A stretch of 64,000 nucleotides of DNA. Origin: an uncultured Bacteroidia bacterium. GTDB taxonomy: Bacteria > Bacteroidota > Bacteroidia > Bacteroidales > UBA932. Every line of letters starts with the position of its first letter. The stretch's first letter is position 1. Below the pieces are notes generated by a model. That model was given only the letters and a program-made list of their open reading frames with translations, had not been told where the DNA came from and searched no databases. A program made the translations under genes and the position numbers. This document shows positions 1 through 64,000 of the stretch, piece after piece. The stretch spans positions 1 through 64,000 of the forward strand of contig CACZHP010000008.1 in assembly GCA_902780935.1 (NCBI GenBank), given 5' to 3'.

Positions 1-228
1 CGTATAGATGGTGCACTCAATGCCGTTATTCAGGAATTGCAGCATAATAACCCCGGTATGGTCCTCCATCTCTCCGGTGGTCCCGTTCTGCGTTTTGATA
101 GGGTATTCGCCTGTCCAAGCATAGTCTGAATAGGAATCTGTTTCTACTTTTGTGCATGCGGCAAATGCCAAGCACAGGAAACCCAATGCCGCAAATACAA
201 CTCTGTTGATTGCCTTCATATCCATCAT
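1..228 (-). CDS. N-terminus of an unidentified lipoprotein (partial, runs off left edge)
   Basis: Reading leftward from ATG codons at 228, 225 or 217 there is an open frame through base 1 (76 codons) with no stop. It begins MKAINRVVFAALGFLCLAF followed by AACTK, a classic signal peptide with a lipobox cysteine, then a Thr/Ser/Asp-rich mature start. The likeliest start is the third ATG (217), because it puts the basic residues directly before the hydrophobic core. The visible mature part (EYPIKTQNGTTGEMEDHTG) matches nothing I recognise; small single-domain lipoproteins of this kind are common in Bacteroidales. The product is expected to be membrane-anchored in the periplasm or at the surface. 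The rest of the gene lies outside the window. Confidence 0.75.
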   Translation of the reverse strand, partial: MMDMKAINRVVFAALGFLCLAFAACTKVETDSYSDYAWTGEYPIKTQNGTTGEMEDHTGVIMLQFLNNGIECTIYT

Positions 229-569
229 TTTTCTTTTTCTGCCATATAAACGTACCTTTTTCCGGAATGCGTCACTTCGGGCTCTCAAGAAAGAAGAATA
301 TTTCTGTTCCATTCCACTTCGTCTATGTGCCTGCGATTTCGGAGTAAACTATTTGTCGAGAAAAAGCACTATGTTTGAACAATGATCATTCAAACAAATA
401 GCGGACATAGCGAAGTCGCCTAACAAACTATCATTTTAGAACGCTAGAAAACGAAGTTTGTTTGTCCAAATAAGTCTACTTTTTATTTAATACATTGATA
501 ATCAATATAGAATAACATCTTCAACGAGGAAGAGTATTAAGAGAGAGTTTTACTCTTAACATACTGATT
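229..569. other. AT-rich non-coding spacer with nested inverted repeats
   Basis: No convincing gene is seen here. The stretch is clearly richer in A+T than the rest of the window. It contains an inverted repeat TGTTTGA/TCAAACA (372-378 and 390-396) around a palindromic ATGATCAT centre, an 8-bp pair AACAAACT/AGTTTGTT (about 422-463), and a looser outer pair ACTTCGTCTATGT / ACATAGCGAAGT (about 316-328 and 404-415). The left part must hold the promoter of the lipoprotein gene that starts at 217-228. Confidence 0.5.
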
Positions 570-611
570 AACAGCGAGGAAAGCAATGATTATTTGTTTC
601 CCTCGCTGTTG
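570..611 (-). terminator. Possible terminator hairpin downstream of the aldo/keto reductase
   Basis: AACAGCGAGG (570-579) pairs with CCTCGCTGTT (602-611), with a nearly complementary extension inward. The hairpin starts about a dozen bases after the stop codon of the minus-strand operon. There is no T-run after it on the minus strand, so it may be an RNA 3'-end stabiliser instead of a classical terminator. Confidence 0.45.
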
Positions 612-622
612 TTTATTACTGT

Positions 623-1807
623 TCACTGCTTCCTCAGCAAAAACTTCCGGCCGAGTTTGACGAGGGGTTTTATGTACCAGGGGAGTAGCGCACGCTCCGC
701 TTCAGGGAGTTTCTCCCTGATGGGGATGCCTTGGGGACAATGCTGCTCGCATTTGCCGCACTTAACGCATTGGGAGGCGAATGACGGCTCTCCGGCGAGG
801 GCGACTGCCTGGAAATACTGAGCCCATCCGGACACCTTCGACTCAGTGTACATTGTGTTGTAGCTGGCGAATATTCCAGGAATATCCACTCCCTTCGGGC
901 ATGGCATGCAGTAACGGCAGCCCGTGCACCCGACTTTCTCCTTCGCCCTGATGATGCCAAGGATCTGACGAAGAAAGGCCCTGTCATCATCCGTGAAAGC
1001 CCCTGCGGTCGCTTCCGAGGCGATTTTCACGTTCTCTTCCACCATTTCAATGGAATTCATCCCGGAGAGGACCACTGTCACCTCCGGCTGGTCCCAAAGC
1101 CAGCGCAGACCCCAGTCGGCGGGGCTCCATCCTCGGGAATGACCGGCCATGAGTCTCTTCGCGTCTTCGGGCAGTTTATTCACGAGCTTGCCGCCTCGGA
1201 GCGGCTCCATGATAACCACAGGGATGCCTCTGGCTGCGGCGGCCTTAAGCCCCGCAACGCCAGCCTGGGTCGTCTCGTCCATGTAGTTGTACTGGATCTG
1301 GCAGAAGTCCCAGTCGTAGTCGGCGAGGATCTTCAGGAAGTTGTCGGTGTTTCCGTGGTAGGAGAAACCTATGTTCCGGATGGCTCCAGAGGCCTTCTTC
1401 CCGGCGATCCAGTCAATAACTCCCACTGTCTTAAGACGTTCCCATTGGGCGATGTCCGTAAGGTGGTGCATGAGATAATAATCGACCCGGTCCGTCCGAA
1501 GGCGGGCAAGTTCTTCTCCGAAATACTTGTCCAGCGACGCCTGATTCCGCACCAAGTATTGCGGCAGCTTGGTGGCTATACGGACCTTGTCCCGGATCCC
1601 GTTGCGCTCGAGGATCTCCCCCAGGGCCGATTCGCTTCCAGGATAAATATATGCCGTGTCGAAATAGTTCACGCCGGAGCGGTAGGCGGCCATCAGCTCC
1701 CGCTCGGTCTTCTCGATGTCAACGCCGGTGCCTTTGCGGCTGAAACGCATGCAGCCGTACCCGAGGATGGAAAGCTCGTCCCCGTGAATGTCTTTCCTGT
1801 AATTCAA
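623..1807 (-). CDS. Aldo/keto reductase with C-terminal 4Fe-4S ferredoxin-like domain
   Basis: NAD(P)H-dependent carbonyl reductase, 394 aa, no signal peptide, so cytosolic. The N-terminal TIM barrel carries the AKR tetrad: Asp50 and Tyr55 in FDTAYIY, Lys80 in IATK, and His114/115 in YLMHHL. The last about 100 residues hold two cysteine clusters, CTGCRYCMPCPKG and CVKCGKCEQHCPQG, typical of iron-sulfur 'predicted oxidoreductases of the aldo/keto reductase family'. The start appears to be TTG at 1807, three bases after the TAG stop of the upstream gene; no ATG lies nearby (the next Met is residue 20), so translation is probably coupled. It is the last gene of a three-gene minus-strand operon with an exported Gfo/Idh oxidoreductase and a TIM-barrel lipoprotein. 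Substrate unknown. Confidence 0.9.
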   Translation of the reverse strand: MNYRKDIHGDELSILGYGCMRFSRKGTGVDIEKTERELMAAYRSGVNYFDTAYIYPGSESALGEILERNGIRDKVRIATKLPQYLVRNQASLDKYFGEELARLRTDRVDYYLMHHLTDIAQWERLKTVGVIDWIAGKKASGAIRNIGFSYHGNTDNFLKILADYDWDFCQIQYNYMDETTQAGVAGLKAAAARGIPVVIMEPLRGGKLVNKLPEDAKRLMAGHSRGWSPADWGLRWLWDQPEVTVVLSGMNSIEMVEENVKIASEATAGAFTDDDRAFLRQILGIIRAKEKVGCTGCRYCMPCPKGVDIPGIFASYNTMYTESKVSGWAQYFQAVALAGEPSFASQCVKCGKCEQHCPQGIPIREKLPEAERALLPWYIKPLVKLGRKFLLRKQ

Positions 1808-1810
1808 GGA

Positions 1811-3169
1811 CTAAATGTATTTGAATGGCTTGAACGGCTTCCCGCCGGCCAGGATCTCCTGCCTGCCCTCGTCGAAGGTAACCTTCTCTCCGGAGCGGAC
1901 AGCGGCGTTGGTCATCATTGTGGCTATGGAATGGTTGTATCCGGCCTGTACGGGGGCGTTGGTCTCCTTGCGGCTCCTGACGCATTCCATCCAGTTGCGC
2001 ATGTGGAGATATGTCATGTCGTCACCGCCGGTATTGGCACCGGTCTCTATCTTGATCGAAGGGAGCTTGAAGGTCTCGAGCAGGTTCGCCTCCATACCCA
2101 TCTCCTTGGCGGCCCACTCTTCGAGGCCTCCGGCGGAGGTCACTTCATTGGTGTCGAGGTTGAGGGTCCCGCCATTGGAGAAGTATAGCTCTTTCGTGCC
2201 TCCGGCTCCGTTGGTGAACCTGGATGTGTAAAGCACCTGGAATCCGTCAGTGGTTCCTTCCGGACCGTAATCCATCACTGCGGTAAGGGTGTCATAGTTG
2301 CGGCGGCCGTCTTTCCATAGATATATTCCTCCGTTCGCGGCGACGCTTCTGGGGTGGCTCAGGCCGGTAAACCAGTGGACCGTGTCGATCTGGTGGGACA
2401 TCCACTGGCCGGGAATGCCTGAGGAATATGGCCAGAAAAGCCTGTATTCCAAATATTTCCGTGGATCCCATAGTTCGAAGGGACGGTTGCAAAGGAATCT
2501 CTTCCAGTCGGTGTCCTCCTCCCTGCACTCGGCGACCAGGGCCGGTCGGCGCCAGCGTCCTGGCTGGTTGACGTTCCATGTCATCTCGACCATCGTGATC
2601 TGGCCGAACTTGCCGGAGTTGATATAATCGTAAGCGGCCTGGTAGTTCGGGGCGGAACGCCTTTGGGAACCGATCTGGATGATCCTGCCGGACCCCTTGG
2701 CGATCTTAAGGGCTTTGCGGGCGTCGGCCATTGTCTCGGCGAACGGCTTCTCGCAATAGGCGTCACAACCAGCCTCAACGGCCTCTATCAGATGCAGGGC
2801 GTGCTGGAAGTCGGCGGTGGAGATGATCACGGCGTCGCACATCCCGGACTCGTAGAGTTCCTCATTGTTGCGGAACAGCTTGACATCCAAGCCATATTTT
2901 TCCTTGAAGAAGACCCTGGCCTCCTCGCGGCGGCGGTTCCAGATGTCGGAGACAGCCACGATTTCGAACCCCATTTCCTCCGCGCTGGCCATGAATGTCG
3001 GAATCAGGGAGCTGCGGCAACGGTCCGAAAAGCCGACGATGCCGACTCTGACTTTATCGTTCGCCTTTCTGGATCCTGAATATATCTTGGCGTCGAGCGC
3101 CAGGGCGCCGAGCATCAGACCGCCGGTAGCGGCTACGCTCGTCTTGATGAATTCCCTTCTGGTTTGCAT
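1811..3169 (-). CDS. Gfo/Idh/MocA family oxidoreductase, Tat-exported
   Basis: NAD(P)-dependent sugar or cyclitol dehydrogenase family, 452 aa. The N-terminus MQTRREFIKTSVAATGG is a twin-arginine signal (RREFIK) with a hydrophobic stretch up to about residue 28, so the protein should be exported folded with its cofactor. The Rossmann fold starts with VRVGIVGFSDR, and YCEKPFAE carries the family's EKP motif. The extra length compared with cytosolic members (about 340-380 aa) comes from the signal and C-terminal insertions. The gene lies 10 bp downstream of the TIM-barrel lipoprotein gene and 3 bp before the aldo/keto reductase start. Exported Gfo/Idh proteins beside isomerase-like TIM barrels are known in Bacteroides from an oxidation-based route of glycoside cleavage; that role here is an inference. 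Confidence 0.9.
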   Translation of the reverse strand: MQTRREFIKTSVAATGGLMLGALALDAKIYSGSRKANDKVRVGIVGFSDRCRSSLIPTFMASAEEMGFEIVAVSDIWNRRREEARVFFKEKYGLDVKLFRNNEELYESGMCDAVIISTADFQHALHLIEAVEAGCDAYCEKPFAETMADARKALKIAKGSGRIIQIGSQRRSAPNYQAAYDYINSGKFGQITMVEMTWNVNQPGRWRRPALVAECREEDTDWKRFLCNRPFELWDPRKYLEYRLFWPYSSGIPGQWMSHQIDTVHWFTGLSHPRSVAANGGIYLWKDGRRNYDTLTAVMDYGPEGTTDGFQVLYTSRFTNGAGGTKELYFSNGGTLNLDTNEVTSAGGLEEWAAKEMGMEANLLETFKLPSIKIETGANTGGDDMTYLHMRNWMECVRSRKETNAPVQAGYNHSIATMMTNAAVRSGEKVTFDEGRQEILAGGKPFKPFKYI

Positions 3170-3179
3170 TGTATGGGTG

Positions 3180-4049
3180 TTATTTAATTGATAATATTTG
3201 TTCTCTCATGGTCCCGATCGCCTTGGGCAGCTGGGTGTCAATGTCCTGCCATGAGCACTCGAAGGACATCCTTCCGGTGTACTTGATCTGTTTCAAAGCC
3301 TTGAGATAGGGAGTGAAGTCGTCGCCCTTGACTCCGGGAGCTGTCCTTTCCTCCACCTCGGCGATGTGGCAATGGACAAGTTTGTCCGCTGAGGTGACGA
3401 TGTCTTCGGGCGATTCTTTCATCCTGGCCATGTGGAACAGATCTGCGATCACGCATATATTGTCGCTGCCTGTATTCCTGGCTATCTGAGCGCCTTCGGC
3501 CACGGTGTTGATGAAGTTGGTCTCGGCGGTCTGGAGTGGCTCCAGGGCGACTATGACTCCGTATTTCTCCGCCGCCGGGGCTATTGTCTTCAGGAAACTC
3601 GTGAACTGTTCTTCAGCCTTTCCGCGGTCAAACCCTTCCGGAATGCTCCTGGAGCCGCTGCTGCCGAGCACGAGGATCTTTATGCCGATCTCGCTGGCCC
3701 GGCGTATGGCTGTCTCGGAGTACCTGACGGCCCTTTCGATATCGGCCTCCGGCCCGACGACCTTGATGTCCCCCGGGAAGAACCCGTTGGCTGAATAGAT
3801 CGGCGGGGTGATCGTAGCTGCTAGGGCCTTGTTGGCCGCGAACTCCTCATCGCTTTTCTCGGGCATGAGGAACCCGGTCACATTGGCTTCGAGATAGTCC
3901 AGACCGGCTTTCTTGGCGGCTTCGGCCCACCCGGTTCCGCAAATACCGAGTTGCCCGTCCAGGGTGAATTCGTATTTGGGGGCGCAGCTGTCAAGGACCG
4001 CCGCTGCGAAGACCGCGGACAAGAATAAAAAAAAATGGTTTTTACGCAT
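3180..4049 (-). CDS. Sugar isomerase/epimerase-like TIM-barrel lipoprotein
   Basis: 289 aa, xylose-isomerase-like TIM barrel (AP endonuclease family 2 fold). The signal peptide ends in VLDSC with Cys22 as lipidation site; the Asp at -2 makes the lipobox slightly unusual. The family's metal ligands are recognisable: Glu in VALEPLQTAE, Asp and His in VIADLFHM, His in VHCHIAEVE, Glu in MSFECSW. It therefore probably acts outside the cytoplasm on a sugar or keto-sugar. Annotation tools often call this family 'sugar phosphate isomerase/epimerase', but a phosphorylated substrate is unlikely for an exported lipoprotein. First gene of the minus-strand operon; the 63-bp gap to the divergent esterase gene holds an 18-bp palindrome. 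Confidence 0.85.
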   Translation of the reverse strand: MRKNHFFLFLSAVFAAAVLDSCAPKYEFTLDGQLGICGTGWAEAAKKAGLDYLEANVTGFLMPEKSDEEFAANKALAATITPPIYSANGFFPGDIKVVGPEADIERAVRYSETAIRRASEIGIKILVLGSSGSRSIPEGFDRGKAEEQFTSFLKTIAPAAEKYGVIVALEPLQTAETNFINTVAEGAQIARNTGSDNICVIADLFHMARMKESPEDIVTSADKLVHCHIAEVEERTAPGVKGDDFTPYLKALKQIKYTGRMSFECSWQDIDTQLPKAIGTMREQILSIK

Positions 4050-4064
4050 GGTCAGGAAAAAGTG

Positions 4065-4082
4065 TTATCTTTACAAAGATAA
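4065..4082. promoter_or_regulatory. 18-bp perfect palindrome between divergent operons
   Basis: TTATCTTTACAAAGATAA is a perfect inverted repeat (8-bp arms, 2-bp centre) in the gap between the two divergent start codons (4049 minus, 4113 plus). Read on the minus strand it contains TATCTTTG (4081-4074), a full match to the Bacteroidota -7 box TAnnTTTG; the plus strand has TATCTTTA. It could be two overlapping divergent promoters, an operator, or both. No good -33 box was found on either side. Confidence 0.5.
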
Positions 4083-4112
4083 TAAAACCGTTTGACAAAT
4101 ATCAGTATCAAT

Positions 4113-5429
4113 ATGCCATTTTTAAGGAATCTCGCCGTTGTGGTTGCGGCTCTTTGGGTGACAGTTCCTCTATCCGCCCAGAAGGTCAATTACGATGAGG
4201 CGGCTGTGGCCCCGTATGAGTTGCAGGATCCGCTGGTTTTCGCTGATGGGAAGAAGGTCCGTAAGAATCAGTGGCAGGAGCGCAGGAAGGAGATCCTCGG
4301 CATGTTCCAGCATGAGATGTACGGAGTCCTCCCTCCAAAGGGTGAAGGAATATTCCTGGAGACTATAGAGGAGGGCTCGACTCTTCATGGGCAGGGAACA
4401 AGGAGGCAGGTCAGGATGTGGTTCCGTCCGGACAAGACCGGCCCCAAGGTGGACTGGCTGATTGTCACTCCTAATAACGTGGAAGGCCCTGTGCCAGTGG
4501 TGCTTCTGTACAATTACGCCGGTAACCACACGATCCTCCCTGATGAGGAGATACTTGTGTCCGACGCTTGGTTCCAAGGTCTCTTCGGGGAGAAGGACAA
4601 CAAGGCCTCGGCGGACGACAGGGGGAAATATAACCGCGATGCGGAGAAGACTGTTTATCCTGTGGGAACCCTTGCCGCCAGGGGATATGCCACTGTCACC
4701 GCATGCTACAACGAGGTTTCTCCCGATCCCAGTCCGGTCCAGATGAAGGATGGGATCAAGATGCAGGATGGTTTTGCCTACACTGGCGTGTTCGATCTCT
4801 GGGGCCCCAGGGATCCGTCCCGCGGCGACAACACGACTTCTCTGATGGCTTGGGCCTGGGTGCTGATGAGGGCCATGGACATGATAGAGCAGGATCCGAC
4901 CCTCGACCAGAGTCGTGTGATCCTGACGGGATACTCCCGCCTTGCGAAGGCCGCCCTGATAGCCGGAGCGTTCGACGAGAGATTCCCTGTCGTAGTCCCG
5001 GTGCAGACCGGCGGCGGGGGAGTGCCTCTGGCAAAGAGGAATTTCGGCGAGTCCGTAGCCACCGAGGTGGTCTCTTTCCGCCATTGGTACTGCAGGGCTT
5101 ATGACAAGTATGCTGACAACACCGACGCCTTGCCTTTCGACCAGCACATGCTGCTCGCTTGCGTGGCGCCGAGGGCGCTTCTTGTCGAAGGCTTCGACAG
5201 TCCTTGGTTCGATACCAAGGGTGAATATCTTGCCGTCAAGGCCGCGAGTCCTGTCTGGAAGTTCCTGGGTAAGAAGGGGATGCCTGATGTCGAGTGGCCT
5301 TCGGATTACGACACCTCCGCCATCGGGCCTCACCTTGGATATGTCCGTCGGGCGGGGGATCATGGCATCACCCCGATCGACTGGGCGTGGATGCTCGATT
5401 TCGCTGAAGGAATATGGAACAAGAGATAA
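4113..5429 (+). CDS. CE15-like (glucuronoyl esterase family) exported alpha/beta hydrolase
   Basis: 438 aa with signal peptide MPFLRNLAVVVAALWVTVPL-SAQ. I start it at ATG 4113; a TTG at 4092 is in frame but would place eight extra residues before the signal. The N-terminal pattern (EMYGVLPP, a long beta-rich lid, then alpha/beta hydrolase core) fits carbohydrate esterase family 15, which cleaves esters between lignin alcohols and glucuronoxylan. The nucleophile is Ser275 in GYSRLAK; the usual CE15 motif is GCSRxGK, so Tyr replaces Cys and Ala replaces Gly. His417 in AGDHGIT fits the catalytic histidine. Some Bacteroidales paralogues are named acetylxylan esterases. It heads an operon with SDR, CBM9-like and GH130 genes, so it probably removes an ester decoration from a plant hemicellulose. 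Confidence 0.8.
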   Translation: MPFLRNLAVVVAALWVTVPLSAQKVNYDEAAVAPYELQDPLVFADGKKVRKNQWQERRKEILGMFQHEMYGVLPPKGEGIFLETIEEGSTLHGQGTRRQVRMWFRPDKTGPKVDWLIVTPNNVEGPVPVVLLYNYAGNHTILPDEEILVSDAWFQGLFGEKDNKASADDRGKYNRDAEKTVYPVGTLAARGYATVTACYNEVSPDPSPVQMKDGIKMQDGFAYTGVFDLWGPRDPSRGDNTTSLMAWAWVLMRAMDMIEQDPTLDQSRVILTGYSRLAKAALIAGAFDERFPVVVPVQTGGGGVPLAKRNFGESVATEVVSFRHWYCRAYDKYADNTDALPFDQHMLLACVAPRALLVEGFDSPWFDTKGEYLAVKAASPVWKFLGKKGMPDVEWPSDYDTSAIGPHLGYVRRAGDHGITPIDWAWMLDFAEGIWNKR

Positions 5430-5451
5430 TAACCACATATTATTAAAGATC

Positions 5452-6225
5452 ATGAAAGAATATTTCAACTTGAAAGGCCAGGTGGCCTTGGTGACCGGTT
5501 GCTCGGGAGGTTTGGGCGTTCAGATGGCGAGGGCGCTTGCCTCCGCAGGATGTAACATAGTCCCTATCGCCAGGAGAATGGAGAAGCTTGAGGAGGTTGC
5601 GGCTGCCTTGAGGGCGGAATTCGGCGTCGAGGCCTTTCCTCTGCGCTGCGACATAACCTCCACGGAGCAGGTTGACGATGTCGTGGCCAAAACCATGGAG
5701 CGTTTCGGACGGATCGACATCCTCGTCAACAACGCCGGCACCGGAGCCGTGGCCCCCGCCGAGGAGATCACCGACGCACAGTTCGAGAACGAGATGCAGA
5801 TAGACCTTTTCGGCTCCTTCAGGGTGGCCAGGGCGGTCGCTGCGAAGGCGATGATTCCCGCCAAATACGGCCGTATCATCAATATAGCCTCGATGTATGG
5901 CTTGGTCGGCAACAAGATAGCTCCCGCTTCCCCTTACCATGCGGCCAAGGGCGGGGTAGTCAACCTCACCAGGGCACTCGCCGCCGAGTGGGGCAAGTAT
6001 GGCATCACCGTCAACTCCATCTGCCCGGGATATTTCTACACGCCTCTCACCGTTGATACCCTGAACTCCGATTATTTCCAGGCCTATGCCAAGCAGGTGA
6101 TTCCTCTTGAGAGGTATGGCAACGAAGGTGAGCTGGACTCGGCGACCCTTTTCCTGGCGTCTCCGGCGTCCTCTTATGTGACCGGAGTCGCCCTACCTGT
6201 CGACGGTGGATATACTTGTGTATAA
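5452..6225 (+). CDS. SDR family oxidoreductase (gluconate 5-dehydrogenase-like)
   Basis: 257 aa classical short-chain dehydrogenase. Start chosen at ATG 5452, 22 bp after the esterase stop; the frame is open upstream but that part overlaps the esterase gene. NAD(P)-binding motif TGCSGGLG at residues 15-22, NNAG at 93-96, catalytic Ser147, Tyr162 and Lys166 (YHAAK), and the usual C-terminal substrate loop ending in a PVDGGY signature. No signal peptide, so cytosolic. The closest general class is 2-deoxy-gluconate or gluconate dehydrogenases (oxidation of sugar acids at C3/C5). The position between an extracellular esterase and a mannoside phosphorylase suggests a role in processing a sugar or sugar acid released from hemicellulose; the real substrate cannot be read from the sequence. 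Confidence 0.85.
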   Translation: MKEYFNLKGQVALVTGCSGGLGVQMARALASAGCNIVPIARRMEKLEEVAAALRAEFGVEAFPLRCDITSTEQVDDVVAKTMERFGRIDILVNNAGTGAVAPAEEITDAQFENEMQIDLFGSFRVARAVAAKAMIPAKYGRIINIASMYGLVGNKIAPASPYHAAKGGVVNLTRALAAEWGKYGITVNSICPGYFYTPLTVDTLNSDYFQAYAKQVIPLERYGNEGELDSATLFLASPASSYVTGVALPVDGGYTCV

Positions 6226-6235
6226 TACTTTATCA

Positions 6236-6949
6236 ATGAAGCGAATACTTTTTTTCCTGCTGGCCATTCTGCCGCTCTCCGCGGCTGGCCAGCCTGTTTA
6301 TGACTGCCACAGGACCACCGGCAGAATCAAGATCGATGGCAAGGTCACTGAGAAGGAGTGGGCGGCCGCCGTCCCCTGCACGGATTTCAGGGATATCCGG
6401 GGAGACGGTTGGGCCGCTCCCAAGTACCTCACGACCATGAGGATGCTCTGGGATGATGATAATCTCTACATTTCGGCCGTTCTTGAGGAACCGGATGTCA
6501 AGGCGAAGGTGAGCGAGAGGGACGACATCGTCTATCATGACAATGATTTCGAGGTGTTCCTCAATCCTTACGGTGACGAGAAACTATACTATGAGTTCGA
6601 GATTAACGCCCTCGGCACCGTGATGGACCTACTGATGGACAAGCCTTACAGCAAAGGTGGCACTTTCATCATGACTTGGGATTTCCCGGGATTGAAGACC
6701 GCCGTGAAAGTCCAGGGTACTCTCAATCGCTCCAATGACACGGACAAGGGATGGTCTGTGGAGATCATGATCCCGTTCGATGGGCTGAAGAGGGGCGGGG
6801 ACGACCCCCGGAAGAACAAGGAGTGGAAGGCCAACTTCTCCCGTGTCGAGTGGCTGACGAAGCCCGAGGAAAACTGGGTCTGGTCCCCGACGGGGATCGT
6901 TGACATCCACCATCCCGACAAGTGGGGCACCATACGTTTCGTTGAGTAA
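6236..6949 (+). CDS. Exported CBM9-like carbohydrate-binding protein
   Basis: 237 aa. Start at ATG 6236 (MKRILFFLLAILPLSAAG), 10 bp after the SDR stop; an upstream in-frame ATG at 6206 lies inside the SDR gene and would put a non-signal extension first. The mature protein is a single domain resembling family 9 carbohydrate-binding modules ('carbohydrate-binding family 9-like'): IKIDGKVTEKEW near the start, then WDDDNLYISAVLEEPDV, DNDFEVFLNP and WSVEIMIPFDGL. CBM9 usually binds reducing ends of cellulose, xylan or mannan chains. No catalytic domain is attached. A periplasmic or surface scavenging role for oligosaccharides used by the neighbouring GH130 enzyme is an inference. Confidence 0.8.
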   Translation: MKRILFFLLAILPLSAAGQPVYDCHRTTGRIKIDGKVTEKEWAAAVPCTDFRDIRGDGWAAPKYLTTMRMLWDDDNLYISAVLEEPDVKAKVSERDDIVYHDNDFEVFLNPYGDEKLYYEFEINALGTVMDLLMDKPYSKGGTFIMTWDFPGLKTAVKVQGTLNRSNDTDKGWSVEIMIPFDGLKRGGDDPRKNKEWKANFSRVEWLTKPEENWVWSPTGIVDIHHPDKWGTIRFVE

Positions 6950-6969
6950 TATTAATGGACAAGTAATTG

Positions 6970-7950
6970 ATGAATAATAATTTCCCGTGGGAAGAGCGCC
7001 CTTTTGAATCCAAGGAGGTAATGTGGCGCTATTCAAAGAACCCCATCATCCCCAGAGACCTTCTCTCCACCTCCAATTCCATCTTCAATTCGGCGGTTGT
7101 CCCCTTCAGGAAAGGGGAGTACAACTACGCCGGAGTGTTCCGCTGCGACGACACCAACCGCAGGATGCGCCTGCATGTCGGTTTCTCCGTGGACGGTTTC
7201 AAGTGGGATATCAATGAGGAGGATGTCAAATTCACCGGGGCCGACCCGGAGGTCGCTGAGTGGGTCTATGGATATGATCCGAGAGTGACTTTCCTGGAGG
7301 GCAAGTACTATGTGACCTGGTGCAACGGTTACCATGGCCCGACGATCGGGGTGGCCTGGACGACTGATTTCGAGGAGTTCCACCAGTTGGAGAACGCGTT
7401 CCTCCCGTATAACAGGAACGGTGTGATGTTCCCCAAGAAGATCGGAGGCAACTTCGCGATGCTTTCCCGTCCGAGCGACACCGGCCACACCGCTTTCGGG
7501 GATATATTCTATTCAGAATCTCCCGATCTGGAATATTGGGGGCACCACCGCCATGTGATGGCTCCGGCTCCGTTCGAGGTCAGCGCCTGGCAGTGCATGA
7601 AGATCGGTGCGGGTCCCGTCCCGATAGAGACTCCGGATGGCTGGCTGCTGATCTACCATGGGGTTCTCCGCTCGTGCAACGGTTATGTGTACGCCTTCGG
7701 CTCAGCCCTGCTTGACCTGGAGCAGCCCTGGAAGGTCATTGCCAGAAGCGGTCCCTATCTGATCTCCCCGAGGGAGATTTACGAGTGCACCGGAGATGTG
7801 CCCAATGTGACATTCCCGTGTGCCGCCTTGCATGATCCCGAGACGGGAAGGCTCGCCGTCTATTACGGCTGCGCCGACTCCGTCACAGGCCTGGCTTTCG
7901 GCTATGTGAACGAGATAGTTAAGTTCACGAAAGAGAACAGTATCCTTTAA
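6970..7950 (+). CDS. GH130 family beta-mannoside phosphorylase (subfamily 2-like)
   Basis: 326 aa, no signal peptide, so cytosolic. Start at ATG 6970; an in-frame TTG lies just before it. Five-bladed beta-propeller of glycoside hydrolase family 130, with segments such as [70 protein letters not shown] and CALHD-type blade ends. Subfamily GH130_2 members are mannooligosaccharide phosphorylases or N-glycan mannosyl-N-acetylglucosamine phosphorylases; the products are alpha-mannose-1-phosphate and a shortened acceptor. This is the second GH130 gene of the window (the other starts at 24206), which suggests acceptors of different length are handled. Its last four bases overlap the 3' end of the convergent EamA gene. 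Confidence 0.88.
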
Positions 7951-8882
7951 AGAAGGAAGAACATCGCCACTCCGGCGACGCTGACAAGGACTCCGAGGAT
8001 CTCCTTGATTTTGATCTTATGCTTGTTGACCAGCACGTCCGGGGCTATAATCAGCACCGGGGTGAGGGCCATTAGCGTCGAGGCTATCCCGGCGTTGGCG
8101 TAGCGGACCGCCATCAGTGAGAGGGATACCCCCAGGGCCGGCCCGAAGATTGTCAGCAGCGTGGCGTATTTCATGCCTTTGGGATCCTTGACAGCCGCCT
8201 TGAGACTGCCAAGACCCTTGCCCAGGCCCAGCAGGATAATGAATCCGATAGCTCCGACGATAGCTCTGATCAATGTCGAGGCGAAGGGCAGCATGGCCTC
8301 CATGGCTCCCGCCGCTCCGGCTGGAACCGCCGCTCCATAATGCTCCATACCGATTTTGCTTAGGACAAGACCCACACCCTGTCCTGTCCCGGCGCCAATT
8401 CCAAGGAGGATGCCCTTAAAGGGAATATCCAGTTTGATATGGTGCTTCTCGCCCCGGCTCATGATCGACATCCCGATACCGCACAGGGTGACCAGCATGG
8501 CGACAATTGATTTCCAGGACATTGACTCCCCGAGCATTATCCAGCCGGCTATCGCCGCCATCGGCGGGGCTATGGTCATCATCAGCTGACCCAGCCGGGG
8601 ACCTATCACGAGGTAGCTGTTGAAGAGACAGTAGTCCCCGAATACGTATCCCACGAGGGCGGACAACCCCAGCCAGAGCCATGCCTTACCGTCGGCATGG
8701 ACTGGGTAGGGACTCCCTATCGTCACCCAGAGCAGCAGCGAGAGGAAAACTGTCGCCAGGACAAGGCGTATGACGTTTGTCTCCATCGACCCTATCCTCC
8801 GGCTCGCCTTGTCAGCAAACCATGCTGAGAAAGTCCAGGAGACAGCTACAATCAGCGAGATAATCTCTCCTAAATGATTCAT
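7947..8882 (-). CDS. EamA/DMT superfamily transporter
   Basis: 311 aa integral membrane protein with about ten predicted transmembrane helices in two EamA repeats. Start chosen at ATG 8882 ([24 protein letters not shown]), because the upstream extension contains no membrane segment and overlaps the divergent regulator's control region. Conserved features include the second-repeat start [19 protein letters not shown] and the closing [18 protein letters not shown] amphipathic stretch. Family members export metabolites, amino acids or nucleotide sugars; the substrate cannot be told here. Convergent with the GH130 gene (4-bp overlap) and divergent from the AraC-type regulator 91 bp away. Confidence 0.88.
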
Positions 8883-8901
8883 GTCAAGTCCGAAATACGG
8901 T

Positions 8902-8972
8902 CGCGAATATACGAATACTTGTGATACTTGAGCGGCACTTGTGAAAATAGTATCAAAAATATTATATTCGCG
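8902..8972. promoter_or_regulatory. Divergent control region with 10-bp inverted repeat
   Basis: CGCGAATATA (8902-8911) and TATATTCGCG (8963-8972) are perfect inverse copies, so both divergent genes have TATATTCGCG facing their start codon. TATATTCG fits the Bacteroidota -7 element TAnnTT(T/C)G. For the regulator gene, TTG at 8939-8941 lies 21 bp upstream of it, a near-ideal -33 spacing; no -33 match was found on the minus side. If TATATTCG is the -7 box, transcription of the regulator would begin about at its ATG (8974). Confidence 0.55.
8944..8954 (+). repeat. AAAATAGTATC motif, copy 1 (upstream of AraC regulator)
   Basis: The 11-mer AAAATAGTATC occurs here, within the control region of the regulator gene, and again at 9865-9875 upstream of the first PUL gene. 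It lies between the candidate -33 and -7 boxes of the regulator. A regulator binding site is a reasonable guess. Confidence 0.5.
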
Positions 8973-8973
8973 T

Positions 8974-9858
8974 ATGGCCACAAGTTCAGTTTTAAAAGAG
9001 ATAACCCCGCTCTCAGACAAAGATTGCCTGTACATCGTGGAGCGTCACAAGTCTGAGTTCCTCTTCCCCCTCCACTCGCACAGGGAATATGAGCTCAATT
9101 TCATCGAGAACGGGAAGGGAGTCCTGCGTGTCGTCGGGGACAGCGTCGAGGAGATCGGCCCGTACGAGCTGACCCTCGTCGCCGGCAATGAGCTCGAGCA
9201 CGCGTGGGAGCAGGGAAGCTGTGTCGAGGGCGACGTAAGGGAAATCACAATCCAGTTCTCTCCGGATCTTTTCCCGCCCGACCTTCTGAACAAAAGCCAG
9301 TTCTCCTCGATAAGCAAGATGCTCTCGAAAGCCAGCCACGGGCTTAATTTCTCAGTCCGTACGATCATGCGGGTCTATTCCTATCTTGATTCCTTGTCCT
9401 CTGTGACAGAGCCGTTTAACCAGTATCTCAATTTCCTGAAGATTCTCTATGAGCTGTCCCAGGACGAGGAGGCCAGGATCCTGGCGAGCAGCTCTTTCGC
9501 CCGCGCTTCCAGGGATAAGGAGAGCCGCAGGGTGATGAAGGTCAAGCAATATGTCAACGACCACTACTCCGAGGATCTGCGACTGGAATCCCTTGCCTCG
9601 TTGGCGGGGATGACCCCTCAGGCGTTCAGCCGTTTCTTCAAGTCACGGACTGGCCGCACCCTGAGCGACTACATAATAGACATCCGTCTGGGCAACGCCG
9701 CGAGGCTCCTTGTGGACACCACCCAGAACGTCTCTGAGATATGTTATAGCTGCGGCTTCAACAACCTGTCCAACTTCAATCGTATTTTCAAGGCCAAAAG
9801 GGGATACACCCCGAGGGATTTCCGCGCTCTGTTCAAGAAAAAGCGGGTCTTTGTCTAG
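8974..9858 (+). CDS. AraC family transcriptional regulator, probable PUL regulator
   Basis: 294 aa from ATG 8974; an in-frame GTG at 8941 would give 11 more residues but sits inside the apparent promoter. The N-terminal half is a cupin-like sensor domain (HSHREYELNFIENGKG, ELTLVAGNELEH), expected to bind a small sugar. The C-terminal about 100 residues form two helix-turn-helix motifs of the AraC/XylS type: LESLASLAGMTPQAFSRFFKS and SEICYSCGFNNLSNFNRIFKAK, ending GYTPRDFR. Most PULs use hybrid two-component sensors, SusR-like or ECF sigma/anti-sigma regulators; an AraC protein alone is less common. It lies directly upstream of the mannanase/SusC operon in the same direction and shares an 11-bp motif with that operon's promoter. 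Confidence 0.9.
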   Translation: MATSSVLKEITPLSDKDCLYIVERHKSEFLFPLHSHREYELNFIENGKGVLRVVGDSVEEIGPYELTLVAGNELEHAWEQGSCVEGDVREITIQFSPDLFPPDLLNKSQFSSISKMLSKASHGLNFSVRTIMRVYSYLDSLSSVTEPFNQYLNFLKILYELSQDEEARILASSSFARASRDKESRRVMKVKQYVNDHYSEDLRLESLASLAGMTPQAFSRFFKSRTGRTLSDYIIDIRLGNAARLLVDTTQNVSEICYSCGFNNLSNFNRIFKAKRGYTPRDFRALFKKKRVFV

Positions 9859-9864
9859 CGGGTT

Positions 9865-9875
9865 AAAATAGTATC
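9865..9875 (+). repeat. AAAATAGTATC motif, copy 2 (upstream of PUL promoter)
   Basis: Second copy of the 11-mer found at 8944-8954. It ends 20 bp upstream of the -33 element of the PUL promoter (9895), a position suited to an activator binding next to RNA polymerase. Confidence 0.5.
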
Positions 9876-9894
9876 GGTTTTTGCTAATTTTGTA

Positions 9895-9926
9895 TTTGTC
9901 GGCTCTGACGAATACATATAATTTTG
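9895..9926 (+). promoter_or_regulatory. Promoter of the mannan/xyloglucan PUL operon
   Basis: TTTG (9895-9898), 20 bp, then TAATTTTG (9919-9926): a full match to the Bacteroidota -33/-7 pattern TTTG ... TAnnTTTG with the expected spacing. It predicts a leader of about 24 bases before the mannanase ATG at 9955. A second TAATTTTG at 9885-9892 lacks a properly spaced -33 box. Confidence 0.75.
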
Positions 9927-9954
9927 CAATCGACACTAACTCTGTTTGGCCAAC

Positions 9955-11217
9955 ATGAAGTTGAATATCAATCTGGTCGCCCTTGCGGCCATCCTCATTC
10001 TTGCCGCTGGTTGCTCCCGGCAGGCAGGTTTTACCACTGTCAAAGACGGTCATTTCGAACGTGACGGACGTGTCCAGAAGTTCATGGGCACCAATTTCTG
10101 GTATGGCCCCATCATCGCCTCTGAAGGACGAGGAGGCGACCAGGCCCGACTCACTCGTGAGCTGGATGCACTGAAGGAACTCGGTCTTGTCAATCTGAGG
10201 GTCCTTGTCGGAGGCGATGGCCCGGACGGAGTATTCTCCCGCGTGGATCCAACCCTCCAGACCGCTCCCGGAGTCTATAACGACACCCTCCTGGTCGGAT
10301 TGGACCGTTTACTGGTCGAGCTTGGTAAAAGAGACATGCAGGCTGTCCTGTACCTGAACAACTCCTGGGAGTGGTCCGGCGGCTACGGCCAGTATCTCGA
10401 GTGGGGTACGGGTGAGAAGGCACTTCTTCCCCTGGTTGACGGCTATTGGCCTTTCATGCAGCAGATGAGGAAGTTCCAGACTTCCGAACCCGCACAGAAA
10501 CTCTTTTATAATCACGTGCGCGCGATTGTGGGTAGGAAAAATTCCATCACCGGAAAGCCATATAAGGACGATCCCGCCATTTTCTCCTGGCAGATCGGCA
10601 ATGAGCCCCGCTGCTTTTCCGACGACCCGGAGATCCGTGACGGTTTCATCAGTTGGATGACAGAGACCGCACGTATTATTAAGGAAATTGATCCCAACCA
10701 TCTTCTCTCGACCGGCAACGAGGGACTCATGGGATGCGAGGGTGATCCCGCCCTTCTGGAAAGGGTCAACTCCATTCCGGGCGTGGATTACATGACAATA
10801 CACATCTGGCCGTACAACTGGAGCTGGGCCAAGGCCGAGAGCCTCGCCGAGGATCTCGACAGCGCTATCGCGAAGACCGATGAATATGTCCAGCAACATG
10901 CGGAACTCGCTGGACGACTGGGACTTCCGCTTGTCCTTGAGGAATTCGGTTTCCCGAGGGACGGTTTCTCCGACAGCCGGGAGGCCACAACCACATGCCG
11001 CGACAAATATTACTCCCATGTCCTCGGAATGGTGGCGTCCGGAAAGCTGGACGGCATGAATTTCTGGGGCTGGAGCGGTTACGCCAATCCCGCCCACTCC
11101 CAGTGGGAACCAGGGGATGATTACACTGGCGACCCCGCCCAGGAGGCCCAAGGACTCAACGGAGTCTATATCACTGATACTACCATAGACATTATCAAGC
11201 AAACTCAAATATATTAA
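9955..11217 (+). CDS. GH5 family endo-beta-1,4-mannanase lipoprotein (GH5_7-like)
   Basis: 420 aa from ATG 9955. Signal peptide with lipobox LAAGC (Cys20) followed by SRQ; expected at the cell surface or in the periplasm. Single catalytic TIM barrel of GH5: FMGTNFWYG at the start of the barrel and NLRVLVGG. Acid/base Glu217 is in SWQIGNEPR and nucleophile Glu330 in LVLEEFG; HIWPYNW follows the fold of subfamily 7, which is made of endo-mannanases cutting beta-1,4-mannan or glucomannan internally. First gene of the PUL operon, 17 bp before susC; unusual in that an enzyme gene precedes susC. Confidence 0.88.
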   Translation: MKLNINLVALAAILILAAGCSRQAGFTTVKDGHFERDGRVQKFMGTNFWYGPIIASEGRGGDQARLTRELDALKELGLVNLRVLVGGDGPDGVFSRVDPTLQTAPGVYNDTLLVGLDRLLVELGKRDMQAVLYLNNSWEWSGGYGQYLEWGTGEKALLPLVDGYWPFMQQMRKFQTSEPAQKLFYNHVRAIVGRKNSITGKPYKDDPAIFSWQIGNEPRCFSDDPEIRDGFISWMTETARIIKEIDPNHLLSTGNEGLMGCEGDPALLERVNSIPGVDYMTIHIWPYNWSWAKAESLAEDLDSAIAKTDEYVQQHAELAGRLGLPLVLEEFGFPRDGFSDSREATTTCRDKYYSHVLGMVASGKLDGMNFWGWSGYANPAHSQWEPGDDYTGDPAQEAQGLNGVYITDTTIDIIKQTQIY

Positions 11218-11234
11218 CAAACAAAGTGAATAGC

Positions 11235-14200
11235 ATGAAACACAAGCTGTTAACCTTCATGCTGGCGCTTTTCGCCTCTGCCGCCGCACTGACCGCCCAG
11301 GTCAAGGTGACAGGTGTCGTCAAGGACGATACCGGGCAAGGGGTGATCGGAGCCAGTGTCATGGAGAAAGGCACCACCAACGGTGCCGTCACAGACCTTG
11401 ATGGAAATTATGTGATCACGGTGAAGCAAGGCGCTACGCTCGTGTTCTCTTCCATCGGCTACGCTACTCAGGAGATCCCTGTCGGAGGCCGTACGGTCAT
11501 CGACGTTCTCCTTAAGGAAGATGCCGAGTTCCTCGACGAGGTTGTCGTCGTCGGATACGGTACTATGAAAAGGAGCGACCTCTCAGGCGCCTCCGTCTCT
11601 ATGAAGGAGGAGGATCTGAAGGGATCGATCATCACCAACCTCGACCAGTCCCTGCAGGGTAGGGCGGCCGGAGTCTCTGCTGTCCAGACTTCTGGAGCTC
11701 CCGGCTCATCCTCATCCATCCGTGTCCGTGGACAGGCGACTGTCAACGCCAACGCTGAGCCTCTCTACGTTATCGACGGTGTGATCGTCCAGGGCGGAGG
11801 CAACTCGGGAAGCGATTTCGGTCTCGGTGGCCTCGGAAACGGTAAGGTCTCCACGATCTCCCCGCTGTCCACCATCAACCCTGCCGACATCGTCTCGATG
11901 GAGATCCTGAAGGACGCCTCGGCGACAGCGATCTACGGAGCGCAGGGCGCCAACGGTGTCGTCCTCATCACCACCAAGCACGGTAAGGCCGGCGAGGCGA
12001 AGTTCTCCTATGACGGAATGCTCGCCATGAGCCGCCAGACCAGCAGGATCGACATGATGAACCTGCGGGAATTCGCTGAATATTACAACGATATGGCCGC
12101 TATCGGCGAGGTCGAGGCAAACGCCTACTACGCCGATCCTTCCATCCTCGGAAAGGGAACCAACTGGCAGGACGAGGTCTTCCGCACCGCTCTCCAGCAC
12201 CAGCACCAGATCAGCGCCCAGGGCGGTACCGAGAAGGTCCAGTACTATGTCTCCGGTTCATACATGAACCAGGAGGGAACCATTATCGGCTCTAACTTCG
12301 ACCGCGTGTCTTTCCGCTCCAACCTGGACGCCCAGCTCAAGGATTGGTTCAAACTCGGTCTGAACGCCACCTACGCTGTCACCAATGATAACGTGAAGCT
12401 CGCAGATGGTCAGGAGGGTGTCATTTTCTACTCTCTCTCGACCCTGCCCGACATCCCGGTATATGACCTCGACGGCAATTATTCCACTACGGTCCGCGAG
12501 GGTTACACCTCCGCCAACCCCGTGGCTCTTGCCATGTTGGATGAGAACCTCCTCAAGAGGCAGAAACTCACCGGAAATGTCTATGCCGAGCTGACCCCCG
12601 TGAAGCATTTTGTTTTCCGTAGCGAGGTCGGTTTCGACGTGAGCAACTCCGAGGCCACCACTTACAAACCCAAGGTTGACCTTGGCGGCTGGCAGAGGGG
12701 TAACAACTCCATGAGCCAGCAGCGCAACGCCAGCAACTATATCTCCTTCAAGAACTACCTGACCTATTCCAACACCTTCGGCAAGCACAACGTGACAGCC
12801 ATGGTCGGTCAGGAGGCTTGGGAGTCGAAGTGGAATTATCTTGGCGCCACCAACACCGGCCTGCCTTCAGATGACATCCACAACATCCGTCTCGCTACCG
12901 GCACTCCTACCCTGAACTCCGGTTTCGGAAGCTCGGCCATGGCTTCGTTCTTCACCCGCGAGACCTATAATTACAACGACAGGTACCTCTTCACCTACAC
13001 CTTCCGTTACGATGGTTCCTCGAACTTCGGCCCGGATAACCGTTGGGCCGGCTTCCACTCCTTCGCGGGCAGCTGGAGGTTCACCAACGAGGAGTTCCTC
13101 AAGGACTTCACCAACTCCATCGGGATGAATAGCGGTAAGATCCGTGTCGGTTGGGGCCAGACCGGCAACGCCAACATCGGCTCCGGAGCCTGGGAGTCCG
13201 GCATGTCCAAGATGCCCAGCGCCCTTGGTGACAGCCAGCGTCCGGCGAATATCGCCAACACCGGTATCCACTGGGAGAAACAGCGCCAGACCAACCTGGG
13301 TTTGGACCTGAGCTTCCTTGACAGCAGGATCAACCTCACCGTCGATCTCTACAAGAAGATATCTTCCGACATGCTGATGTCGATGACCCTTCCTTCATAT
13401 ATGGGAACCCAGGGTAACGGATCCTCCGCTCTCGCGGCTCCTAAGGGCAACTACGGAACGATCGAGAACAAGGGTCTTGAGATCACCCTCGACACCCACC
13501 CGGTCCAGACCAAGGATTTCGCATGGAACAGCAACTTCCAGATCTCCTTCAACCGCAACAAGCTTGTCGCCCTTGACGGCAGCGCCAACGCCCAGCTGAT
13601 CGGTTACGGCCAGTGGAGCGACATTGTCTCCGTGACCGAGATCGGCCAGCCGCTCTACGGCTTCTACGGCTATGTTGTCGAAGGTGTCTATAAAGACTTT
13701 GATGATATCCAGAACTCACCCCGCGCTGAGAAATATCCTTCCGACGGTGTGTTCAACAGGTACACGACAGTGTGGCCGGGCGACATCAAGTTCAAGGATG
13801 TCAACGGCGACAATGTCATCAACGAGCTCGACCGCACCAACATCGGCTCTCCGCTTCCCAAGTTCACTTTCGGTTGGACCAACTCCTTTACCTATAAGAA
13901 CTTCGACATGTCGATATTCGTCAACGGCTCCTACGGCAACAAGGTCCTCAACTATAACCTCATGGGCCAGGGCTACAATGGTCTTGTCCACATGAACAGT
14001 GTCTGGACCAACCAGCACACCTTGATCGCCGACAGGGCTCGTTTCGAGGTCATCGACGCCCAGAAGACTTACACTGACGGTTCATCCTGGATGGATGACG
14101 TGACTAATGTCAAGGTTTCCAATTCCGGAACCAAGACCCCTCGTCCGAGTCTTTCCGACCCTAACGACAACGACCGCATGAGCGACCGTTACATCGAGGA

Positions 14201-14453
14201 TGGCAGCTATCTGAGGATCAAGAATATAAGCCTTGGTTACACCTTCCCCAAGAAGCTTCTCACAAAGGTGAAAGTGGACAATTTCAGGGTGTACTGCAAC
14301 ATCCAGAACCTCTACACCTTCACCAAGTACCGCGGCTACGATCCCGAGGTCGGCGCGTCGACCCAGGATTCCACCGGTCTTACCTTCGGAGTCGATAACG
14401 GACGTTATCCTTCTCCTATGACTTGCTCATTCGGTGTCAATCTCACTTTCTAA
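11235..14453 (+). CDS. susC: SusC-type TonB-dependent glycan transporter (PUL 1)
   Basis: 1072 aa from ATG 11235 (MKHKLLTFMLALFASAAALTAQ signal peptide); an in-frame GTG lies nine bases earlier. Domain order: signal; carboxypeptidase-D-like regulatory domain (about residues 24-105, VTGVVKDDTGQGVIGASV); SusC signature DEVVVVGYGTMKRSDLSG; TonB plug (about 115-230, with LQGRAAGV, IRVRGQATV, PLYVIDGV and the AIYGAQGANGVVLITTK end motif); 22-strand outer-membrane barrel ending in a terminal Phe (VNLTF). Imports oligosaccharides with TonB energy, capped by the SusD lipoprotein encoded 16 bp downstream. From its neighbours the cargo should be manno- or gluco-oligosaccharides. Confidence 0.95.
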   Translation: MKHKLLTFMLALFASAAALTAQVKVTGVVKDDTGQGVIGASVMEKGTTNGAVTDLDGNYVITVKQGATLVFSSIGYATQEIPVGGRTVIDVLLKEDAEFLDEVVVVGYGTMKRSDLSGASVSMKEEDLKGSIITNLDQSLQGRAAGVSAVQTSGAPGSSSSIRVRGQATVNANAEPLYVIDGVIVQGGGNSGSDFGLGGLGNGKVSTISPLSTINPADIVSMEILKDASATAIYGAQGANGVVLITTKHGKAGEAKFSYDGMLAMSRQTSRIDMMNLREFAEYYNDMAAIGEVEANAYYADPSILGKGTNWQDEVFRTALQHQHQISAQGGTEKVQYYVSGSYMNQEGTIIGSNFDRVSFRSNLDAQLKDWFKLGLNATYAVTNDNVKLADGQEGVIFYSLSTLPDIPVYDLDGNYSTTVREGYTSANPVALAMLDENLLKRQKLTGNVYAELTPVKHFVFRSEVGFDVSNSEATTYKPKVDLGGWQRGNNSMSQQRNASNYISFKNYLTYSNTFGKHNVTAMVGQEAWESKWNYLGATNTGLPSDDIHNIRLATGTPTLNSGFGSSAMASFFTRETYNYNDRYLFTYTFRYDGSSNFGPDNRWAGFHSFAGSWRFTNEEFLKDFTNSIGMNSGKIRVGWGQTGNANIGSGAWESGMSKMPSALGDSQRPANIANTGIHWEKQRQTNLGLDLSFLDSRINLTVDLYKKISSDMLMSMTLPSYMGTQGNGSSALAAPKGNYGTIENKGLEITLDTHPVQTKDFAWNSNFQISFNRNKLVALDGSANAQLIGYGQWSDIVSVTEIGQPLYGFYGYVVEGVYKDFDDIQNSPRAEKYPSDGVFNRYTTVWPGDIKFKDVNGDNVINELDRTNIGSPLPKFTFGWTNSFTYKNFDMSIFVNGSYGNKVLNYNLMGQGYNGLVHMNSVWTNQHTLIADRARFEVIDAQKTYTDGSSWMDDVTNVKVSNSGTKTPRPSLSDPNDNDRMSDRYIEDGSYLRIKNISLGYTFPKKLLTKVKVDNFRVYCNIQNLYTFTKYRGYDPEVGASTQDSTGLTFGVDNGRYPSPMTCSFGVNLTF

Positions 14454-14469
14454 AATGGAGGGCAATAGA

Positions 14470-16251
14470 ATGAAAAATATACTTAAATATACTGTTCTGG
14501 CAGCTGTTATCGCCTTTGCCTCGATTTCTTGCTCCGATTTCCTGGATCGTCCCTCAGAGGATCGTTTCACCACTGGAGACTACTACAAGAACGACGAGCA
14601 GATGGAGCAGGCCGTCAACTACATCTACGGATCGCCGTGGTATGACATCATCCGTTTCTACATCTATGGTTCCGAGACCATGTGCGGTAATGTCTATCAG
14701 GGCAACAACGCCTATTCAACCCTGACGGTGAACGGCACGGACCAGGACCTCAAGAACATGTCCTATTCCCTGTGGGCCGTCAACGCGCAGTGCAACACTG
14801 TCATCAACAACATCCGCAACGCCGAGACCCAGGCCAGCCAGGCCGCCAAGAACAAGGCGATAGGCGAGGCCCTCGCATGGAAAGCCATGGCTTACTTCCT
14901 TCTTGTCCGTACTTTCGGTGATGTCCCGATCATCCATGACAACACTGAGGTCATCAAGGAAGCCAGCTACAACGAGCAGCACAAGGTCCAGAAGGCTGAT
15001 GTTTACGAATATATCGTCATGACCCTTGAGAAGGCCATGGAGCTTCTCCCGAAGGATCCTAATATCGGCAAGTACAACCGTGTTGACTATTACGCTGCCG
15101 AGGGACTCCTTTCGAAGGTCTATCTGGCCAAGGCCGGTGTCTCCGGTTCCCTCGATCAGGGCGACCTCGCAAAGGCCCGTGACTATGCCAAGGATGTCAT
15201 CGACAATTCCGGTCGTTCCCTGACTCCGGTCTATTCCGACATATTCCGCCTCTCACCGAAGGTGTTCCAGGCCACAGGCGAGAATCTCTTCAGCTGGCAG
15301 TGGTCCTCCACCACCGGCATCTGGACAGCGCAGAATTCCATCCAGAGCGATGTGGGAATTACCGGTTTCAGCGAGTTCGGAGACCTTTGGGGCGGCTGGA
15401 AAGGCGTTTCAATCGATCTCCAGGACGCTTTCGGAGTCTCTGCTCTCGATAATCCTGAGCAAAGGAAAGACACTGACGATCGTCGCCAGGCCACTATGAT
15501 GATGTTCGGCGACCAGTATCCTTATTTCTGGCAGGACAAGGGTGGATTCGATTTCTACAGGTTCTTCTTTGACAAGAATTACTATCCTACAGGGCTGTCA
15601 GGAAACGCTTCCGGCGGTGCTTGGCAGAGCGAGACAGGTGCCAACTATTGCAAGCATCTGTTCGGGTGCGGTTCTGATCACCAGAGCGCTTTGGGCATCA
15701 GCGCCGGCAACATGATCTATCAGTTGCCTACCCACATCCTGAGGCTTGCTGACATCTATCTTATCTATGCTGAGGCATGTGTCCTTACTGGTGACAATGC
15801 CAGCGCCCTCACCTACGTCAACAAAGTCCGTGAGCGCGCCCATGCCACTCCTCTGACTTCCTGCACCTTCGATGATGTGTGGAAAGAGCGTAGGCTTGAG
15901 CTTGCCCTTGAGGGTGACCGCTGGTACGACTTCGTCCGTCGTTCCTATTACGACGTCAACGCCTGCATCGCCGAGCTGAAGGCCCAGCGCCGTTCGGGCT
16001 GGAACGGTGATTTCAAGACCGTTTACAAGAAGTTCGTCCAGGATGACGCCGAGAACTATGTCGGCCCCGGGACCCACGCTTGGGATATGTCAGCGATATC
16101 CTACAAAGGTACTGACGACCTGACAGATGTCAAGCCTGAGATGTTCACGATCCCGTTCCCGACCGAGGATGTCGTGATGAACCCCAACGTCGGATCGACC
16201 GCCGAGGCCATCCACGTGGATGTCAGAAATGAATTCTCCTATGACTTTTAA
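14470..16251 (+). CDS. susD: SusD-type outer-membrane glycan-binding lipoprotein (PUL 1)
   Basis: 593 aa. Start at ATG 14470, preceded by GGAGGG nine bases upstream; a second in-frame ATG at 14455 is less likely. Lipobox ASISC with Cys21, then the RagB/SusD hallmark SDFLDRPSEDRFT. The TPR-rich core includes GEALAWKAMAYFLLVRTFGDVP, a classic SusD helix motif, and the C-terminal VWKERRLELALEGDRWYDFVR signature. Aromatic residues such as WQWSSTTGIW may form the glycan platform. It acts as the surface lid of the SusC barrel and captures oligosaccharides. Followed 11 bp later by a surface glycan-binding protein. Confidence 0.95.
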   Translation: MKNILKYTVLAAVIAFASISCSDFLDRPSEDRFTTGDYYKNDEQMEQAVNYIYGSPWYDIIRFYIYGSETMCGNVYQGNNAYSTLTVNGTDQDLKNMSYSLWAVNAQCNTVINNIRNAETQASQAAKNKAIGEALAWKAMAYFLLVRTFGDVPIIHDNTEVIKEASYNEQHKVQKADVYEYIVMTLEKAMELLPKDPNIGKYNRVDYYAAEGLLSKVYLAKAGVSGSLDQGDLAKARDYAKDVIDNSGRSLTPVYSDIFRLSPKVFQATGENLFSWQWSSTTGIWTAQNSIQSDVGITGFSEFGDLWGGWKGVSIDLQDAFGVSALDNPEQRKDTDDRRQATMMMFGDQYPYFWQDKGGFDFYRFFFDKNYYPTGLSGNASGGAWQSETGANYCKHLFGCGSDHQSALGISAGNMIYQLPTHILRLADIYLIYAEACVLTGDNASALTYVNKVRERAHATPLTSCTFDDVWKERRLELALEGDRWYDFVRRSYYDVNACIAELKAQRRSGWNGDFKTVYKKFVQDDAENYVGPGTHAWDMSAISYKGTDDLTDVKPEMFTIPFPTEDVVMNPNVGSTAEAIHVDVRNEFSYDF

Positions 16252-16262
16252 TACGCCGAACA

Positions 16263-17585
16263 ATGAAGACAATATCTAAATATACAAGTCTCCTGCTTGG
16301 TTTGGCGCTGCTCGTCCAGGCCTGTGATTTCGATTCCGTGGATTACCCGGACCGTTTCAAGCAGACCTCAGGAGTGCCTACCGTGGACTTCGTGCGCTAC
16401 GCCGACAAGGACGTGGTGATCACCCAAGCCAGCATGGAGGAACTCGTGTGCATCGTCGGTGACAACCTCACCAGTGTCCATGAGCTCTATTTCAACGACC
16501 AGGCGGCTGTCCTTAACTCCAGTTACATGACAGCCAAGACCCTCCTTGTCGCGGTACCCCGCACGATGCCTACCGTGCAGACCGACAAGATCTACATGAA
16601 GACCAAGGACGGCCAGGAAGTCACCTATGACTTCAAGGTCCTCCCTCCCGTGCCGAAGATCACCGGAATGTCTCTCGAGTGGGCTGAGCCCGGAGAGACC
16701 GTGTCGATCAACGGTTCCTATCTCTTCGCTCCCGTCGAGGTCGAGTTCCCCGGATGCGACCCTGTCACGGCTACCGCCGGCGACGGCTCTTCCGTCTCCG
16801 TGGTGGTGCCTGAAGGCGCCAAGCCCGGCAAGATCAAGGTTACGACCCCTTCCGGGACGGCCCAGTCTGTCTTCCAGTACAAGGACGACAGGGGAATGCT
16901 CTTCGACTTTGACGGCCTGACCGGCCTTGACAACCATGGTTGGAACGGTCACAACTCGCAGGATGATGACGGCACCGGAATATCCGGCCGCTTCTTCCAG
17001 TTCGGTGACGGAGAGACCGCGCTCGACGGTTCCTGGGAGGAGTCTCACTTCTCATTCGTTTACTGGCCAGGTTCCTGGAACGATCCGGAGAACTACCAGG
17101 ACGGAGCCATGGGAGCCAGGCTTCTCGACCTCGCCGACTTCACGGATTGGCAGAACATGGCTCTCAAGTTTGAGGTCTTTGTCCCGTCAAGCAATCCTTG
17201 GAGCAATACTCCGATGCACATCTGTATGGCAGGTGTCAAGGACGTCTCCTTCGGAAATGCTTGTACTGACATCTACGGTGTCAACGTGGCTGGAGCCAAC
17301 AACAAGTACATGTCCGGAGACGGCGTCCCCGCCGCACCCCGCGCGCTGTGGAGGCCTTGGGCCGCGACAGGAAGCTTCGACACGGGCGACAAGTGGATGA
17401 CCGTCACGATCCCGCTGACCGAGTTCAACCTCGGTTGGGACGGCAAGACCGCCTCATCCCAGCTCTCGGCTGACAGTTTCGCCAGCTTGTGGATGTTCAT
17501 CACCAATGGTGGTGTCGAGGCCGAGGAGGCCTCATGTACCCCGATCATCAAGATCGACAACATCAGGGCTGTCCCTTACAAATAA
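16263..17585 (+). CDS. IPT/TIG surface glycan-binding lipoprotein (SGBP-B-like)
   Basis: 440 aa. Lipobox LVQAC (Cys21). Residues about 40-125 and 130-205 are two Ig-like IPT/TIG domains (PKITGMSLEWAEPGETVSINGSYL), then a C-terminal glycan-binding domain of about 230 residues from MLFDFDGLTGLDNHGWNGH. That last domain resembles the C-terminal domain of surface glycan-binding protein B from xyloglucan PULs: many surface Trp and Gly, and a final EASCTPIIKIDNIRAVPY strand. No catalytic residues are expected. It lies directly after susD, the normal SGBP position. It should bind the intact polysaccharide at the surface and feed the endo-enzymes. Confidence 0.85.
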   Translation: MKTISKYTSLLLGLALLVQACDFDSVDYPDRFKQTSGVPTVDFVRYADKDVVITQASMEELVCIVGDNLTSVHELYFNDQAAVLNSSYMTAKTLLVAVPRTMPTVQTDKIYMKTKDGQEVTYDFKVLPPVPKITGMSLEWAEPGETVSINGSYLFAPVEVEFPGCDPVTATAGDGSSVSVVVPEGAKPGKIKVTTPSGTAQSVFQYKDDRGMLFDFDGLTGLDNHGWNGHNSQDDDGTGISGRFFQFGDGETALDGSWEESHFSFVYWPGSWNDPENYQDGAMGARLLDLADFTDWQNMALKFEVFVPSSNPWSNTPMHICMAGVKDVSFGNACTDIYGVNVAGANNKYMSGDGVPAAPRALWRPWAATGSFDTGDKWMTVTIPLTEFNLGWDGKTASSQLSADSFASLWMFITNGGVEAEEASCTPIIKIDNIRAVPYK

Positions 17586-17590
17586 TCTAT

Positions 17591-17596
17591 AGGAGG
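17591..17596 (+). promoter_or_regulatory. Strong Shine-Dalgarno sequence (AGGAGG)
   Basis: A full AGGAGG lies eight bases before the ATG at 17605. Bacteroidota genes seldom use strong Shine-Dalgarno sites, and most genes in this window lack one, so this gene may be translated at an unusually high rate. The site also fixes the start codon. Confidence 0.6.
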
Positions 17597-17604
17597 AACA
17601 GAAC

Positions 17605-20010
17605 ATGAAGAATATATTCAAATATTCATTTTTAGCCGCTCTCCTCATCACTATGACAGGCCTTACCGCCTGCCAGAACGAGGAGCTTGACACCGACCAG
17701 TATGCCGGGAAGATCGCCCTCGCGGCGATCTCTCCCAACCCCGTGATGCGGGGCGGCGAGCTGCGTATCATCGGAGCTAACCTGGAGAAGGTCTCCGAGG
17801 TCAAGTTTGCCGGCGGCGCTTCAGTATCCAGCATCCAGACCGTCACCTCCGGCAGCCGCAGCGAGATCCGCCTTATCGTCCCCATGGATGCGCAGGTCGG
17901 CCCTGTCACTGTCGTAAGTGGCGATGGAACAACCGCTTCCACAAGATTCGACCTGGAGTACACAGAGCCGATTGTGTTCAGCTCTTTCACTCCGGCGACC
18001 GTCCTTTCCGGTGATGTTGTCACTGTCAGGGGCGAGTATCTGAACAATGTCCGCGAGGTCATCCTCGGAGGTGGAGTCTATGTCACCGAGTTCAACAGCC
18101 AGTCCGGCAGTGAGCTTTCCTTCACGGTTCCCTCGAACGCCGTTTCCGGTTATGTCATCGTAGGTGACGTCAACGAGCTTGAGGACCAGAGCACCATCCC
18201 GAACCAGATCTATTCCGAGACCGAGCTGGTGGTAGGTGATCCGACTGTCGCCGTGGCTGACACGACCACTTACAAGAGCGGAGATCTCATCACAGTGAAT
18301 GGTGAGCATCTCGACATGATCGAGAGGATTGACCTGACCGGCGCGGATGAAGTCGAGTTCACTCTCGCCGAGGACGGCAAGTCCATCACCTTCAACCTTC
18401 CTTCTTCCGCCACTGACGGTCAGGTCAAACTCACTTCCTATGCGGGCAAGGAGTTCGAGGCCGGGTTCGTCCAGACACTCTCCGTTGCTGACCTTGCCAT
18501 CGAGTCCATCGCCGAGGACGGCCGTTACAAGGCCGGCAGTGATGTGAAGATCACCGGTTCAGACCTCGATCTCGTCACAAAGGTCGAGTTCACCGGCGCT
18601 GAGGCCCAGTGGTATCTCGATGGCAAAGACATCGTCGCCACTATCCCTGCGGATGCCAAGGACGGAGGCGTGACTGTCACCCTCGGTTCCGGAAAGAAAG
18701 CCTACACAGAAGCGATCGAGCTTGTCAAACCTATTGCCACTTGGATCAGCGGCAAAGAGGCGGTCGCCGGCGGCCAGCAGATTGCTGTGGCTGGAACAGA
18801 CCTTGATCTCGTCACCGGCGTGACGATCGGAGACAAGGATAACGGCATGATCAAGTGCGGATTCACGGTATCCTCCGCTGACACTGTGCGTGTTATTATT
18901 CCAAGGGATGCTTACACAGGAGTCCTCTCCCTCTCTGCCGCGAACGGCGACTTCACCCAGACTGACGAGATCATGGTGACTTACGATGAGGCTGTCAGCA
19001 TAGTCTTCGATGAGCCTTCATATGCTCTTGGCCGTAAGGTAACCATCTCCGGCTCCGACCTTATGAAAGTCGAGACTATCAACATAAAGGGCAAGAAGGT
19101 TATCTCTTTTAGCGAACGTAAAAATGACGCTATGGCATTCGACCTCCCTGATGGCGTGGGTCCTGGCGTCTATAAACTAGACTTGGGCCTTATTGATGGC
19201 TCTGAGTTGACCTGGGCTGTGCCATTTGAGGTGACCGCTCCTTACACCGAGACCTTCGTTTGGGAGGGCTCCAGGGAGACCGGCAGTTATGCCAATAACC
19301 TTGAGCTCGGAGGTGAGGATGATTGGGTCAATAACGGCCTTGTTGTGGGCGATGTGGTGAGGGTTTACTTCACCGCTGCCGATCCGGCTGATTGGTCGAT
19401 GCAACTCTTCACTGGGCATTGGTCCGGTATGTCTATGTTGTTCCCTGACCTGGAGAACCCCAATCAGTTCAACCAGGACCGTAATCCTGACGCTATTGCC
19501 AACGGCTATGTGGCGTTTGAGGTAACGGAAGAGATTTTCAACCTGTTCACCGAGAAGCTGTGGTGGGGATCCGCTTTGATAGTTCAGGGCAAGAATTTGA
19601 CTGTCACAGGCGTTTCATTCCTGCACTTCGGAGTCAGCGAGACTGTTGTCTGGGAAGGAACCAGCAATCACACTGGTGATTACGACAACAATATTGAACT
19701 TGGCGGGGAAGATGATTGGGTCAATGCGGAGTTGTGGGAAGGTGCGGAAATCCGTATCTACTTCACACCTGACGATCCTTCCGAGTGGTCCATCCAGATA
19801 TTCGACGGTCACTGGAATTCATTGAAGCAGGTGACACCGAACGGTGTCCAGTTCAATCAGGATAATGATCCTGACGCTGTTTCGAGGGGGTATGTATCCT
19901 TCAAGGCGGAAGGTGATGTCTTCGCCGCCTTGACATCTCACCTGTGGTGGGGATCGGCCTTGATTCTCCAAGGAAAGAACATGGTCTTCACAAAACTGGC
20001 TTATATTTAG
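17605..20010 (+). CDS. Large multidomain IPT/TIG surface lipoprotein with duplicated C-terminal binding domain
   Basis: 801 aa. Lipobox GLTAC (Cys23). Residues about 36-545 form about six consecutive IPT/TIG Ig-like repeats, each with a recognisable '(G)xxVTVxGxxL' strand (for example GGELRIIGANLEKV, GDVVTVRGEYL, GDLITVNGEHL, GSDVKITGSDLDLV, GQQIAVAGTDLDLV, RKVTISGSDL). The C-terminus contains two copies of a domain of about 125 residues (549-678 and 679-801); each has ETxVWEGS, NNxELGGEDDWVN, FxGHW or FDGHW, FNQDxxPDA, LWWGSALIxQGKN. The conserved Trp residues suggest two tandem carbohydrate-binding sites at the end of a long stalk. It fills the SGBP slot beside the SGBP-B-like gene and is much longer than usual. 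Confidence 0.85.
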   Translation: MKNIFKYSFLAALLITMTGLTACQNEELDTDQYAGKIALAAISPNPVMRGGELRIIGANLEKVSEVKFAGGASVSSIQTVTSGSRSEIRLIVPMDAQVGPVTVVSGDGTTASTRFDLEYTEPIVFSSFTPATVLSGDVVTVRGEYLNNVREVILGGGVYVTEFNSQSGSELSFTVPSNAVSGYVIVGDVNELEDQSTIPNQIYSETELVVGDPTVAVADTTTYKSGDLITVNGEHLDMIERIDLTGADEVEFTLAEDGKSITFNLPSSATDGQVKLTSYAGKEFEAGFVQTLSVADLAIESIAEDGRYKAGSDVKITGSDLDLVTKVEFTGAEAQWYLDGKDIVATIPADAKDGGVTVTLGSGKKAYTEAIELVKPIATWISGKEAVAGGQQIAVAGTDLDLVTGVTIGDKDNGMIKCGFTVSSADTVRVIIPRDAYTGVLSLSAANGDFTQTDEIMVTYDEAVSIVFDEPSYALGRKVTISGSDLMKVETINIKGKKVISFSERKNDAMAFDLPDGVGPGVYKLDLGLIDGSELTWAVPFEVTAPYTETFVWEGSRETGSYANNLELGGEDDWVNNGLVVGDVVRVYFTAADPADWSMQLFTGHWSGMSMLFPDLENPNQFNQDRNPDAIANGYVAFEVTEEIFNLFTEKLWWGSALIVQGKNLTVTGVSFLHFGVSETVVWEGTSNHTGDYDNNIELGGEDDWVNAELWEGAEIRIYFTPDDPSEWSIQIFDGHWNSLKQVTPNGVQFNQDNDPDAVSRGYVSFKAEGDVFAALTSHLWWGSALILQGKNMVFTKLAYI

Positions 20011-20018
20011 TTTTTATT

Positions 20019-20044
20019 CCGGAGGGGGCTGACCCTCCCTCCGG
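20019..20044 (+). terminator. GC-rich intercistronic hairpin inside the PUL operon
   Basis: CCGGAGGG (20019-20026) and CCCTCCGG (20037-20044) form an eight-pair, nearly all-GC stem with a loop that can pair further. No T-run follows, and the next gene begins 22 bp later. It is likely a partial terminator or RNA-processing/stability element that separates high expression of the surface uptake genes from lower expression of the enzyme genes. Confidence 0.5.
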
Positions 20045-20065
20045 GATCCAATTTATATTCATTCA

Positions 20066-21511
20066 ATGAGGAAAGTACTGTCTTTTCTTGCCTTGGCCAT
20101 GTCCGTGTTGGCGGTTTTGTCCTGCGGGGGAGATCCGGATGACCCTGTCATCCAGGAGGATCCCGCTCCGACATCTGTCACGGCGAGTCCCGCGACCTCC
20201 AGCCTGACCTCCTCGGCCGGGGAAGTGGCTCTAGCGGTCACCTCTCCCCAGCGGCCTGTGTTGGGCGAAATCCCTTCTTGGATAACAGTCAAGGATGGCA
20301 CGTACAACAAGTACAATATCACTTTTACCCTACAAGTGGCCGAGAATAAAGCCTACGAGCCCAGGACGGCGACCATAACGGTCACTTCGGGCGGACTTTC
20401 AAGTTCCGTGACCATCACCCAGGCCGCTGCGGAGAAGCCTCAGGAGCCGTCGGAACCTGAAGATCCGCAGACTCCGGAGGAACCGGGTGGGGACGTGGAA
20501 GTGAATATATCCAAGAACCTCGTTACCAAGTCACCCATGGACAAGGCGGTGGCCCTTTACGGTTATCTTCTGGACCAGTACGGCAAGAAAATAATCTCCT
20601 CGATCATGGCCGACGTGAACTGGAACCACCGCGAGGCGGACAAGGTAAATGCGGCTACCGGGAAGTATCCGGCGATGAACTGTTACGACTTCATCCATAT
20701 CTATGTCCCCGAGAACAACTGGATCAATTATTCTGATCTCAAGCCGGTTACGGAATGGGCCGAGTCTGGTGGTATAGTTTCCTTGATGTGGCATTTCAAT
20801 GTGCCTAAAAATAAGGACATCGTTCCCGGAACTGACGGAAGCGGTGTGACATGTACCCCTGGTGAGACCACCTTCCGGGCCAAAAATGTCTTCACCGAAG
20901 GGACTTGGGAGAACAAATGGTTCTACGGGCAGATGGACAAGGTAGTGGATGTGATCCTTGGACTTCAGAAGCAGGGAATCGCCGCTATCTGGCGTCCTTT
21001 CCATGAGGCGGCCGGCAACGCCACCCACAAGCAGCAAGCCGCATGGACGACATCCTGGTTCTGGTGGGGTTTCGACGGTGCCGAGATATACAAGAAGCTC
21101 TGGACCGCTATGTTCGATTATTTCGCCTCAAAGGGGATCAATAACCTTATCTGGGTATGGACCACCCAGAACTACAACGGGAATTCAGTCGAATACAATC
21201 AGGACAAGGACTGGTATCCTGGGGACGGGTATGTGGACATTGTTGCCCGCGACCTGTATGGAAGCGCTGCCTCTGTCAACAAGAAAGAGTTCGAGGAGAT
21301 CCAGAAGACTTATCCTACAAAGATGGTTACTCTCGGAGAATGCGGCAAAGACGGCTCCACCGCTTTTGCCACTATCCCTTCCGTCTGGTCCGCCGGTGCC
21401 AAATGGTCCTGGTTCATGCCATGGTACGGCTCCAACATGCCTGACACTGAGTGGTGGAAGTCTGCCATGTCAAGTCCCAACGTGATCAATCGCTCTGAAG
21501 TGAAATATTGA
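20066..21511 (+). CDS. BACON-GH26 endo-beta-mannanase lipoprotein
   Basis: 481 aa. Lipobox VLSC (Cys20). Residues about 36-121 are a BACON domain (LPxWI-type PSWITVKDG, ending VTITQAA), a spacer found in surface glycanases; then a Pro/Glu-rich linker (about 124-141) and a GH26 TIM barrel (about 150-480). Acid/base Glu314 is in IWRPFHEA and nucleophile Glu425 in TLGECG; WFWWG and MWHFN are typical of GH26. Family 26 is dominated by beta-mannanases. Surface-anchored initial cleavage of mannan is the likely role. The gene ends one base before the next start, and the following gene has the same BACON-linker architecture. Confidence 0.9.
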   Translation: MRKVLSFLALAMSVLAVLSCGGDPDDPVIQEDPAPTSVTASPATSSLTSSAGEVALAVTSPQRPVLGEIPSWITVKDGTYNKYNITFTLQVAENKAYEPRTATITVTSGGLSSSVTITQAAAEKPQEPSEPEDPQTPEEPGGDVEVNISKNLVTKSPMDKAVALYGYLLDQYGKKIISSIMADVNWNHREADKVNAATGKYPAMNCYDFIHIYVPENNWINYSDLKPVTEWAESGGIVSLMWHFNVPKNKDIVPGTDGSGVTCTPGETTFRAKNVFTEGTWENKWFYGQMDKVVDVILGLQKQGIAAIWRPFHEAAGNATHKQQAAWTTSWFWWGFDGAEIYKKLWTAMFDYFASKGINNLIWVWTTQNYNGNSVEYNQDKDWYPGDGYVDIVARDLYGSAASVNKKEFEEIQKTYPTKMVTLGECGKDGSTAFATIPSVWSAGAKWSWFMPWYGSNMPDTEWWKSAMSSPNVINRSEVKY

Positions 21512-21512
21512 T

Positions 21513-23108
21513 ATGAACAGAATATCCCATATAACCTTGCCGGTCTTGGCCGCTGCAGTGTCCATTCTTTTTTCATGTGGGAAAGAGAAGCCGGAACCGA
21601 CACCGCAACCGAATCCGGCTCCTACATCTATCACTTTGAGCGCCAGCTCTTTCCAAGTGAATCAGCCAGGAGAAAAGCTATCCCTGACGATCAAGGCGCC
21701 CTCCCGTCCGACCCTGTCCGGGCTTCCTTCCTGGATTACCTATTCTGACGGAACATATTCATCATATTCGATAACCGTCGGGTTGACCGTAGCCGCCAAT
21801 GAGACTTATGAGCAGCGCTCGGCGACTGTCTCGGTCGTCTCTACCGGCGCTTCCTCCGTGTCCTTTACCGTAACCCAGGCCGCCGCCGAGAAGCCAGTTG
21901 ACCCGGATCCCGATCCGGAACAAGCTGATAATGAGGCGTGGAAGATGGCTAAAACCCTTGGCTTGGGCTGGAATATGGGCAACCATTTCGACGCTTTCTA
22001 CAATGGCTCGTGGGCCGGAGAGAAGGAGGGCTATCCTGACGAGACCGCATGGCAGCCGAACAAAGCGACCCAGACCACTTTCAATGGGGTGAAAGAGGCT
22101 GGTTTCACCAGTGTCCGTATCCCCATCTCATGGCTTAAGATGATAGGGCCCGCGCCTTCCTACACAATCGACAAGGCTTGGATGGACAGGGTGTACGAAG
22201 CCGCTGGAATGGCTCATGCGGCCGGACTTAATGTCATCATAAACACGCACCATGACGAGAATCACGGCGTCAGCAACGGCTATCAGTGGCTGGACATAAA
22301 GAACGCTTCCAAGGATAAGGCCCTCAACGAGTCCATTAAGGCTGAGATCAAGGCGGTCTGGACCCAGATAGCTGAAAGGTTCGCCGATTGCGGCGACTGG
22401 CTCATCATGGAGAGTTTCAATGAGCTGAATGACGGCGGCTGGGGCTGGAGCGAGGAATTCAGGGCTAACCCCGCAGCCCAGTGCGATATCCTTAATGAGT
22501 GGAACCAGATCTTTGTGGACGCGGTCAGGGCCACGGGAGGGGAGAATGCCACACGCTGGCTTGGAGTGCCGACCTACGCCGCCAATCCTGAATATACGAA
22601 ATACCATAAGATGCCTACCGACAAGGCCGGAAAGACCATGCTTGCGGTACACTTCTATGACCCGAGCTCTTACACGATCGGCGACGAGCAGTATTCTGAC
22701 TGGGGACACACCGGCGCAAAAGGGAAAAAAGCCGATTATGGCGACGAGGACCATGTCCAGCAAGTCTTCGGCGCGCTCAACAAGGAATATGTGTCCAAGA
22801 ACATCCCTTGCTACCTCGGCGAGTTCGGCTGCTCAATGAGAGCCAAGTCCGACACCAGGGCATGGCGGTTCTACCTTTACTACATGGAATATGTCGTCAA
22901 AGCCGCGAAGACATACGGCCTGCCTTGTTTCCTGTGGGATAATGGAGCCACGGACACAGGCAAGGAGCAGCACGGTTACATCAACCACGGCACAGGTGGT
23001 TACATCGGCAACAGCAAGGAGGTCGTCAATGTCCTCAAGAAAGCATGGTTCACGGAAAGTGACGGTTACACTCTCCAGTATGTTTATGATTCGGCTCCAA
23101 AATTCTGA
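21513..23108 (+). CDS. BACON-GH5 endo-glucanase lipoprotein (GH5_4-like)
   Basis: 531 aa. Lipobox LFSC (Cys22); Pro-rich start (PEPTPQPNPAP); BACON domain about 37-125 (LPSWITYSDG ... FTVTQAA), closely similar to the one in the preceding GH26 protein; short DPDPDPE linker; GH5 barrel about 139-531. Motifs: LGLGWNMGNHFDAF, VRIPISW, NTHHDE, acid/base Glu304 in SFNELND, nucleophile Glu437 in YLGEFGC, and the late FLWDNG. The 'GWNxGNxxDA' opening is typical of GH5 subfamily 4, whose members cut xyloglucan, mixed-linkage glucan, cellulose or glucomannan. Its specificity decides whether the locus really targets xyloglucan. Gene starts two bases after the GH26 stop. Confidence 0.85.
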   Translation: MNRISHITLPVLAAAVSILFSCGKEKPEPTPQPNPAPTSITLSASSFQVNQPGEKLSLTIKAPSRPTLSGLPSWITYSDGTYSSYSITVGLTVAANETYEQRSATVSVVSTGASSVSFTVTQAAAEKPVDPDPDPEQADNEAWKMAKTLGLGWNMGNHFDAFYNGSWAGEKEGYPDETAWQPNKATQTTFNGVKEAGFTSVRIPISWLKMIGPAPSYTIDKAWMDRVYEAAGMAHAAGLNVIINTHHDENHGVSNGYQWLDIKNASKDKALNESIKAEIKAVWTQIAERFADCGDWLIMESFNELNDGGWGWSEEFRANPAAQCDILNEWNQIFVDAVRATGGENATRWLGVPTYAANPEYTKYHKMPTDKAGKTMLAVHFYDPSSYTIGDEQYSDWGHTGAKGKKADYGDEDHVQQVFGALNKEYVSKNIPCYLGEFGCSMRAKSDTRAWRFYLYYMEYVVKAAKTYGLPCFLWDNGATDTGKEQHGYINHGTGGYIGNSKEVVNVLKKAWFTESDGYTLQYVYDSAPKF

Positions 23109-23114
23109 TAAGTC

Positions 23115-24209
23115 ATGAGAAAGTTTATTACTCTGATTATGATTCCTTTATTGTTCGCCGGGTGCGGTAGAAGACCCCGGCCAGTGGATGATGAGATCCC
23201 TGGTAACAGAGTGCTGGCCAGCAAGTTGCTTGCCTCGGTCGATGCCGGGAAGGTGATGTACGGCCATCAGGACGACCTCTCCTACGGCCATTCCTGGAAG
23301 GTTGAGGACTGGAAAAAGGACGATCTGGAGCGTTCCGACATCAAGGATGTGTCCGGGAAGTATCCCGCCGTCATAGGTTTCGATCTCGGAGGGATCGAGT
23401 TGGGTAACAAGGAGAACCTTGACGGGGTTCCCTTCGACCTGATCAGGAAAGCCACCCTGAAGCACCGCGAGAGGGGAGGAGTCGTGACTTTCTCGTGGCA
23501 CCTACGCAACCCCTTGACCGGAGGAGACTCATGGGATATTTCCTCGGATCAGGTCGTGGCCTCTGTCCTAGAGGGCGGAGAGAAACACGAGGAGTTCCTT
23601 GTCTGGCTGGACCGCATGGCAGATTTCCTGAACAGCCTCGGTAAAGCTCCCGTCATATTCCGTCCTTGGCATGAGAATATCGGAAGCTGGTTCTGGTGGG
23701 GAGGCAAACTCTGCTCTGCCGAGCAATACAAGGCCCTGTTCCGTCTGACACGGGAGAGGCTTGAAGAGAAAGGTGTCGAGAATTTGCTTTGGTGCTATTC
23801 TCCTAACGGGCCGATTTCCCAAGAAGATTACCTGTCCCGTTATCCCGGGGACGAAATCGTGGACATCCTCGGTACTGATATTTATGAATATGTCGGAGAG
23901 GATGGGCTTGAGGCGGCTGGAGACCGTTATGTCTCCCAGGTCCGCGAGATGCTGTCCACCCTGGAGACTATCTCAAAGGAGAGAAGCAAACTCATGTGCC
24001 TGTCTGAGACCGGCCTTGAAGGCTTGGTCGATCCGACATGGTGGACTGAGAGGCTCTATCCGGCTTTAAAAGGGTTCCCGGTCACCTATGTGCTAACCTG
24101 GCGCAATGCCCACGACAAGCCCGGCCATTTCTATGGCCCTTGGAAGGGATTTGAGAATGAAGGTGATTTCAAAGCTTTCAGTGAAAAGGAAGAAATTGTG
24201 ATGCTATGA
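23115..24209 (+). CDS. GH26 beta-mannanase (mannobiose-releasing type) lipoprotein
   Basis: 364 aa, single-domain GH26. Signal peptide with lipobox LFAGC (Cys17). The barrel opens with [15 protein letters not shown], typical of Bacteroides mannobiohydrolase-like GH26 enzymes. Acid/base Glu187 is in FRPWHEN, nucleophile Glu298 in CLSETG; SWFWWG is an aromatic subsite. Unlike the GH26 at 20066 it has no BACON domain, which fits a periplasmic enzyme trimming imported mannooligosaccharides to mannobiose. Its stop overlaps the start of the GH130_1 gene (ATGA), the same pairing as in the Bacteroides fragilis mannan operon. Confidence 0.9.
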
Positions 24210-25369
24210 CATACGAAGAGAGATTGAAGTGGCTGAAGGAGACTCATGAGGATCTTCTCGGCAGGAAAAACGTCCCGATCGAGGGGAACGGTGTATTGGA
24301 GAGATATGAGAATCCTGTCTTGACGGCGGCACACGCCCCGCTGGAGTGGCGCTACGACCTCCACAAGGAGACGAATCCCTTCCTGATGGAGAGGTTCGGG
24401 ATCCATGCGACCATGAATTCCGGAGCGATCAAGTTCGACGGTAAGTACATCCTTGTCGTGAGGGTTGAGGGTGCCGACCGCAAGTCTTTCTTCGCCGTGG
24501 CGGAGAGCCCCAATGGGGTGGACAATTTCCGTTTCTGGCCCCACCCGGTCACAATGCCGGAATATGGCGAGCCTGCCACGAATGTCTATGACATGCGCCT
24601 GACCGCCCACGAGGACGGTTGGATCTACGGCATCTTCTGCGTCGAGCGTAAGGATTCCGGCCGCCCCGACGACCTCTCCGCCGCTGTTGCCTGCGCCGGT
24701 GTCGCCCGCACGAAGGATCTCGTGAGCTGGGAGAGGCTCCCAGACATCGTCTCTTCCCACCAGCAGCGCAATGTCGTGCTTCACCCGGAGTTCGTGGACG
24801 GGAAATATGCCCTCTACACCCGCCCGCAGGACGGTTTCATCGATGCCGGGAACGGCCCCGGGATAGGCTGGGCTCTTGTGGACAGCATGGAGCATGCCGT
24901 CATCGGCGATGAGAAGGTCTTGAGCCGTAGGCGCTACCACACCATCATGGAATGCAAGAACGGGGAGGGCCCCCATCCCATCAAGACCTCCAAGGGCTGG
25001 CTTCACCTTGCCCATGGCGTGCGCGGCTGCGCTTCCGGACTCCGCTATGTGCTGTACATGTACATGACTTCCCTGGAAGATCCTTCCGAGGTGATAGCCG
25101 AGCCTGCCGGATTCCTTCTGGCTCCGGAGGGTGGGGAATATGTCGGCGACGTGATGAATGTGCTCTTCACCAACGGCTGGATCTGCGATCCGGACGGAAA
25201 GGTGTTCCTCTATTACGCATCTTCCGACACGCGGATGCATGTGGCCACCTCGACTGTGGACCGGCTGGTGGACTACTGCCTTAACACGGCTCCCGACGGT
25301 CTTAGGACTGGCGCGTCTGTCGAGACCCTCAACAAGTTGATTGACAGTAACGCGGATGTAGTCCTGTGA
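24206..25369 (+). CDS. 4-O-beta-D-mannosyl-D-glucose phosphorylase (GH130_1)
   Basis: 387 aa, no signal peptide, cytosolic. GH130 beta-propeller of the subfamily 1 type: [18 protein letters not shown] helix, [20 protein letters not shown], then [28 protein letters not shown] and [17 protein letters not shown], and the late [21 protein letters not shown]. Known GH130_1 enzymes convert mannosyl-beta-1,4-glucose plus phosphate to alpha-mannose-1-phosphate and glucose; the substrate is made from mannobiose by cellobiose 2-epimerase, encoded at 32640. The four-base ATGA overlap with the GH26 gene indicates translational coupling. The epimerase is separated from it here by three glycosidase genes. 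Confidence 0.92.
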
Positions 25370-28167
25370 TGCGAGTAAGAAGAATAATCCCGCTTCTGTG
25401 CGCGGCCTCGCTGACCTTCCAGGCCTGCGTGGTCAAAGACTATAAGGTCAAAGGGGACACTGTGCTTGTCGACAGGGCAGGAGTGTCTGTCCGTCTGCAG
25501 GTCGTCTCTCCGGAAATAATAAGGGTCAATGCGGTACCCGCCGGCGCCAAGTTCACTGACAGGAAGAGCCTGGTGGTCGTGCCGCAGGAAGGAAAGACAT
25601 CCTTTGACGTCACTTCGGAAGGCGGCAGCGTGTATGTCCGAACCGGCGAGCTTACGGCTTATCTCGCCGCGGACGGTTCGCTTGGCTTCCTCGACTCGGA
25701 GGGCAATCTTCTGGCCGGAGATGGCAAGATGTCTTTCTCTGGGGCAGAGGTTGAGGGAAAGAAGGGCTACTCGGTGTTGACCAGGTTCCCTTCCGGCTCC
25801 GGAGAGTCTTTCTACGGCCTTGGCCAGCACCAGGCCGGGGAGTTCGACCATAAGGGCAGGAGCGAGGAACTCTTCCAGTACAACACCAAGGTCAGTGTGC
25901 CTTTCGTGGTCTCCACGAAGGGTTACGGCGTTCTTTTTGACGCCTATTCGTTGTCCCGCTGGGGCAATCCTGAGCCTTACGGGCAGCTTGGCGAGATGTT
26001 CAAGCTCTATGACAAAGAAGGTGTCGAGGGAGCCTTGACCGGCACCTACAAGACCAAGGACGGGAAGACCTTGGTGAGACGTGAGGACTCCCTTTATTTC
26101 GAGAACGAGTTCGCAATAAAGAACCTTCCGGAGATTCCCCTCAATGGGGCCAAGGTCGTTTATGAGGGCTATCTTCAGGCTTCGGAAACAGCTGAGTATC
26201 ATTTTATACAGTATTATGCGGGATTCCAGGCAACCTGTATTGACGGAAAAGAAGTGATGCCGCGTCTCTGGCGTCCGGCCTGGAACCCCAACAGCAAGAA
26301 ATTCTCGGCCCTGTTGGAAAAGGGAAAGAAGACCCCGATAAGAATTGAATGGGATCCTGACGGAGATGTCTCCTACATGGGACTTAGGGTAGCGGCCCTG
26401 CAGACTCCCCAGGAGGAGAATACCCTCAGTTTCTGGTCCGAATTCGAGCCCGGGGTGGATTTCTATTTCATAGCTGGAGGGAACTACGACGGAGTCATCC
26501 GGGGCTACCGCACCTTGACCGGCAAGGCCCAGGTGATGCCCAAGTGGGCTATGGGCTTCTGGCAGAGCAGGGAGCGCTACTCCACCCAGGAAGACCTCGT
26601 CCAGACCCTCGCCGAGATGCGCCGCAGACATATTCCAGTGGATAATATAGTCCAGGACTGGCAGTATTGGAAAGAAGATCAGTGGGGGAGCCATCAGTTT
26701 GATCCTGAACGGTATCCGGATCCGGAGAAGATGCTCGACGATGTCCACGGGATGAACGCCAGGTTCATGATCAGCGTCTGGCCGAAGTTCTACACCAACA
26801 CCGACAATTACAAAGAGCTGAAAGCCGCTGGGTACGCCTATACCCATGCCGAGGAGGACAGCCTTAAAGATTGGCTCGGCTACAAGCAGACCTTCTACGA
26901 CGCCTATTCCGAGGGCGGCCGCAAGATGTTCTGGAGGCAGATGGACGAGAACCTGTATTCAAAATACGGCAGGAAGATCGACGCCTGGTGGATGGATGCC
27001 AGTGAGCCGAACCTTCGGGACTGCCTCCCGATGGATTACTTCAAATGGTTGCTGACTCCCAACGCTTTAGGTTCTTCGACTGAATATCTCAACGCCTATG
27101 CCCTTGTCAACGCCGACGCCATCTACACCGGTCAGAGGAACGTGGATCCTGACAAAAGGGTTTTCCTTCTGACCCGAAATGGTTTCGCCGGGCTCCAGAG
27201 ATATTCCACGGCCACCTGGAGCGGAGACATCGGCACCTCGTGGAACGACATGAGGATACAGATGCCCGCCGGGCTCAATTATTCAATGAGCGGCATCCCG
27301 TTCTGGGGGATGGACATCGGCGGTTTCTCGGTGATGGGTAAGTTCTACGACGAGGCCAACGCCGAGGAATGGCGTGAGCTTCAGACCCGCTGGCACCAGT
27401 TCGGCACCTTCGTGCCGCTTTTCAGGACCCATGGCCAGTGGCCCCGCAGGGAGCTTTGGAATATAGCTCCGGAGGGCTCCCAGGCCTATGAGAGCATCCT
27501 TTGGTACATGAGGCTGCGTTACAGGCTGATGCCGTATCTGTACTCGCTTGCCGGAGCCGTCCATTTCGAAGATTACACCCTGATGCGGGGGCTCCCGATG
27601 GACTTCCCGGACGATCCCGCCGTTCGGGACTTGTCCGACCAGTGGATGTTCGGCCCTGCCTTCATGCCCTGTCCGGTCTCTGAATATAAAGCCAGAAGCC
27701 GTGAGGTTTATTTCCCCGATGGCGGATGGTATGATTTCTATTCCGGAGCATATATTCCTGGAAACCAAACACTTACCGTGGCGGCTCTTTACGAGCGGAT
27801 GCCGCTTTATGTCCGTGCCGGCTCGATAATACCCTTTGGCCCGGAGATGGAGTGGTCGGACGAGAAACCCGCCGCCGACATCCGCCTGTACGTCTATGCA
27901 GGCGCTGACGCCTCCTTCACCCTCTACGAGGATGACGGCTTGACCTACGGCTACGAGAAAGGCGCTTTCTCCACGATTCCCATTGTCTGGGATGAGTCTT
28001 CCAGGACCCTGACCATAGGCGAGCGGAGCGGATCCTTCACGGAAATGCTCTCTTCACGCCGCTTCACCGTTGTCCTCGCTGATCCTTCGCACCCTCATCC
28101 GTATGACCCGGACGCTGACGGCCAGACAGTTGAATACAGTGGAACTGAGGTGACTTTAAATCTTTGA
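25369..28167 (+). CDS. GH31 alpha-xylosidase-like enzyme with PA14 insert, lipoprotein
   Basis: 932 aa from ATG 25369, which overlaps the previous stop (TGATG). Lipobox LTFQAC gives a membrane anchor. Domains: GH31 N-terminal beta-sandwich; a PA14-like insert at about residues 240-345 (VVYEGYLQASETAEYHFIQYYAG); catalytic TIM barrel with nucleophile Asp543 in WWMDASEPN and acid/base Asp620 in TWSGDIGTSW; C-terminal beta domains. The PA14 insert at this position is known from bacterial GH31 alpha-xylosidases acting on xyloglucan oligosaccharides, the best match for the function; alpha-glucosidase is the alternative. It sits between genes of the mannan pathway, which have no use for an alpha-xylosidase. 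Confidence 0.85.
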   Translation: MRVRRIIPLLCAASLTFQACVVKDYKVKGDTVLVDRAGVSVRLQVVSPEIIRVNAVPAGAKFTDRKSLVVVPQEGKTSFDVTSEGGSVYVRTGELTAYLAADGSLGFLDSEGNLLAGDGKMSFSGAEVEGKKGYSVLTRFPSGSGESFYGLGQHQAGEFDHKGRSEELFQYNTKVSVPFVVSTKGYGVLFDAYSLSRWGNPEPYGQLGEMFKLYDKEGVEGALTGTYKTKDGKTLVRREDSLYFENEFAIKNLPEIPLNGAKVVYEGYLQASETAEYHFIQYYAGFQATCIDGKEVMPRLWRPAWNPNSKKFSALLEKGKKTPIRIEWDPDGDVSYMGLRVAALQTPQEENTLSFWSEFEPGVDFYFIAGGNYDGVIRGYRTLTGKAQVMPKWAMGFWQSRERYSTQEDLVQTLAEMRRRHIPVDNIVQDWQYWKEDQWGSHQFDPERYPDPEKMLDDVHGMNARFMISVWPKFYTNTDNYKELKAAGYAYTHAEEDSLKDWLGYKQTFYDAYSEGGRKMFWRQMDENLYSKYGRKIDAWWMDASEPNLRDCLPMDYFKWLLTPNALGSSTEYLNAYALVNADAIYTGQRNVDPDKRVFLLTRNGFAGLQRYSTATWSGDIGTSWNDMRIQMPAGLNYSMSGIPFWGMDIGGFSVMGKFYDEANAEEWRELQTRWHQFGTFVPLFRTHGQWPRRELWNIAPEGSQAYESILWYMRLRYRLMPYLYSLAGAVHFEDYTLMRGLPMDFPDDPAVRDLSDQWMFGPAFMPCPVSEYKARSREVYFPDGGWYDFYSGAYIPGNQTLTVAALYERMPLYVRAGSIIPFGPEMEWSDEKPAADIRLYVYAGADASFTLYEDDGLTYGYEKGAFSTIPIVWDESSRTLTIGERSGSFTEMLSSRRFTVVLADPSHPHPYDPDADGQTVEYSGTEVTLNL

Positions 28168-28169
28168 GT

Positions 28170-30281
28170 ATGAGAAAATCGCTCATCATTGTCCTCTGCC
28201 TTTCGTTTTCCTTATGCCTTCAGGCGCAGGAGACCCTTTTCGACGACGGCTGGAAGTTCGCTTTCGGTGACGCGTCATCTCCCGCGAAGGACTTCGGCCG
28301 GGGAACCGAGTATTTCAACTATTTCACAAAGGCCGCCTCGATCCACAACGAAGGCCCGTATTCGCCAAAGTTTGATGATTCCGCCTGGAAGGAAGTGAAC
28401 CTTCCCCACGACTGGGTCGTGGATCTTCCCTTCGACCCTAAGGCCAGTCACAGCCACGGCTACAAGACCGTCGGGTGGGCATATCCCAAGACCAGCGTTG
28501 GCTGGTACCGCAAGACTTTCTCCATTCCTTCGGAGGCTAAAGGAAAGCCCGTTTCCATCCGTTTCGACGGGATATTCCGTGACTCTGACATCTGGGTCAA
28601 CGGATTCTGGCTCGGTGGAGAGAAAAGCGGCTACACGTCAGCCACTTACGACATCGCTCCTTATCTTGAATACGGCGGGGAGAATATTGTGGCAGTCCGC
28701 GCTGACGCCACCTTTGAGGAAGGATGGTTCTATGAGGGTGCCGGAATATACCGCCATGTGTGGCTGACTATCGGCGAGCCTTCAGGGAAGCCTTCCTTGA
28801 GACTTCCCAAGATTGAGACCGATCCTGACAAAGGGATCCTGATTGACGGTATCCCCGTCAAGCTTCGGGGCTGCAACCTCCATCAGGACCATGCCGGAGT
28901 CGGAGCCGCGATCCCTGACGCCCTTTATGAATATCGTGTCCGGGAACTCAAGAAATACGGGTTCAACGCTATCAGGACCTCCCACAATCCCGCTTCTCCG
29001 GCCTTGCTGGACATCTGCGACTCTCTCGGGATGTATGTTATTGAAGAGACGAGACTGATGGGGATCAATGACGCCCAGCTCGAGCCTCTTAAGAAGATGA
29101 TTGAGAGGGACAAACATCATCCCTGCATAATCATGTGGGGCATCGGCAACGAGGAATGGGGGATCGAGTGGAAGAGCAAGGGAGAGGACATCGCCCGGAT
29201 TATGACAGAGTTTTGCCATGAGATCGATCCCACCAGGCCGGTTGTCGTGGCTACCAGTAGCGGCCCTGAGGTTATAAAGGGTACTGACGTGGCCGGCTAT
29301 AATTACATAATCCAGAATCCTATTGACGAGCATAGGGCGGCTTTCCCTTCAAGAGTTGCTGTAGGCACGGAAGAGACATCCGGCTGCGGCACCAGGGGAG
29401 TGTATTTCGATGATATCGAGAATGGCCGTATGGCTGCCATAAACCGCGGCCCGCAGGGCCCGGACAGCCTGTACAACTGCATAGAGAGGGGACTGAAGTT
29501 CTATGGCGAACGCCCCTGGCTGGCCGGACTCTTCTACTGGACCGGTTTTGACTATCGTGGAGAGCCGAACCCGCTCTCATATCCCGCTACCGGCTCCGAG
29601 TTTGGAATCCTTGACTACTGCGGTTTCCCCAAGGATGAGGCCTTCTACCTCAAGTCATGGTGGACGGAAGAGCCTGTTCTCCATATACTTCCGCATTGGA
29701 ATCTCTCCGGCCATGAGGGAGAGGAGATCCCGGTCTGGGTCTATAGCAACTGCGACGAGGTCTCCCTTACGGTCAACGGCAGGAACCTTGGCAGGAAGAA
29801 GATGCCACGTCTAGGCCACCTGGAGTGGAAGGCCATCTACAAGCCAGGTGTCGTCAAGGCTGTTGGTTACAAGAACGGGAAAAAGGTCGCTGAGGAAGTC
29901 GTCCGCACTGCGGGCGAACCTTCAATGTTGGAGATAAATCCCGACAGGACAACGATTTCCGCCGACGGTAGGGATCTGTCGGTTGTCAACGTCTCGGTAA
30001 AAGACTCCCGGGGTACCTTCGTCCCAACGGCCTGTGTACCGGTCACCATCACTGTCAGCGGCCCTGTCAGGATCCTCGGTGCCGGCAACGGCGACCCGGC
30101 ATTCCGCTCCAAGGAGCGCCCGGAGGATCCTTCCGCCCGTTCATTCACGATAGACACCTTCAATGGTTTGGCTCAGTTTATGATGCAAAGTTCCGGCGGT
30201 GCCGGTGAGGCCTCCGTGACCTTGACTTCGGCCGGAGGCATAACTCCCGCGGAGGTTCGAATCAAACTTGTGAATAAGTAA
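28170..30281 (+). CDS. GH2 beta-galactosidase-like enzyme lacking the second Ig-like domain
   Basis: 703 aa from ATG 28170 (signal MRKSLIIVLCLSFSLCLQAQ). The N-terminal sugar-binding domain (VNLPHDWVVD, VGWYRKTF, GIYRHVWLTI) is intact, as is the TIM barrel: acid/base Glu328 in GIGNEEW and probable nucleophile Glu401 in VGTEETSG; the C-terminus has DUF4982-like and Ig-like domains. Between VWLTIGEP (about residue 200) and PDKGILIDGIPVKLRGCN (about 222) only about 20 residues remain where relatives have an Ig-like domain of about 110 residues. The frame is intact, so it looks like an in-frame domain loss, not a pseudogene. In a xyloglucan scheme it would remove galactose from side chains; beta-mannosidase is an alternative. 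Confidence 0.85.
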   Translation: MRKSLIIVLCLSFSLCLQAQETLFDDGWKFAFGDASSPAKDFGRGTEYFNYFTKAASIHNEGPYSPKFDDSAWKEVNLPHDWVVDLPFDPKASHSHGYKTVGWAYPKTSVGWYRKTFSIPSEAKGKPVSIRFDGIFRDSDIWVNGFWLGGEKSGYTSATYDIAPYLEYGGENIVAVRADATFEEGWFYEGAGIYRHVWLTIGEPSGKPSLRLPKIETDPDKGILIDGIPVKLRGCNLHQDHAGVGAAIPDALYEYRVRELKKYGFNAIRTSHNPASPALLDICDSLGMYVIEETRLMGINDAQLEPLKKMIERDKHHPCIIMWGIGNEEWGIEWKSKGEDIARIMTEFCHEIDPTRPVVVATSSGPEVIKGTDVAGYNYIIQNPIDEHRAAFPSRVAVGTEETSGCGTRGVYFDDIENGRMAAINRGPQGPDSLYNCIERGLKFYGERPWLAGLFYWTGFDYRGEPNPLSYPATGSEFGILDYCGFPKDEAFYLKSWWTEEPVLHILPHWNLSGHEGEEIPVWVYSNCDEVSLTVNGRNLGRKKMPRLGHLEWKAIYKPGVVKAVGYKNGKKVAEEVVRTAGEPSMLEINPDRTTISADGRDLSVVNVSVKDSRGTFVPTACVPVTITVSGPVRILGAGNGDPAFRSKERPEDPSARSFTIDTFNGLAQFMMQSSGGAGEASVTLTSAGGITPAEVRIKLVNK

Positions 30282-30293
30282 TATCAATTGATT

Positions 30294-32636
30294 ATGAATA
30301 ACTTGAAAAAATCATTAATGGTTGTAGCGATGGCAAGTGCGGTTATCACATCATGCTCCCAAGGCGGGAAGGTCAATCCCGCCATTCCCTCGGACCCGGA
30401 AGTCGAGGCGAAGGTTGAGTCGGTCCTCAAGAAAATGTCCCTCAAGGAGAAAGCCGGACAGATGGTCCAGCTCTCCATCGACACCATCACGAATGACACC
30501 ATCCCGGCGATCGATCCCGCAAAGTTGGAAAAGATCATAGGGGAGTACAAGGTGGGATCTATCCTGAACCTTCTCAAGGACGTGTCGCTTTCCAGGGAGG
30601 GAACCGCCGCTTTTGTGAAGCAGATTCAGGACAAGTCCATGGAACTGATCGGAATCCCTTGCATCTATGGCTTGGACATGATCCACGGCGCTTCCTATCT
30701 CACGGACGGATCCCTTTACCCGCAGGAAATCAATCTGGGAGCCACTTTCAACAGGGAATATCCCCGGATGATGGGCGAGGCACTCGCTTATGAGACAAGG
30801 GCGGCCCAGGTGGGCTGGGTCTTCTCTCCGGTCATGGATCTCGGACGTGACCCCCGCTGGCCGAGGCATTGGGAGAGTTGGGGAGAGGATCCCTATCTCC
30901 AGGCTGAGATGGCCCGCACCGAGGTTAAGGCGATCCAGGGAGACGATCCAAACCATGTCGACCTTGAGCACGCCGCTGTCAGCATCAAGCATTTCCTAGG
31001 CTATGGGGTGCCGCACACCGGCAAGGACCGCACCCCGGCGTATATCGCTCTTAATGATTTGAGGGAGAAATATTTCCGTCCCTTCAAGGAGTGTTTCCAG
31101 GCAGGTGCCCTGACCACCATGATCAACTCCGCCTCTATCAACGGCGTCCCGACCCATGCCAACAAGGAGCTGCTGACAGGTTGGGTCAAGGAGGAACTCA
31201 ATTGGGACGGTCTTATTGTGACGGATTGGGCTGACGTCAACAATCTCTACACCAGGGACCATGTCGCCGCTGACAAACGTGAGGCGGTTGCCATGGGAAT
31301 CAACGCTGGTATTGATATGATCATGGAACCTTATGACCCTGAGTGTGTTAATATAATCGTCGATCTTGCTGAGTCCGGTGAGATCCCGATGTCGAGGATC
31401 GACGACGCGGTCCGCAGGATCCTCAGGCTCAAGGTCCGTCTCGGCCTCTTCGACAACCCTTCATGGAATCACGAGTATAAGGACTTCGGCTGCGAGCGTT
31501 TCGCCAAGGAGTCTTACGCCGCCGCTCTTGAGTCGGAAGTCCTTCTCAAAAACGAAGGCGGGATACTCCCGTTAAAGGGTACCGAGAAGATCCTTGTGAC
31601 CGGCCCCAACGCCAACTCGATGAGGACTCTTAACGGCGGCTGGAGCTACACCTGGCAGGGAGACGCCGACCGGTTCGCCTCGGATCATAACACCATCCTC
31701 GAGGCTATCCGGAACCGTTTCCCGAATGTAAAGTATGTCCCCGCGATTGAATATGACCAGCAGTGGGGTGAGTGGCAGAAGGAATATGTGACCGGCATCA
31801 ATGAGGCTGTCGCCGCGGCCAGGACCTGCGATGTGGTTATAGCCTGCGTCGGCGAGAACACCTATTGCGAGACTCCCGGCAATATGGACGACCTCAATCT
31901 GTCCTCCAACCAGAAAGACCTCGTGAAGGCTCTCGCGGCCACCGGTAAGCCGATCATCCTTGTACTGAATGAAGGACGCCCGAGAATAATAGGCGACATA
32001 GAGCCTCTGGTGAAAGCCGTTGTGGATGTGATGCTTCCTTCCAATTATGGAGGTGACGCCCTCGCCGCCCTCCTTTCCGGCGACGAGAACTTTTCCGGAA
32101 AGCTTCCGTTCACATATTCAAAGCATATCAACTCTCTCCATACCTACGACTACAAAGTCTCCGAGCATAATGAGACAATGGCGGGCTCATACAATTATGA
32201 CGCTATCATGGATGTCCAGTGGCCTTTCGGTCACGGCCTGAGCTACACCACCTTTGGCTATTCCGACCTCAAGGTCGTCATCCCCGGCTCGACTGGGGAT
32301 CCCACCGCCTTCAGCGCCGGCGACGTCCTTAAAGTCTCCGTCAAAGTCTCCAACACCGGCCCCCGGGCCGGCAAGGAAGCGGTCCTGCTCTACAGCTCTG
32401 ACCTTGTCGCCTCCCTCATTCCTGACGTGAAGAGGCTTCGTGGTTTCGAGAAGATATCCCTCGAACCCGGCGAGTCGAAAGTCGTCGAGTTCGAGTTGCC
32501 CGCCAAGGAGCTCGCCTTCGTCGGAGCCGACGGGAAATGGCGCCTTGAGAAGGGTGACTTCCGAATCTCTTGTGGAGGCCAGGCGGCTATGATCAAGTGC
32601 CTTGAGACCAAGGTTTGGGAAACGCCCAATATCTAG
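30294..32636 (+). CDS. GH3 beta-glucosidase, lipoprotein
   Basis: 780 aa from ATG 30294; an in-frame TTG two codons earlier is unlikely. Lipobox VITSC follows the signal. Three-domain GH3: N-terminal barrel (MSLKEKAGQMVQLS, GIPCIYGLDMIHG, FSPVMDLGRDPRWPRHWESWGEDP) with nucleophile Asp311 in VTDWAD; alpha/beta sandwich (NEGGILPLKG, GENTYCETPGNMDDL); and a fibronectin-III-like end (VSNTGPRAGKEAVLLY). The periplasmic or surface location suggests it trims beta-1,4-glucosyl units from gluco-oligosaccharides of xyloglucan or glucomannan. Family members also include xylosidases, but KHFLGYGVPHTGKDR is of the beta-glucosidase group. Confidence 0.9.
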   Translation: MNNLKKSLMVVAMASAVITSCSQGGKVNPAIPSDPEVEAKVESVLKKMSLKEKAGQMVQLSIDTITNDTIPAIDPAKLEKIIGEYKVGSILNLLKDVSLSREGTAAFVKQIQDKSMELIGIPCIYGLDMIHGASYLTDGSLYPQEINLGATFNREYPRMMGEALAYETRAAQVGWVFSPVMDLGRDPRWPRHWESWGEDPYLQAEMARTEVKAIQGDDPNHVDLEHAAVSIKHFLGYGVPHTGKDRTPAYIALNDLREKYFRPFKECFQAGALTTMINSASINGVPTHANKELLTGWVKEELNWDGLIVTDWADVNNLYTRDHVAADKREAVAMGINAGIDMIMEPYDPECVNIIVDLAESGEIPMSRIDDAVRRILRLKVRLGLFDNPSWNHEYKDFGCERFAKESYAAALESEVLLKNEGGILPLKGTEKILVTGPNANSMRTLNGGWSYTWQGDADRFASDHNTILEAIRNRFPNVKYVPAIEYDQQWGEWQKEYVTGINEAVAAARTCDVVIACVGENTYCETPGNMDDLNLSSNQKDLVKALAATGKPIILVLNEGRPRIIGDIEPLVKAVVDVMLPSNYGGDALAALLSGDENFSGKLPFTYSKHINSLHTYDYKVSEHNETMAGSYNYDAIMDVQWPFGHGLSYTTFGYSDLKVVIPGSTGDPTAFSAGDVLKVSVKVSNTGPRAGKEAVLLYSSDLVASLIPDVKRLRGFEKISLEPGESKVVEFELPAKELAFVGADGKWRLEKGDFRISCGGQAAMIKCLETKVWETPNI

Positions 32637-32639
32637 GCC

Positions 32640-33848
32640 ATGGACGCGGGTCTTTTCAAAAAGGAGATCCTGACAGAGCTGGAAGGGAACATCCTGCCCT
32701 TCTGGCTCTCTTTGCGGGATCCTTCCGGCGGCTTTTACGGGGAAGTGACTTCTGCCGGGGCTATTTTGGAGGAAGCTCCTCGGGGTGAGATACTTAACGC
32801 CCGGATCATCTGGTCTTTCGCCGCCGCCTACAGGGCTCTCGGCAGGCAGGAATATCTCTCCGCCGCCTTACATGCCAGGGACTGGTTCGTTTCACATCTG
32901 GTTGATAAGACCAATGGGGGAGTCTTCTGGAGCATTTCCGCAGACGGCGTGCCACTGGACACCAAAAAGCAGCTCTATGCCCAGGCTTTCGCCATCTACG
33001 CCTTCAGCGAACTGTACAAGGTCACATCGGACAAGGCGGACCTGGATGTCGCCACCGGGCTTTTCGCGATTGTCGAGCACAAGTTCCGGGATTTCGCTTC
33101 TGGCGGGTACACTGAGGCCCTCTCGAGAGACTTCTCTCCGCTTGAGGACATGTCGCTTTCAGCCCATGACATCAACGCGGACAAGACGATGAATTCGCAC
33201 CTCCACCTGATGGAGGCGTATGCCAACTTGTATAAAGTCTGGCCTGACCCATTTCTCCGGGAAGCTCTCCTGGAGCTTGTGAGAATCACATGCCAGAAGA
33301 TAATGGCTCCCTCCGGTCATCTCCACCTGTATTTCAAGAACGACTGGACTGTGATTCCCGGAGCCATTTCCTACGGCCATGACATTGAGACATCCTGGCT
33401 TCTTCTGGAATGCGCCCAGTCTCTGGGTGATCCGCAGCTGGAGGAATATGTCAAACCTTTCTGCAAGGCTCTGGGAGCAGCTGGCAATGAGGGTCTTCTC
33501 CCGGACGGTTCGATGGCCTACGAGCTTTTCCCGGATGGAGGAACTGACCGTTCCCGCCAGTGGTGGGTCCAGGCCGAGACCGTCGTCGGCAATCTCTGGC
33601 TATGGAAGTATCACTCTGATCCTGAGGGATTTCCACGAGCTATAGCCTGCTGGAGATGGATAAAGTCCCACCTCCTTGCCCCCTCATGTCATTCTGAGCG
33701 AAGCGAAGAATCTCTCACCGGCGAATGGTACTGGGGTACCTTGGCGGACGGAGTCACTCCTGACCTGGAGTCTCCAAAGGCCGGCTTCTGGAAATGCCCC
33801 TACCACAACACCCGCATGTGCCTCGAAGCCTTGAAAATCTTGGCTTGA
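32640..33848 (+). CDS. ce: Cellobiose 2-epimerase (AGE family) with inserted repeat peptide
   Basis: 402 aa, cytosolic, (alpha/alpha)6 barrel of the acylglucosamine 2-epimerase family. Motifs: NARIIWSFAAAYR, HDINADKTMNSHLHLMEAYANLY, SYGHDIETSWLLLE, RQWWVQAETVVGNLW, EWYWG, and KAGFWKCPYHNTRMCLE, all typical of cellobiose 2-epimerase. It converts beta-1,4-mannobiose to mannosylglucose for the GH130_1 phosphorylase. Residues 350-359 (CHSERSEESL) are encoded by a copy of a short dispersed DNA repeat and are not expected in the family, where the preceding helix joins directly to the (G)EWYWG strand. The frame is kept, so the protein may be active; the insert lies in a loop. Gene starts three bases after the GH3 stop. 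Confidence 0.9.
   Translation: MDAGLFKKEILTELEGNILPFWLSLRDPSGGFYGEVTSAGAILEEAPRGEILNARIIWSFAAAYRALGRQEYLSAALHARDWFVSHLVDKTNGGVFWSISADGVPLDTKKQLYAQAFAIYAFSELYKVTSDKADLDVATGLFAIVEHKFRDFASGGYTEALSRDFSPLEDMSLSAHDINADKTMNSHLHLMEAYANLYKVWPDPFLREALLELVRITCQKIMAPSGHLHLYFKNDWTVIPGAISYGHDIETSWLLLECAQSLGDPQLEEYVKPFCKALGAAGNEGLLPDGSMAYELFPDGGTDRSRQWWVQAETVVGNLWLWKYHSDPEGFPRAIACWRWIKSHLLAPSCHSERSEESLTGEWYWGTLADGVTPDLESPKAGFWKCPYHNTRMCLEALKILA
33687..33714 (+). repeat. Dispersed repeat inserted in frame in the epimerase gene
   Basis: Bases 33687-33714 contain TCATTCTGAGCGAAGCGA followed by AGAATCTC, a sequence I recognise as a short repeat common in intergenic DNA of many bacterial genomes and known from proteins as 'CHSERSEES'. 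The core TCTGAGCGAAGCGA recurs at 49158-49171, next to upp. Confidence 0.75.
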
Positions 33849-33861
33849 TTTCTTACATTCG
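33831..33861 (+). promoter_or_regulatory. Internal promoter for the sugar transporter gene
   Basis: TTG (33831-33833), 20 bp, TACATTCG (33854-33861): matches the Bacteroidota pattern, inside the 3' end of the epimerase gene. Transcription would start within a few bases of the transporter ATG (33868), giving an almost leaderless message. Confidence 0.5.
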
Positions 33862-33867
33862 CGTATT

Positions 33868-35271
33868 ATGGCAAAGATATCAGAGAAAATAGGTTATGGA
33901 TTAGGGGACATGTCGTCCTCGATGTTCTGGAAGATATTCTCTTATTATCTTCCGATTTTTTATTCGGACGTTTTCGGCCTGAAGCCTGTCCATGCGGCTA
34001 CCCTGCTGGGAGTCACGAGGTTATACGACGCTGTCTCCGACCCGGTCATGGGAATCATCGCCGACCGCACCCAGACCCGGTGGGGGAAATACCGCCCGTA
34101 CCTTCTCTGGCTGGCGATCCCCTTCGCCCTTATCGGCATCATGGCCTTCTATGTCCCTGACGCCTCCTATGGAGTGAAGCATTTCTATGCCTATGTCGCC
34201 TATATCCTGATGATGACGGCCTACACCGCCGTCAATGTGCCTTACGGTGCCATGCTGGGGGTTGTCACGGCCGACTCAAAGGAGAAGAGCGTGTTCTCCT
34301 CCTTCAGGATGTTCTTCGCCTACATCGGCAGTTTCATCGCCATGGGGATATTCTGGCTATTTGAGAAATCCATCATCGGTTCCACGAACTCCGCCGGCAA
34401 GGTGATCAAGGGAGTCGGGGATGCGGATCCCATGCAGTGGACCTCAATCGTGGCGGTGGTGGCCGTCCTCTGCGCGATCCTCTTCGTGCTGTGCTTCCTT
34501 ATGACCAAGGAGCATGTCAAGATCGAGAGAAAATCCCAGGAAGCCGGGGGCTCGTCCATAAAAGACGACCTCAAGGCCCTCGTGTCCAACGGCCCCTGGT
34601 GGCTGATGCTGGGCGCTGCCATTGGCCAGCTACTATGCGGCTCGATTCGTGGAGGCGCAGCCGCTTACTATTTCGCCAATATATTGGGAGCCAACATATT
34701 CCTGACCTGTGCGGTCTATCTTACGATAGGGGAGATCGGCCAGATGGCCGGTGTCGCCTTCGCAGTCCCGCTCTCTGAGAAGATAGGGAAGAGGAACACA
34801 TTCATGGCAGCTATGGCCGCTGTCGTGCTGTTCAGCTCGGCGATATGGTTCATCCCGACCGGCACCGCCGCCGGTATCTGGTGGCTGATAGTCCTTCAGA
34901 TCCTTGTCAGTCTCGCCATAGGCGTGGCCGCTCCTCTGACCTGGAGCATGTTTGCCGATGTGGCGGACTATTCTGAGCTCAGAAACGGTTCCAACTCAAC
35001 TGGTTTGATATTCTCATCGTCCTCCATGGCGCAGAAGTTCGGCGGAGCCATCGGCGGCTTCCTCCTGCTCGCTCTCCTCGGGGCCTTCGGATATAACAAG
35101 GATCTGGCGCTCCAGGCTCCCAGAACGCTTGATGCTATCAAGGCGATGATGAGTTTCGTTCCCGCTATCGGAGCGGCGCTCTCAATCCTGGCGCTCTCGT
35201 TCTATCCTCTTACCACAAGTAAGATGAACGAGGTCCAGGCGGAGCTGAAGAAGAAGAGGGGAGAGGCTTAA
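33868..35271 (+). CDS. GPH-type (MFS) sugar:cation symporter
   Basis: 467 aa, about twelve transmembrane helices, glycoside-pentoside-hexuronide symporter family. It opens KISEKIGYGLGDMSSSMFWK, the GPH signature, with DAVSDPVMGIIADRTQTRWGKYRPYLLW as the conserved cytoplasmic loop and FADVADYSELRNG later in the chain. Probably brings mannobiose or related disaccharides from periplasm to cytosol for the epimerase and GH130 phosphorylase; the same pairing is found in Bacteroides fragilis. Last gene of the PUL, 19 bp after the epimerase, with a possible own promoter. It converges on the TlpA-like gene with a 6-bp gap and no obvious terminator. Confidence 0.92.
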   Translation: MAKISEKIGYGLGDMSSSMFWKIFSYYLPIFYSDVFGLKPVHAATLLGVTRLYDAVSDPVMGIIADRTQTRWGKYRPYLLWLAIPFALIGIMAFYVPDASYGVKHFYAYVAYILMMTAYTAVNVPYGAMLGVVTADSKEKSVFSSFRMFFAYIGSFIAMGIFWLFEKSIIGSTNSAGKVIKGVGDADPMQWTSIVAVVAVLCAILFVLCFLMTKEHVKIERKSQEAGGSSIKDDLKALVSNGPWWLMLGAAIGQLLCGSIRGGAAAYYFANILGANIFLTCAVYLTIGEIGQMAGVAFAVPLSEKIGKRNTFMAAMAAVVLFSSAIWFIPTGTAAGIWWLIVLQILVSLAIGVAAPLTWSMFADVADYSELRNGSNSTGLIFSSSSMAQKFGGAIGGFLLLALLGAFGYNKDLALQAPRTLDAIKAMMSFVPAIGAALSILALSFYPLTTSKMNEVQAELKKKRGEA

Positions 35272-35277
35272 CGAAGC

Positions 35278-35868
35278 TTATTTACCGGCAACCGAGGCCA
35301 GTTCCTTGGCCAGTTTGTCAATCATAACGGTTCCGAAGACGACCTTGCCGTCCGGATCGATAAGATACATGGAAGGGATCCAGTTCACTTTATAGTCTTG
35401 TGAAACCTGGGTCTCTTTCCATTTCGCAAGCGGGCTGACATGGGTCCAGCCAAGTCCGTTCTCCTGGACATATCCGTCCCACTTGTCCTTGTCGGTGTCG
35501 AAAGAGACACCCACGAAAGCGACTTTGTCGCCGTATTTCTCCCAAAGCGCTTTGACTTCAGGGGCGTCCTTCCGGCAGTCCGGGCACCATGAGGCCCAGA
35601 AGTCGAGGACGACATATTTCCCAAGGAAGTCGCTCAGCGACACTTCCTTGCCCTCAGGAGTCTGAAGAGTGAACCCTGGTGCGGGAGTTCCTTTGGCGAG
35701 GAGATCCTTGGCGTACTGGGCGTCGAGATCCTCAGCGGCCTGCTCTGTGGCCACAGGCTCCTCAGCGGCCTTCTTTGAGCCTCTTTTGCATGAGGGAGCG
35801 AGCAGAATAGCTATAGCCAGCATGGCGCAAGAAGCGGCCTTAAGAATGGGGAAAGAGGTATTATTCAT
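35278..35868 (-). CDS. TlpA-like thioredoxin-fold lipoprotein
   Basis: 196 aa. Signal peptide with lipobox LLAPSC (Cys27), a charged linker, then an AhpC/TSA-Redoxin thioredoxin fold (about 58-196). The active site is WCPDC with Cys95 and Cys98; the cis-Pro loop is in VNWIPSMYLIDPDG. Relatives (TlpA, ResA, CcmG) reduce disulfides in the periplasm, for example during cytochrome c maturation or oxidative stress. No cytochrome genes are nearby, so the partner is unknown. The upstream minus strand contains TATATTAG (35897-35890), the same sequence as upstream of the sulfatase gene. Confidence 0.9.
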   Translation of the reverse strand: MNNTSFPILKAASCAMLAIAILLAPSCKRGSKKAAEEPVATEQAAEDLDAQYAKDLLAKGTPAPGFTLQTPEGKEVSLSDFLGKYVVLDFWASWCPDCRKDAPEVKALWEKYGDKVAFVGVSFDTDKDKWDGYVQENGLGWTHVSPLAKWKETQVSQDYKVNWIPSMYLIDPDGKVVFGTVMIDKLAKELASVAGK

Positions 35869-35921
35869 TTGTCAGTGTGTTAGTTTCCGCTAATATACGA
35901 TAAAAACTCAAGAAAAAACGG

Positions 35922-35929
35922 TATATTTG
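35922..35929 (+). promoter_or_regulatory. Candidate -7 element for the binding protein/phosphatase operon
   Basis: TATATTTG is a full match to TAnnTTTG. A transcript would start near 35934, so translation from ATG 35935 would be leaderless, while ATG 35950 would have a leader of about 16 bases. No -33 box at the right spacing was found. Confidence 0.4.
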
Positions 35930-35934
35930 AAACC

Positions 35935-36906
35935 ATGTTTTTTAATCGGATGCGTCTTTCCTGTAACTGGATACTGACACTCCTCCTGGTATTCGCCATC
36001 CCTTCGGCCACGGGTGCCCAGGAGAACGACAGGCCATTCGTCTTCGCTCCCCAGTGGATGGCCCAGGCTCAGTTCGCCGGCTATTACGCCGCGCTCGAGA
36101 AGGGTTTTTATCAGGAGGAAGGCCTGAAGGTCGAGATTGTCCACCCATTCGCCACCCAGGACCTGAAAGAACGTTTCTCCTCTGTCGAGGCAGATGCGGC
36201 GACCCTGCCTCTCACCCAGGCTTTGGAAATCGTGGCGGGAGGGTTCCCCCTTGTCAATATCCTCCAGACCTCGATGAACAGCGCCATGGTCATAGTCTCC
36301 CGCAAAGGTCAGGATCCCCGGTCCCTGAAAAAGGCTAAAGTGGCTACCTGGAGGTCAGGATTCGACCAGCTCGCGAGAAGCGTTGCCTCCGGCCAGGGAC
36401 TTGGTTACCAATGGATAGAGGCCGTTTACCCGGTCAGTATCTTTGTCGCCGGGGCGGTGGACGCCGCGGTCGCCATGACCTATAATGAGCTTCTCATGAT
36501 CCGACAGGCCGGATTCGATCCGACTCCCGAATCGATCTACCGTTTCAAGGACAATGGCTATAATATCCAGGAGGAGGGGGTGTACATGTCCCGCTCCTAT
36601 TACCTCAAGAACAAGGACCGGGCGGACCGCTTCGCGAGGGCCAGCCGTAAGGGTTGGGAATGGGTCGCTGAGCATCCGGAAGAGGCCCTTGACATAGTGA
36701 TGGGCTATGTGAAAAAAAATAGGATAGCCACCAATCGCACCATCCAGAAGCTTATGCTTCAGGAGGTTCTGTCGCTCCAGCTGGATCCCGGGTCCGGAAA
36801 CCGGGAGTTCCGTCTCAGGCCGGATATGGTCGAGAAGGCCGGGGAGATCCTCATGGGATCCGGGACGATTAAAAGGAAGGTAAAAGCGGAGGAATTGCTG
36901 CCATGA
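35935..36906 (+). CDS. NMT1/THI5-like periplasmic solute-binding protein without transporter partners
   Basis: 323 aa; ATG 35950 (MRLSCNWILTLLLVFAIPSATG) gives a cleaner signal peptide and may be the true start. The fold is that of ABC-type binding proteins for thiamine precursors, sulfonates or similar: FAPQWMAQAQFAGYYAALEKGFYQEEGLKVEI, then ADAATLPLTQALEIVAGG and a hinge region DAAVAMTYNELLMIRQAG. No permease or ATPase gene lies nearby. Instead its last four bases overlap the start of a membrane phosphatase (ATGA), so the two are translationally coupled. A ligand-sensing accessory role for the phosphatase, not transport, is the best inference. Confidence 0.8.
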   Translation: MFFNRMRLSCNWILTLLLVFAIPSATGAQENDRPFVFAPQWMAQAQFAGYYAALEKGFYQEEGLKVEIVHPFATQDLKERFSSVEADAATLPLTQALEIVAGGFPLVNILQTSMNSAMVIVSRKGQDPRSLKKAKVATWRSGFDQLARSVASGQGLGYQWIEAVYPVSIFVAGAVDAAVAMTYNELLMIRQAGFDPTPESIYRFKDNGYNIQEEGVYMSRSYYLKNKDRADRFARASRKGWEWVAEHPEEALDIVMGYVKKNRIATNRTIQKLMLQEVLSLQLDPGSGNREFRLRPDMVEKAGEILMGSGTIKRKVKAEELLP

Positions 36907-38837
36907 GACGATTGCTGATTTTCATCCGCCAGTCCTTCTCCGCGCGCCTGAGCCTGTGGGTGGTCCTGTTCGCCGCCATGGTCTTCTTGGCCGCCCAGAT
37001 ATATGTCTCTGTCGTGGCGCGCCGCCTGGTCCGGGCGGAGGCCGTCAAAGGTGCCTCGCAGGTCATGGAGAACACGACCCTGCGCCTGAACAACATCATC
37101 GAGGATGTGGAGATCGCCGCCGATAACCTGGAATGGCTGGTGTACCGCAACCTCGACTCTCCCCAGAGGCTCATGGAATATTCCCGGAGCACCGTCCAGG
37201 GCAACTCTTTCCTGCTCGGGTGCTCAGTCTCCCTGGAGCCTTTTTTCTTCAAGGGGGAGAAATATTTCTCGGCATATTCATACAATAACGGTGAGACGGT
37301 CGTCTCTGTCCAGGAGGGCGCTGACGACTACCAGTACTTCTACATGGACTGGTACCTCCTGCCGAAGCTCCTGCGGCAGCCTTGCTGGACCGAGCCATAC
37401 AACGACTGGGAGTCCGATGATTCCCTCAGCATGGACACGGAGCGTACCATCTCCTACTGCAAGCCTCTGACCGACAAGGACGGAAACTTCCTGGGGTCCA
37501 TCTCCCTGGACATTTCCCTTGAATGGCTTACCAGCCAGATAGCTCCGGTCAAGCCGTATAAGAGATCCTACAGCGTCCTGATCAGCCGGGGAGGCACCTA
37601 CCTTGTCCATCCCGATCCGGACAAGCTTTTCTACCAGACGGTATTCACCGAATCCCTGGCCGACACGGACGATGAGTTGGATGAGCTCGGCCATTCGATG
37701 ATTGACTGGAATGAGGGCTCGAAGGTGCTGGAGATAGAGGGGGAGCGTTGCCTTGTCTTTTACAAGCCGATAAAGAGCACCGGTTGGAGCGCCGCCATCG
37801 TCTGCCCCTGGAAAGAGATTTTCGTCGGATTCAACCGTCTCCGGAATATGGCCTTGCTCATAGCGGCCCTGGGCCTCCTGGTGATGTTCCTTACCTGTTT
37901 CAGGGTGGTCAGCAAGACCATGGGACCTCTTAAATTTCTTGCTGGCCAGGCCCGGAGCATCGCTGACGGCCATTTCGACACCGTCCTTCCCCAGAATGAC
38001 CGCCCCGACGAGATCGGGGTGCTGTCCAGGTCTTTCGCCAATATGCGTACCTCCCTGGTTAAGTATATCGATGAGCTGACCCGTACGACAGCTGCCAACA
38101 CCCGTATCGAGCAGGACCTGTTGACAGCGAGGAATATCCAGATGGGCATGTTGCCCAGGGTGTTTCCCCCGTTCCCGGACCGGAAGGATGTCGATCTGTA
38201 CGCATCCATGACCCCTGCCAAGGAGGTCGGTGGTGACCTCTACGACTTCTTCATCGAGAAGGGCAGCCTATATTTCTGCATAGGCGACGTGAGTGGTAAG
38301 GGAGTTCCGGCCAGCCTTATCATGGCTGTGACCAGGAACCTTTTCAGGGTCATGGGTCAGCAGGGACTTCCGCCTGATGAGATCGCCGGGCGTCTGAACG
38401 AGATCCTCTGCCAGGGTAACGACCAGATGATGTTCGTCACTATGTTTATCGGCCGGATCAACCTTGAGACTGGTTTGATGGACTTCTGTAATTGTGGCCA
38501 TAATCCTCCCGTGACAGTTTCTCGGAGCGGGGAAGTGGCTTTCCTTGAGAGCCTTCCGAACACTCCGTTAGGTGTGCAACCCGAGTTTTGGTTCGAGGAG
38601 GAGGTCATTGATGACGTGCGGGGGATGGCATTTTTCCTCTACACCGACGGCCTGAATGAGGCCGAAAACGAGGCTTTCGAGCAGTTCGGCGATGACAGGC
38701 TGCTCTCGGTCATCAAGGGTAATCATTCGCTGGACGCGGAGTCCATGGTCAAGGAAATGTCCAAGGCGGTCGCCGGCCATGTCAAAAAAGCAGAGCCCAG
38801 CGACGACCTCGCCATGCTCTGCCTCAGGATAGGATAA
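36903..38837 (+). CDS. Membrane sensor SpoIIE-type (PP2C) protein phosphatase with Cache and HAMP domains
   Basis: 644 aa. TM1 about 15-38; large extracytoplasmic sensor of the double-Cache type about 45-310 (ISYCKPLTDKDGNFLGSISLDISLEWL, YSVLISRGGTYLVHPD); TM2 about 313-335; HAMP about 336-392 (PLKFLAGQARSIADGHFD); coiled linker; SpoIIE/RsbU-like PP2C domain about 415-644. Metal-binding acidic residues are present: EVGGDLYDFF, IGDVSGKGVPASL, YTDGLNEAENE and PSDDLAML. Such enzymes dephosphorylate anti-anti-sigma factors or similar STAS proteins, linking an external signal to transcription. No STAS or anti-sigma kinase gene lies in the window, so the target is encoded elsewhere. Coupled to the upstream binding protein. 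Confidence 0.9.
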   Translation: MRRLLIFIRQSFSARLSLWVVLFAAMVFLAAQIYVSVVARRLVRAEAVKGASQVMENTTLRLNNIIEDVEIAADNLEWLVYRNLDSPQRLMEYSRSTVQGNSFLLGCSVSLEPFFFKGEKYFSAYSYNNGETVVSVQEGADDYQYFYMDWYLLPKLLRQPCWTEPYNDWESDDSLSMDTERTISYCKPLTDKDGNFLGSISLDISLEWLTSQIAPVKPYKRSYSVLISRGGTYLVHPDPDKLFYQTVFTESLADTDDELDELGHSMIDWNEGSKVLEIEGERCLVFYKPIKSTGWSAAIVCPWKEIFVGFNRLRNMALLIAALGLLVMFLTCFRVVSKTMGPLKFLAGQARSIADGHFDTVLPQNDRPDEIGVLSRSFANMRTSLVKYIDELTRTTAANTRIEQDLLTARNIQMGMLPRVFPPFPDRKDVDLYASMTPAKEVGGDLYDFFIEKGSLYFCIGDVSGKGVPASLIMAVTRNLFRVMGQQGLPPDEIAGRLNEILCQGNDQMMFVTMFIGRINLETGLMDFCNCGHNPPVTVSRSGEVAFLESLPNTPLGVQPEFWFEEEVIDDVRGMAFFLYTDGLNEAENEAFEQFGDDRLLSVIKGNHSLDAESMVKEMSKAVAGHVKKAEPSDDLAMLCLRIG

Positions 38838-38844
38838 TCTTCCG

Positions 38845-40440
38845 CTAATACTCGTCGATAGCCAGCTCGGTACGGAACTTGTCCAGCTGTTTCTGAAGGC
38901 GGGCGATCTTCCTGCGGTAGCGTTTGTCTCCGTAGAGATTGCTCAGCTCGTTGGGATCCTTCTTGATGTCGTAGAATTCTGAATAGTCTCCCTCCTCTCC
39001 GCCATAGAAATGTATTAGCTTGTAACGCTTGTCAGAGACTCCGTCGTGCTTGAGGACATTGTGCTCTGAGGGAATATCGTAGTAATGGTAATACAAGTAT
39101 TTCCTCCACCTGCAAGGCTCCTTGCCGCCTTTCTTTATCACAGGAAGCAGGGAACGCCCAGACATCTGTGGAAGCGCCTGAACGCCAGCGACATCGAGAT
39201 AAGTAGGGGCGAAGTCCAGATTCTGTACAAGAGCCTCTGAGACCTTCCCGGCTTTGCCTCCCGGGTAACGGATGATGAGGGGAGTCCTGTACGACTCCTC
39301 GTACATGAACCTCTTGTCAAACCAGCCGTGCTCGCCCATGTAGAACCCTTGGTCAGAAGTATAGACAACTATAGTATTATCCGCAAGTCCGTGAGAATCA
39401 AGATATTCCAGAATCTCTCCCACCGAGTCGTCCACAGAGCGGATGCAGCGGAGATAGTCCCTGATGTAGCGCTGGTACTTCCATTCCAGGAGTTCCTCGC
39501 CCTTGAGATCGCTCCTGAGAAAAGCCTCATTTCGGGGCCCGTAGGCGGCTTCCCATTTGGCCCGTGTCGTCGAATCCATCCTCGAAAGCCCCATCTCAAG
39601 CATTCCGAAAGTGTGTTTCGATCTGGACGGCTCCTCGTCCAACTCACTGACCTTCAGGTCATAGATCATGCTCATGTCCTCGTCAATGCGCATCCTTTGC
39701 ACCCTTTCGGCCTCGCCCTTACCCGCATAATCGTCATGGAAGGTCTCAGGAAGAGGAAACACCACATCCTCGTACAAATCGACGTATTTGACGTCCGGGA
39801 TCCAGTTGCGGTGCGGCGCCTTGTGGTGGACGTAAAGACAGAACGGCTTGTCCTTGTCCCTCTCCTCAAGGAACTTGATGGCGTGGTCGGTGATAAGGTC
39901 GGTGACATAACCTTCTTCGGGAATATACTCCCCGTTGGAGTGGTCGCTCTTGAAAACCGGAGTGTAGTACTCTCCCTGGCCGTTCAGGATATAGTACTGG
40001 TCGAAGCCTCTCGGCTCGCACAGCATGTGCCATTTACCCATCAAGGCAGTCTGGTAGCCGGCTTTCCGGAGCAACTCCGGGACGAAGGTTACAGTCGTGT
40101 CGATCAGTCCCTCCAAGGTCCTCTGGCCACTCTGGTGGCTGTACAGGCCGGTCATCAGGCAGGCGCGGCTGGGAGTGGAAAGAGAATTCTCCACGTATGC
40201 CCTGTCGAAGCGTATTCCCTCGTTGGCGAGCCGGTCGAGGTTGGGAGTCGGAGCCTGGCGGCTCAGCGGATGACCGTAGGCGCTGATTGCCTGAAAAGAA
40301 TGGTCGTCCGTCATTATATGGATGATATTCAGCCTCTTATCCCCATTGTTCTCCTGGGCCTTGGCTTCCTGGGGAGCCATCGCCCCAGGCATGGAGGCAA
40401 GCAACAGCGCCCCCGATATCGCTAATGGATTCTGTCTCAT
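38845..40440 (-). CDS. Serine-type sulfatase (family S1)
   Basis: 531 aa from ATG 40440 (signal MRQNPLAISGALLLASMPGAMA); the frame extends 19 residues further upstream but that overlaps the promoter. Metal ligands Asp45-Asp46 in IMTDDHS. The maturation motif is S-T-P-S-R at 88-92 (S88TPSRACLMTG), so Ser88 would be converted to formylglycine by an anaerobic sulfatase-maturating enzyme, not encoded here. Further motifs: TALMGKWHM, HHKAPHRNW, TSDQGFYMGEHGWFDKRFMYEE and the C-terminal DPNELSNLYGD. Exported, removing sulfate from host or algal glycans. The subfamily and substrate cannot be told. Convergent with the phosphatase gene, 7 bp away. Confidence 0.92.
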   Translation of the reverse strand: MRQNPLAISGALLLASMPGAMAPQEAKAQENNGDKRLNIIHIMTDDHSFQAISAYGHPLSRQAPTPNLDRLANEGIRFDRAYVENSLSTPSRACLMTGLYSHQSGQRTLEGLIDTTVTFVPELLRKAGYQTALMGKWHMLCEPRGFDQYYILNGQGEYYTPVFKSDHSNGEYIPEEGYVTDLITDHAIKFLEERDKDKPFCLYVHHKAPHRNWIPDVKYVDLYEDVVFPLPETFHDDYAGKGEAERVQRMRIDEDMSMIYDLKVSELDEEPSRSKHTFGMLEMGLSRMDSTTRAKWEAAYGPRNEAFLRSDLKGEELLEWKYQRYIRDYLRCIRSVDDSVGEILEYLDSHGLADNTIVVYTSDQGFYMGEHGWFDKRFMYEESYRTPLIIRYPGGKAGKVSEALVQNLDFAPTYLDVAGVQALPQMSGRSLLPVIKKGGKEPCRWRKYLYYHYYDIPSEHNVLKHDGVSDKRYKLIHFYGGEEGDYSEFYDIKKDPNELSNLYGDKRYRRKIARLQKQLDKFRTELAIDEY

Positions 40441-40465
40441 AATATGCGGGTACAAATCGGTTTTG

Positions 40466-40497
40466 CTAATATACGAAAAAAATCCCCTGATAACCAA
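40466..40497 (-). promoter_or_regulatory. Sulfatase promoter overlapping the tRNA terminator
   Basis: On the minus strand TTG (40497-40495), 21 bp, TATATTAG (40473-40466), followed by the sulfatase ATG at 40440 about 20 bases after the predicted start. The -33 element lies in the loop of the terminator that ends the tRNA transcript. Confidence 0.45.
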
Positions 40498-40514
40498 AAG
40501 GTTACTAGGGGATT
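40476..40514 (-). terminator. Rho-independent terminator of the tRNA-Lys operon
   Basis: On the minus strand AATCCCCT and TAACC pair with GGTTA and AGGGGATT (stem about 13 bp with a small bulge, loop TTTT), followed directly by a run of T residues (complement of 40482-40476). It lies just after the last tRNA gene. Confidence 0.85.
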
Positions 40515-40518
40515 TCCG

Positions 40519-40591
<73 letters not shown>

Positions 40592-40617
40592 ATTTTTAAA
40601 AGAACGTGGCTCTTTAG

Positions 40618-40690
40618 TGAACCGTTCGGGGCTCGAACCCGAGACCCCAACATTAAAAGTGTTGTGCTCTACCAACTGAGCTAACGATTC
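40618..40690 (-). tRNA. tRNA-Lys (anticodon TTT)
   Basis: 73 nt on the minus strand. Acceptor GAATCGT/ACGGTTC, D-arm AGCTCAGTTGGTAGAGC identical to the neighbouring tRNA, anticodon loop CTTTTAA with TTT, T-arm GGTTCGAGCCC, discriminator A, no CCA. First of two tandem lysine tRNAs, 26 bp apart, so one transcript delivers both isoacceptors. Confidence 0.95.
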
Positions 40691-40701
40691 TTTCCAGTCG
40701 G

Positions 40702-40759
40702 TTCGGAACATTTCCGAATCGGGACTGCAAATTTATACTGTTCGTGGGAAAAAACCAAA
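40702..40759 (-). promoter_or_regulatory. Promoter and leader hairpin of the tRNA-Lys operon
   Basis: On the minus strand TTTG (40759-40756), exactly 20 bp, TAAATTTG (40735-40728): full consensus. Between it and the first tRNA lies TTCGGAA-CAT-TTCCGAA (40702-40718), a perfect 7-bp hairpin that would sit in the 5' leader and could guide processing. Confidence 0.75.
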
Positions 40760-40784
40760 TTTTTCAGACTTTTTTTAAACTTTT

Positions 40785-41555
40785 TTAATCCTCCTGAGGG
40801 CCTTCTGTCACCAAGTCACCATATTTCAACACCTTCCACTGGCAGGCTTCATCCTCTCCCAGGGCGGTCAGGCTCTCCACCCAGTCTCCGCTGTTGAGGT
40901 AGCGGATCCCGTTCTTTAGGATTTTATCCTCCGGGTGGTGGATATGACCGCAGATGATCCCGTCACATTTCTTTGATTTGGCGAACCCCGCTATGTCCGA
41001 CTCGAAGCCCGAGATCATGTTGACCGCCTTCTTGACTCCGTGTTTCAAGGCCTTCGAGAAAGAGTATTTCTCTTTTCCTTGTTTATCCCTGGCCCTGTTC
41101 TTAAGGTTGTTGAACCTCAGCAGGAAATTGTAGGCTGTGTCCCCGAAGTTCGAAAGCCACTTGAAATGGCTGGTGATACTGTCGAAAGCATGGCCGTGGA
41201 TCACCACGAAGCGTCCGCCCTTGTCGTCGATCATGTATTCGTTGACGATGTTGATGTTGAACAGCTGGCAGGGTGTGATGTGGTCGAGGAAGTCATCGTG
41301 GTTGCCGGTCACGTATATTACCTCGGTGTGGAAGACTTCCATCAGCTCCATCACCGCCTTGACGAAGGATGACTCCCTGACCGTCCACTTGTCCTCGATC
41401 TTCTTGAGCTGCCAGCCGTCGATGATGTCTCCGGCCAGGACAAGGGTATCGCAGGTCAGGCTCTCAAGGAAACGGGTGAGTTCCATTACCTTGGAGTAGA
41501 GCGAACCTAAATGGAGGTCGGAGACCACGACGGTCTTGAAATGCTTGCGTTCCAT
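40785..41555 (-). CDS. LpxH-like UDP-2,3-diacylglucosamine diphosphatase family metallophosphoesterase
   Basis: 256 aa, cytosolic calcineurin-like phosphoesterase. Metal motifs in order: SDLHLGS (Asp13, His15), AGDIIDGW (Asp43, Asp46), TGNHDDFL, VIHGHAFD and CGHIHHP. The overall order and length fit the proteins usually annotated as UDP-2,3-diacylglucosamine diphosphatase in Bacteroidales, which would make lipid X for lipid A; the exact substrate is not proven by sequence. Start at ATG 41555, two bases after the end of the mannose-1-phosphate guanylyltransferase gene, so the two form an envelope-related operon. Confidence 0.8.
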   Translation of the reverse strand: MERKHFKTVVVSDLHLGSLYSKVMELTRFLESLTCDTLVLAGDIIDGWQLKKIEDKWTVRESSFVKAVMELMEVFHTEVIYVTGNHDDFLDHITPCQLFNINIVNEYMIDDKGGRFVVIHGHAFDSITSHFKWLSNFGDTAYNFLLRFNNLKNRARDKQGKEKYSFSKALKHGVKKAVNMISGFESDIAGFAKSKKCDGIICGHIHHPEDKILKNGIRYLNSGDWVESLTALGEDEACQWKVLKYGDLVTEGPQED

Positions 41556-41557
41556 GG

Positions 41558-42643
41558 CTATTTGGCGGAATATTCCTTGATCAGCTGCTCCTCGGAGATG
41601 GGGCAGACCAGCACGTCGCCATCTTTGACCGCCACGATGTAGTCTTTCAGACCGGACACCACAACTGTTTCAGAACCTTCGGCATGAACGATGCATCCTT
41701 CGCAGCCAAACAACCTTATGTCCTTGCCTATCACCTTGTTATCTCCTTCAATCGCCTTGGCGGAGCCCCCATCCGGGACAGGATCCTCCTCGGGCATCGG
41801 TATATGCTCCTTGATCGAGGAGAAGCTGCCAAGGTCGGACCAGCCGAGGTCGCTGGCTATGACGAAGATTTCCTTTGACTTCTCCATGACGGCGTAGTCT
41901 ATGGATATCTTCTCGCAGGTGGGGAAGAGTTCCCTCAGGGTCTCCTCCTCCTTCCAGGTCCCGAAGGAAGCGGCAATCGAATCCATCACCCCAGCGATCT
42001 GGGGAGCGTGTTTCCTGAGCTCGGAAATAATTGTCTTGCAGCTCCATACGAAAATTCCAGCATTCCAGAAATAATTGCCAGCTGCTATGTAAGACTGGGC
42101 CGTCGGAAGGTCCGGCTTCTCCTTGAACTCGCGGACTTTGACTATCTCGTCCGTCCTTCTCTCTTCGGCCTGGATGTACCCGTATCCGGTCTCCGGCCTG
42201 GACGGCTCGATCCCGACAGTGACTATATTCCCGCTTCCTTCAGTAAAGTTGAGTGCCTTGCGGATCACGTCGGCGAACCTCTGGACGTTGATGACGAGGG
42301 CGTCGGCGGGGGTCACGATGATATTGGCGTCGGGGTACTTCGCTTTGATCTTCCAGCAGGCGTACGCAATGCAGGGGGCCGTGTTCCTTGGCACAGGCTC
42401 GGCGAGGATCTGCTCTTTGGGAATCTCTGGTAGCTGCTCCCTGACTATCCCGACATAGGCCTCGGAGGTAACGACCCAGAAATGGCCGAGGTCGCAGACA
42501 GGACGGAACCTGTCAACGGTCATCTGTATCAATGTTTTTCCTATCCCTAAGAGGTCTATGAATTGTTTTGGCTTTTCGGGGAGGCTGACCGGCCACAGGC
42601 GGCTTCCGACTCCTCCAGCCATAATGACAACATGGGTATTCAT
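41558..42643 (-). CDS. manC: Mannose-1-phosphate guanylyltransferase
   Basis: 361 aa, cytosolic. Makes GDP-mannose from mannose-1-phosphate and GTP for surface polysaccharides or fucose synthesis. Nucleotide-binding start IMAGGVGSRLWPVSLPEKPKQF contains the pyrophosphorylase signature GGxGxRLWP and PKQF; EPVPRNTAPCIAYA, VTPADALV (with an Ala where many relatives have HD), FKEKPD and YFWNAGIFVW follow, and a left-handed beta-helix end (LKDYIVAVKDGDVLVCP). No fused phosphomannose isomerase domain, as expected for the short form. The GH130 phosphorylases at 6970 and 24206 release mannose-1-phosphate, so this enzyme could draw on dietary mannan directly. Confidence 0.93.
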   Translation of the reverse strand: MNTHVVIMAGGVGSRLWPVSLPEKPKQFIDLLGIGKTLIQMTVDRFRPVCDLGHFWVVTSEAYVGIVREQLPEIPKEQILAEPVPRNTAPCIAYACWKIKAKYPDANIIVTPADALVINVQRFADVIRKALNFTEGSGNIVTVGIEPSRPETGYGYIQAEERRTDEIVKVREFKEKPDLPTAQSYIAAGNYFWNAGIFVWSCKTIISELRKHAPQIAGVMDSIAASFGTWKEEETLRELFPTCEKISIDYAVMEKSKEIFVIASDLGWSDLGSFSSIKEHIPMPEEDPVPDGGSAKAIEGDNKVIGKDIRLFGCEGCIVHAEGSETVVVSGLKDYIVAVKDGDVLVCPISEEQLIKEYSAK

Positions 42644-42768
42644 GATAAAATGGTTATTGTTCCGGACGTAAATTTATAAAAAAACATGGATTTAAACGGA
42701 GATTTTTGTAAATTGGCATGGTAAAAGCGAAACTACCCATTGTTAATTTCACTTAATAACAAAACATT

Positions 42769-43464
42769 ATGAGAAAGTACATCGCTGAATGTATCGGGAC
42801 ATTTGTCCTGACCTTCCTAGGCTGCGCAACCGCCATGTTCGTTGGTTGCGGCACTCCCGCCGGTCTCTTCGCGACCGCCGCGGCTTTCGGTCTTTCGGTC
42901 ATCGCCATGGCCTACACCATCGGCGGCATCTCCGGTTGCCACATCAACCCCGCTATCACCCTCGGTGTCGCCCTCTCCGGCCGTATGAGCTGGAAGGATG
43001 CCTGCGGCTACTGGTGCGGCCAGATCATCGGTGCCATCATCGCCGGCGCTTGCCTTCTGCTCTTCGCGAAGACCATGGCCCAGCCTGACGCCGCTTTTGC
43101 TGGTGCCAACCCTGCGGGACTTGGCTGCAATGGTGTCGCCGGAGCCGGTGGAGTCGGTGGAGCCTTCCTTGTTGAGGTCGTAGCCACCTTCCTGTTCGTC
43201 CTCGTGGTCCTCGGAACCACCGACAGCAAGGTCGGAGCAGGCAATTTCGCCGGACTTGCGATTGGTCTCAGCCTCGTGCTGATCCACCTTGTGTGCATCA
43301 ACCTCACCGGAACTTCCGTCAATCCCGCCCGTTCCATCGGACCCGCCCTCTTCGCTGGCGGACAGGCCCTCAAGGACCTCTGGGTGTTCATCGTCGCCCC
43401 TCTGATCGGTGGAGCTCTCAGCGCCATCGTCTGGTGCGCCCTTGCCCCGAAGGAGGAGAAATAA
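42769..43464 (+). CDS. aqpZ: Aquaporin (MIP family), AqpZ-like
   Basis: 231 aa, six transmembrane helices plus two half-helices. Both pore motifs are present: HINPAITLG (first NPA) and SVNPARSIGPAL (second NPA with the selectivity Arg). His at position TIHLVCI/IHLVC and the short loop before the second NPA fit the water-specific AqpZ type rather than glycerol facilitators. Inner membrane. Single-gene transcript: divergent from manC and followed by a strong terminator. Confidence 0.92.
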   Translation: MRKYIAECIGTFVLTFLGCATAMFVGCGTPAGLFATAAAFGLSVIAMAYTIGGISGCHINPAITLGVALSGRMSWKDACGYWCGQIIGAIIAGACLLLFAKTMAQPDAAFAGANPAGLGCNGVAGAGGVGGAFLVEVVATFLFVLVVLGTTDSKVGAGNFAGLAIGLSLVLIHLVCINLTGTSVNPARSIGPALFAGGQALKDLWVFIVAPLIGGALSAIVWCALAPKEEK

Positions 43465-43484
43465 GCCCTTTTAGGGTTAGACGA

Positions 43485-43509
43485 GGCCGGCTTTCCGCCG
43501 GCCTTTTTT
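43485..43509 (+). terminator. Rho-independent terminator after aqpZ
   Basis: GGCCGGC (43485-43491) pairs with GCCGGCC (43497-43503), loop TTTCC, followed by TTTTTTG. Confidence 0.9.
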
Positions 43510-43553
43510 GTTTATTATTTTGATAATCAAGGATATTTTCTTATTTTTAGGCT

Positions 43554-44942
43554 ATGCTTGAAAAGATTGTATCCGCTGTCAACAACGTCATCTGGAGCCC
43601 AGCGCTGGTTGTCCTGCTCGTGGGAGCGGGACTGTATTTCTCCATTCGTACCCGTTTTGTCCAGCTCAGGCGTTTCGGCCTTATGACCCGTCTTCTCTTC
43701 CGCAAGAAGGACAAGGAGTCCGCCAATAAAGGCGTGTCTTCCTTTGAGGCCTTCTGCATAGCCCTGTCAGGCAGGGTTGGGACCGGGAATATCGTGGGAG
43801 TCGCTACGGCAATCGCCCTTGGGGGACCCGGTGCGGTGTTCTGGATGTGGATAATCGCTTTCTTCGGTGCCTCCACCGCCTTTGTCGAATCCACCCTGGC
43901 GCAGATATTCAAGTTCTCGCATCACACCGGTTTCAGAGGAGGTCCGGCCACGTATATCGAGAAAGGTCTCAAAGCCCGCTGGATGGCGATCCTCTTCGCC
44001 GTTGTGACAATCTTGGCCACAGGCTTGCTGCTTCCCACAGTCCAGTCCAATGGGTTGTCCGCCGCCGCGTTCAACTCTTTTGGAGTCAGCCCCTTGGTTT
44101 CGGGCTTGGTGCTCGCGTTCATCCTTGGTCTGGTGATCGTCGGTGGAGTGCAGAGGATAGCGAAGGCCGCCTCACTTGTCACTCCGATAATGGCGGTCGT
44201 GTATATCCTGATTTCCATCGTTATCCTTGCCCTTAATTATAAGGCTATCCCCGGACTTCTCTCCATGATTGTCCAGAACGCGTTCGGAATCAATCCTTTG
44301 TGCGGAGGAATCCTCGGCTCGACGATTATGATGGGCGTGAAGCGGGGACTTTTTTCCAATGAGGCCGGGCAGGGGACAGGAGCCATCCCTTCGGCGTCAG
44401 CCGATGTCAAGCATCCGGCGGAGCAGGGCCTTGTCCAGGCCTTCTCAGTCTATGTGGACACCCTTCTGGTCTGCACCGCGACGGCGCTGATGATACTCTC
44501 CGCGGGAACTTTCAATATCCTTGACGCCAAGACAGGGGAGATGCTGCTGGCCAATGACCCGGGTCTCGGAGCCAATTATGTGGGATTCACCCAGGCCGCG
44601 GTCGATTCGGTGATAGGCGGCTTCGGGAGCGTGTTCGTGAGTGTCGCCCTGGCTTTCTTCGTGTTCACCACGGTGATGGCGTATTATTTCTATTCCGAGT
44701 CCAGCATAATGTATCTCTGCAATCTCAAGAAGAACTTTTCCAGAAAGACAGAGAACCTTCTGATCAGGCTTCTCCAAGTCGTGATCCTTGGCTCGGTAGT
44801 GTTCGGGGCCGTCAAGGAGGCGAACACTGTCTGGACTCTCGGTGACATCGGGGTCGGCTTGATGGCGTGGGTGAACGTCATCGCGATCATAATACTGGCT
44901 CCCAAAGCCTTCTCCGCCCTGAAGGACTACGAGAAACAATAA
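43554..44942 (+). CDS. Alanine/glycine:cation symporter (AGCS family)
   Basis: 462 aa, about eleven transmembrane helices. Family signature in the region FEAFCIALSGRVGTGNIVGVA and GGPGAVFWMWIIAFFGASTAFVESTLAQIF, plus GVKRGLFSNEAGQGTGAIPSA, a conserved AGCS loop. Imports small neutral amino acids (alanine, glycine) with sodium or protons. Stand-alone gene between the aqpZ terminator and the convergent FAD oxidoreductase gene (7-bp gap). Amino acid specificity cannot be told from the sequence. Confidence 0.93.
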   Translation: MLEKIVSAVNNVIWSPALVVLLVGAGLYFSIRTRFVQLRRFGLMTRLLFRKKDKESANKGVSSFEAFCIALSGRVGTGNIVGVATAIALGGPGAVFWMWIIAFFGASTAFVESTLAQIFKFSHHTGFRGGPATYIEKGLKARWMAILFAVVTILATGLLLPTVQSNGLSAAAFNSFGVSPLVSGLVLAFILGLVIVGGVQRIAKAASLVTPIMAVVYILISIVILALNYKAIPGLLSMIVQNAFGINPLCGGILGSTIMMGVKRGLFSNEAGQGTGAIPSASADVKHPAEQGLVQAFSVYVDTLLVCTATALMILSAGTFNILDAKTGEMLLANDPGLGANYVGFTQAAVDSVIGGFGSVFVSVALAFFVFTTVMAYYFYSESSIMYLCNLKKNFSRKTENLLIRLLQVVILGSVVFGAVKEANTVWTLGDIGVGLMAWVNVIAIIILAPKAFSALKDYEKQ

Positions 44943-44949
44943 AGGCTGA

Positions 44950-46251
44950 TCAGATTCTGACTCCGGCTTTCCGGAGGGTGGATTGGACTTTTGAGGGATC
45001 CACGCTCTGTACTGAAGCCCTGTCTTTCAATGCTTTTGCCGCCGCTGTCCCGGCCGCTTGACCTGTTACGAGACAGGTCGCTATCTCACGGGCATCATAA
45101 GTGATGTCTGCCTCGTAACCGAAGCAGCGCCCTGCCACAACCAGGTTCGGGGTCTTCCTCGGAAGGAGGGAGCGCAGGGGAATCTGCCAGGCCGGCCTCT
45201 CCCAAACACTGTATTTCTTCCCGTCAAGATTCCCGTCAATATCGACCCCGGCGATTCCCACGGCATCCTCATAGGCCGTTTTGCCGATGGCGTCGGCCAT
45301 CGAGACATTGCGGAGGCTGTCCAGCACCCTCGTTACCCTGACCCCGAGAAGAGGTGGAGTCTCCATCAGGAAGGCGTCCTCGCAGCCCCGCTTGGTCCTT
45401 AATTCCTGGGTCTTGTCCCACATATATTGCCGCAAAGAATCATTCAGGCGGGACATGTTGAATATGTCCAGTCCATCCTGGTCATATTCCCCGTTGGTGT
45501 GCATCAGACCCACACCCTTAATCGGGGTCATGCTGCCATGGGCATTGTCCTCCTTGAGGTTTCCTACCCGCCACATGGCACCGATATGGTGCTTGACAAA
45601 GCGGAAGCTCTCGCCGGCCCAGTAGAAGAGGTCACCGTCGCCGGTGGTATCCACGAAATATTTGGCTTTTATGGCGCTGCGCCCGCTCTTGCTTTCGATG
45701 ATCACACTGTCGATCCGGTCGCCGGACTTTATAATATTCACGGCATGGGCGAAATATAGTACCTTTACCCCGGCGGCGTTGACCATCAGGCGCATCGCGT
45801 GTTTCGTGGCTTCCGGGTCAACTATGGGGGAGCGCCCGGGCTGAAATGACATCCCCATCTCCTTCAGCTCGACCGCGAGCTCGTCAGCGATCCCATAGAC
45901 CACCTGCTTCCAACCGGAGGCGGTTTTAGCCTCCATGCAGTTGAGGGGCAAAACAGATCCTCCGGTCCATAACCCGCCAAGGAAACTGTTCATTTCCAGT
46001 AATATGACGCTTGCGCCTTCCCTTGCTGCGGCAAGCGCGGCCGCGAATCCCGCAGGTCCGGCTCCGGCGACCAGAATGTCGCAGGAAGCTATCACAGGAA
46101 TCTTCCGCGCGGGTTCCTTGACATAACCCTCGACGGCGATATTGTCTGTTGACAGTTTCGCTTTCTCCGCTCCGGCAGCTGGAATCGCACCACCGACCAG
46201 AGCCGCTCCTGTCGCGGCCGACCCGATCTTCAGGAAATCCCTTCTTTTCAT
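44950..46251 (-). CDS. Tat-exported FAD-dependent oxidoreductase
   Basis: 433 aa. N-terminus MKRRDFLKIGSAATGAALVGG is a twin-arginine signal (RRDFLK), so the flavoprotein is exported folded. FAD-binding Rossmann motif CDILVAGAGPAGFAAALAAAREGASVILLE, then FLGGLWTGG, KAKYFVDTTGDGDLFYWAGE, and a closing NLVVAGRCFGYEADITYDAREIATCLVTGQAAGTAAA; this is the 'FAD_oxidored' family, common beside glycosidases and sulfatases in Bacteroidetes. The substrate is unknown; oxidation of a sugar or glycoside is plausible. It lies 25 bp downstream of the large GH2 gene and probably shares its transcript. Confidence 0.88.
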   Translation of the reverse strand: MKRRDFLKIGSAATGAALVGGAIPAAGAEKAKLSTDNIAVEGYVKEPARKIPVIASCDILVAGAGPAGFAAALAAAREGASVILLEMNSFLGGLWTGGSVLPLNCMEAKTASGWKQVVYGIADELAVELKEMGMSFQPGRSPIVDPEATKHAMRLMVNAAGVKVLYFAHAVNIIKSGDRIDSVIIESKSGRSAIKAKYFVDTTGDGDLFYWAGESFRFVKHHIGAMWRVGNLKEDNAHGSMTPIKGVGLMHTNGEYDQDGLDIFNMSRLNDSLRQYMWDKTQELRTKRGCEDAFLMETPPLLGVRVTRVLDSLRNVSMADAIGKTAYEDAVGIAGVDIDGNLDGKKYSVWERPAWQIPLRSLLPRKTPNLVVAGRCFGYEADITYDAREIATCLVTGQAAGTAAAKALKDRASVQSVDPSKVQSTLRKAGVRI

Positions 46252-46276
46252 TTGACTGAATAATTGGTTAATAAAA

Positions 46277-48976
46277 CTAGAAAGATTTTTGGGATGAGTT
46301 CCAGCCTTCGAAGAAGACCTTGAGGTCGCCGCTGTGGCTGGCGGCGGGCTTGATCAAGATCGTCTTGGAGGTCTTCGGGAGGAGGCTCACGAAGTTGTCT
46401 GAATACATGGTCCCGTGGACCGGCTCTCCTGAAGAATCGCGGAGTTGCAACCTGTTGAAGAACGCTATCTTGGACGAGGTGTTTCGCAGAGTGACTTCGA
46501 CGCTTCCGTCCGGGAGATTACGCCTGATGACTTTGACGGAAGCCTTGGGCATATCCTGCAGTGATTCAAAACCAGAGGTGCAAGGCCCTGTGACGGTCTG
46601 CGGCCCATCATAGGAATCCGTTGAACGCCAGTAAAGATTCTCTGAGACCACTTTTCCGGACTTGTCGGTCAGCCGGAGATCGATGAAATGGACCTTTGAG
46701 ATCGAAGTGGGGAAGTCAAGCGTCAAAACATCGTCCAGGGCCTTTTCGGCGGGAATGTCTATCGAGGCCTCCCAGGTCTTAACCAGCTTGCTGGAAAGGT
46801 CGTATAACCTGGCTTTCAGCTTGAGTCCGGAGGCCGGCTCCAGAGAGTCGTTGATCACGCTGACAGTGTTCTTCAGATAATCAAACTGGACGTGAAGCGG
46901 CTCCAGGGAATGCATCGTGTGGTAGAGTGATGCGGTCGGCTCAAGGTAATAGTCCCACATCCTGGCACAGACCTGCACATTGGGACAATTGTGGTACCAG
47001 AACAGCAGACCTGAGCAGAAACGGTCCCCATCGTCCAGGCGGTTGTAGTTCCAGACCTCCCAGATGCTCTTCGAGTTCATTGCCCCGACGAGTTGTCCCT
47101 TCCGGGCGTAGTCTTCTATCCCGGAAGGCTCCCCGTAACAGCGGACCATGTCGTCATAGAGGGTTGTCATAAGGTGGAACCCGTTGCCATCCAGGTAGTT
47201 CCAAGTGGGTTTATCAATTGGCCAGAGTTTGTCCGAAGGCATCATTTTCCGAAGAGACTCAATGACCGGTAGGGTAGGGGCGCCATATTCAGGGTTGAAG
47301 CCATCCACCCGGCTGCCGCGGTCGGAAGCCGTGTTGGTGTAGTGGCGCATCGGATTGACTTGCTTGTAGGGGCTCCCGTCGTGGATGCCGTCGCACTCTG
47401 ACTGCATCTGGTAGGGGCGGGTCCCGTCTAGATAATCCAGCAACTGGGGGGTCCCGCTCGTCTCGGTACTCTCGTTGGAAGCCACGTAGAAGATGATCGA
47501 GGGATGGTTCCGGATTCTCTTGACGGTCGAGGCCACGTTATTGAAATATATCGACTTATCGTGAGGATGCCGGGTGTCGCCAGTCATCCAGAACTCCTGC
47601 CAGACCATGATCCCGTACACGTCGCAAAGCTGGTAGAAAAGGTCGCTCTCGGCGATTCCTCCTCCCCAAAGACGAAGGAAATTGATTCCGGACTGGTCGG
47701 TGTAGGCCATCTCGGTCCGCATGCGATCATCGTCGGTTCTGAGCATCGCTTCCGGAATCCAGTTGCTGCCTCGGATGAACATGCGTTTCCCGTTGACTAT
47801 GAACACTTTCGATCCGTCAGGAGTGTCGGTCGTGACCTTCACGTCCCTGATGCCGAATGTGACCTCTTTGGAGTCCGAGACTTTTCCATCCACCTTGACA
47901 GCGAGTTTGAGTTTGTAAAGCTCCTGCGCCCCTTTGTTCTTGGGCCACCAGAGGCGAGGGTTTTTAATGATGAGTTGGGAATATTCCTCAGGCTTGAAGG
48001 TTATCACAGGTTCCTCGCCCCGGATGAGCGAGACTTCCTTGGAGAACTTTATCCCAGTCCCCTCGATCTCTCCTTCGACCACGCATTTGACCGGCTGGTT
48101 GTTCTGGAAGCCGCTGGCCGGGTTGACAAGGCCGACGGAGATGGTCTGGGCGGCCTCATTCAGATCCGCACCTTTGAAAGAACTCCTTATGAAAGGGGAG
48201 TCCAGCCGTACCGGGCCGGTCTTGAAGACCTCAACAGACTTCCAAATGCCGGTGTTGCGGTCCCGGATGCCGTCGTCGTAGGAGAAGTCCCAGCCGACCG
48301 TCATCAGCTGCGTGGTGTTCCAGCCGATGTCGCCGTCTCCGCCGTTGCGGTTCTCGCCGGGCGCTCCCCAGGGTTTGGGCATTGTGGTTCCGGGAATATC
48401 CACGGGCCTCACCAGGACGGCCAGAGCGTTGCGTCCTCCTTTGACGGAGAAGTCCGTGATGTCGATGAGGTCGTCGTTGAACATCCCGGCCATATCGCTG
48501 ACCATATGGCCGTTAAGCCAGAATTCCGCCCGGTAGTTGATGCCTTGCGGATGGAGCCAAAGGCGCTCTCCTTCAGATAGTTCCGGGGAGTTGAACTCTG
48601 TCCTGAACCAATATGTCCAGAATTCACGGCCGGTGTCTATGATGTCGGGGATCTTGTGCTCGGAGATCTTGTTGTTGGTTCCGTAATATGGCTCCGGATA
48701 CACCCCGTTTTCCACCAACGAGGTCAGCACGGTCCCGGGCACAATGGCATCCATCCACTTCGAGTCGTCAAAACCCGCGGCGGACATCTCCCTTGCGGTT
48801 GCCCCTGTTTCAGTGGCCCTGACCATCTTCCAGGAATATTCCCCGCCATGGCCCAGCCTCGAATCCAGCGTCTGGTTATGCTTCGTGCTTATGGCGGTAG
48901 TTTGGGCTTGGCTCGTGGAGATCGAGACAAGGGTTGCGGCTAATGCGAAAAATACTGTTAATTCTCGTGTTATCAT
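46277..48976 (-). CDS. GH2 family exo-beta-glycosidase (beta-mannosidase/exo-glucosaminidase-like)
   Basis: 899 aa, signal peptide MITRELTVFFALAATLVSISTSQAQ. GH2 order: N-terminal sugar-binding sandwich (VPGTVLTSLVENGVYPEPYYG, FWTYWFRTEF, WLHPQGINYRAEFWLNG), Ig-like domain, TIM barrel, C-terminal Ig-like domains. The barrel reads FIRGSNWIPEAML, NFLRLWGGGIAESDLFYQLCDVYGIMVWQEFWMTGD and FYVASNEST (Asn-Glu acid/base), with NPEYGAPTLPV as likely nucleophile loop. The first-domain and 'WGGG' features resemble beta-mannosidases and CsxA-type exo-glucosaminidases, not beta-galactosidases. It would act on a beta-linked end sugar in the periplasm, paired with the FAD oxidoreductase. Confidence 0.88.
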   Translation of the reverse strand: MITRELTVFFALAATLVSISTSQAQTTAISTKHNQTLDSRLGHGGEYSWKMVRATETGATAREMSAAGFDDSKWMDAIVPGTVLTSLVENGVYPEPYYGTNNKISEHKIPDIIDTGREFWTYWFRTEFNSPELSEGERLWLHPQGINYRAEFWLNGHMVSDMAGMFNDDLIDITDFSVKGGRNALAVLVRPVDIPGTTMPKPWGAPGENRNGGDGDIGWNTTQLMTVGWDFSYDDGIRDRNTGIWKSVEVFKTGPVRLDSPFIRSSFKGADLNEAAQTISVGLVNPASGFQNNQPVKCVVEGEIEGTGIKFSKEVSLIRGEEPVITFKPEEYSQLIIKNPRLWWPKNKGAQELYKLKLAVKVDGKVSDSKEVTFGIRDVKVTTDTPDGSKVFIVNGKRMFIRGSNWIPEAMLRTDDDRMRTEMAYTDQSGINFLRLWGGGIAESDLFYQLCDVYGIMVWQEFWMTGDTRHPHDKSIYFNNVASTVKRIRNHPSIIFYVASNESTETSGTPQLLDYLDGTRPYQMQSECDGIHDGSPYKQVNPMRHYTNTASDRGSRVDGFNPEYGAPTLPVIESLRKMMPSDKLWPIDKPTWNYLDGNGFHLMTTLYDDMVRCYGEPSGIEDYARKGQLVGAMNSKSIWEVWNYNRLDDGDRFCSGLLFWYHNCPNVQVCARMWDYYLEPTASLYHTMHSLEPLHVQFDYLKNTVSVINDSLEPASGLKLKARLYDLSSKLVKTWEASIDIPAEKALDDVLTLDFPTSISKVHFIDLRLTDKSGKVVSENLYWRSTDSYDGPQTVTGPCTSGFESLQDMPKASVKVIRRNLPDGSVEVTLRNTSSKIAFFNRLQLRDSSGEPVHGTMYSDNFVSLLPKTSKTILIKPAASHSGDLKVFFEGWNSSQKSF

Positions 48977-49247
48977 GTTATGTTTATTTGCTCCTTGACG
49001 ACAAAAAGAGCCTATTCGTTTTCGCTCGCTACGTCCATTCTCCTAGGCCCCCTTCGGGGACGCCATCGGACGATTGGGTACAGTGACGAGGTGCCATCCC
49101 CTGGAGGACCTGTCCACCCCCGGACAGGGGCAGGGGGAGGGGCCCGACGACAGCAAGTCTGAGCGAAGCGAGGACGCTGATGGCGTTGGGAGGGGCCGGA
49201 GTGAGCGAAGCGAACGGAGTTCCGACAGGGGATGGCACCTCGTCACC
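48977..49247. other. Gene-free spacer between GH2 and upp
   Basis: 271 bp without a credible gene. Bases 49083-49246 are the inverted-repeat element described separately. The left 100 bp holds the leader of the GH2 gene and a small CCCC-TTC-GGGG hairpin near 49050; no clear promoter box was found. Confidence 0.5.
49083..49246. repeat. 164-bp element bounded by perfect 21-bp inverted repeats
   Basis: GTGACGAGGTGCCATCCCCT plus G (49083-49103) is the exact reverse complement of 49226-49246. Inside lie a 7-bp hairpin CCTGTCC/GGACAGG (49109-49128) and two imperfect direct copies of GGGAGGGGCC ... TGAGCGAAGCGA (cores at 49160-49171 and 49202-49213). The right arm ends one base before the stop codon of upp. 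No transposase is present. It could be a miniature inverted-repeat element or a REP-like structure. Confidence 0.75.
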
Positions 49248-49877
49248 TTACTTCGTGCCGAAGATGCGGTCTCCGGCGTCGCCGAGGCCGGGGACGATGT
49301 AGGCGTTGTCGTTGAGACAGTCGTCTACCGCCGCCGTGTAGATGTCCACGTCAGGATGCTCGCTCTGCACCTTCTTGATACCCTCCGGCACACTCACAAG
49401 GCACATAAGACGGATATTAGTGCAACCTCTTTCCTTAAGCATGGAGATCGCGTCGCAGGCGCTGCCTCCGGTGGCGAGCATCGGGTCAGTGACGATCACA
49501 AGACGATCCTGGATGTCCTCAGGAAGCTTGCAGTAATACACCACAGGAGTGTGAGTAGTCTCGTCGCGGTACAGGCCGATATGCCCCACCTTGGCAACCG
49601 GGACCAAAGACTGCAGCCCCTCGACCATGCCGAGGCCTGCCCTCAGGATCGGCACAATCGCCAGCTTCCGACCGGAGACCTCCTTCGCCGTCATCTTACA
49701 GATAGGAGTCTCGATCTCCACATCTTCCAGAGGGATGTCCCTTGTGACCTCGTAACCCATAAGCAAGGAGATCTCGTTCAAAAGTTCCCTGAAGTCCTTC
49801 GGGCCGGTTTTCTTGTCTCTCATGATGGTCAATTTGTGCTGGACCATCGGGTGGTTGATTACGTGCAATAAGCTCAT
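49248..49877 (-). CDS. upp: Uracil phosphoribosyltransferase
   Basis: 209 aa, cytosolic; makes UMP from uracil and PRPP (pyrimidine salvage). It opens [20 protein letters not shown], contains the PRPP-binding motif [14 protein letters not shown], and ends with [14 protein letters not shown], all standard for Upp. Length equals the family norm. The stop lies directly beside an inverted-repeat element that may act as the 3' end of its message. The neighbouring gene upstream on the same strand ends 25 bp before its start. Confidence 0.97.
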
Positions 49878-49901
49878 GACTAAAGTTTTAAATATTGATT
49901 A

Positions 49902-50981
49902 TTATAAGAATTCAACATCAGGAGACTGTTCCTTGGCGATCTTTTTCTGGAACTTCGAGAGCGACTTGAGGCGGCTCTTCTCGATGTGGGCCCTGAACTT
50001 CGCCTCCGCCGACTGCGAGGCGTTCGGGAAACGCTTGCGCAGTGCCTTCAGCTGGTTGATGACGAATGTCTCGATGTGGCGCTCCTTCTTGTCGGCATAC
50101 ATGTCGTCGAACCCTATCATGATTCCCGTCTCGATCGCGTCCCCGAGCTCATCGTTGACGCAGGATCCCAGCATCTTCATGCTTGAGGAAGTGTTGATGT
50201 ACGAGTTGACCAGCGGGGGAATGTTCGTGCCGAGCTTTCGTACGGCGTCTTTCAGCAGCCGGTAATCCTTCCTGACATCATTCTCGGAGAGGATAAGGTC
50301 CATCAGCTTCGGATTGTCCGTCACCTTGATCTCCTTGTTCGGGCGTACCAGACCGTCCGGATCCATGAAATGCTTTTTCAGGAAATGGATGATGAGGTTT
50401 CTCGCGGTCCTGTCGTATGAGGGATATATCGTCATCTTCCCGAGGAAGTAAAGGGTCCCCGGATGGTTGAGAATCACCGAGGCTATCCCGTCCCAGAGAT
50501 TGTCCATGGTGAACACCGACTTCGCCCCGGCCCTTGAGCTCTGGTATTCCGGAGCCACGAAAGAGCGGCCGAGCTCCATCACATGGGGCAGGTAATTCCT
50601 GATGAAATCGTCGGAGAAACGGTAAAGGTGGGAGGAGGTGATATTCGGCTGGCCGTCTTCCTTGAGGGAGACATCCGTGCCGAGGATGTAGCGGTAGCCG
50701 CCGATGATGGCCTGAGCATCCGGATCCCATACAATCAGCTGACTGTAAGGAACTTCCATGGTGTCGTACTCGTCCAGGTCGGCTGATTTGCCGGAGCTTG
50801 CCCCGGCCTCCCTGTAAGACACCTCCCGCAGGCGGCCTATCTCCATGAGGGTGTTGGGGGAGTCCTTCCCCGTCACTACATACAGCTCGTTGCCACCCTT
50901 GTTGGTGTCACCGATTTTTTTGTCTGGGGTAAGTTCCGCCTTGATCAAGGCGAGATCCACCGGCTCGATGATCTGTTCCAT
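49902..50981 (-). CDS. GNAT-superfamily acyltransferase (OlsB/GlsB-like)
   Basis: 359 aa, no signal peptide. The N-terminal two thirds resembles the acetyltransferase/hemolysin-like group that includes ornithine-lipid synthase OlsB and the Bacteroides glycine-lipid N-acyltransferase GlsB: SPNTLMEIGRLREVSYREAGA, PYSQLIVWDPDAQAIIGGYRY, and VMELGRSFVAPEYQSSRAG, where the ELGRSFV motif is typical. It would attach a hydroxy-fatty acyl group to an amino acid headgroup. The partner O-acyltransferase (GlsA/PlsC type) is not adjacent. Last about 100 residues are charged and unfamiliar. It begins four bases after the ettA stop and so is co-transcribed with it. Confidence 0.7.
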   Translation of the reverse strand: MEQIIEPVDLALIKAELTPDKKIGDTNKGGNELYVVTGKDSPNTLMEIGRLREVSYREAGASSGKSADLDEYDTMEVPYSQLIVWDPDAQAIIGGYRYILGTDVSLKEDGQPNITSSHLYRFSDDFIRNYLPHVMELGRSFVAPEYQSSRAGAKSVFTMDNLWDGIASVILNHPGTLYFLGKMTIYPSYDRTARNLIIHFLKKHFMDPDGLVRPNKEIKVTDNPKLMDLILSENDVRKDYRLLKDAVRKLGTNIPPLVNSYINTSSSMKMLGSCVNDELGDAIETGIMIGFDDMYADKKERHIETFVINQLKALRKRFPNASQSAEAKFRAHIEKSRLKSLSKFQKKIAKEQSPDVEFL

Positions 50982-50985
50982 ATCT

Positions 50986-52662
50986 TTAATTCATCAACTT
51001 CTTGTATTTGAATCGCTTCGGCTCAGTGTTGCCGAGCCTGGCCTTCTTGTTCTCCTCATATTCAGAGTAGTTGCCGTCGAAGAACACGACCTTGCTGTCT
51101 CCCTCGAAAACAAGTATATGGGTCGCTATCCTGTCCAGGAACCAGCGGTCATGGGAGACCACCACGGCGCAGCCGGCGAAATTCTCGAGGCCGTCCTCAA
51201 GGGCCCTTATCGTGTTGACATCTACGTCGTTGGTCGGCTCGTCAAGAAGCAGCACATTGCCCTCGTCCTTTAATGTCAAAGCGAGATGCAGCCGGTTCCT
51301 CTCACCGCCGGAAAGGACTCCGCAGAGCTTTTCCTGGTCCGCTCCGGTGAAGTTGAACCGCGAGACCCACGCCCTGGCGTTGATGTCCCTGCCGCCCAGG
51401 CGCACCCACTCGGAATTCCCGGCGATCGTCTCATAGACCGTCTTGTCCGGGTCTATGCTCTTGTGCTGCTGGTCAACGTATGAGATCTTGACCGTCTCAC
51501 CAATATCTATCGAGCCGGCGTCAGGCTGCTCGATGCCCATTATGAGCCTGAACAGGGTGGTCTTGCCGGCTCCGTTGGGGCCGATGACACCCACGATCCC
51601 CGCCGGGGGAAGGGAGAAACTCAGATGCTCGAAAAGGACCTTGTCCCCGAAAGACTTGGTCACGTCGTCGAATACGATCACCTTGTTCCCGAGCCTGGGG
51701 CCGTTTGGGATATATATTTCCAGATTCTGCTCCTTCTCCTTGGTGTCGGCGGCTGCCAGCTTCTCGTACGCTCCGAGCCTGGCCTTCTGCTTGGCCTGGC
51801 GGGCCTTCGGGGCCATCCTGACCCACTCCAGCTCATGCTCCAGGGTCTTGCGGCGGCGGCTCTCCTGCTTTTCCTCAAGGGCGAGACGCTTCGTCTTCTG
51901 ATCCAGCCAGGAACTGTAGTTGCCCTTCCACGGGATGCCCTCGCCCCTGTCCAGCTCAAGGATCCATCCGGCGACATTGTCCAGGAAGTAACGGTCGTGG
52001 GTCACGGCTATGACAGTGCCTTTGTACTGCCTCAGGTGGGCCTCCAGCCATTGGATGCTCTCCGCATCGAGGTGGTTTGTGGGCTCGTCGAGAAGCAGCA
52101 CGTCGGGCTGCTGGAGAAGGAGGCGGCAGAGGGCCACCCTCCTGCGCTCTCCACCGGACAGCGTGGACACGAGAGCCTCCGGCGGAGGACAGTTCAGCGC
52201 GTCCATCGCCCTCTCGAGCTTTGAGTCTATCTCCCAGCCTCCGAGATGGTCGATAGTCTCGGAGAGCTCGCCCTGGCGCTCGATCAGCTTGTTCATCTGG
52301 TCGTCGTCCATCGGCTCCATGAACTTCATGGAGATCTCATTGTATTCATTGAGGGCATCCATGACCTCCTGGACACCTTCCTGGACGACTTCAAGGACGG
52401 TTTTTGAAGGGTCCATCTGAGGTTCCTGCTCCAGGTAGCCCACTGAATATCCCGGGGCCCAGACGACCTCACCCTTGTAGGACTTCTCGACCCCTGCGAT
52501 GATCTTCAGCAGGGTGGACTTTCCGGAGCCGTTCAGACCGATGATCCCGATCTTGGCACCATAGAAGAAAGAGAGGTATATGTCCTTGAGAATTACTTTA
52601 TTATTGTTCGGAAGGGTCTTTCCGACCCCGCACATTGAGAATATTATGGTCTCGTCAGCCAT
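50986..52662 (-). CDS. ettA: ABC-F translation factor, energy-dependent translational throttle protein EttA
   Basis: 558 aa, soluble, two ABC ATPase domains without membrane segments. Walker A motifs GLNGSGKST and GPNGAGKTT, signatures TLSGGERRR and LSGGERNR, Walker B LLLDEPTNHLD and LLLDEPTNDVD. The insertion between them (the arm, about residues 95-140) and the interdomain linker rich in Lys/Arg/Glu (about 240-315, SWLDQKTKRLALEEKQES) are characteristic, and the length matches EttA. It binds the ribosomal E site and tunes early elongation to the ATP/ADP ratio. The divergent promoter region to 52775 contains TAAATTTG (52705-52698, minus), a candidate -7 box. Confidence 0.95.
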   Translation of the reverse strand: MADETIIFSMCGVGKTLPNNNKVILKDIYLSFFYGAKIGIIGLNGSGKSTLLKIIAGVEKSYKGEVVWAPGYSVGYLEQEPQMDPSKTVLEVVQEGVQEVMDALNEYNEISMKFMEPMDDDQMNKLIERQGELSETIDHLGGWEIDSKLERAMDALNCPPPEALVSTLSGGERRRVALCRLLLQQPDVLLLDEPTNHLDAESIQWLEAHLRQYKGTVIAVTHDRYFLDNVAGWILELDRGEGIPWKGNYSSWLDQKTKRLALEEKQESRRRKTLEHELEWVRMAPKARQAKQKARLGAYEKLAAADTKEKEQNLEIYIPNGPRLGNKVIVFDDVTKSFGDKVLFEHLSFSLPPAGIVGVIGPNGAGKTTLFRLIMGIEQPDAGSIDIGETVKISYVDQQHKSIDPDKTVYETIAGNSEWVRLGGRDINARAWVSRFNFTGADQEKLCGVLSGGERNRLHLALTLKDEGNVLLLDEPTNDVDVNTIRALEDGLENFAGCAVVVSHDRWFLDRIATHILVFEGDSKVVFFDGNYSEYEENKKARLGNTEPKRFKYKKLMN

Positions 52663-52774
52663 GGCGCCGTATCAGTGGGTTAATGCTGGTTTTCTCACAA
52701 ATTTAATGAAATATTCAGAAAAATGTCATATATTGTGAGGAATTTAAATATTACAACCACATATCATTATCAGA

Positions 52775-53602
52775 ATGAAACATATCCTATCCGGGTTGTC
52801 GACATTTGCCTTGTCGCTGATCCTTCTTGTGCCCTCCAATGCCCAGATTCTTGGTGGCCCCCACGGCTCCGATGACATGAAGATCGGTGTCGCCGGTTTC
52901 AGCTACCGTAACTTTTCCATCGACGAGACCCTCGCCATGCTCCAGAGCATGGACGTGAAGTACTTGTCAATCAAGGACTGGTGGCTTCCTCTCGACTCCA
53001 CCAAGGAGCAGATGGACGCTTTCAAGGCCAAGTGCGCCTCCTACGGGGTTGACGGGTATATCCTCGGACCTATCTATATGAGATCAAAGGAAGAGGTTGA
53101 CCGCGCTTTTGCCTACACGGAGCGCTACGGGATCAAGATGTTCATCGGAGTCCCTGACTACGATCTGATCGACTATGTGATCGCCAAGGTCGCCGAGACC
53201 GGCATCAAGGTCGCCATCCACACCCACGGACCGGACGGGGCCGCTTTTCCGAGCATCTACAAGATCATGGAACTTGTCAAGGATCCTTCCCTTGGCGTCG
53301 GCTGCTGCCTGGACATGGGCCACTCGGTGCGTAGCGGGGAAGACATCGCGAAGATTGTCAAGAAATACCATAAGTGGATTTATGATGTCCACATCAAGGA
53401 CGAGACCGCTCCCTCAAAAGAGGGACAGACCTGGGAGATGGGCAGGGGAGTCATAGACTTCCGCCCCATCGTCAAGGCTCTCCGCAAGGTCGGCTACAAG
53501 GGCGTCCTTTCCATCGAGTTCGAGAAGAACGGGGACAACCCCCATCCCGGCGTGGCCGAGTCGGTCGGCTACCTCCGCGGTATCCTCGACGGGACGAAAT
53601 GA
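52775..53602 (+). CDS. Exported sugar isomerase/epimerase-like TIM-barrel protein
   Basis: 275 aa. Signal peptide MKHILSGLSTFALSLILLVPSNAQ without a lipobox cysteine, so probably soluble in the periplasm. Xylose-isomerase-like TIM barrel with recognisable metal ligands: His in IHTHGPDG, Asp and His in CLDMGHSVR, His in YDVHIKDE and Glu in LSIEFEKNG. It leads the second SusC/SusD group, 39 bp before susC, and probably acts on the sugar delivered by that uptake system. Together with the lipoprotein at 3180 this is the second exported member of the family in the window. Confidence 0.85.
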   Translation: MKHILSGLSTFALSLILLVPSNAQILGGPHGSDDMKIGVAGFSYRNFSIDETLAMLQSMDVKYLSIKDWWLPLDSTKEQMDAFKAKCASYGVDGYILGPIYMRSKEEVDRAFAYTERYGIKMFIGVPDYDLIDYVIAKVAETGIKVAIHTHGPDGAAFPSIYKIMELVKDPSLGVGCCLDMGHSVRSGEDIAKIVKKYHKWIYDVHIKDETAPSKEGQTWEMGRGVIDFRPIVKALRKVGYKGVLSIEFEKNGDNPHPGVAESVGYLRGILDGTK

Positions 53603-53641
53603 TATTTTTCCACCATTCAATATTATTAACACCAACCATTT

Positions 53642-56600
53642 ATGAAAAGATTCTGTCTTTTGCTCCTATCCCTGCTGGCCACAACGGCCATCTGGGGACA
53701 GACGGCAGTCAGTGGTGTTGTCCAGGATTCGTCCGGACAGCCGATTGTCGGAGCGGGAGTCGTCCAGGTCGGATCCGCCACCAATGGCGTTATGACCAAT
53801 CTGGACGGAGCCTTCTCAATCAGTGTTCCAGCGGGTTCCGTGCTGGAGATCTCCTGTGTCGGATATGTGACCAAGAGGGTCACCGTCGAATCCGCTCAGT
53901 CCAATCTTACGATCGTCCTGGATGAGGATTCGGAGATGCTCGACGATGTCGTGGTCGTCGCTTTCGGTAAGATGAAGCGCGAGGCCTTCACCGGCTCCGC
54001 CGCCACCATCAAGGCCGAGGAGCTGACCAAGGCCCAGAGCACCAACGCCGCCCAGGCGCTCGCGGGACGTATCCCCGGACTCCAGATCAACAACACCTCC
54101 GGTCAGCTCACGAGCTCTCCGTCCATCACCATCCGCGGTATCGGTTCCATCTATTCGGACACCCAGCCGCTCATCGTAGTGGACGGCATGCCTTATGACG
54201 GTGACCTGAACCTCCTCAACTCCAGCGATATCGAGTCCATGACCGTCCTCAAGGACGCCGCCTCGAACGCCCTTTACGGAGCCCGTGGAGCGAACGGTGT
54301 CATCATGATCACCACCAAGAGGGGCAGCACTGGCGACGCCAAGGTCACCTTCGACGCCAAGTGGGGTGTCAACTCCAATGCCCTCCAGCTGTACAAGACC
54401 ACCAATACGGCCCAGTTCTACGAGACATACTACCAGACCATCTATAACCAGGCTATCCTCGACGGAGCCTCAGCGTCCGATGCCCACAAGAAGGCCAACA
54501 GCTATGTGCAGGGTTCCAGCACCGGTCCCGGTTACATGGTCTATACCGTCCCTACCGGACAGGACTTCATCCTCGAGGGCGGAAAGATGAACCCCGACGC
54601 CCAGCTTGGCGCTTTCCACACCTACAATGGCCAGACCTTCTGGCTCCAGCCTGACAGCTGGGAGAAGGAAGGCCTGAGGGATGGTTTCCGCCAGGAGTAC
54701 AACGTCTCCCTCTCCGGCTTCGTGGGCGGCAAGGTCAACTACTTCGCCTCCCTCGGTTACCTTGACCAGCAGGGCATCCAGGTCGGTTCCGACCAGGACC
54801 GTCTCACCGCCCGTCTGTCCGCCGACTACCAGGCCAAGCCTTGGCTCAAGGTCGGAGGGAACTTCAACTACACGAAATATCGCTACCACAACACCGGTGA
54901 GGGAGTCCTCAATGCCGGTTACATTTGGCAGACCATCAAGACCCAGGCCCCTGTCTATCCTGTTTATCTCAGGGACGGAAACGGCAAGATCATGATCGAC
55001 AAGTGGGGAGAGCAGATGTATGATTTCGCCCAGAGCTACGGCCTCAACAGGGCTGGAGGTACCGGCGGAAACTCCATCTTCGGCAACAAGTACACCTCCA
55101 ACGGCACTGATGGTAACTCAATCACCCTGAACGGTTTCGCCGACATCAAGATCTTCAAGGACCTGACCTTCACGGTCAACGCCAGCGCCTACGACTACGA
55201 GCGCAAGGGCACCTACATCGACAGCCCGTTCGTGGACAACTACACCAACAGCTCCGACAACGGTTTCCTCTCAAGGTCCGCTGTCCGTACCTACACGTAC
55301 AACACCCAGCAGCTGCTCAACTACAACAAGACCGTCGGGAACCACGAGATCAGCGCGATGCTCGGACACGAGTACTACAACTACAAGTACGAGGATATGT
55401 CCGTCTCCGGTAAGAACTTCGGTATCGACGGCGTGACCGAGCTCGGCGGTGTCCTCAATGTCAATCCCGACCCGTCTTCATCGGCCTCCGTGTACAATGT
55501 CGAGGGATATTTCTTCCGCGGCATGTACAACTACGCCGGGAAGTACTACGCTTCCGCCTCCTTCCGTCGTGACGCCTCCTCGCACTTCGCCAAGGCTCAC
55601 CGCTGGGGTAACTTCTGGTCAGTGGGAGCGGCCTGGATCATCTCCAAGGAGAACTTCTTCAATGTTCCTTGGGTGGACAACCTCAAGTTCAAGGCCTCCC
55701 TCGGAAGCCAGGGTAACGACAACATCGGTAACTACCTGTACGCGACATCATATCTCATGATGAACAACAACAACCAGGTCGCTTACCAGTGGCGCCAGAA
55801 GGGTACCGAGGACATCACCTGGGAGACCAACACCAACTTCAACACCGGATTCGAGTTCGATCTCTGGAAGGGCCGCCTTACCGGTAGCATCGACTACTTC
55901 TACCGCAAGACTTCCGACATGCTGTTCCAGCTCAGCACTCCTCCGACCATCGGTTACAGCAGCTACTGGGCCAATATCGGTGACATGCGTAACGCCGGAG
56001 TCGAGCTTGACCTCCACTGGACTCCTATCGACCACAAGAACTTCAAGTGGCTTGTTGACTTCAATGTCTCCCATGTCCGCGACAAGATCCTCCGTCTCCC
56101 GGATGACCTCAAGTCCAATGTCGTTGACGGACATGCCGGATTCATCAATGAGGACACTTCCTTCATCTCCAAGTACCGCTACTACATAGGTGAGGGTCTT
56201 CCTCTCTACAGCTGGTACCTCAGGGAGTATGCCGGGGTTGACAAGGCCACCGGTCAGGCTCTCTACAATAAGTATGAGGTTGATGACAACGGCAACGTTG
56301 TCGGCGAGCCTACGACCACTTTCAACGCCGATGAGGCTACCTATCGTCTCAACGGTAACGCGATGCCTGATCTCTACGGAGGTCTCGGCATGACCTTCCA
56401 GCTTTACGGGTTCGACTTCTCATTCAACCTGACTTACCAGCTGGGCGGCACGGCTTACGACTACGCTTACCAGATTATCATGCACAACGGTAGCGGTCAA
56501 CAGATCGGAACGACCTGGCACACCGACATCCTCAACGCCTGGACTCCTTCGAACACCGACACCAACGTCCCTCGTCTGAACCAGTCTGATGTCTATACAA

Positions 56601-56857
56601 GCTCTCGTTCTGACCGCTTCCTCGTGAGCGCCAGCTACCTCAACTTCCAGAATGTCAACTTCGGTTACACTCTGCCGTCCAAGCTGACCCGTCTCGCGAA
56701 GATCGATTCCGCCAGGCTTTACTGCTCGGCTGATAACCTGTTCTACATCTCCGCTCGCAGGGGCTTCGACCCTCGTTACTCGCTCGCCGGCTACAACAAC
56801 ATGTCGGCCCACAACCCGATCCGCACGATCTCCGGCGGTATAACTCTCACATTCTAA
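53642..56857 (+). CDS. susC: SusC-type TonB-dependent transporter (PUL 2)
   Basis: 1071 aa. Signal peptide MKRFCLLLLSLLATTAIWGQ; carboxypeptidase-D-like domain (VSGVVQDSSGQPIVGAGV, about 22-100); SusC signature DDVVVVAFGKMKREAFTG; plug with LAGRIPGLQI, ITIRGIGSI, LIVVDGMPYDG and ALYGARGANGVIMITTK; large outer-membrane barrel ending in GGITLTF. Imports an unknown oligosaccharide. Sequence differs strongly from the SusC of PUL 1 (plug and TonB-box regions do not match closely), so a different cargo is likely. Followed three bases later by its SusD. Confidence 0.95.
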   Translation: MKRFCLLLLSLLATTAIWGQTAVSGVVQDSSGQPIVGAGVVQVGSATNGVMTNLDGAFSISVPAGSVLEISCVGYVTKRVTVESAQSNLTIVLDEDSEMLDDVVVVAFGKMKREAFTGSAATIKAEELTKAQSTNAAQALAGRIPGLQINNTSGQLTSSPSITIRGIGSIYSDTQPLIVVDGMPYDGDLNLLNSSDIESMTVLKDAASNALYGARGANGVIMITTKRGSTGDAKVTFDAKWGVNSNALQLYKTTNTAQFYETYYQTIYNQAILDGASASDAHKKANSYVQGSSTGPGYMVYTVPTGQDFILEGGKMNPDAQLGAFHTYNGQTFWLQPDSWEKEGLRDGFRQEYNVSLSGFVGGKVNYFASLGYLDQQGIQVGSDQDRLTARLSADYQAKPWLKVGGNFNYTKYRYHNTGEGVLNAGYIWQTIKTQAPVYPVYLRDGNGKIMIDKWGEQMYDFAQSYGLNRAGGTGGNSIFGNKYTSNGTDGNSITLNGFADIKIFKDLTFTVNASAYDYERKGTYIDSPFVDNYTNSSDNGFLSRSAVRTYTYNTQQLLNYNKTVGNHEISAMLGHEYYNYKYEDMSVSGKNFGIDGVTELGGVLNVNPDPSSSASVYNVEGYFFRGMYNYAGKYYASASFRRDASSHFAKAHRWGNFWSVGAAWIISKENFFNVPWVDNLKFKASLGSQGNDNIGNYLYATSYLMMNNNNQVAYQWRQKGTEDITWETNTNFNTGFEFDLWKGRLTGSIDYFYRKTSDMLFQLSTPPTIGYSSYWANIGDMRNAGVELDLHWTPIDHKNFKWLVDFNVSHVRDKILRLPDDLKSNVVDGHAGFINEDTSFISKYRYYIGEGLPLYSWYLREYAGVDKATGQALYNKYEVDDNGNVVGEPTTTFNADEATYRLNGNAMPDLYGGLGMTFQLYGFDFSFNLTYQLGGTAYDYAYQIIMHNGSGQQIGTTWHTDILNAWTPSNTDTNVPRLNQSDVYTSSRSDRFLVSASYLNFQNVNFGYTLPSKLTRLAKIDSARLYCSADNLFYISARRGFDPRYSLAGYNNMSAHNPIRTISGGITLTF

Positions 56858-56860
56858 AAC

Positions 56861-58765
56861 ATGGATAAGATTATGAAAAGATATATTTGGACAGCGCTTG
56901 CGGCTTTCGCCCTCGCCTTCACCAGTTGTATCGAGGAGACCTATCCGACTGATTACGTCCTTGACACCCAGATCGCCCAGTCCGAGTCCGCTCTGAACGG
57001 TATGATGAACGCGGTCTATTCGACGTTCGCCTCCACGAACCCTATCAAGGACGGCAACATGCACTACGGTGCCATGAAGATCATGCTCGATCACGGGACA
57101 AGCTCCTTGTTGAACCCCGGTTACAACGGCTACAACACTATGCTCCAGTATTCCTACGGCAACTTCAGCTATTCCAACCGCTCACGTTGGCCCGTCGGAC
57201 TGTACTATACCTACATCAAGGGTGTCAACGACATCATCGCCCTCTTCCCCGAGGGAACCGAGGTCACTGAGGCCCAGAAGGGCTACCTTGGCCAGTGCTA
57301 CGCTTTCAGGGCCCTCTTCTATCTTGAGATTACCCAGATCATGGAGTGGAAGCAGCCCACTGATCCGGTGATCACTCCCAAGCTCAACAAGCCTCTCAAC
57401 GATCTTACCAATCTTGGTGTGCCGATCGTGACTGAGAAAACCACGAGTGACGTGGCTTCCAACAACCCCAGGGTGACCGTTGACGAGGACTTTGACCTTA
57501 TTCTCTCCGACCTCGCCGAGGCTGAGAAGTATCTCACCGGTTTCAACCGCACAGACAAGATCCAGCCCAACCTCGGAGTCGTTTACGGCCTGTACGCCCG
57601 CGCTTACCTCTTCCTCGCCTCCAGGGCCAAGAAGACCGCCGCCAAGTACACCGACGAGGCTGACCTTTGGAACAAGGCCTACCAGTATGCCCAGAAGGCC
57701 ATCGAGACCTCCGGCTGCACCCCTCTGACCGAGGACCAGTGGCTGGATCCGATCAACGGTTTCAACAACCGCAACTCCCAGAACTCCTGGATGCTGGCCT
57801 ACACCACTTCCGAGAGCAACTCTACAGCCTGCACCACAGACTGGAACCCCGCCAACACCATGGGTACCGAGACCAACTACATCGTCTATGGATGGAGGGT
57901 CGGCCGCGGTCTCGCCCGCCACTGGTACGAGAGGCTTTCAGACAACGACTGGCGCAAGAAGTCCTGGCTCGCCCCGAACTTCTTCTACGAGTCCACCAAC
58001 CAGAAGCCCGGCGAGCCTTACCTCGTCGAGAAGGATGCCACCGGCAAGTTCATCAACAACAAGTGGAACTCCGTGGACAACATCTCCAACGACCAGGCCA
58101 ACTGGTCCGACGAGTACACAGGCCGTCTCAACGATGGTTACAAGTATCCCCTGAACACCTCAGCGTCCTGGGTCCGCAAGCAGGCCAGCATCGCCAACGG
58201 CTTCCTCGGATGGCCTTGGCTCTACCTGAACCTCAAGTTCCGTCCCCACAACGGAGCAGCCCTCGACATCAACACCGGCGGGGCCATCGACTTCCCGATG
58301 ATGAGGGTTGAGGAGATGTATTTCATCAAGGCTGAGGCCGCCCTCCACACCTCCGGTGTCGGCGCCGCCAAGACCGCCCTCGAGGAGATCGTCAGGACAA
58401 GGAACAGCTCCTACACCTGCGACAAGACCTCCGAGGCCGACGTCCTTGAGGAGATCATCTTCCAGAAGGATATCGAGTTCTGGGGCGAGGGTGTCAACTA
58501 CTTCGACGACAAGCGCCTGGAGAGGGGTCTTTACAGGGCATACCACGGATCTTCCGTCACCCGCGTCCAGCAGCTCATCAACTGCTCCGGTGTGTTCCCC
58601 GGATGGACTCCTATGTTCTCCCAGACCGAGATGAACGCCAACAAGGCCATCACGGACTACAACACTCCGCTCAACGCCTACGCCAACTACCAGTACTGGA
58701 CAGACCTCACCGAGGTGACCAGCCATTATGGCGAACCTCTTGATCTGGACAGCCTCCCGTTCTAA
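56861..58765 (+). CDS. susD: SusD-type glycan-binding lipoprotein (PUL 2)
   Basis: 634 aa; ATG 56873 (MKRYIWTALAAFALAFTSC) is an equally good start. Lipobox FTSC, then IEETYPTDYVLD. TPR-like helices include GYLGQCYAFRALFYLEITQIM, and the end holds FQKDIEFWGEGVNYFDDKRLERG, typical of the RagB/SusD family. Slightly longer than PUL 1 SusD, with an insertion rich in Asn/Trp (LDPINGFNNRNSQNSWMLAY). It caps the SusC barrel. Starts three bases after susC. Confidence 0.93.
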   Translation: MDKIMKRYIWTALAAFALAFTSCIEETYPTDYVLDTQIAQSESALNGMMNAVYSTFASTNPIKDGNMHYGAMKIMLDHGTSSLLNPGYNGYNTMLQYSYGNFSYSNRSRWPVGLYYTYIKGVNDIIALFPEGTEVTEAQKGYLGQCYAFRALFYLEITQIMEWKQPTDPVITPKLNKPLNDLTNLGVPIVTEKTTSDVASNNPRVTVDEDFDLILSDLAEAEKYLTGFNRTDKIQPNLGVVYGLYARAYLFLASRAKKTAAKYTDEADLWNKAYQYAQKAIETSGCTPLTEDQWLDPINGFNNRNSQNSWMLAYTTSESNSTACTTDWNPANTMGTETNYIVYGWRVGRGLARHWYERLSDNDWRKKSWLAPNFFYESTNQKPGEPYLVEKDATGKFINNKWNSVDNISNDQANWSDEYTGRLNDGYKYPLNTSASWVRKQASIANGFLGWPWLYLNLKFRPHNGAALDINTGGAIDFPMMRVEEMYFIKAEAALHTSGVGAAKTALEEIVRTRNSSYTCDKTSEADVLEEIIFQKDIEFWGEGVNYFDDKRLERGLYRAYHGSSVTRVQQLINCSGVFPGWTPMFSQTEMNANKAITDYNTPLNAYANYQYWTDLTEVTSHYGEPLDLDSLPF

Positions 58766-58775
58766 TTTTAAATGA

Positions 58776-59672
58776 ATGAACAATATGAAAACCAATAGAT
58801 TAGTATCATTCTTGCTGATCGCTTCCTCCGCCTTGCTCCTCGGAGCTTGCAAGGATAACGATGATTACGGCGCCGATTTGAGCGGGCAGGGATTCTTCTC
58901 CCAGGAGACTCTCATCTACAGCCTCTCCGGCCAGTCCAGCATCTCCGTGCCTGTGGTCCGCCTCGGCACAGGCGGTGAGATCACAGTCAACATCAGCTCC
59001 TCCGGAGCCCCCGAGTTCACTGTTCCTTCCTCAGTCACCATCGCTGACGGCGACAGGATCGGAAGTGCCGAGATCACCTTCAACCCCTCGAACCTCGCTT
59101 ACATGGAGTCGTACAATATCGACCTGTCCATCAACGGGTTCTCCTCTATCTACGGTTACGGCAACGCCAAGCTCCAGATCGAGAACCCGATGCCTGCGGA
59201 TCTGCCTTATGCCTCTTATGGCACCGGTACGATCACAGAAGGCTGGTGGGGTGAGCAGGAGGACAAGGAAATGTTCTACCGCGATTGCGGCGGCGGCATT
59301 TACCAGTGCTACCTCCCTGAGTGCTGGGGTCATGACTCCGGCGCCGGCTACCCGGTCCAGGACTATGTGTTCTTCTGGGACACCAAGACCAACAAACTGT
59401 ACATCCCGTTCCAGTTCATGGGCTGCGAGGATTGGTGCATCGGTGACCAGGGTTCCATCGCCTGCAAGTTCGGCGGCCCCGGCTACGGTGACGGTCTCCG
59501 CGTCTGGAGAGAGTACATCGACGGTGTCTATAAGACCGCTTCCTTCGAGCAGCCTCACTACGATCCCGCCACGAAGTCGTTCTACCTCTCCGACTCAGCC
59601 GCCTGCGATCCCAAGACCGGCAAGGTCACCTATGGCACCGCGGGCACTCCGGATGTGTTCAAGCTGAATTAA
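58776..59672 (+). CDS. PUL 2 surface lipoprotein of unknown family
   Basis: 298 aa; ATG 58785 is an alternative start. Lipobox LLLGAC (Cys25), then an acidic tether DNDDYGADL. The region up to about residue 135 looks like a beta-sandwich of the Calx-beta or Ig kind (VPVVRLGTGGEITVNISSS, SVTIADGDRIGSAEITFNPSNL). The second half is rich in Trp, Tyr, Gly and Cys (GWWGEQEDKEMFYRDC, YLPECWGHDSGAG, MGCEDWCIGDQGS), with five cysteines that could form disulfides. It takes the SusE/SGBP position after susD, so glycan binding at the cell surface is likely. I do not recognise a named family. Confidence 0.75.
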   Translation: MNNMKTNRLVSFLLIASSALLLGACKDNDDYGADLSGQGFFSQETLIYSLSGQSSISVPVVRLGTGGEITVNISSSGAPEFTVPSSVTIADGDRIGSAEITFNPSNLAYMESYNIDLSINGFSSIYGYGNAKLQIENPMPADLPYASYGTGTITEGWWGEQEDKEMFYRDCGGGIYQCYLPECWGHDSGAGYPVQDYVFFWDTKTNKLYIPFQFMGCEDWCIGDQGSIACKFGGPGYGDGLRVWREYIDGVYKTASFEQPHYDPATKSFYLSDSAACDPKTGKVTYGTAGTPDVFKLN

Positions 59673-59690
59673 TTCCGAATATCTTCAAAA

Positions 59691-59727
59691 GAGGGGCGGC
59701 CGGACTTTAGGCCGCTCCTTTTTTTTT
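59691..59727 (+). terminator. Rho-independent terminator of PUL 2
   Basis: GGGGCGGCC (59693-59701) pairs with GGCCGCTCC (59710-59718) with one G-T pair, followed by nine T residues. It closes the SusC/SusD/lipoprotein transcript. Confidence 0.88.
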
Positions 59728-59737
59728 GCTATATTTG
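59706..59737 (+). promoter_or_regulatory. Promoter of the GH127-like gene
   Basis: TTTA (59706-59709), 20 bp, TATATTTG (59730-59737): -7 box perfect, -33 box one mismatch. It overlaps the terminator of the preceding operon, so the enzyme gene is expressed apart from PUL 2. Predicted leader about 16 bases. Confidence 0.6.
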
Positions 59738-59757
59738 TGTACCATTGATTTTTGACG

Positions 59758-61623
59758 ATGAGACGGATAACCATTCTTTTCCTCGCCCTTTCGCTGGCTG
59801 CTTCTTTATATGCCCAGGAGGGCCTTTACAAAGTCGATGACGCTCTTTCTCCTCTCCCCGGTGGCAAGGCCAAAATGGAGGGGTATTTAGAGGATGACAT
59901 CCTCCGCAGCCAGGAGAACTGGGCCAAGGGGGTGATGCCGTACGACAAGGTCGTCGAATTCTTCCGTACCGGCAGGAAGCAGTTCGCCCTCGGGGAGATG
60001 CCCGGGAAAAGCATCCGGACCAACTCCTTGTTGTGGCGCTACAGCAGGGATCCTCAGCTCAAGTCCTTGACGAAAGAAGTTGTCTATTCGTTGCTGGCGA
60101 CAGCCAAGGAGAACGGCTCGATCAGCTGCACCCCGGTCGATCAGCAGCCAGGAGATCGCGACGGCGACATTTGGGAGCGGAAATATGTCCTCCTCGGCCT
60201 TAGCCAGTACTATCTTGATGTCGAGAAGGATCCGGTCGTCCTGGAGGCTATGGAGAAGGAGGCCCGCTCGGTTATGGACCAGGTCGGCCCCGCTCCGAAG
60301 AAAAGCATCACCGAACTCGGGTGGAGTTCCACCAATATCGAGTCCTCCTCTATCCTTGAGCCGTTCATGAGGCTGTATTTCATCACCGGGAAGAAGGAAT
60401 ATCTCGACTTCGCCACTTACATCGTCGAGTCCGGAGGCAATGAAGGAAGCGACATCTTCGCCCTCCTGGAGGCCGGGACACCGATGCGGGAGGTCGGCAA
60501 GCCATATCCCAAAGCCTACGAGATGACCTCGGTGATGGAAGGACTCGTGGAATATTACCGGGCGACCGGCGACCCTCGTATCCTGAAGTGCATCACCAAC
60601 TTTTTCAATGAGGTCAAAGACCAGGAAATCACGATTATAGGCAACGCCGGCACCGATGTCTATTGGCCGAAGCTGAACGGGGAAGGCTGGGGAAATACCG
60701 CCGCCGAGCAGACCAATCCTGACATCAAGAGGATGATGGAGACCTGCGTGGGCGTGACTTGGATGAAGTTCTGCTCGCAGTACCTCCGTTTGACCGGTGA
60801 TCCTGCGGCGGTGGATTGCATAGAGAAATACGTGTATAACGGCCTTTTGGGAGCGATGAGGCCAGACGGGAAGGGATTCAGCTATGTCAATCTCCTTAAC
60901 GGCTCCAAAGTCACCAATCATGGCTGGGGCATGAATATAGACGGGCTTCCGGTGACTTGCTGCAACCTTAGCGGCCCTACCGGCCTGGCGTATATCCCTT
61001 ATGTGGCCGTCATGCGGTCAGCCGAAGGGCCGGTGGTGAACCTGTACAACAGGGGAGTATTCAAGACCGAGACTCCGGACGGGAGATATGTCTCCCTGGG
61101 GATCGACACTGATTTTCCAAGAAGCGGGGACGCCAAGATAGCGGTTTTCCCCTCCGGGAGCGGTAAGTTCACGATCAAGTTGTATATTCCTTCATGGAGC
61201 TCATCCACAACTGTTTCCGTGAATGGAAAGCCTATCCGGGACGTTCGTCCAGGAACCTATCTTCCACTCGTCCGAGACTGGAAAGCCGGTGATGAGATAA
61301 TGGTTAGTTTCGACATGAAAGCGAGGCTGATTCAGGCTCCCGAGGGAAAGAATCCGGAGGGTAAATATTTCCAGGCCGTCCAGTGGGGACCCCTTGTGCT
61401 GGCCAGGGACGAGAATATAGACCCGGACTATGACAAGCCGGTGAGGATAATCGCTGATCCGGAAGGCATTGTGGATGCCAGGATCGTCGATCCGGAGCGT
61501 CCGGGAACGAGGATGCAGTTCATCGTCCCCACGACAACCGGCCCGATCAAAATGGTTGATTATTCCTCGGTTGACTGCTGGGAGGGAAGCCACATCCAGA
61601 CCTGGCTCCCGTTGACAAGATAA
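59758..61623 (+). CDS. GH127/DUF1680-like glycoside hydrolase (beta-L-arabinofuranosidase superfamily)
   Basis: 621 aa from ATG 59758; an in-frame TTG lies two codons before it. Signal peptide MRRITILFLALSLAASLYAQ. (alpha/alpha)6 barrel with C-terminal beta-sandwiches of the DUF1680/GH127 type. The zinc-cysteine site known from GH127 is visible: Glu328 and Cys330 in METCVG, and adjacent Cys401-Cys402 in VTCCNLSG. Family enzymes use a cysteine nucleophile to remove beta-L-arabinofuranose, or in related families other sugars. Periplasmic. It has its own promoter; target sugar unknown. Confidence 0.85.
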   Translation: MRRITILFLALSLAASLYAQEGLYKVDDALSPLPGGKAKMEGYLEDDILRSQENWAKGVMPYDKVVEFFRTGRKQFALGEMPGKSIRTNSLLWRYSRDPQLKSLTKEVVYSLLATAKENGSISCTPVDQQPGDRDGDIWERKYVLLGLSQYYLDVEKDPVVLEAMEKEARSVMDQVGPAPKKSITELGWSSTNIESSSILEPFMRLYFITGKKEYLDFATYIVESGGNEGSDIFALLEAGTPMREVGKPYPKAYEMTSVMEGLVEYYRATGDPRILKCITNFFNEVKDQEITIIGNAGTDVYWPKLNGEGWGNTAAEQTNPDIKRMMETCVGVTWMKFCSQYLRLTGDPAAVDCIEKYVYNGLLGAMRPDGKGFSYVNLLNGSKVTNHGWGMNIDGLPVTCCNLSGPTGLAYIPYVAVMRSAEGPVVNLYNRGVFKTETPDGRYVSLGIDTDFPRSGDAKIAVFPSGSGKFTIKLYIPSWSSSTTVSVNGKPIRDVRPGTYLPLVRDWKAGDEIMVSFDMKARLIQAPEGKNPEGKYFQAVQWGPLVLARDENIDPDYDKPVRIIADPEGIVDARIVDPERPGTRMQFIVPTTTGPIKMVDYSSVDCWEGSHIQTWLPLTR

Positions 61624-61633
61624 CTATTTGACC

Positions 61634-63301
61634 ATGATAAAGATATTCTGCAAGAACACAGGCACCTCGAAAGAATTCGTCGAGGGGAGCTCGCTCGGAG
61701 AGATCGCAAGGGAGTTCGAGTTCGACAAGCCTTACGACATCCTAGCCGCCAAGGTGAACAATGTCGCCCAGGGGCTCAGGTTCAGGGTCTATCATAACCT
61801 TGATGTGGAGTTTCTGGACTACCGTACCTACACCGGGCGGAATTTCTATTGCCGCTCGCTCTGCTTCCTGCTTTACAAGAGCGTGAAAGACCTCTTCCCG
61901 GAAAGCCGCCTTACCATCCGCCGGCCTATCTCCAAGGGATATTACTGCGTCGTGGAGAAGGGGGACGGGACCACGCTCTGCGAGGCCGATGTGGACGCCG
62001 TCAGGACCCGGATGACCGCGATTGTGGATCAGGACGTGCCCTTCCGCCGCCATGAGACCAGGGTCGAGGACGCCATCAAGACGTTCACTGCCCTCGGCGC
62101 GATGGACAAGGTAAAACTGCTTGAGACCTGCGGGGACGTTTACGTAACATATTACACCCTCGACGGTACGGCGGATTATTATTACGACGAGCTCGTCCCG
62201 AGCGCCGGCTATCTGAAGACCTGGGGTGTCAGCCTTTATCATGAGGGGATCCTGCTGCGGGTCCCGGACAGGCACCATCCCGAGGATCTGGCTCCTTTCT
62301 TCGAACAGCCCAAAACTTTCGAGGTCTTCAAGGAGTCCCATAAGTGGAACAATATCATGGGCTTGGGCAGCGTCGGGGACGTTAATGAGTCCATCCTCAG
62401 CGGCAAGGCCTCCGACCTTATCCAGATCGCCGAGGCTCTCCAGGAGAAGAAGATAGTCCAGATCGCCGAGGAGATCGACCTCAGGCACCGGGATCCGGAC
62501 AATCCGGTCCGGCTCGTGCTGATAACCGGCCCCACGAGCAGCGGAAAGTCCACTTTCTGCAAGCGTCTGAGCATCCAGCTGAAGGCTTGCGGCTTGCATC
62601 CGCTGTCATTTTCCACGGACGACTATTTCGTGAACAGGCTGGACACTCCGAAGCTTCCGGACGGCTCTTTCGATTTTGACAATTTCGACACCGTTGACCA
62701 CGACTACCTCCAGAAGGATCTGCTGAAACTCCTTGCTGGTGAAGAAGTTGAGGTGCCGGAGTTCAACTTCGTCACCGGTCTTAGGGAGTTCAATGGCAAG
62801 AGGCTCAAGCTCGATGAGCAATCCGTGTTGCTCGTCGAGGGCATCCACGCCCTTAATCCCAAGCTCACGGATAAGGTTCCTGAAAAGGAGAAGTTCAGGA
62901 TATTCATAAACACTATCACCTCGATCTCCCTGGACTCCCACAACTGCATCCCCACGAGCGACAACCGTCTGCTCCGGCGTATTGTCAGGGACTTCCTGAA
63001 AGGCGCCTTCACTGCCCGTGAGACCATCTCCAACTGGCCGAATGTCAGGCGTTCCGAGGTTCGGTGGATATATCCTTTCCAGGAGGAGGCCGACGTGCTC
63101 TTCAACTCCGCCTACCTGGCTGAGTTCGCCGTCCTTCGCTCCCACGCCGAGAGGATTCTCGCCACGGTCCCGAAGAATTGCAAGGAATATAGCGAGGCCA
63201 GCAGGCTCCTGAAATTCCTGCATTATTTTGTCCCGGTCTCCGACAGGGAAATCCCGCTGAACTCCCTGATGAGAGGTTTTATCGGCGGTGGAAACTTTTG
63301 A
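61634..63301 (+). CDS. Nucleoside (uridine) kinase with TGS-like N-terminal region
   Basis: 555 aa from ATG 61634. The N-terminal about 60 residues (IKIFCKNTGTSKEFVEGSSLGEIAREFEF) look like a TGS domain, followed by a region resembling the second editing-type domain of threonyl-tRNA synthetase (about 60-240). The C-terminal half is a P-loop kinase of the uridine kinase/phosphoribulokinase family: GPTSSGKST at 299-307, FSTDDYFVNR, LLVEGIHALNP and RIVRDFLKGAFTA. Cytosolic. This fusion is widespread in Bacteroidetes and Firmicutes and annotated as nucleoside kinase; the physiological role of the tRNA-synthetase-like half is unknown. It starts ten bases after the GH127-like gene. Confidence 0.88.
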   Translation: MIKIFCKNTGTSKEFVEGSSLGEIAREFEFDKPYDILAAKVNNVAQGLRFRVYHNLDVEFLDYRTYTGRNFYCRSLCFLLYKSVKDLFPESRLTIRRPISKGYYCVVEKGDGTTLCEADVDAVRTRMTAIVDQDVPFRRHETRVEDAIKTFTALGAMDKVKLLETCGDVYVTYYTLDGTADYYYDELVPSAGYLKTWGVSLYHEGILLRVPDRHHPEDLAPFFEQPKTFEVFKESHKWNNIMGLGSVGDVNESILSGKASDLIQIAEALQEKKIVQIAEEIDLRHRDPDNPVRLVLITGPTSSGKSTFCKRLSIQLKACGLHPLSFSTDDYFVNRLDTPKLPDGSFDFDNFDTVDHDYLQKDLLKLLAGEEVEVPEFNFVTGLREFNGKRLKLDEQSVLLVEGIHALNPKLTDKVPEKEKFRIFINTITSISLDSHNCIPTSDNRLLRRIVRDFLKGAFTARETISNWPNVRRSEVRWIYPFQEEADVLFNSAYLAEFAVLRSHAERILATVPKNCKEYSEASRLLKFLHYFVPVSDREIPLNSLMRGFIGGGNF

Positions 63302-63325
63302 TATTCATTAAATTACAAGATACTT

Positions 63326-64000
63326 ATGATCACACCTTACAACCAGCGGACAGGCAACGAGTCCATAGTTTATTTCACCAGGGACCTTACCGCGAGAGGC
63401 CTGATCAAGGCCTATGAGAAGGTCTGCGGCAATATTACCGGCAAGGTGGGAGTCAAACTCCACACCGGGGAAAAGCACGGCCCTAATATCATCCCCAGAT
63501 CCTGGGTCAGGAAACTCATTGAGAAAGACCTCCCGGAGGCCTCCATCATTGAGACAAACACCTACTACGATGGCGACCGTTACACGACCGAGCTCCATCG
63601 GGAGACCCTGAAGGTCAACGGCTGGACCTTCTGTCCGGTGGACATCATGGATGAGGAAGGAGTCGTGAATATTCCTGTTAAGGGCGGCAAATGGTTCAAG
63701 GAGATGTCCGTGGGAAGCCACCTTCTCAATTATGACTCGATGGTGGCGCTGACCCATTTCAAGGGCCACACCCAGGGCGGTTTCGGCGGAAGCGACAAGA
63801 ACATTGGCATCGGCTGCGCCGACGGCCGGATAGGGAAGGCCTGGATCCACACGACTCCCGGCCAGCCGGACCAGTGGGATATCGCCAAGGAAGAGTTCAT
63901 GGAGAGGATGACCGAGTCCACCAAGGCGACGATCGACCATTTCGGGAAGAATGTGACCTATGTCAACGTGATGCGGAACATGTCCGTCTCCTGCGACTGC
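63326..64000 (+). CDS. DUF362 domain protein, N-terminal part (cut by right edge)
   Basis: An open frame from ATG 63326 continues for 225 codons to the window end without a stop. It reads MITPYNQRTGNESIVYFTRD, then KVGVKLHTGEKHGPNIIPRSWV, SHLLNYDSMVALTHFKGHTQGGFGGSDKNIGIGCADGRIGKAWIHT, and NVTYVNVMRNMSVSCDC at the edge. This is the DUF362 family, often followed by 4Fe-4S ferredoxin motifs; the CDC at the edge may begin such a cluster or a family-specific loop. Cytosolic, function not established. It lies 25 bp after the nucleoside kinase stop. Confidence 0.85.
   Translation, partial: MITPYNQRTGNESIVYFTRDLTARGLIKAYEKVCGNITGKVGVKLHTGEKHGPNIIPRSWVRKLIEKDLPEASIIETNTYYDGDRYTTELHRETLKVNGWTFCPVDIMDEEGVVNIPVKGGKWFKEMSVGSHLLNYDSMVALTHFKGHTQGGFGGSDKNIGIGCADGRIGKAWIHTTPGQPDQWDIAKEEFMERMTESTKATIDHFGKNVTYVNVMRNMSVSCDC

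What the first reader, a model, noticed from the sequence alone, without database searches (positions are those of the whole stretch)
8974..35271. A single PUL that appears to combine beta-mannan and xyloglucan degradation
The mannan route is complete (GH5_7-like, two GH26, GH130_1, cellobiose 2-epimerase, GPH transporter). Interleaved with it are GH5_4-like, GH31 with PA14 insert, GH2 and GH3, which match the xyloglucan toolkit, and an SGBP-B-like protein. GH31, GH2 and GH3 split the phosphorylase gene from its epimerase partner, as if a xyloglucan cassette was inserted into a B. fragilis-like mannan operon. Both polymers occur together in plant primary walls. A GH36/GH27 alpha-galactosidase is absent from the window.
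Basis: partly seen in the sequence, partly recalled or inferred. Interest (0 to 1): 0.8.

Follow-up and report, generated by a model that had tools for sequence, protein, structure and literature searches.

The report
Glucomannan operon carrying xyloglucan side-chain enzymes
An uncultured gut (probably rumen) bacterium appears to read the genes for eating one plant-wall fibre, glucomannan, and for trimming the side chains of a second, xyloglucan, as one unit, an arrangement that some of its relatives share, although nobody has yet tested what it really eats.

Summary
In detail: a tight 15-gene, one-strand cluster (8941/8974-35271) encodes an AraC regulator, SusC/D, two binding-type proteins, GH5_7-like, two GH26, GH5_4-like, GH130, GH31, GH2, GH3, epimerase and GPH transporter. 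GH31 is an ortholog of the xyloglucan alpha-xylosidase BoGH31A (1171 bits; catalytic Asp pair and both proposed ligand-binding Trp kept), and in the family a xylulokinase match lies near GH31 in 10 of 15 GH31-linked GH130 loci and in 0 of 25 unlinked. But GH5_4, the SGBP-B-like protein and GH3 are not xyloglucan markers: they occur in mannan loci without GH31 or in the characterised glucomannan locus PUL219, and the GH5_4 falls with AC2aCel5A (trace xyloglucan activity), apart from 11 of 11 GH5_4s of GH31 loci without mannan genes. Best reading: a glucomannan PUL into which a xyloglucan-debranching module was built, mainly once, in uncultured, mostly ruminant-gut Bacteroidales; nine other genomes of the window's genus lack it at this place. 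Whether the cell cuts polymeric xyloglucan is open. New variant of a known kind. Bolder reading not excluded: one locus for two look-alike hemicelluloses of eudicot primary walls, xyloglucan and beta-galactoglucomannan.

The parts
8941..9858 (+). AraC-type regulator (first ATG at 8974)
   Evidence: HTH_18/HTH_AraC; AraC matches of 59-98% identity stand before GH5_7 in loci with and without GH31
9895..9926 (+). promoter-like site TTTG-N20-TAATTTTG, the only + strand match between 8900 and 35400
   Evidence: identical in G212, pattern also met in G207 and G247, not in G129 (near match) or G084, nor in 13 other heads scanned. Consensus recalled
9946..11217 (+). GH5_7-like beta-mannosidase/mannanase, lipoprotein-like N-terminus
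   Evidence: 1uuq 318 bits, 4lyp exo-beta-1,4-mannosidase 218 bits; subfamily label recalled
11226..14453 (+). SusC-like TonB-dependent transporter
   Evidence: TIGR04056 932 bits
14434..16251 (+). SusD-like glycan-binding lipoprotein
   Evidence: PF07980, PF14322
16263..17585 (+). SGBP-B-like lipoprotein; nearest solved is PbSGBP-B
   Evidence: PF18329 151 bits; 6d2y 325 bits, BACOVA_02650 5e7g 50 bits
17605..20010 (+). second surface-binding-type lipoprotein: chain of TIG/Ig-like beads with a duplicated C-terminal domain
   Evidence: PF01833; low-accuracy model loosely resembles mixed-linkage-glucan SGBP-B 6e57
20066..21511 (+). BACON + GH26 endo-beta-mannanase, surface-lipoprotein-like
   Evidence: PF13004, PF02156; 6d2x 440 bits; RPFHE and TLGECG motifs
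21513..23108 (+). BACON + GH5_4-like endo-beta-1,4-glucanase of the AC2aCel5A/6wqy type
   Evidence: subfamily by similarity to AC2aCel5A, not by CAZy
23115..24209 (+). GH26 beta-mannanase, lipoprotein-like, probably periplasmic
   Evidence: 4zxo 342 bits; RPWHE and CLSETG motifs
24206..25369 (+). GH130 4-O-beta-mannosyl-glucose phosphorylase, no signal peptide
   Evidence: 3was 648 bits
25366..28167 (+). GH31 alpha-xylosidase with PA14-type insert (BoGH31A ortholog); ATG at 25369
   Evidence: 5jou 1171 bits; D544, D621, W306, W503 conserved
28164..30281 (+). GH2 beta-galactosidase, short form without the PF00703 Ig-like domain
   Evidence: GalA 848 bits; domain list
30288..32636 (+). GH3 beta-glucosidase (BoGH3B-like), lipoprotein-like
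   Evidence: 5jp0 959 bits
32640..33848 (+). mannobiose/cellobiose 2-epimerase (EpiA-like), no signal peptide
   Evidence: NF041848 270 bits, PF07221
33868..35271 (+). GPH-family inner-membrane sugar symporter
   Evidence: TIGR00792 335 bits, above cut-off

Best explanation
It is a glucomannan-utilisation operon that also carries a periplasmic xyloglucan side-chain module. Inferred route: surface GH26 and GH5_4 cut glucomannan and unsubstituted beta-1,4-glucan; SusC/D imports the pieces. In the periplasm GH26 and GH5_7 shorten the mannan part; GH31 removes alpha-1,6-xylose and GH2 beta-galactose from xyloglucan oligosaccharides; GH3 then removes glucose from the bared backbone and from glucomannan ends. 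The GPH carrier takes Man-Man and Glc-Man type disaccharides to the cytosol, where epimerase and GH130 yield mannose-1-phosphate and glucose. Xylose goes to xylose isomerase and xylulokinase encoded elsewhere in the genome. One AraC-type regulator and one promoter probably serve both substrates. Shown here by sequence: gene content, order, tight spacing, family placement, conservation. Inferred: localisation, substrates, co-transcription.
For: GH31 is 522 of 931 identical to BoGH31A; nucleophile and acid/base Asp, and the two Trp that a structure paper proposes to bind xyloglucan oligosaccharides, are kept in the window and in 42 of 42 linked GH31 rows (38 different). In sister operons of the family the module stands behind GH130 together with xylulokinase-, xylose isomerase- and XylE-type genes: XylB match in 10 of 15 GH31-linked GH130 loci and 0 of 25 unlinked. 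The genome has its own XylA-XylB pair on C12. 40 of the 44 rows in the window's fork of the GH31 tree are linked. This is the genome's only BoGH31A-type GH31, the next match being 35% identical. The core resembles PUL219, shown on glucomannan. Single + strand promoter match and ORF overlaps.
Against: No enzyme or transcript was tested. GH5_4, the only GH5 above Pfam's cut-off in the genome (no GH9 match), groups with AC2aCel5A, which has only trace xyloglucan activity, and shares most of its long beta3-alpha3 loop; so the cell may lack an endo-xyloglucanase. No fucosidase or arabinofuranosidase lies in the operon. The GH2 is not the type usual beside GH31 in the order: that other type matches in 15 of 39 order-level stretches, the window's in 2. 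In 8 of the 15 linked loci no GH5_4 and no SGBP match lies on the stretch, so there the unit is no complete PUL. The promoter pattern is missing in 13 other heads scanned.
Confidence: 0.7

Rival explanations
1. The operon is for mannans only. GH2, GH3 and GH31 trim decorated glucomannans, for example beta-galactoglucomannan, whose side chains are beta-Gal-(1,2)-alpha-Gal; GH31 would act on alpha-galactose.
For: beta-GGM has an alternating Glc-Man backbone and beta-1,2-Gal-alpha-1,6-Gal branches, so GH2, GH3, GH5_7 and GH26 would all find bonds to cut; no alpha-galactosidase of the two families sought is in the operon.
Against: GH31 is 56% identical to a proven alpha-xylosidase with the residues checked kept; GH36- and GH27-type genes exist elsewhere in the genome; xylose genes travel with GH31.
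Confidence: 0.12
2. Stronger form of the best explanation, not exclusive of it: a true double-polymer locus in which the surface GH5_4 also cuts polymeric xyloglucan and the SusC/D-SGBP set imports its oligosaccharides.
For: GH5_4 is polyspecific; a Segatella copri GH26|GH5_4 from a glucomannan PUL cuts glucomannan, xyloglucan, mixed-linkage glucan and arabinoxylan; no other GH5 above the cut-off and no GH9 match in the genome.
Against: Characterised relative AC2aCel5A has only trace xyloglucan activity, blamed on the loop that the window largely shares; the loop is 9-13 residues in GH31-linked loci and 9-12 in loci without GH31, against 5 in GH31 loci without mannan genes; the same SGBP occurs in loci without GH31.
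Confidence: 0.3
3. Two neighbouring transcription units with unrelated substrates, brought together by chance.
For: Gene content of the GH31 module varies between relatives, and two GH31s of the fork (L016, L038) have no GH130 on their stretch.
Against: Overlapping ORFs across the GH130/GH31 and GH31/GH2 borders; no second promoter match; conservation in two genera of the family sample.
Confidence: 0.05

Closest known systems
PUL219, acetylated-glucomannan locus of a digester Bacteroidales (PMC6643232; sections 9 and 13 read)
   Same: SusC/D, GH5 endoglucanase, two GH26, GH130, GH3, 2-epimerase, MFS carrier; GH26s, GH5 and GH3 shown active on mannans, CMC and a beta-glucoside (its GH130 showed no activity in the assays)
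   Different: No GH31 or GH2 named; has a CE6 esterase (the window has none; sister operons have a SASA-type esterase)
Bacteroides ovatus xyloglucan locus (BoXyGUL; passages of PMC4967831 seen)
   Same: BoGH31A-type GH31 with PA14 domain, BoGH3B-type GH3, an SGBP with the XBD Pfam domain
   Different: BoGH5A-type GH5_4, GH43 pair; no mannan genes; regulator type differs (last two recalled)
Segatella copri BgF5_2/Bg0019 PUL 7 and PUL 8 (PMC12704710; abstract, part 1 of section 5 and section 7 read)
   Same: GH26 and GH5_4 together in a glucomannan locus with GH130, EpiA adjacent; GH5_7 next door; multi-substrate action shown
   Different: GH26|GH5_4 fused in one protein; CE7; no GH31/GH2/GH3 module named; its GH26B lacks the catalytic Glu, whereas both window GH26 keep the motifs
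Segatella copri DSM18205 xyloglucan system (PMC11784079; passages seen)
   Same: GH31 and GH2 co-regulated for xyloglucan
   Different: GH31/GH2 in a cluster apart from the core PUL; no growth on beta-mannans
Moose-rumen Prevotella mannan PUL (PMC6784887; passages seen)
   Same: GH5_4 plus GH26, GH130, epimerase, GPH; authors call it multiple-substrate-targeting
   Different: No xyloglucan side-chain enzymes named in the passages seen
S. bryantii TF1-3 loci (PMC11107044; passages seen)
   Same: Same enzyme families overall: GH5/GH26/GH130 and GH2/GH5/GH31
   Different: Two separate predicted PULs, not one operon

Membership tests
Polysaccharide utilisation locus (PUL) | SusC/SusD pair with co-directional CAZymes | tested here: met
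Glucomannan/beta-mannan PUL of the GH130 route | GH26 mannanases, mannosyl-glucose phosphorylase, 2-epimerase, GPH carrier in one operon | tested here: met
Glucomannan/beta-mannan PUL of the GH130 route | growth on or induction by glucomannan | not testable with these tools
   no culture or transcript data
Xyloglucan PUL (XyGUL) | GH31 alpha-xylosidase of the BoGH31A type | tested here: met
Xyloglucan PUL (XyGUL) | endo-xyloglucanase GH5_4 of the type found in Bacteroidales GH31 loci without mannan genes (short beta3-alpha3 loop) | tested here: not met
   loop 13 against 5 in 11 of 11; separate clade 100/100
Xyloglucan PUL (XyGUL) | SGBP-B specific to xyloglucan | tested here: inconclusive
   PF18329 met but nearest is PbSGBP-B, and the same SGBP matches in 11 of 25 GH130 loci without GH31
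Xyloglucan PUL (XyGUL) | side-chain beta-galactosidase | tested here: inconclusive
   GH2 present, GalA-like at 848 of 900 cut-off bits; not the GH2 type usual beside GH31 in the order
GH5_4 xyloglucanase | activity on polymeric xyloglucan | not testable with these tools
   AlphaFold model has the deciding loop (its residues 119-127) below pLDDT 50

The most novel reading that the evidence does not exclude
A locus built for the pair of look-alike hemicelluloses of eudicot primary walls, xyloglucan and beta-galactoglucomannan, with shared enzymes: one GH2 takes the beta-1,2-galactose cap off both, one GH3 takes glucose off both backbones, GH31 opens xyloglucan, GH5_7/GH26/GH130 finish the Glc-Man repeats, and one AraC-type regulator lets either polymer prepare the cell for the other.
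Probability: 0.22. Interest if true: 0.72.

Novelty: new variant of a known kind. Interest (0 to 1): 0.52.

Why it matters
PULs are usually read as one locus, one glycan, and substrates are assigned to uncultured gut bacteria on that rule (general knowledge). Here an operon kept in many gut, mostly ruminant, Bacteroidales breaks it, so automatic calls of 'mannan' or 'xyloglucan' for such loci would each be half wrong. The case also gives a natural contrast, species of one genus with and without the module behind a similar AraC-GH5_7-SusC head, to test whether co-occurrence of polymers in the plant wall selects for joint regulation in the bacterium.

Tried and rejected
Rejected: GH5_4, SGBP-B and GH3 as xyloglucan markers. 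Left out as untested: mapping BoGH5A Trp252 onto the window; the BoGH5A sequence was not obtained, so I make no claim on that residue. Rejected: a clean one-step insertion, because epimerase and GPH also change order and the module varies (GH3 alone in L139, GH31 alone in L015, GH31+GH3 in L014, GH31+GH2+GH3 in the window). Led nowhere: paper searches (no paper with all six terms; the last matched unrelated 'pulse' papers); the GH44 search in the own genome has no ringing control, so it shows nothing; the AlphaFold model of GH5_4 is unsure just where the cleft is decided; the TIG-protein model gives only a loose match to mixed-linkage-glucan SGBP-B (TM below 0.3). Not done: a search for fucosidases, GH74, GH43 or XylE in the own genome; 11 of the 52 family genomes with a GH130 match were not fetched; of the 60 genomes outside the family with a GH31 match, 39 were fetched; CAZy subfamilies were not assigned by CAZy's own tools.
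Full report
What is there. The window lies in a 3.05 Mb, 97%-complete assembly. From 8941 to 35271 fifteen genes run on the + strand with gaps of at most 87 bases and several overlaps. Families: AraC regulator, GH5_7-like, SusC, SusD, SGBP_B_XBD protein, TIG protein, BACON-GH26, BACON-GH5_4, GH26, GH130, GH31, GH2, GH3, 2-epimerase, GPH symporter. N-termini, judged by eye and not by a predictor, look lipidated for GH5_7, SusD, SGBP, TIG, both GH26, GH5_4, GH31 and GH3, secreted for SusC and GH2, and without signal for GH130 and epimerase.

GH31 is the strong xyloglucan witness. It scores 1171 bits against BoGH31A and 869 and 793 against the next two solved alpha-xylosidases; the other solved GH31s reach 270 or less. 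In an alignment of 137 rows (window, BoGH31A, 135 relatives) the nucleophile and acid/base Asp are invariant. The PA14 Trp and the catalytic-domain Trp, which flank a bound buffer molecule in BoGH31A and are proposed to bind xyloglucan oligosaccharides (passages, PMC4967831), are present in 42 of 42 GH31s whose stretch also holds GH130 (38 different; window included), and in 91 and 89 of the 94 others (numbering matched by shifting one residue so that the nucleophile falls on Asp553). It is the only such GH31 in the genome; the next match is 35% identical.

The mannan side is a known kit. GH130 matches mannosyl-glucose phosphorylase at 648 bits. The set GH5 endoglucanase, two GH26, GH130, GH3, epimerase, carrier, SusC/D is that of PUL219, whose GH26s act on gluco- and galactomannan, whose GH5 acts on CMC and a cellobioside and whose GH3 is a beta-glucosidase; its GH130 showed no activity in the assays (sections 9 and 13 of PMC6643232). 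So GH5 and GH3 need no xyloglucan to explain them.

GH5_4 is not of the type seen in GH31 loci without mannan genes. By phmmer it is nearest 6wqy (380 bits) and AC2aCel5A, 4yhe (342), then a xyloglucanase, 2jep (189), and further down BoGH5A, 3zmr (179). In a tree of 43 rows (shorter than 300 residues and duplicates dropped) the 11 GH5_4s from GH31 loci without GH130 form one clade (100/100), and the window, 21 other GH5_4s from GH130+GH31 loci, 8 from GH130 loci without GH31 and the two solved proteins form the other side. The stretch from the His motif to the next Trp is 5 residues in 11 of 11 of the first group, 13 in the window, 9-13 in the other 21, 9-12 in the 8, 9 in 6wqy and 16 in AC2aCel5A. 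The AC2aCel5A paper reports only trace xyloglucan activity and blames the beta3-alpha3 loop (passages, PMC4488959). The genome has no other GH5 above Pfam's cut-off and no GH9 match; two weak GH16 matches exist. A model of the domain is unsure exactly at that loop.

Comparative anatomy. One scan of genome contigs with the window GH31 kept the best 80 of 334 loci, so these lean to close relatives; the nearest show the order GH26-GH5_4-GH26-GH130-GH31-(GH2)-GH3-epimerase-GPH. A GH130 search of 249 genomes of the window's family found 52 with a match, the window's included; I fetched stretches of 40 others and left 11 unfetched. GH31 lies within 3.1 kb behind GH130 in 15 of these 40: 4 of the 13 fetched from the window's genus (5 of 14 with the window) and 11 of 13 from genus g16; some stretches end at contig ends (one g16 stretch 580 bases behind GH130), so the count is a lower bound. 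Nine genomes of the window's genus have GH26-GH130-GPH with no GH31; one of them, G041, has a GH31 on another contig, far from the window's in the tree. In g16 the module often holds also a SASA-type esterase, in some a GH43, and xylulokinase, xylose isomerase and XylE matches. Isomerase and XylE were named by NCBIfam in L022 (a linked locus) and L021; xylulokinase was named in L021 only (304 bits, below its 380 cut-off) and is 69-72% identical to that in the linked loci. XylB matches in 10 of the 15 linked loci and 0 of the 25 unlinked, four of which have under 3 kb behind GH130. That is evidence, independent of GH31's own sequence, that this module yields xylose. In 8 of the 15 linked loci no GH5_4 and no SGBP match lies on the stretch: there the unit looks like a processing operon, not a whole PUL. 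The window's genome keeps xylose isomerase and xylulokinase on C12.

Origin. In the GH31 tree (136 rows, 132 different, 42 labelled linked, label = GH130 anywhere on the fetched stretch) the window sits in a fork of 44 rows of which 40 are linked; of the 4 others two (L042, L057) are contigs of 3.5-3.6 kb that cannot show it, and two (L016, L038) lack GH130 on their stretch. The fork's support is 92, that of the next larger set (48 rows, 40 linked) 95. The two linked rows outside are Prevotella KH2C16 (L080), where a mannan operon adjoins GH31-GH2, and G516 (L201), where it is a neighbouring unit. So one main origin and perhaps two separate approaches. The GH130 tree (65 rows, 61 different) also clusters the linked rows, with the base unresolved; one row there, L159, was labelled linked through a 28% GH31 hit and should be unlinked. 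Of 60 genomes outside the family with a GH31 match I fetched 39; 38 of these stretches have no GH130. Direction of change is not proven: of the 14 loci fetched from other genera of the family, 5 show GH130-GPH-epimerase, so epimerase and carrier order also differ.

Regulation. The Bacteroidetes-type pattern TTTG-N19-21-TAnnTTTG (recalled consensus) occurs 3 times in the window against 0.12 expected; one, 9895-9926, is between the AraC gene and GH5_7 and is the only + strand match from 8900 to 35400. It is identical in G212; the pattern is also met at that place in G207 (no GH31) and G247, nearly so in G129, not in G084, and not in 13 other heads scanned, one of them a duplicate. The locus without GH31 in G207 and those with it in G212, G129, G084 and G247 share the head AraC-GH5_7-SusC, so the module most likely came under the mannan regulator.

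Bolder reading. Eudicot primary walls contain beta-galactoglucomannan, with alternating Glc-Man backbone and beta-Gal-(1,2)-alpha-Gal-(1,6) branches, described as related in structure and function to xyloglucan (abstract of PMC10735049; passages of PMC9614514). The operon's GH2 and GH3 could serve both polymers. The alpha-galactosidase step would have to come from GH27- or GH36-type genes elsewhere. This is inference only.

Novelty. In the listings no title or shown abstract names a GH31 inside a GH130 mannan operon. Of the eleven papers opened I saw abstracts, passages or sections, not whole texts, and PULDB could not be searched, so absence from print is not shown.

Noticed in passing
window 28164-30281: The GH2 has no PF00703 Ig-like domain match between the sugar-binding and TIM-barrel domains, in a protein of 705 aa; four relatives looked at (L009, L010, L011, L022) have hits of 2061-2115 bases.
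   Followed up: partly
window 9870-9926: Upstream of the promoter-like site, the stretch AATAGTATC...TAATTTTGTATTTG is shared with G212, largely with G129 and in part with G207, G247 and G084 and may be the AraC-type operator.
   Followed up: partly
window 17605-20010: The TIG-bead protein ends in a duplicated domain of about 110 residues (WEG...YxNNxELGGEDDWVN...GHW) with no Pfam or PDB sequence match; possible new glycan-binding module.
   Followed up: partly
window 53642-61623: A second SusC/SusD pair followed by a 298-aa protein without Pfam match and a GH127-type protein.
   Followed up: no
window 46277-48976 (-): GH2-type protein with exo-beta-glucosaminidase/mannosidase Ig domains, outside the operon.
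   Followed up: no
L021, L046, L047: GH31 near the window's clade, followed in L021 by xylulokinase, xylose isomerase and XylE with no match to the window's SusC/D; L046 and L047 show ORFs of similar sizes in the same place.
   Followed up: partly
L080: In Prevotella sp. KH2C16 mannan genes (GH26-GH130-GPH-epimerase-AraC) directly adjoin GH31-GH2: a second, separate meeting of the two toolkits.
   Followed up: partly
G000 whole genome: Fourteen GH92 matches over the cut-off in a 3 Mb genome, suggesting strong alpha-mannoside use.
   Followed up: no
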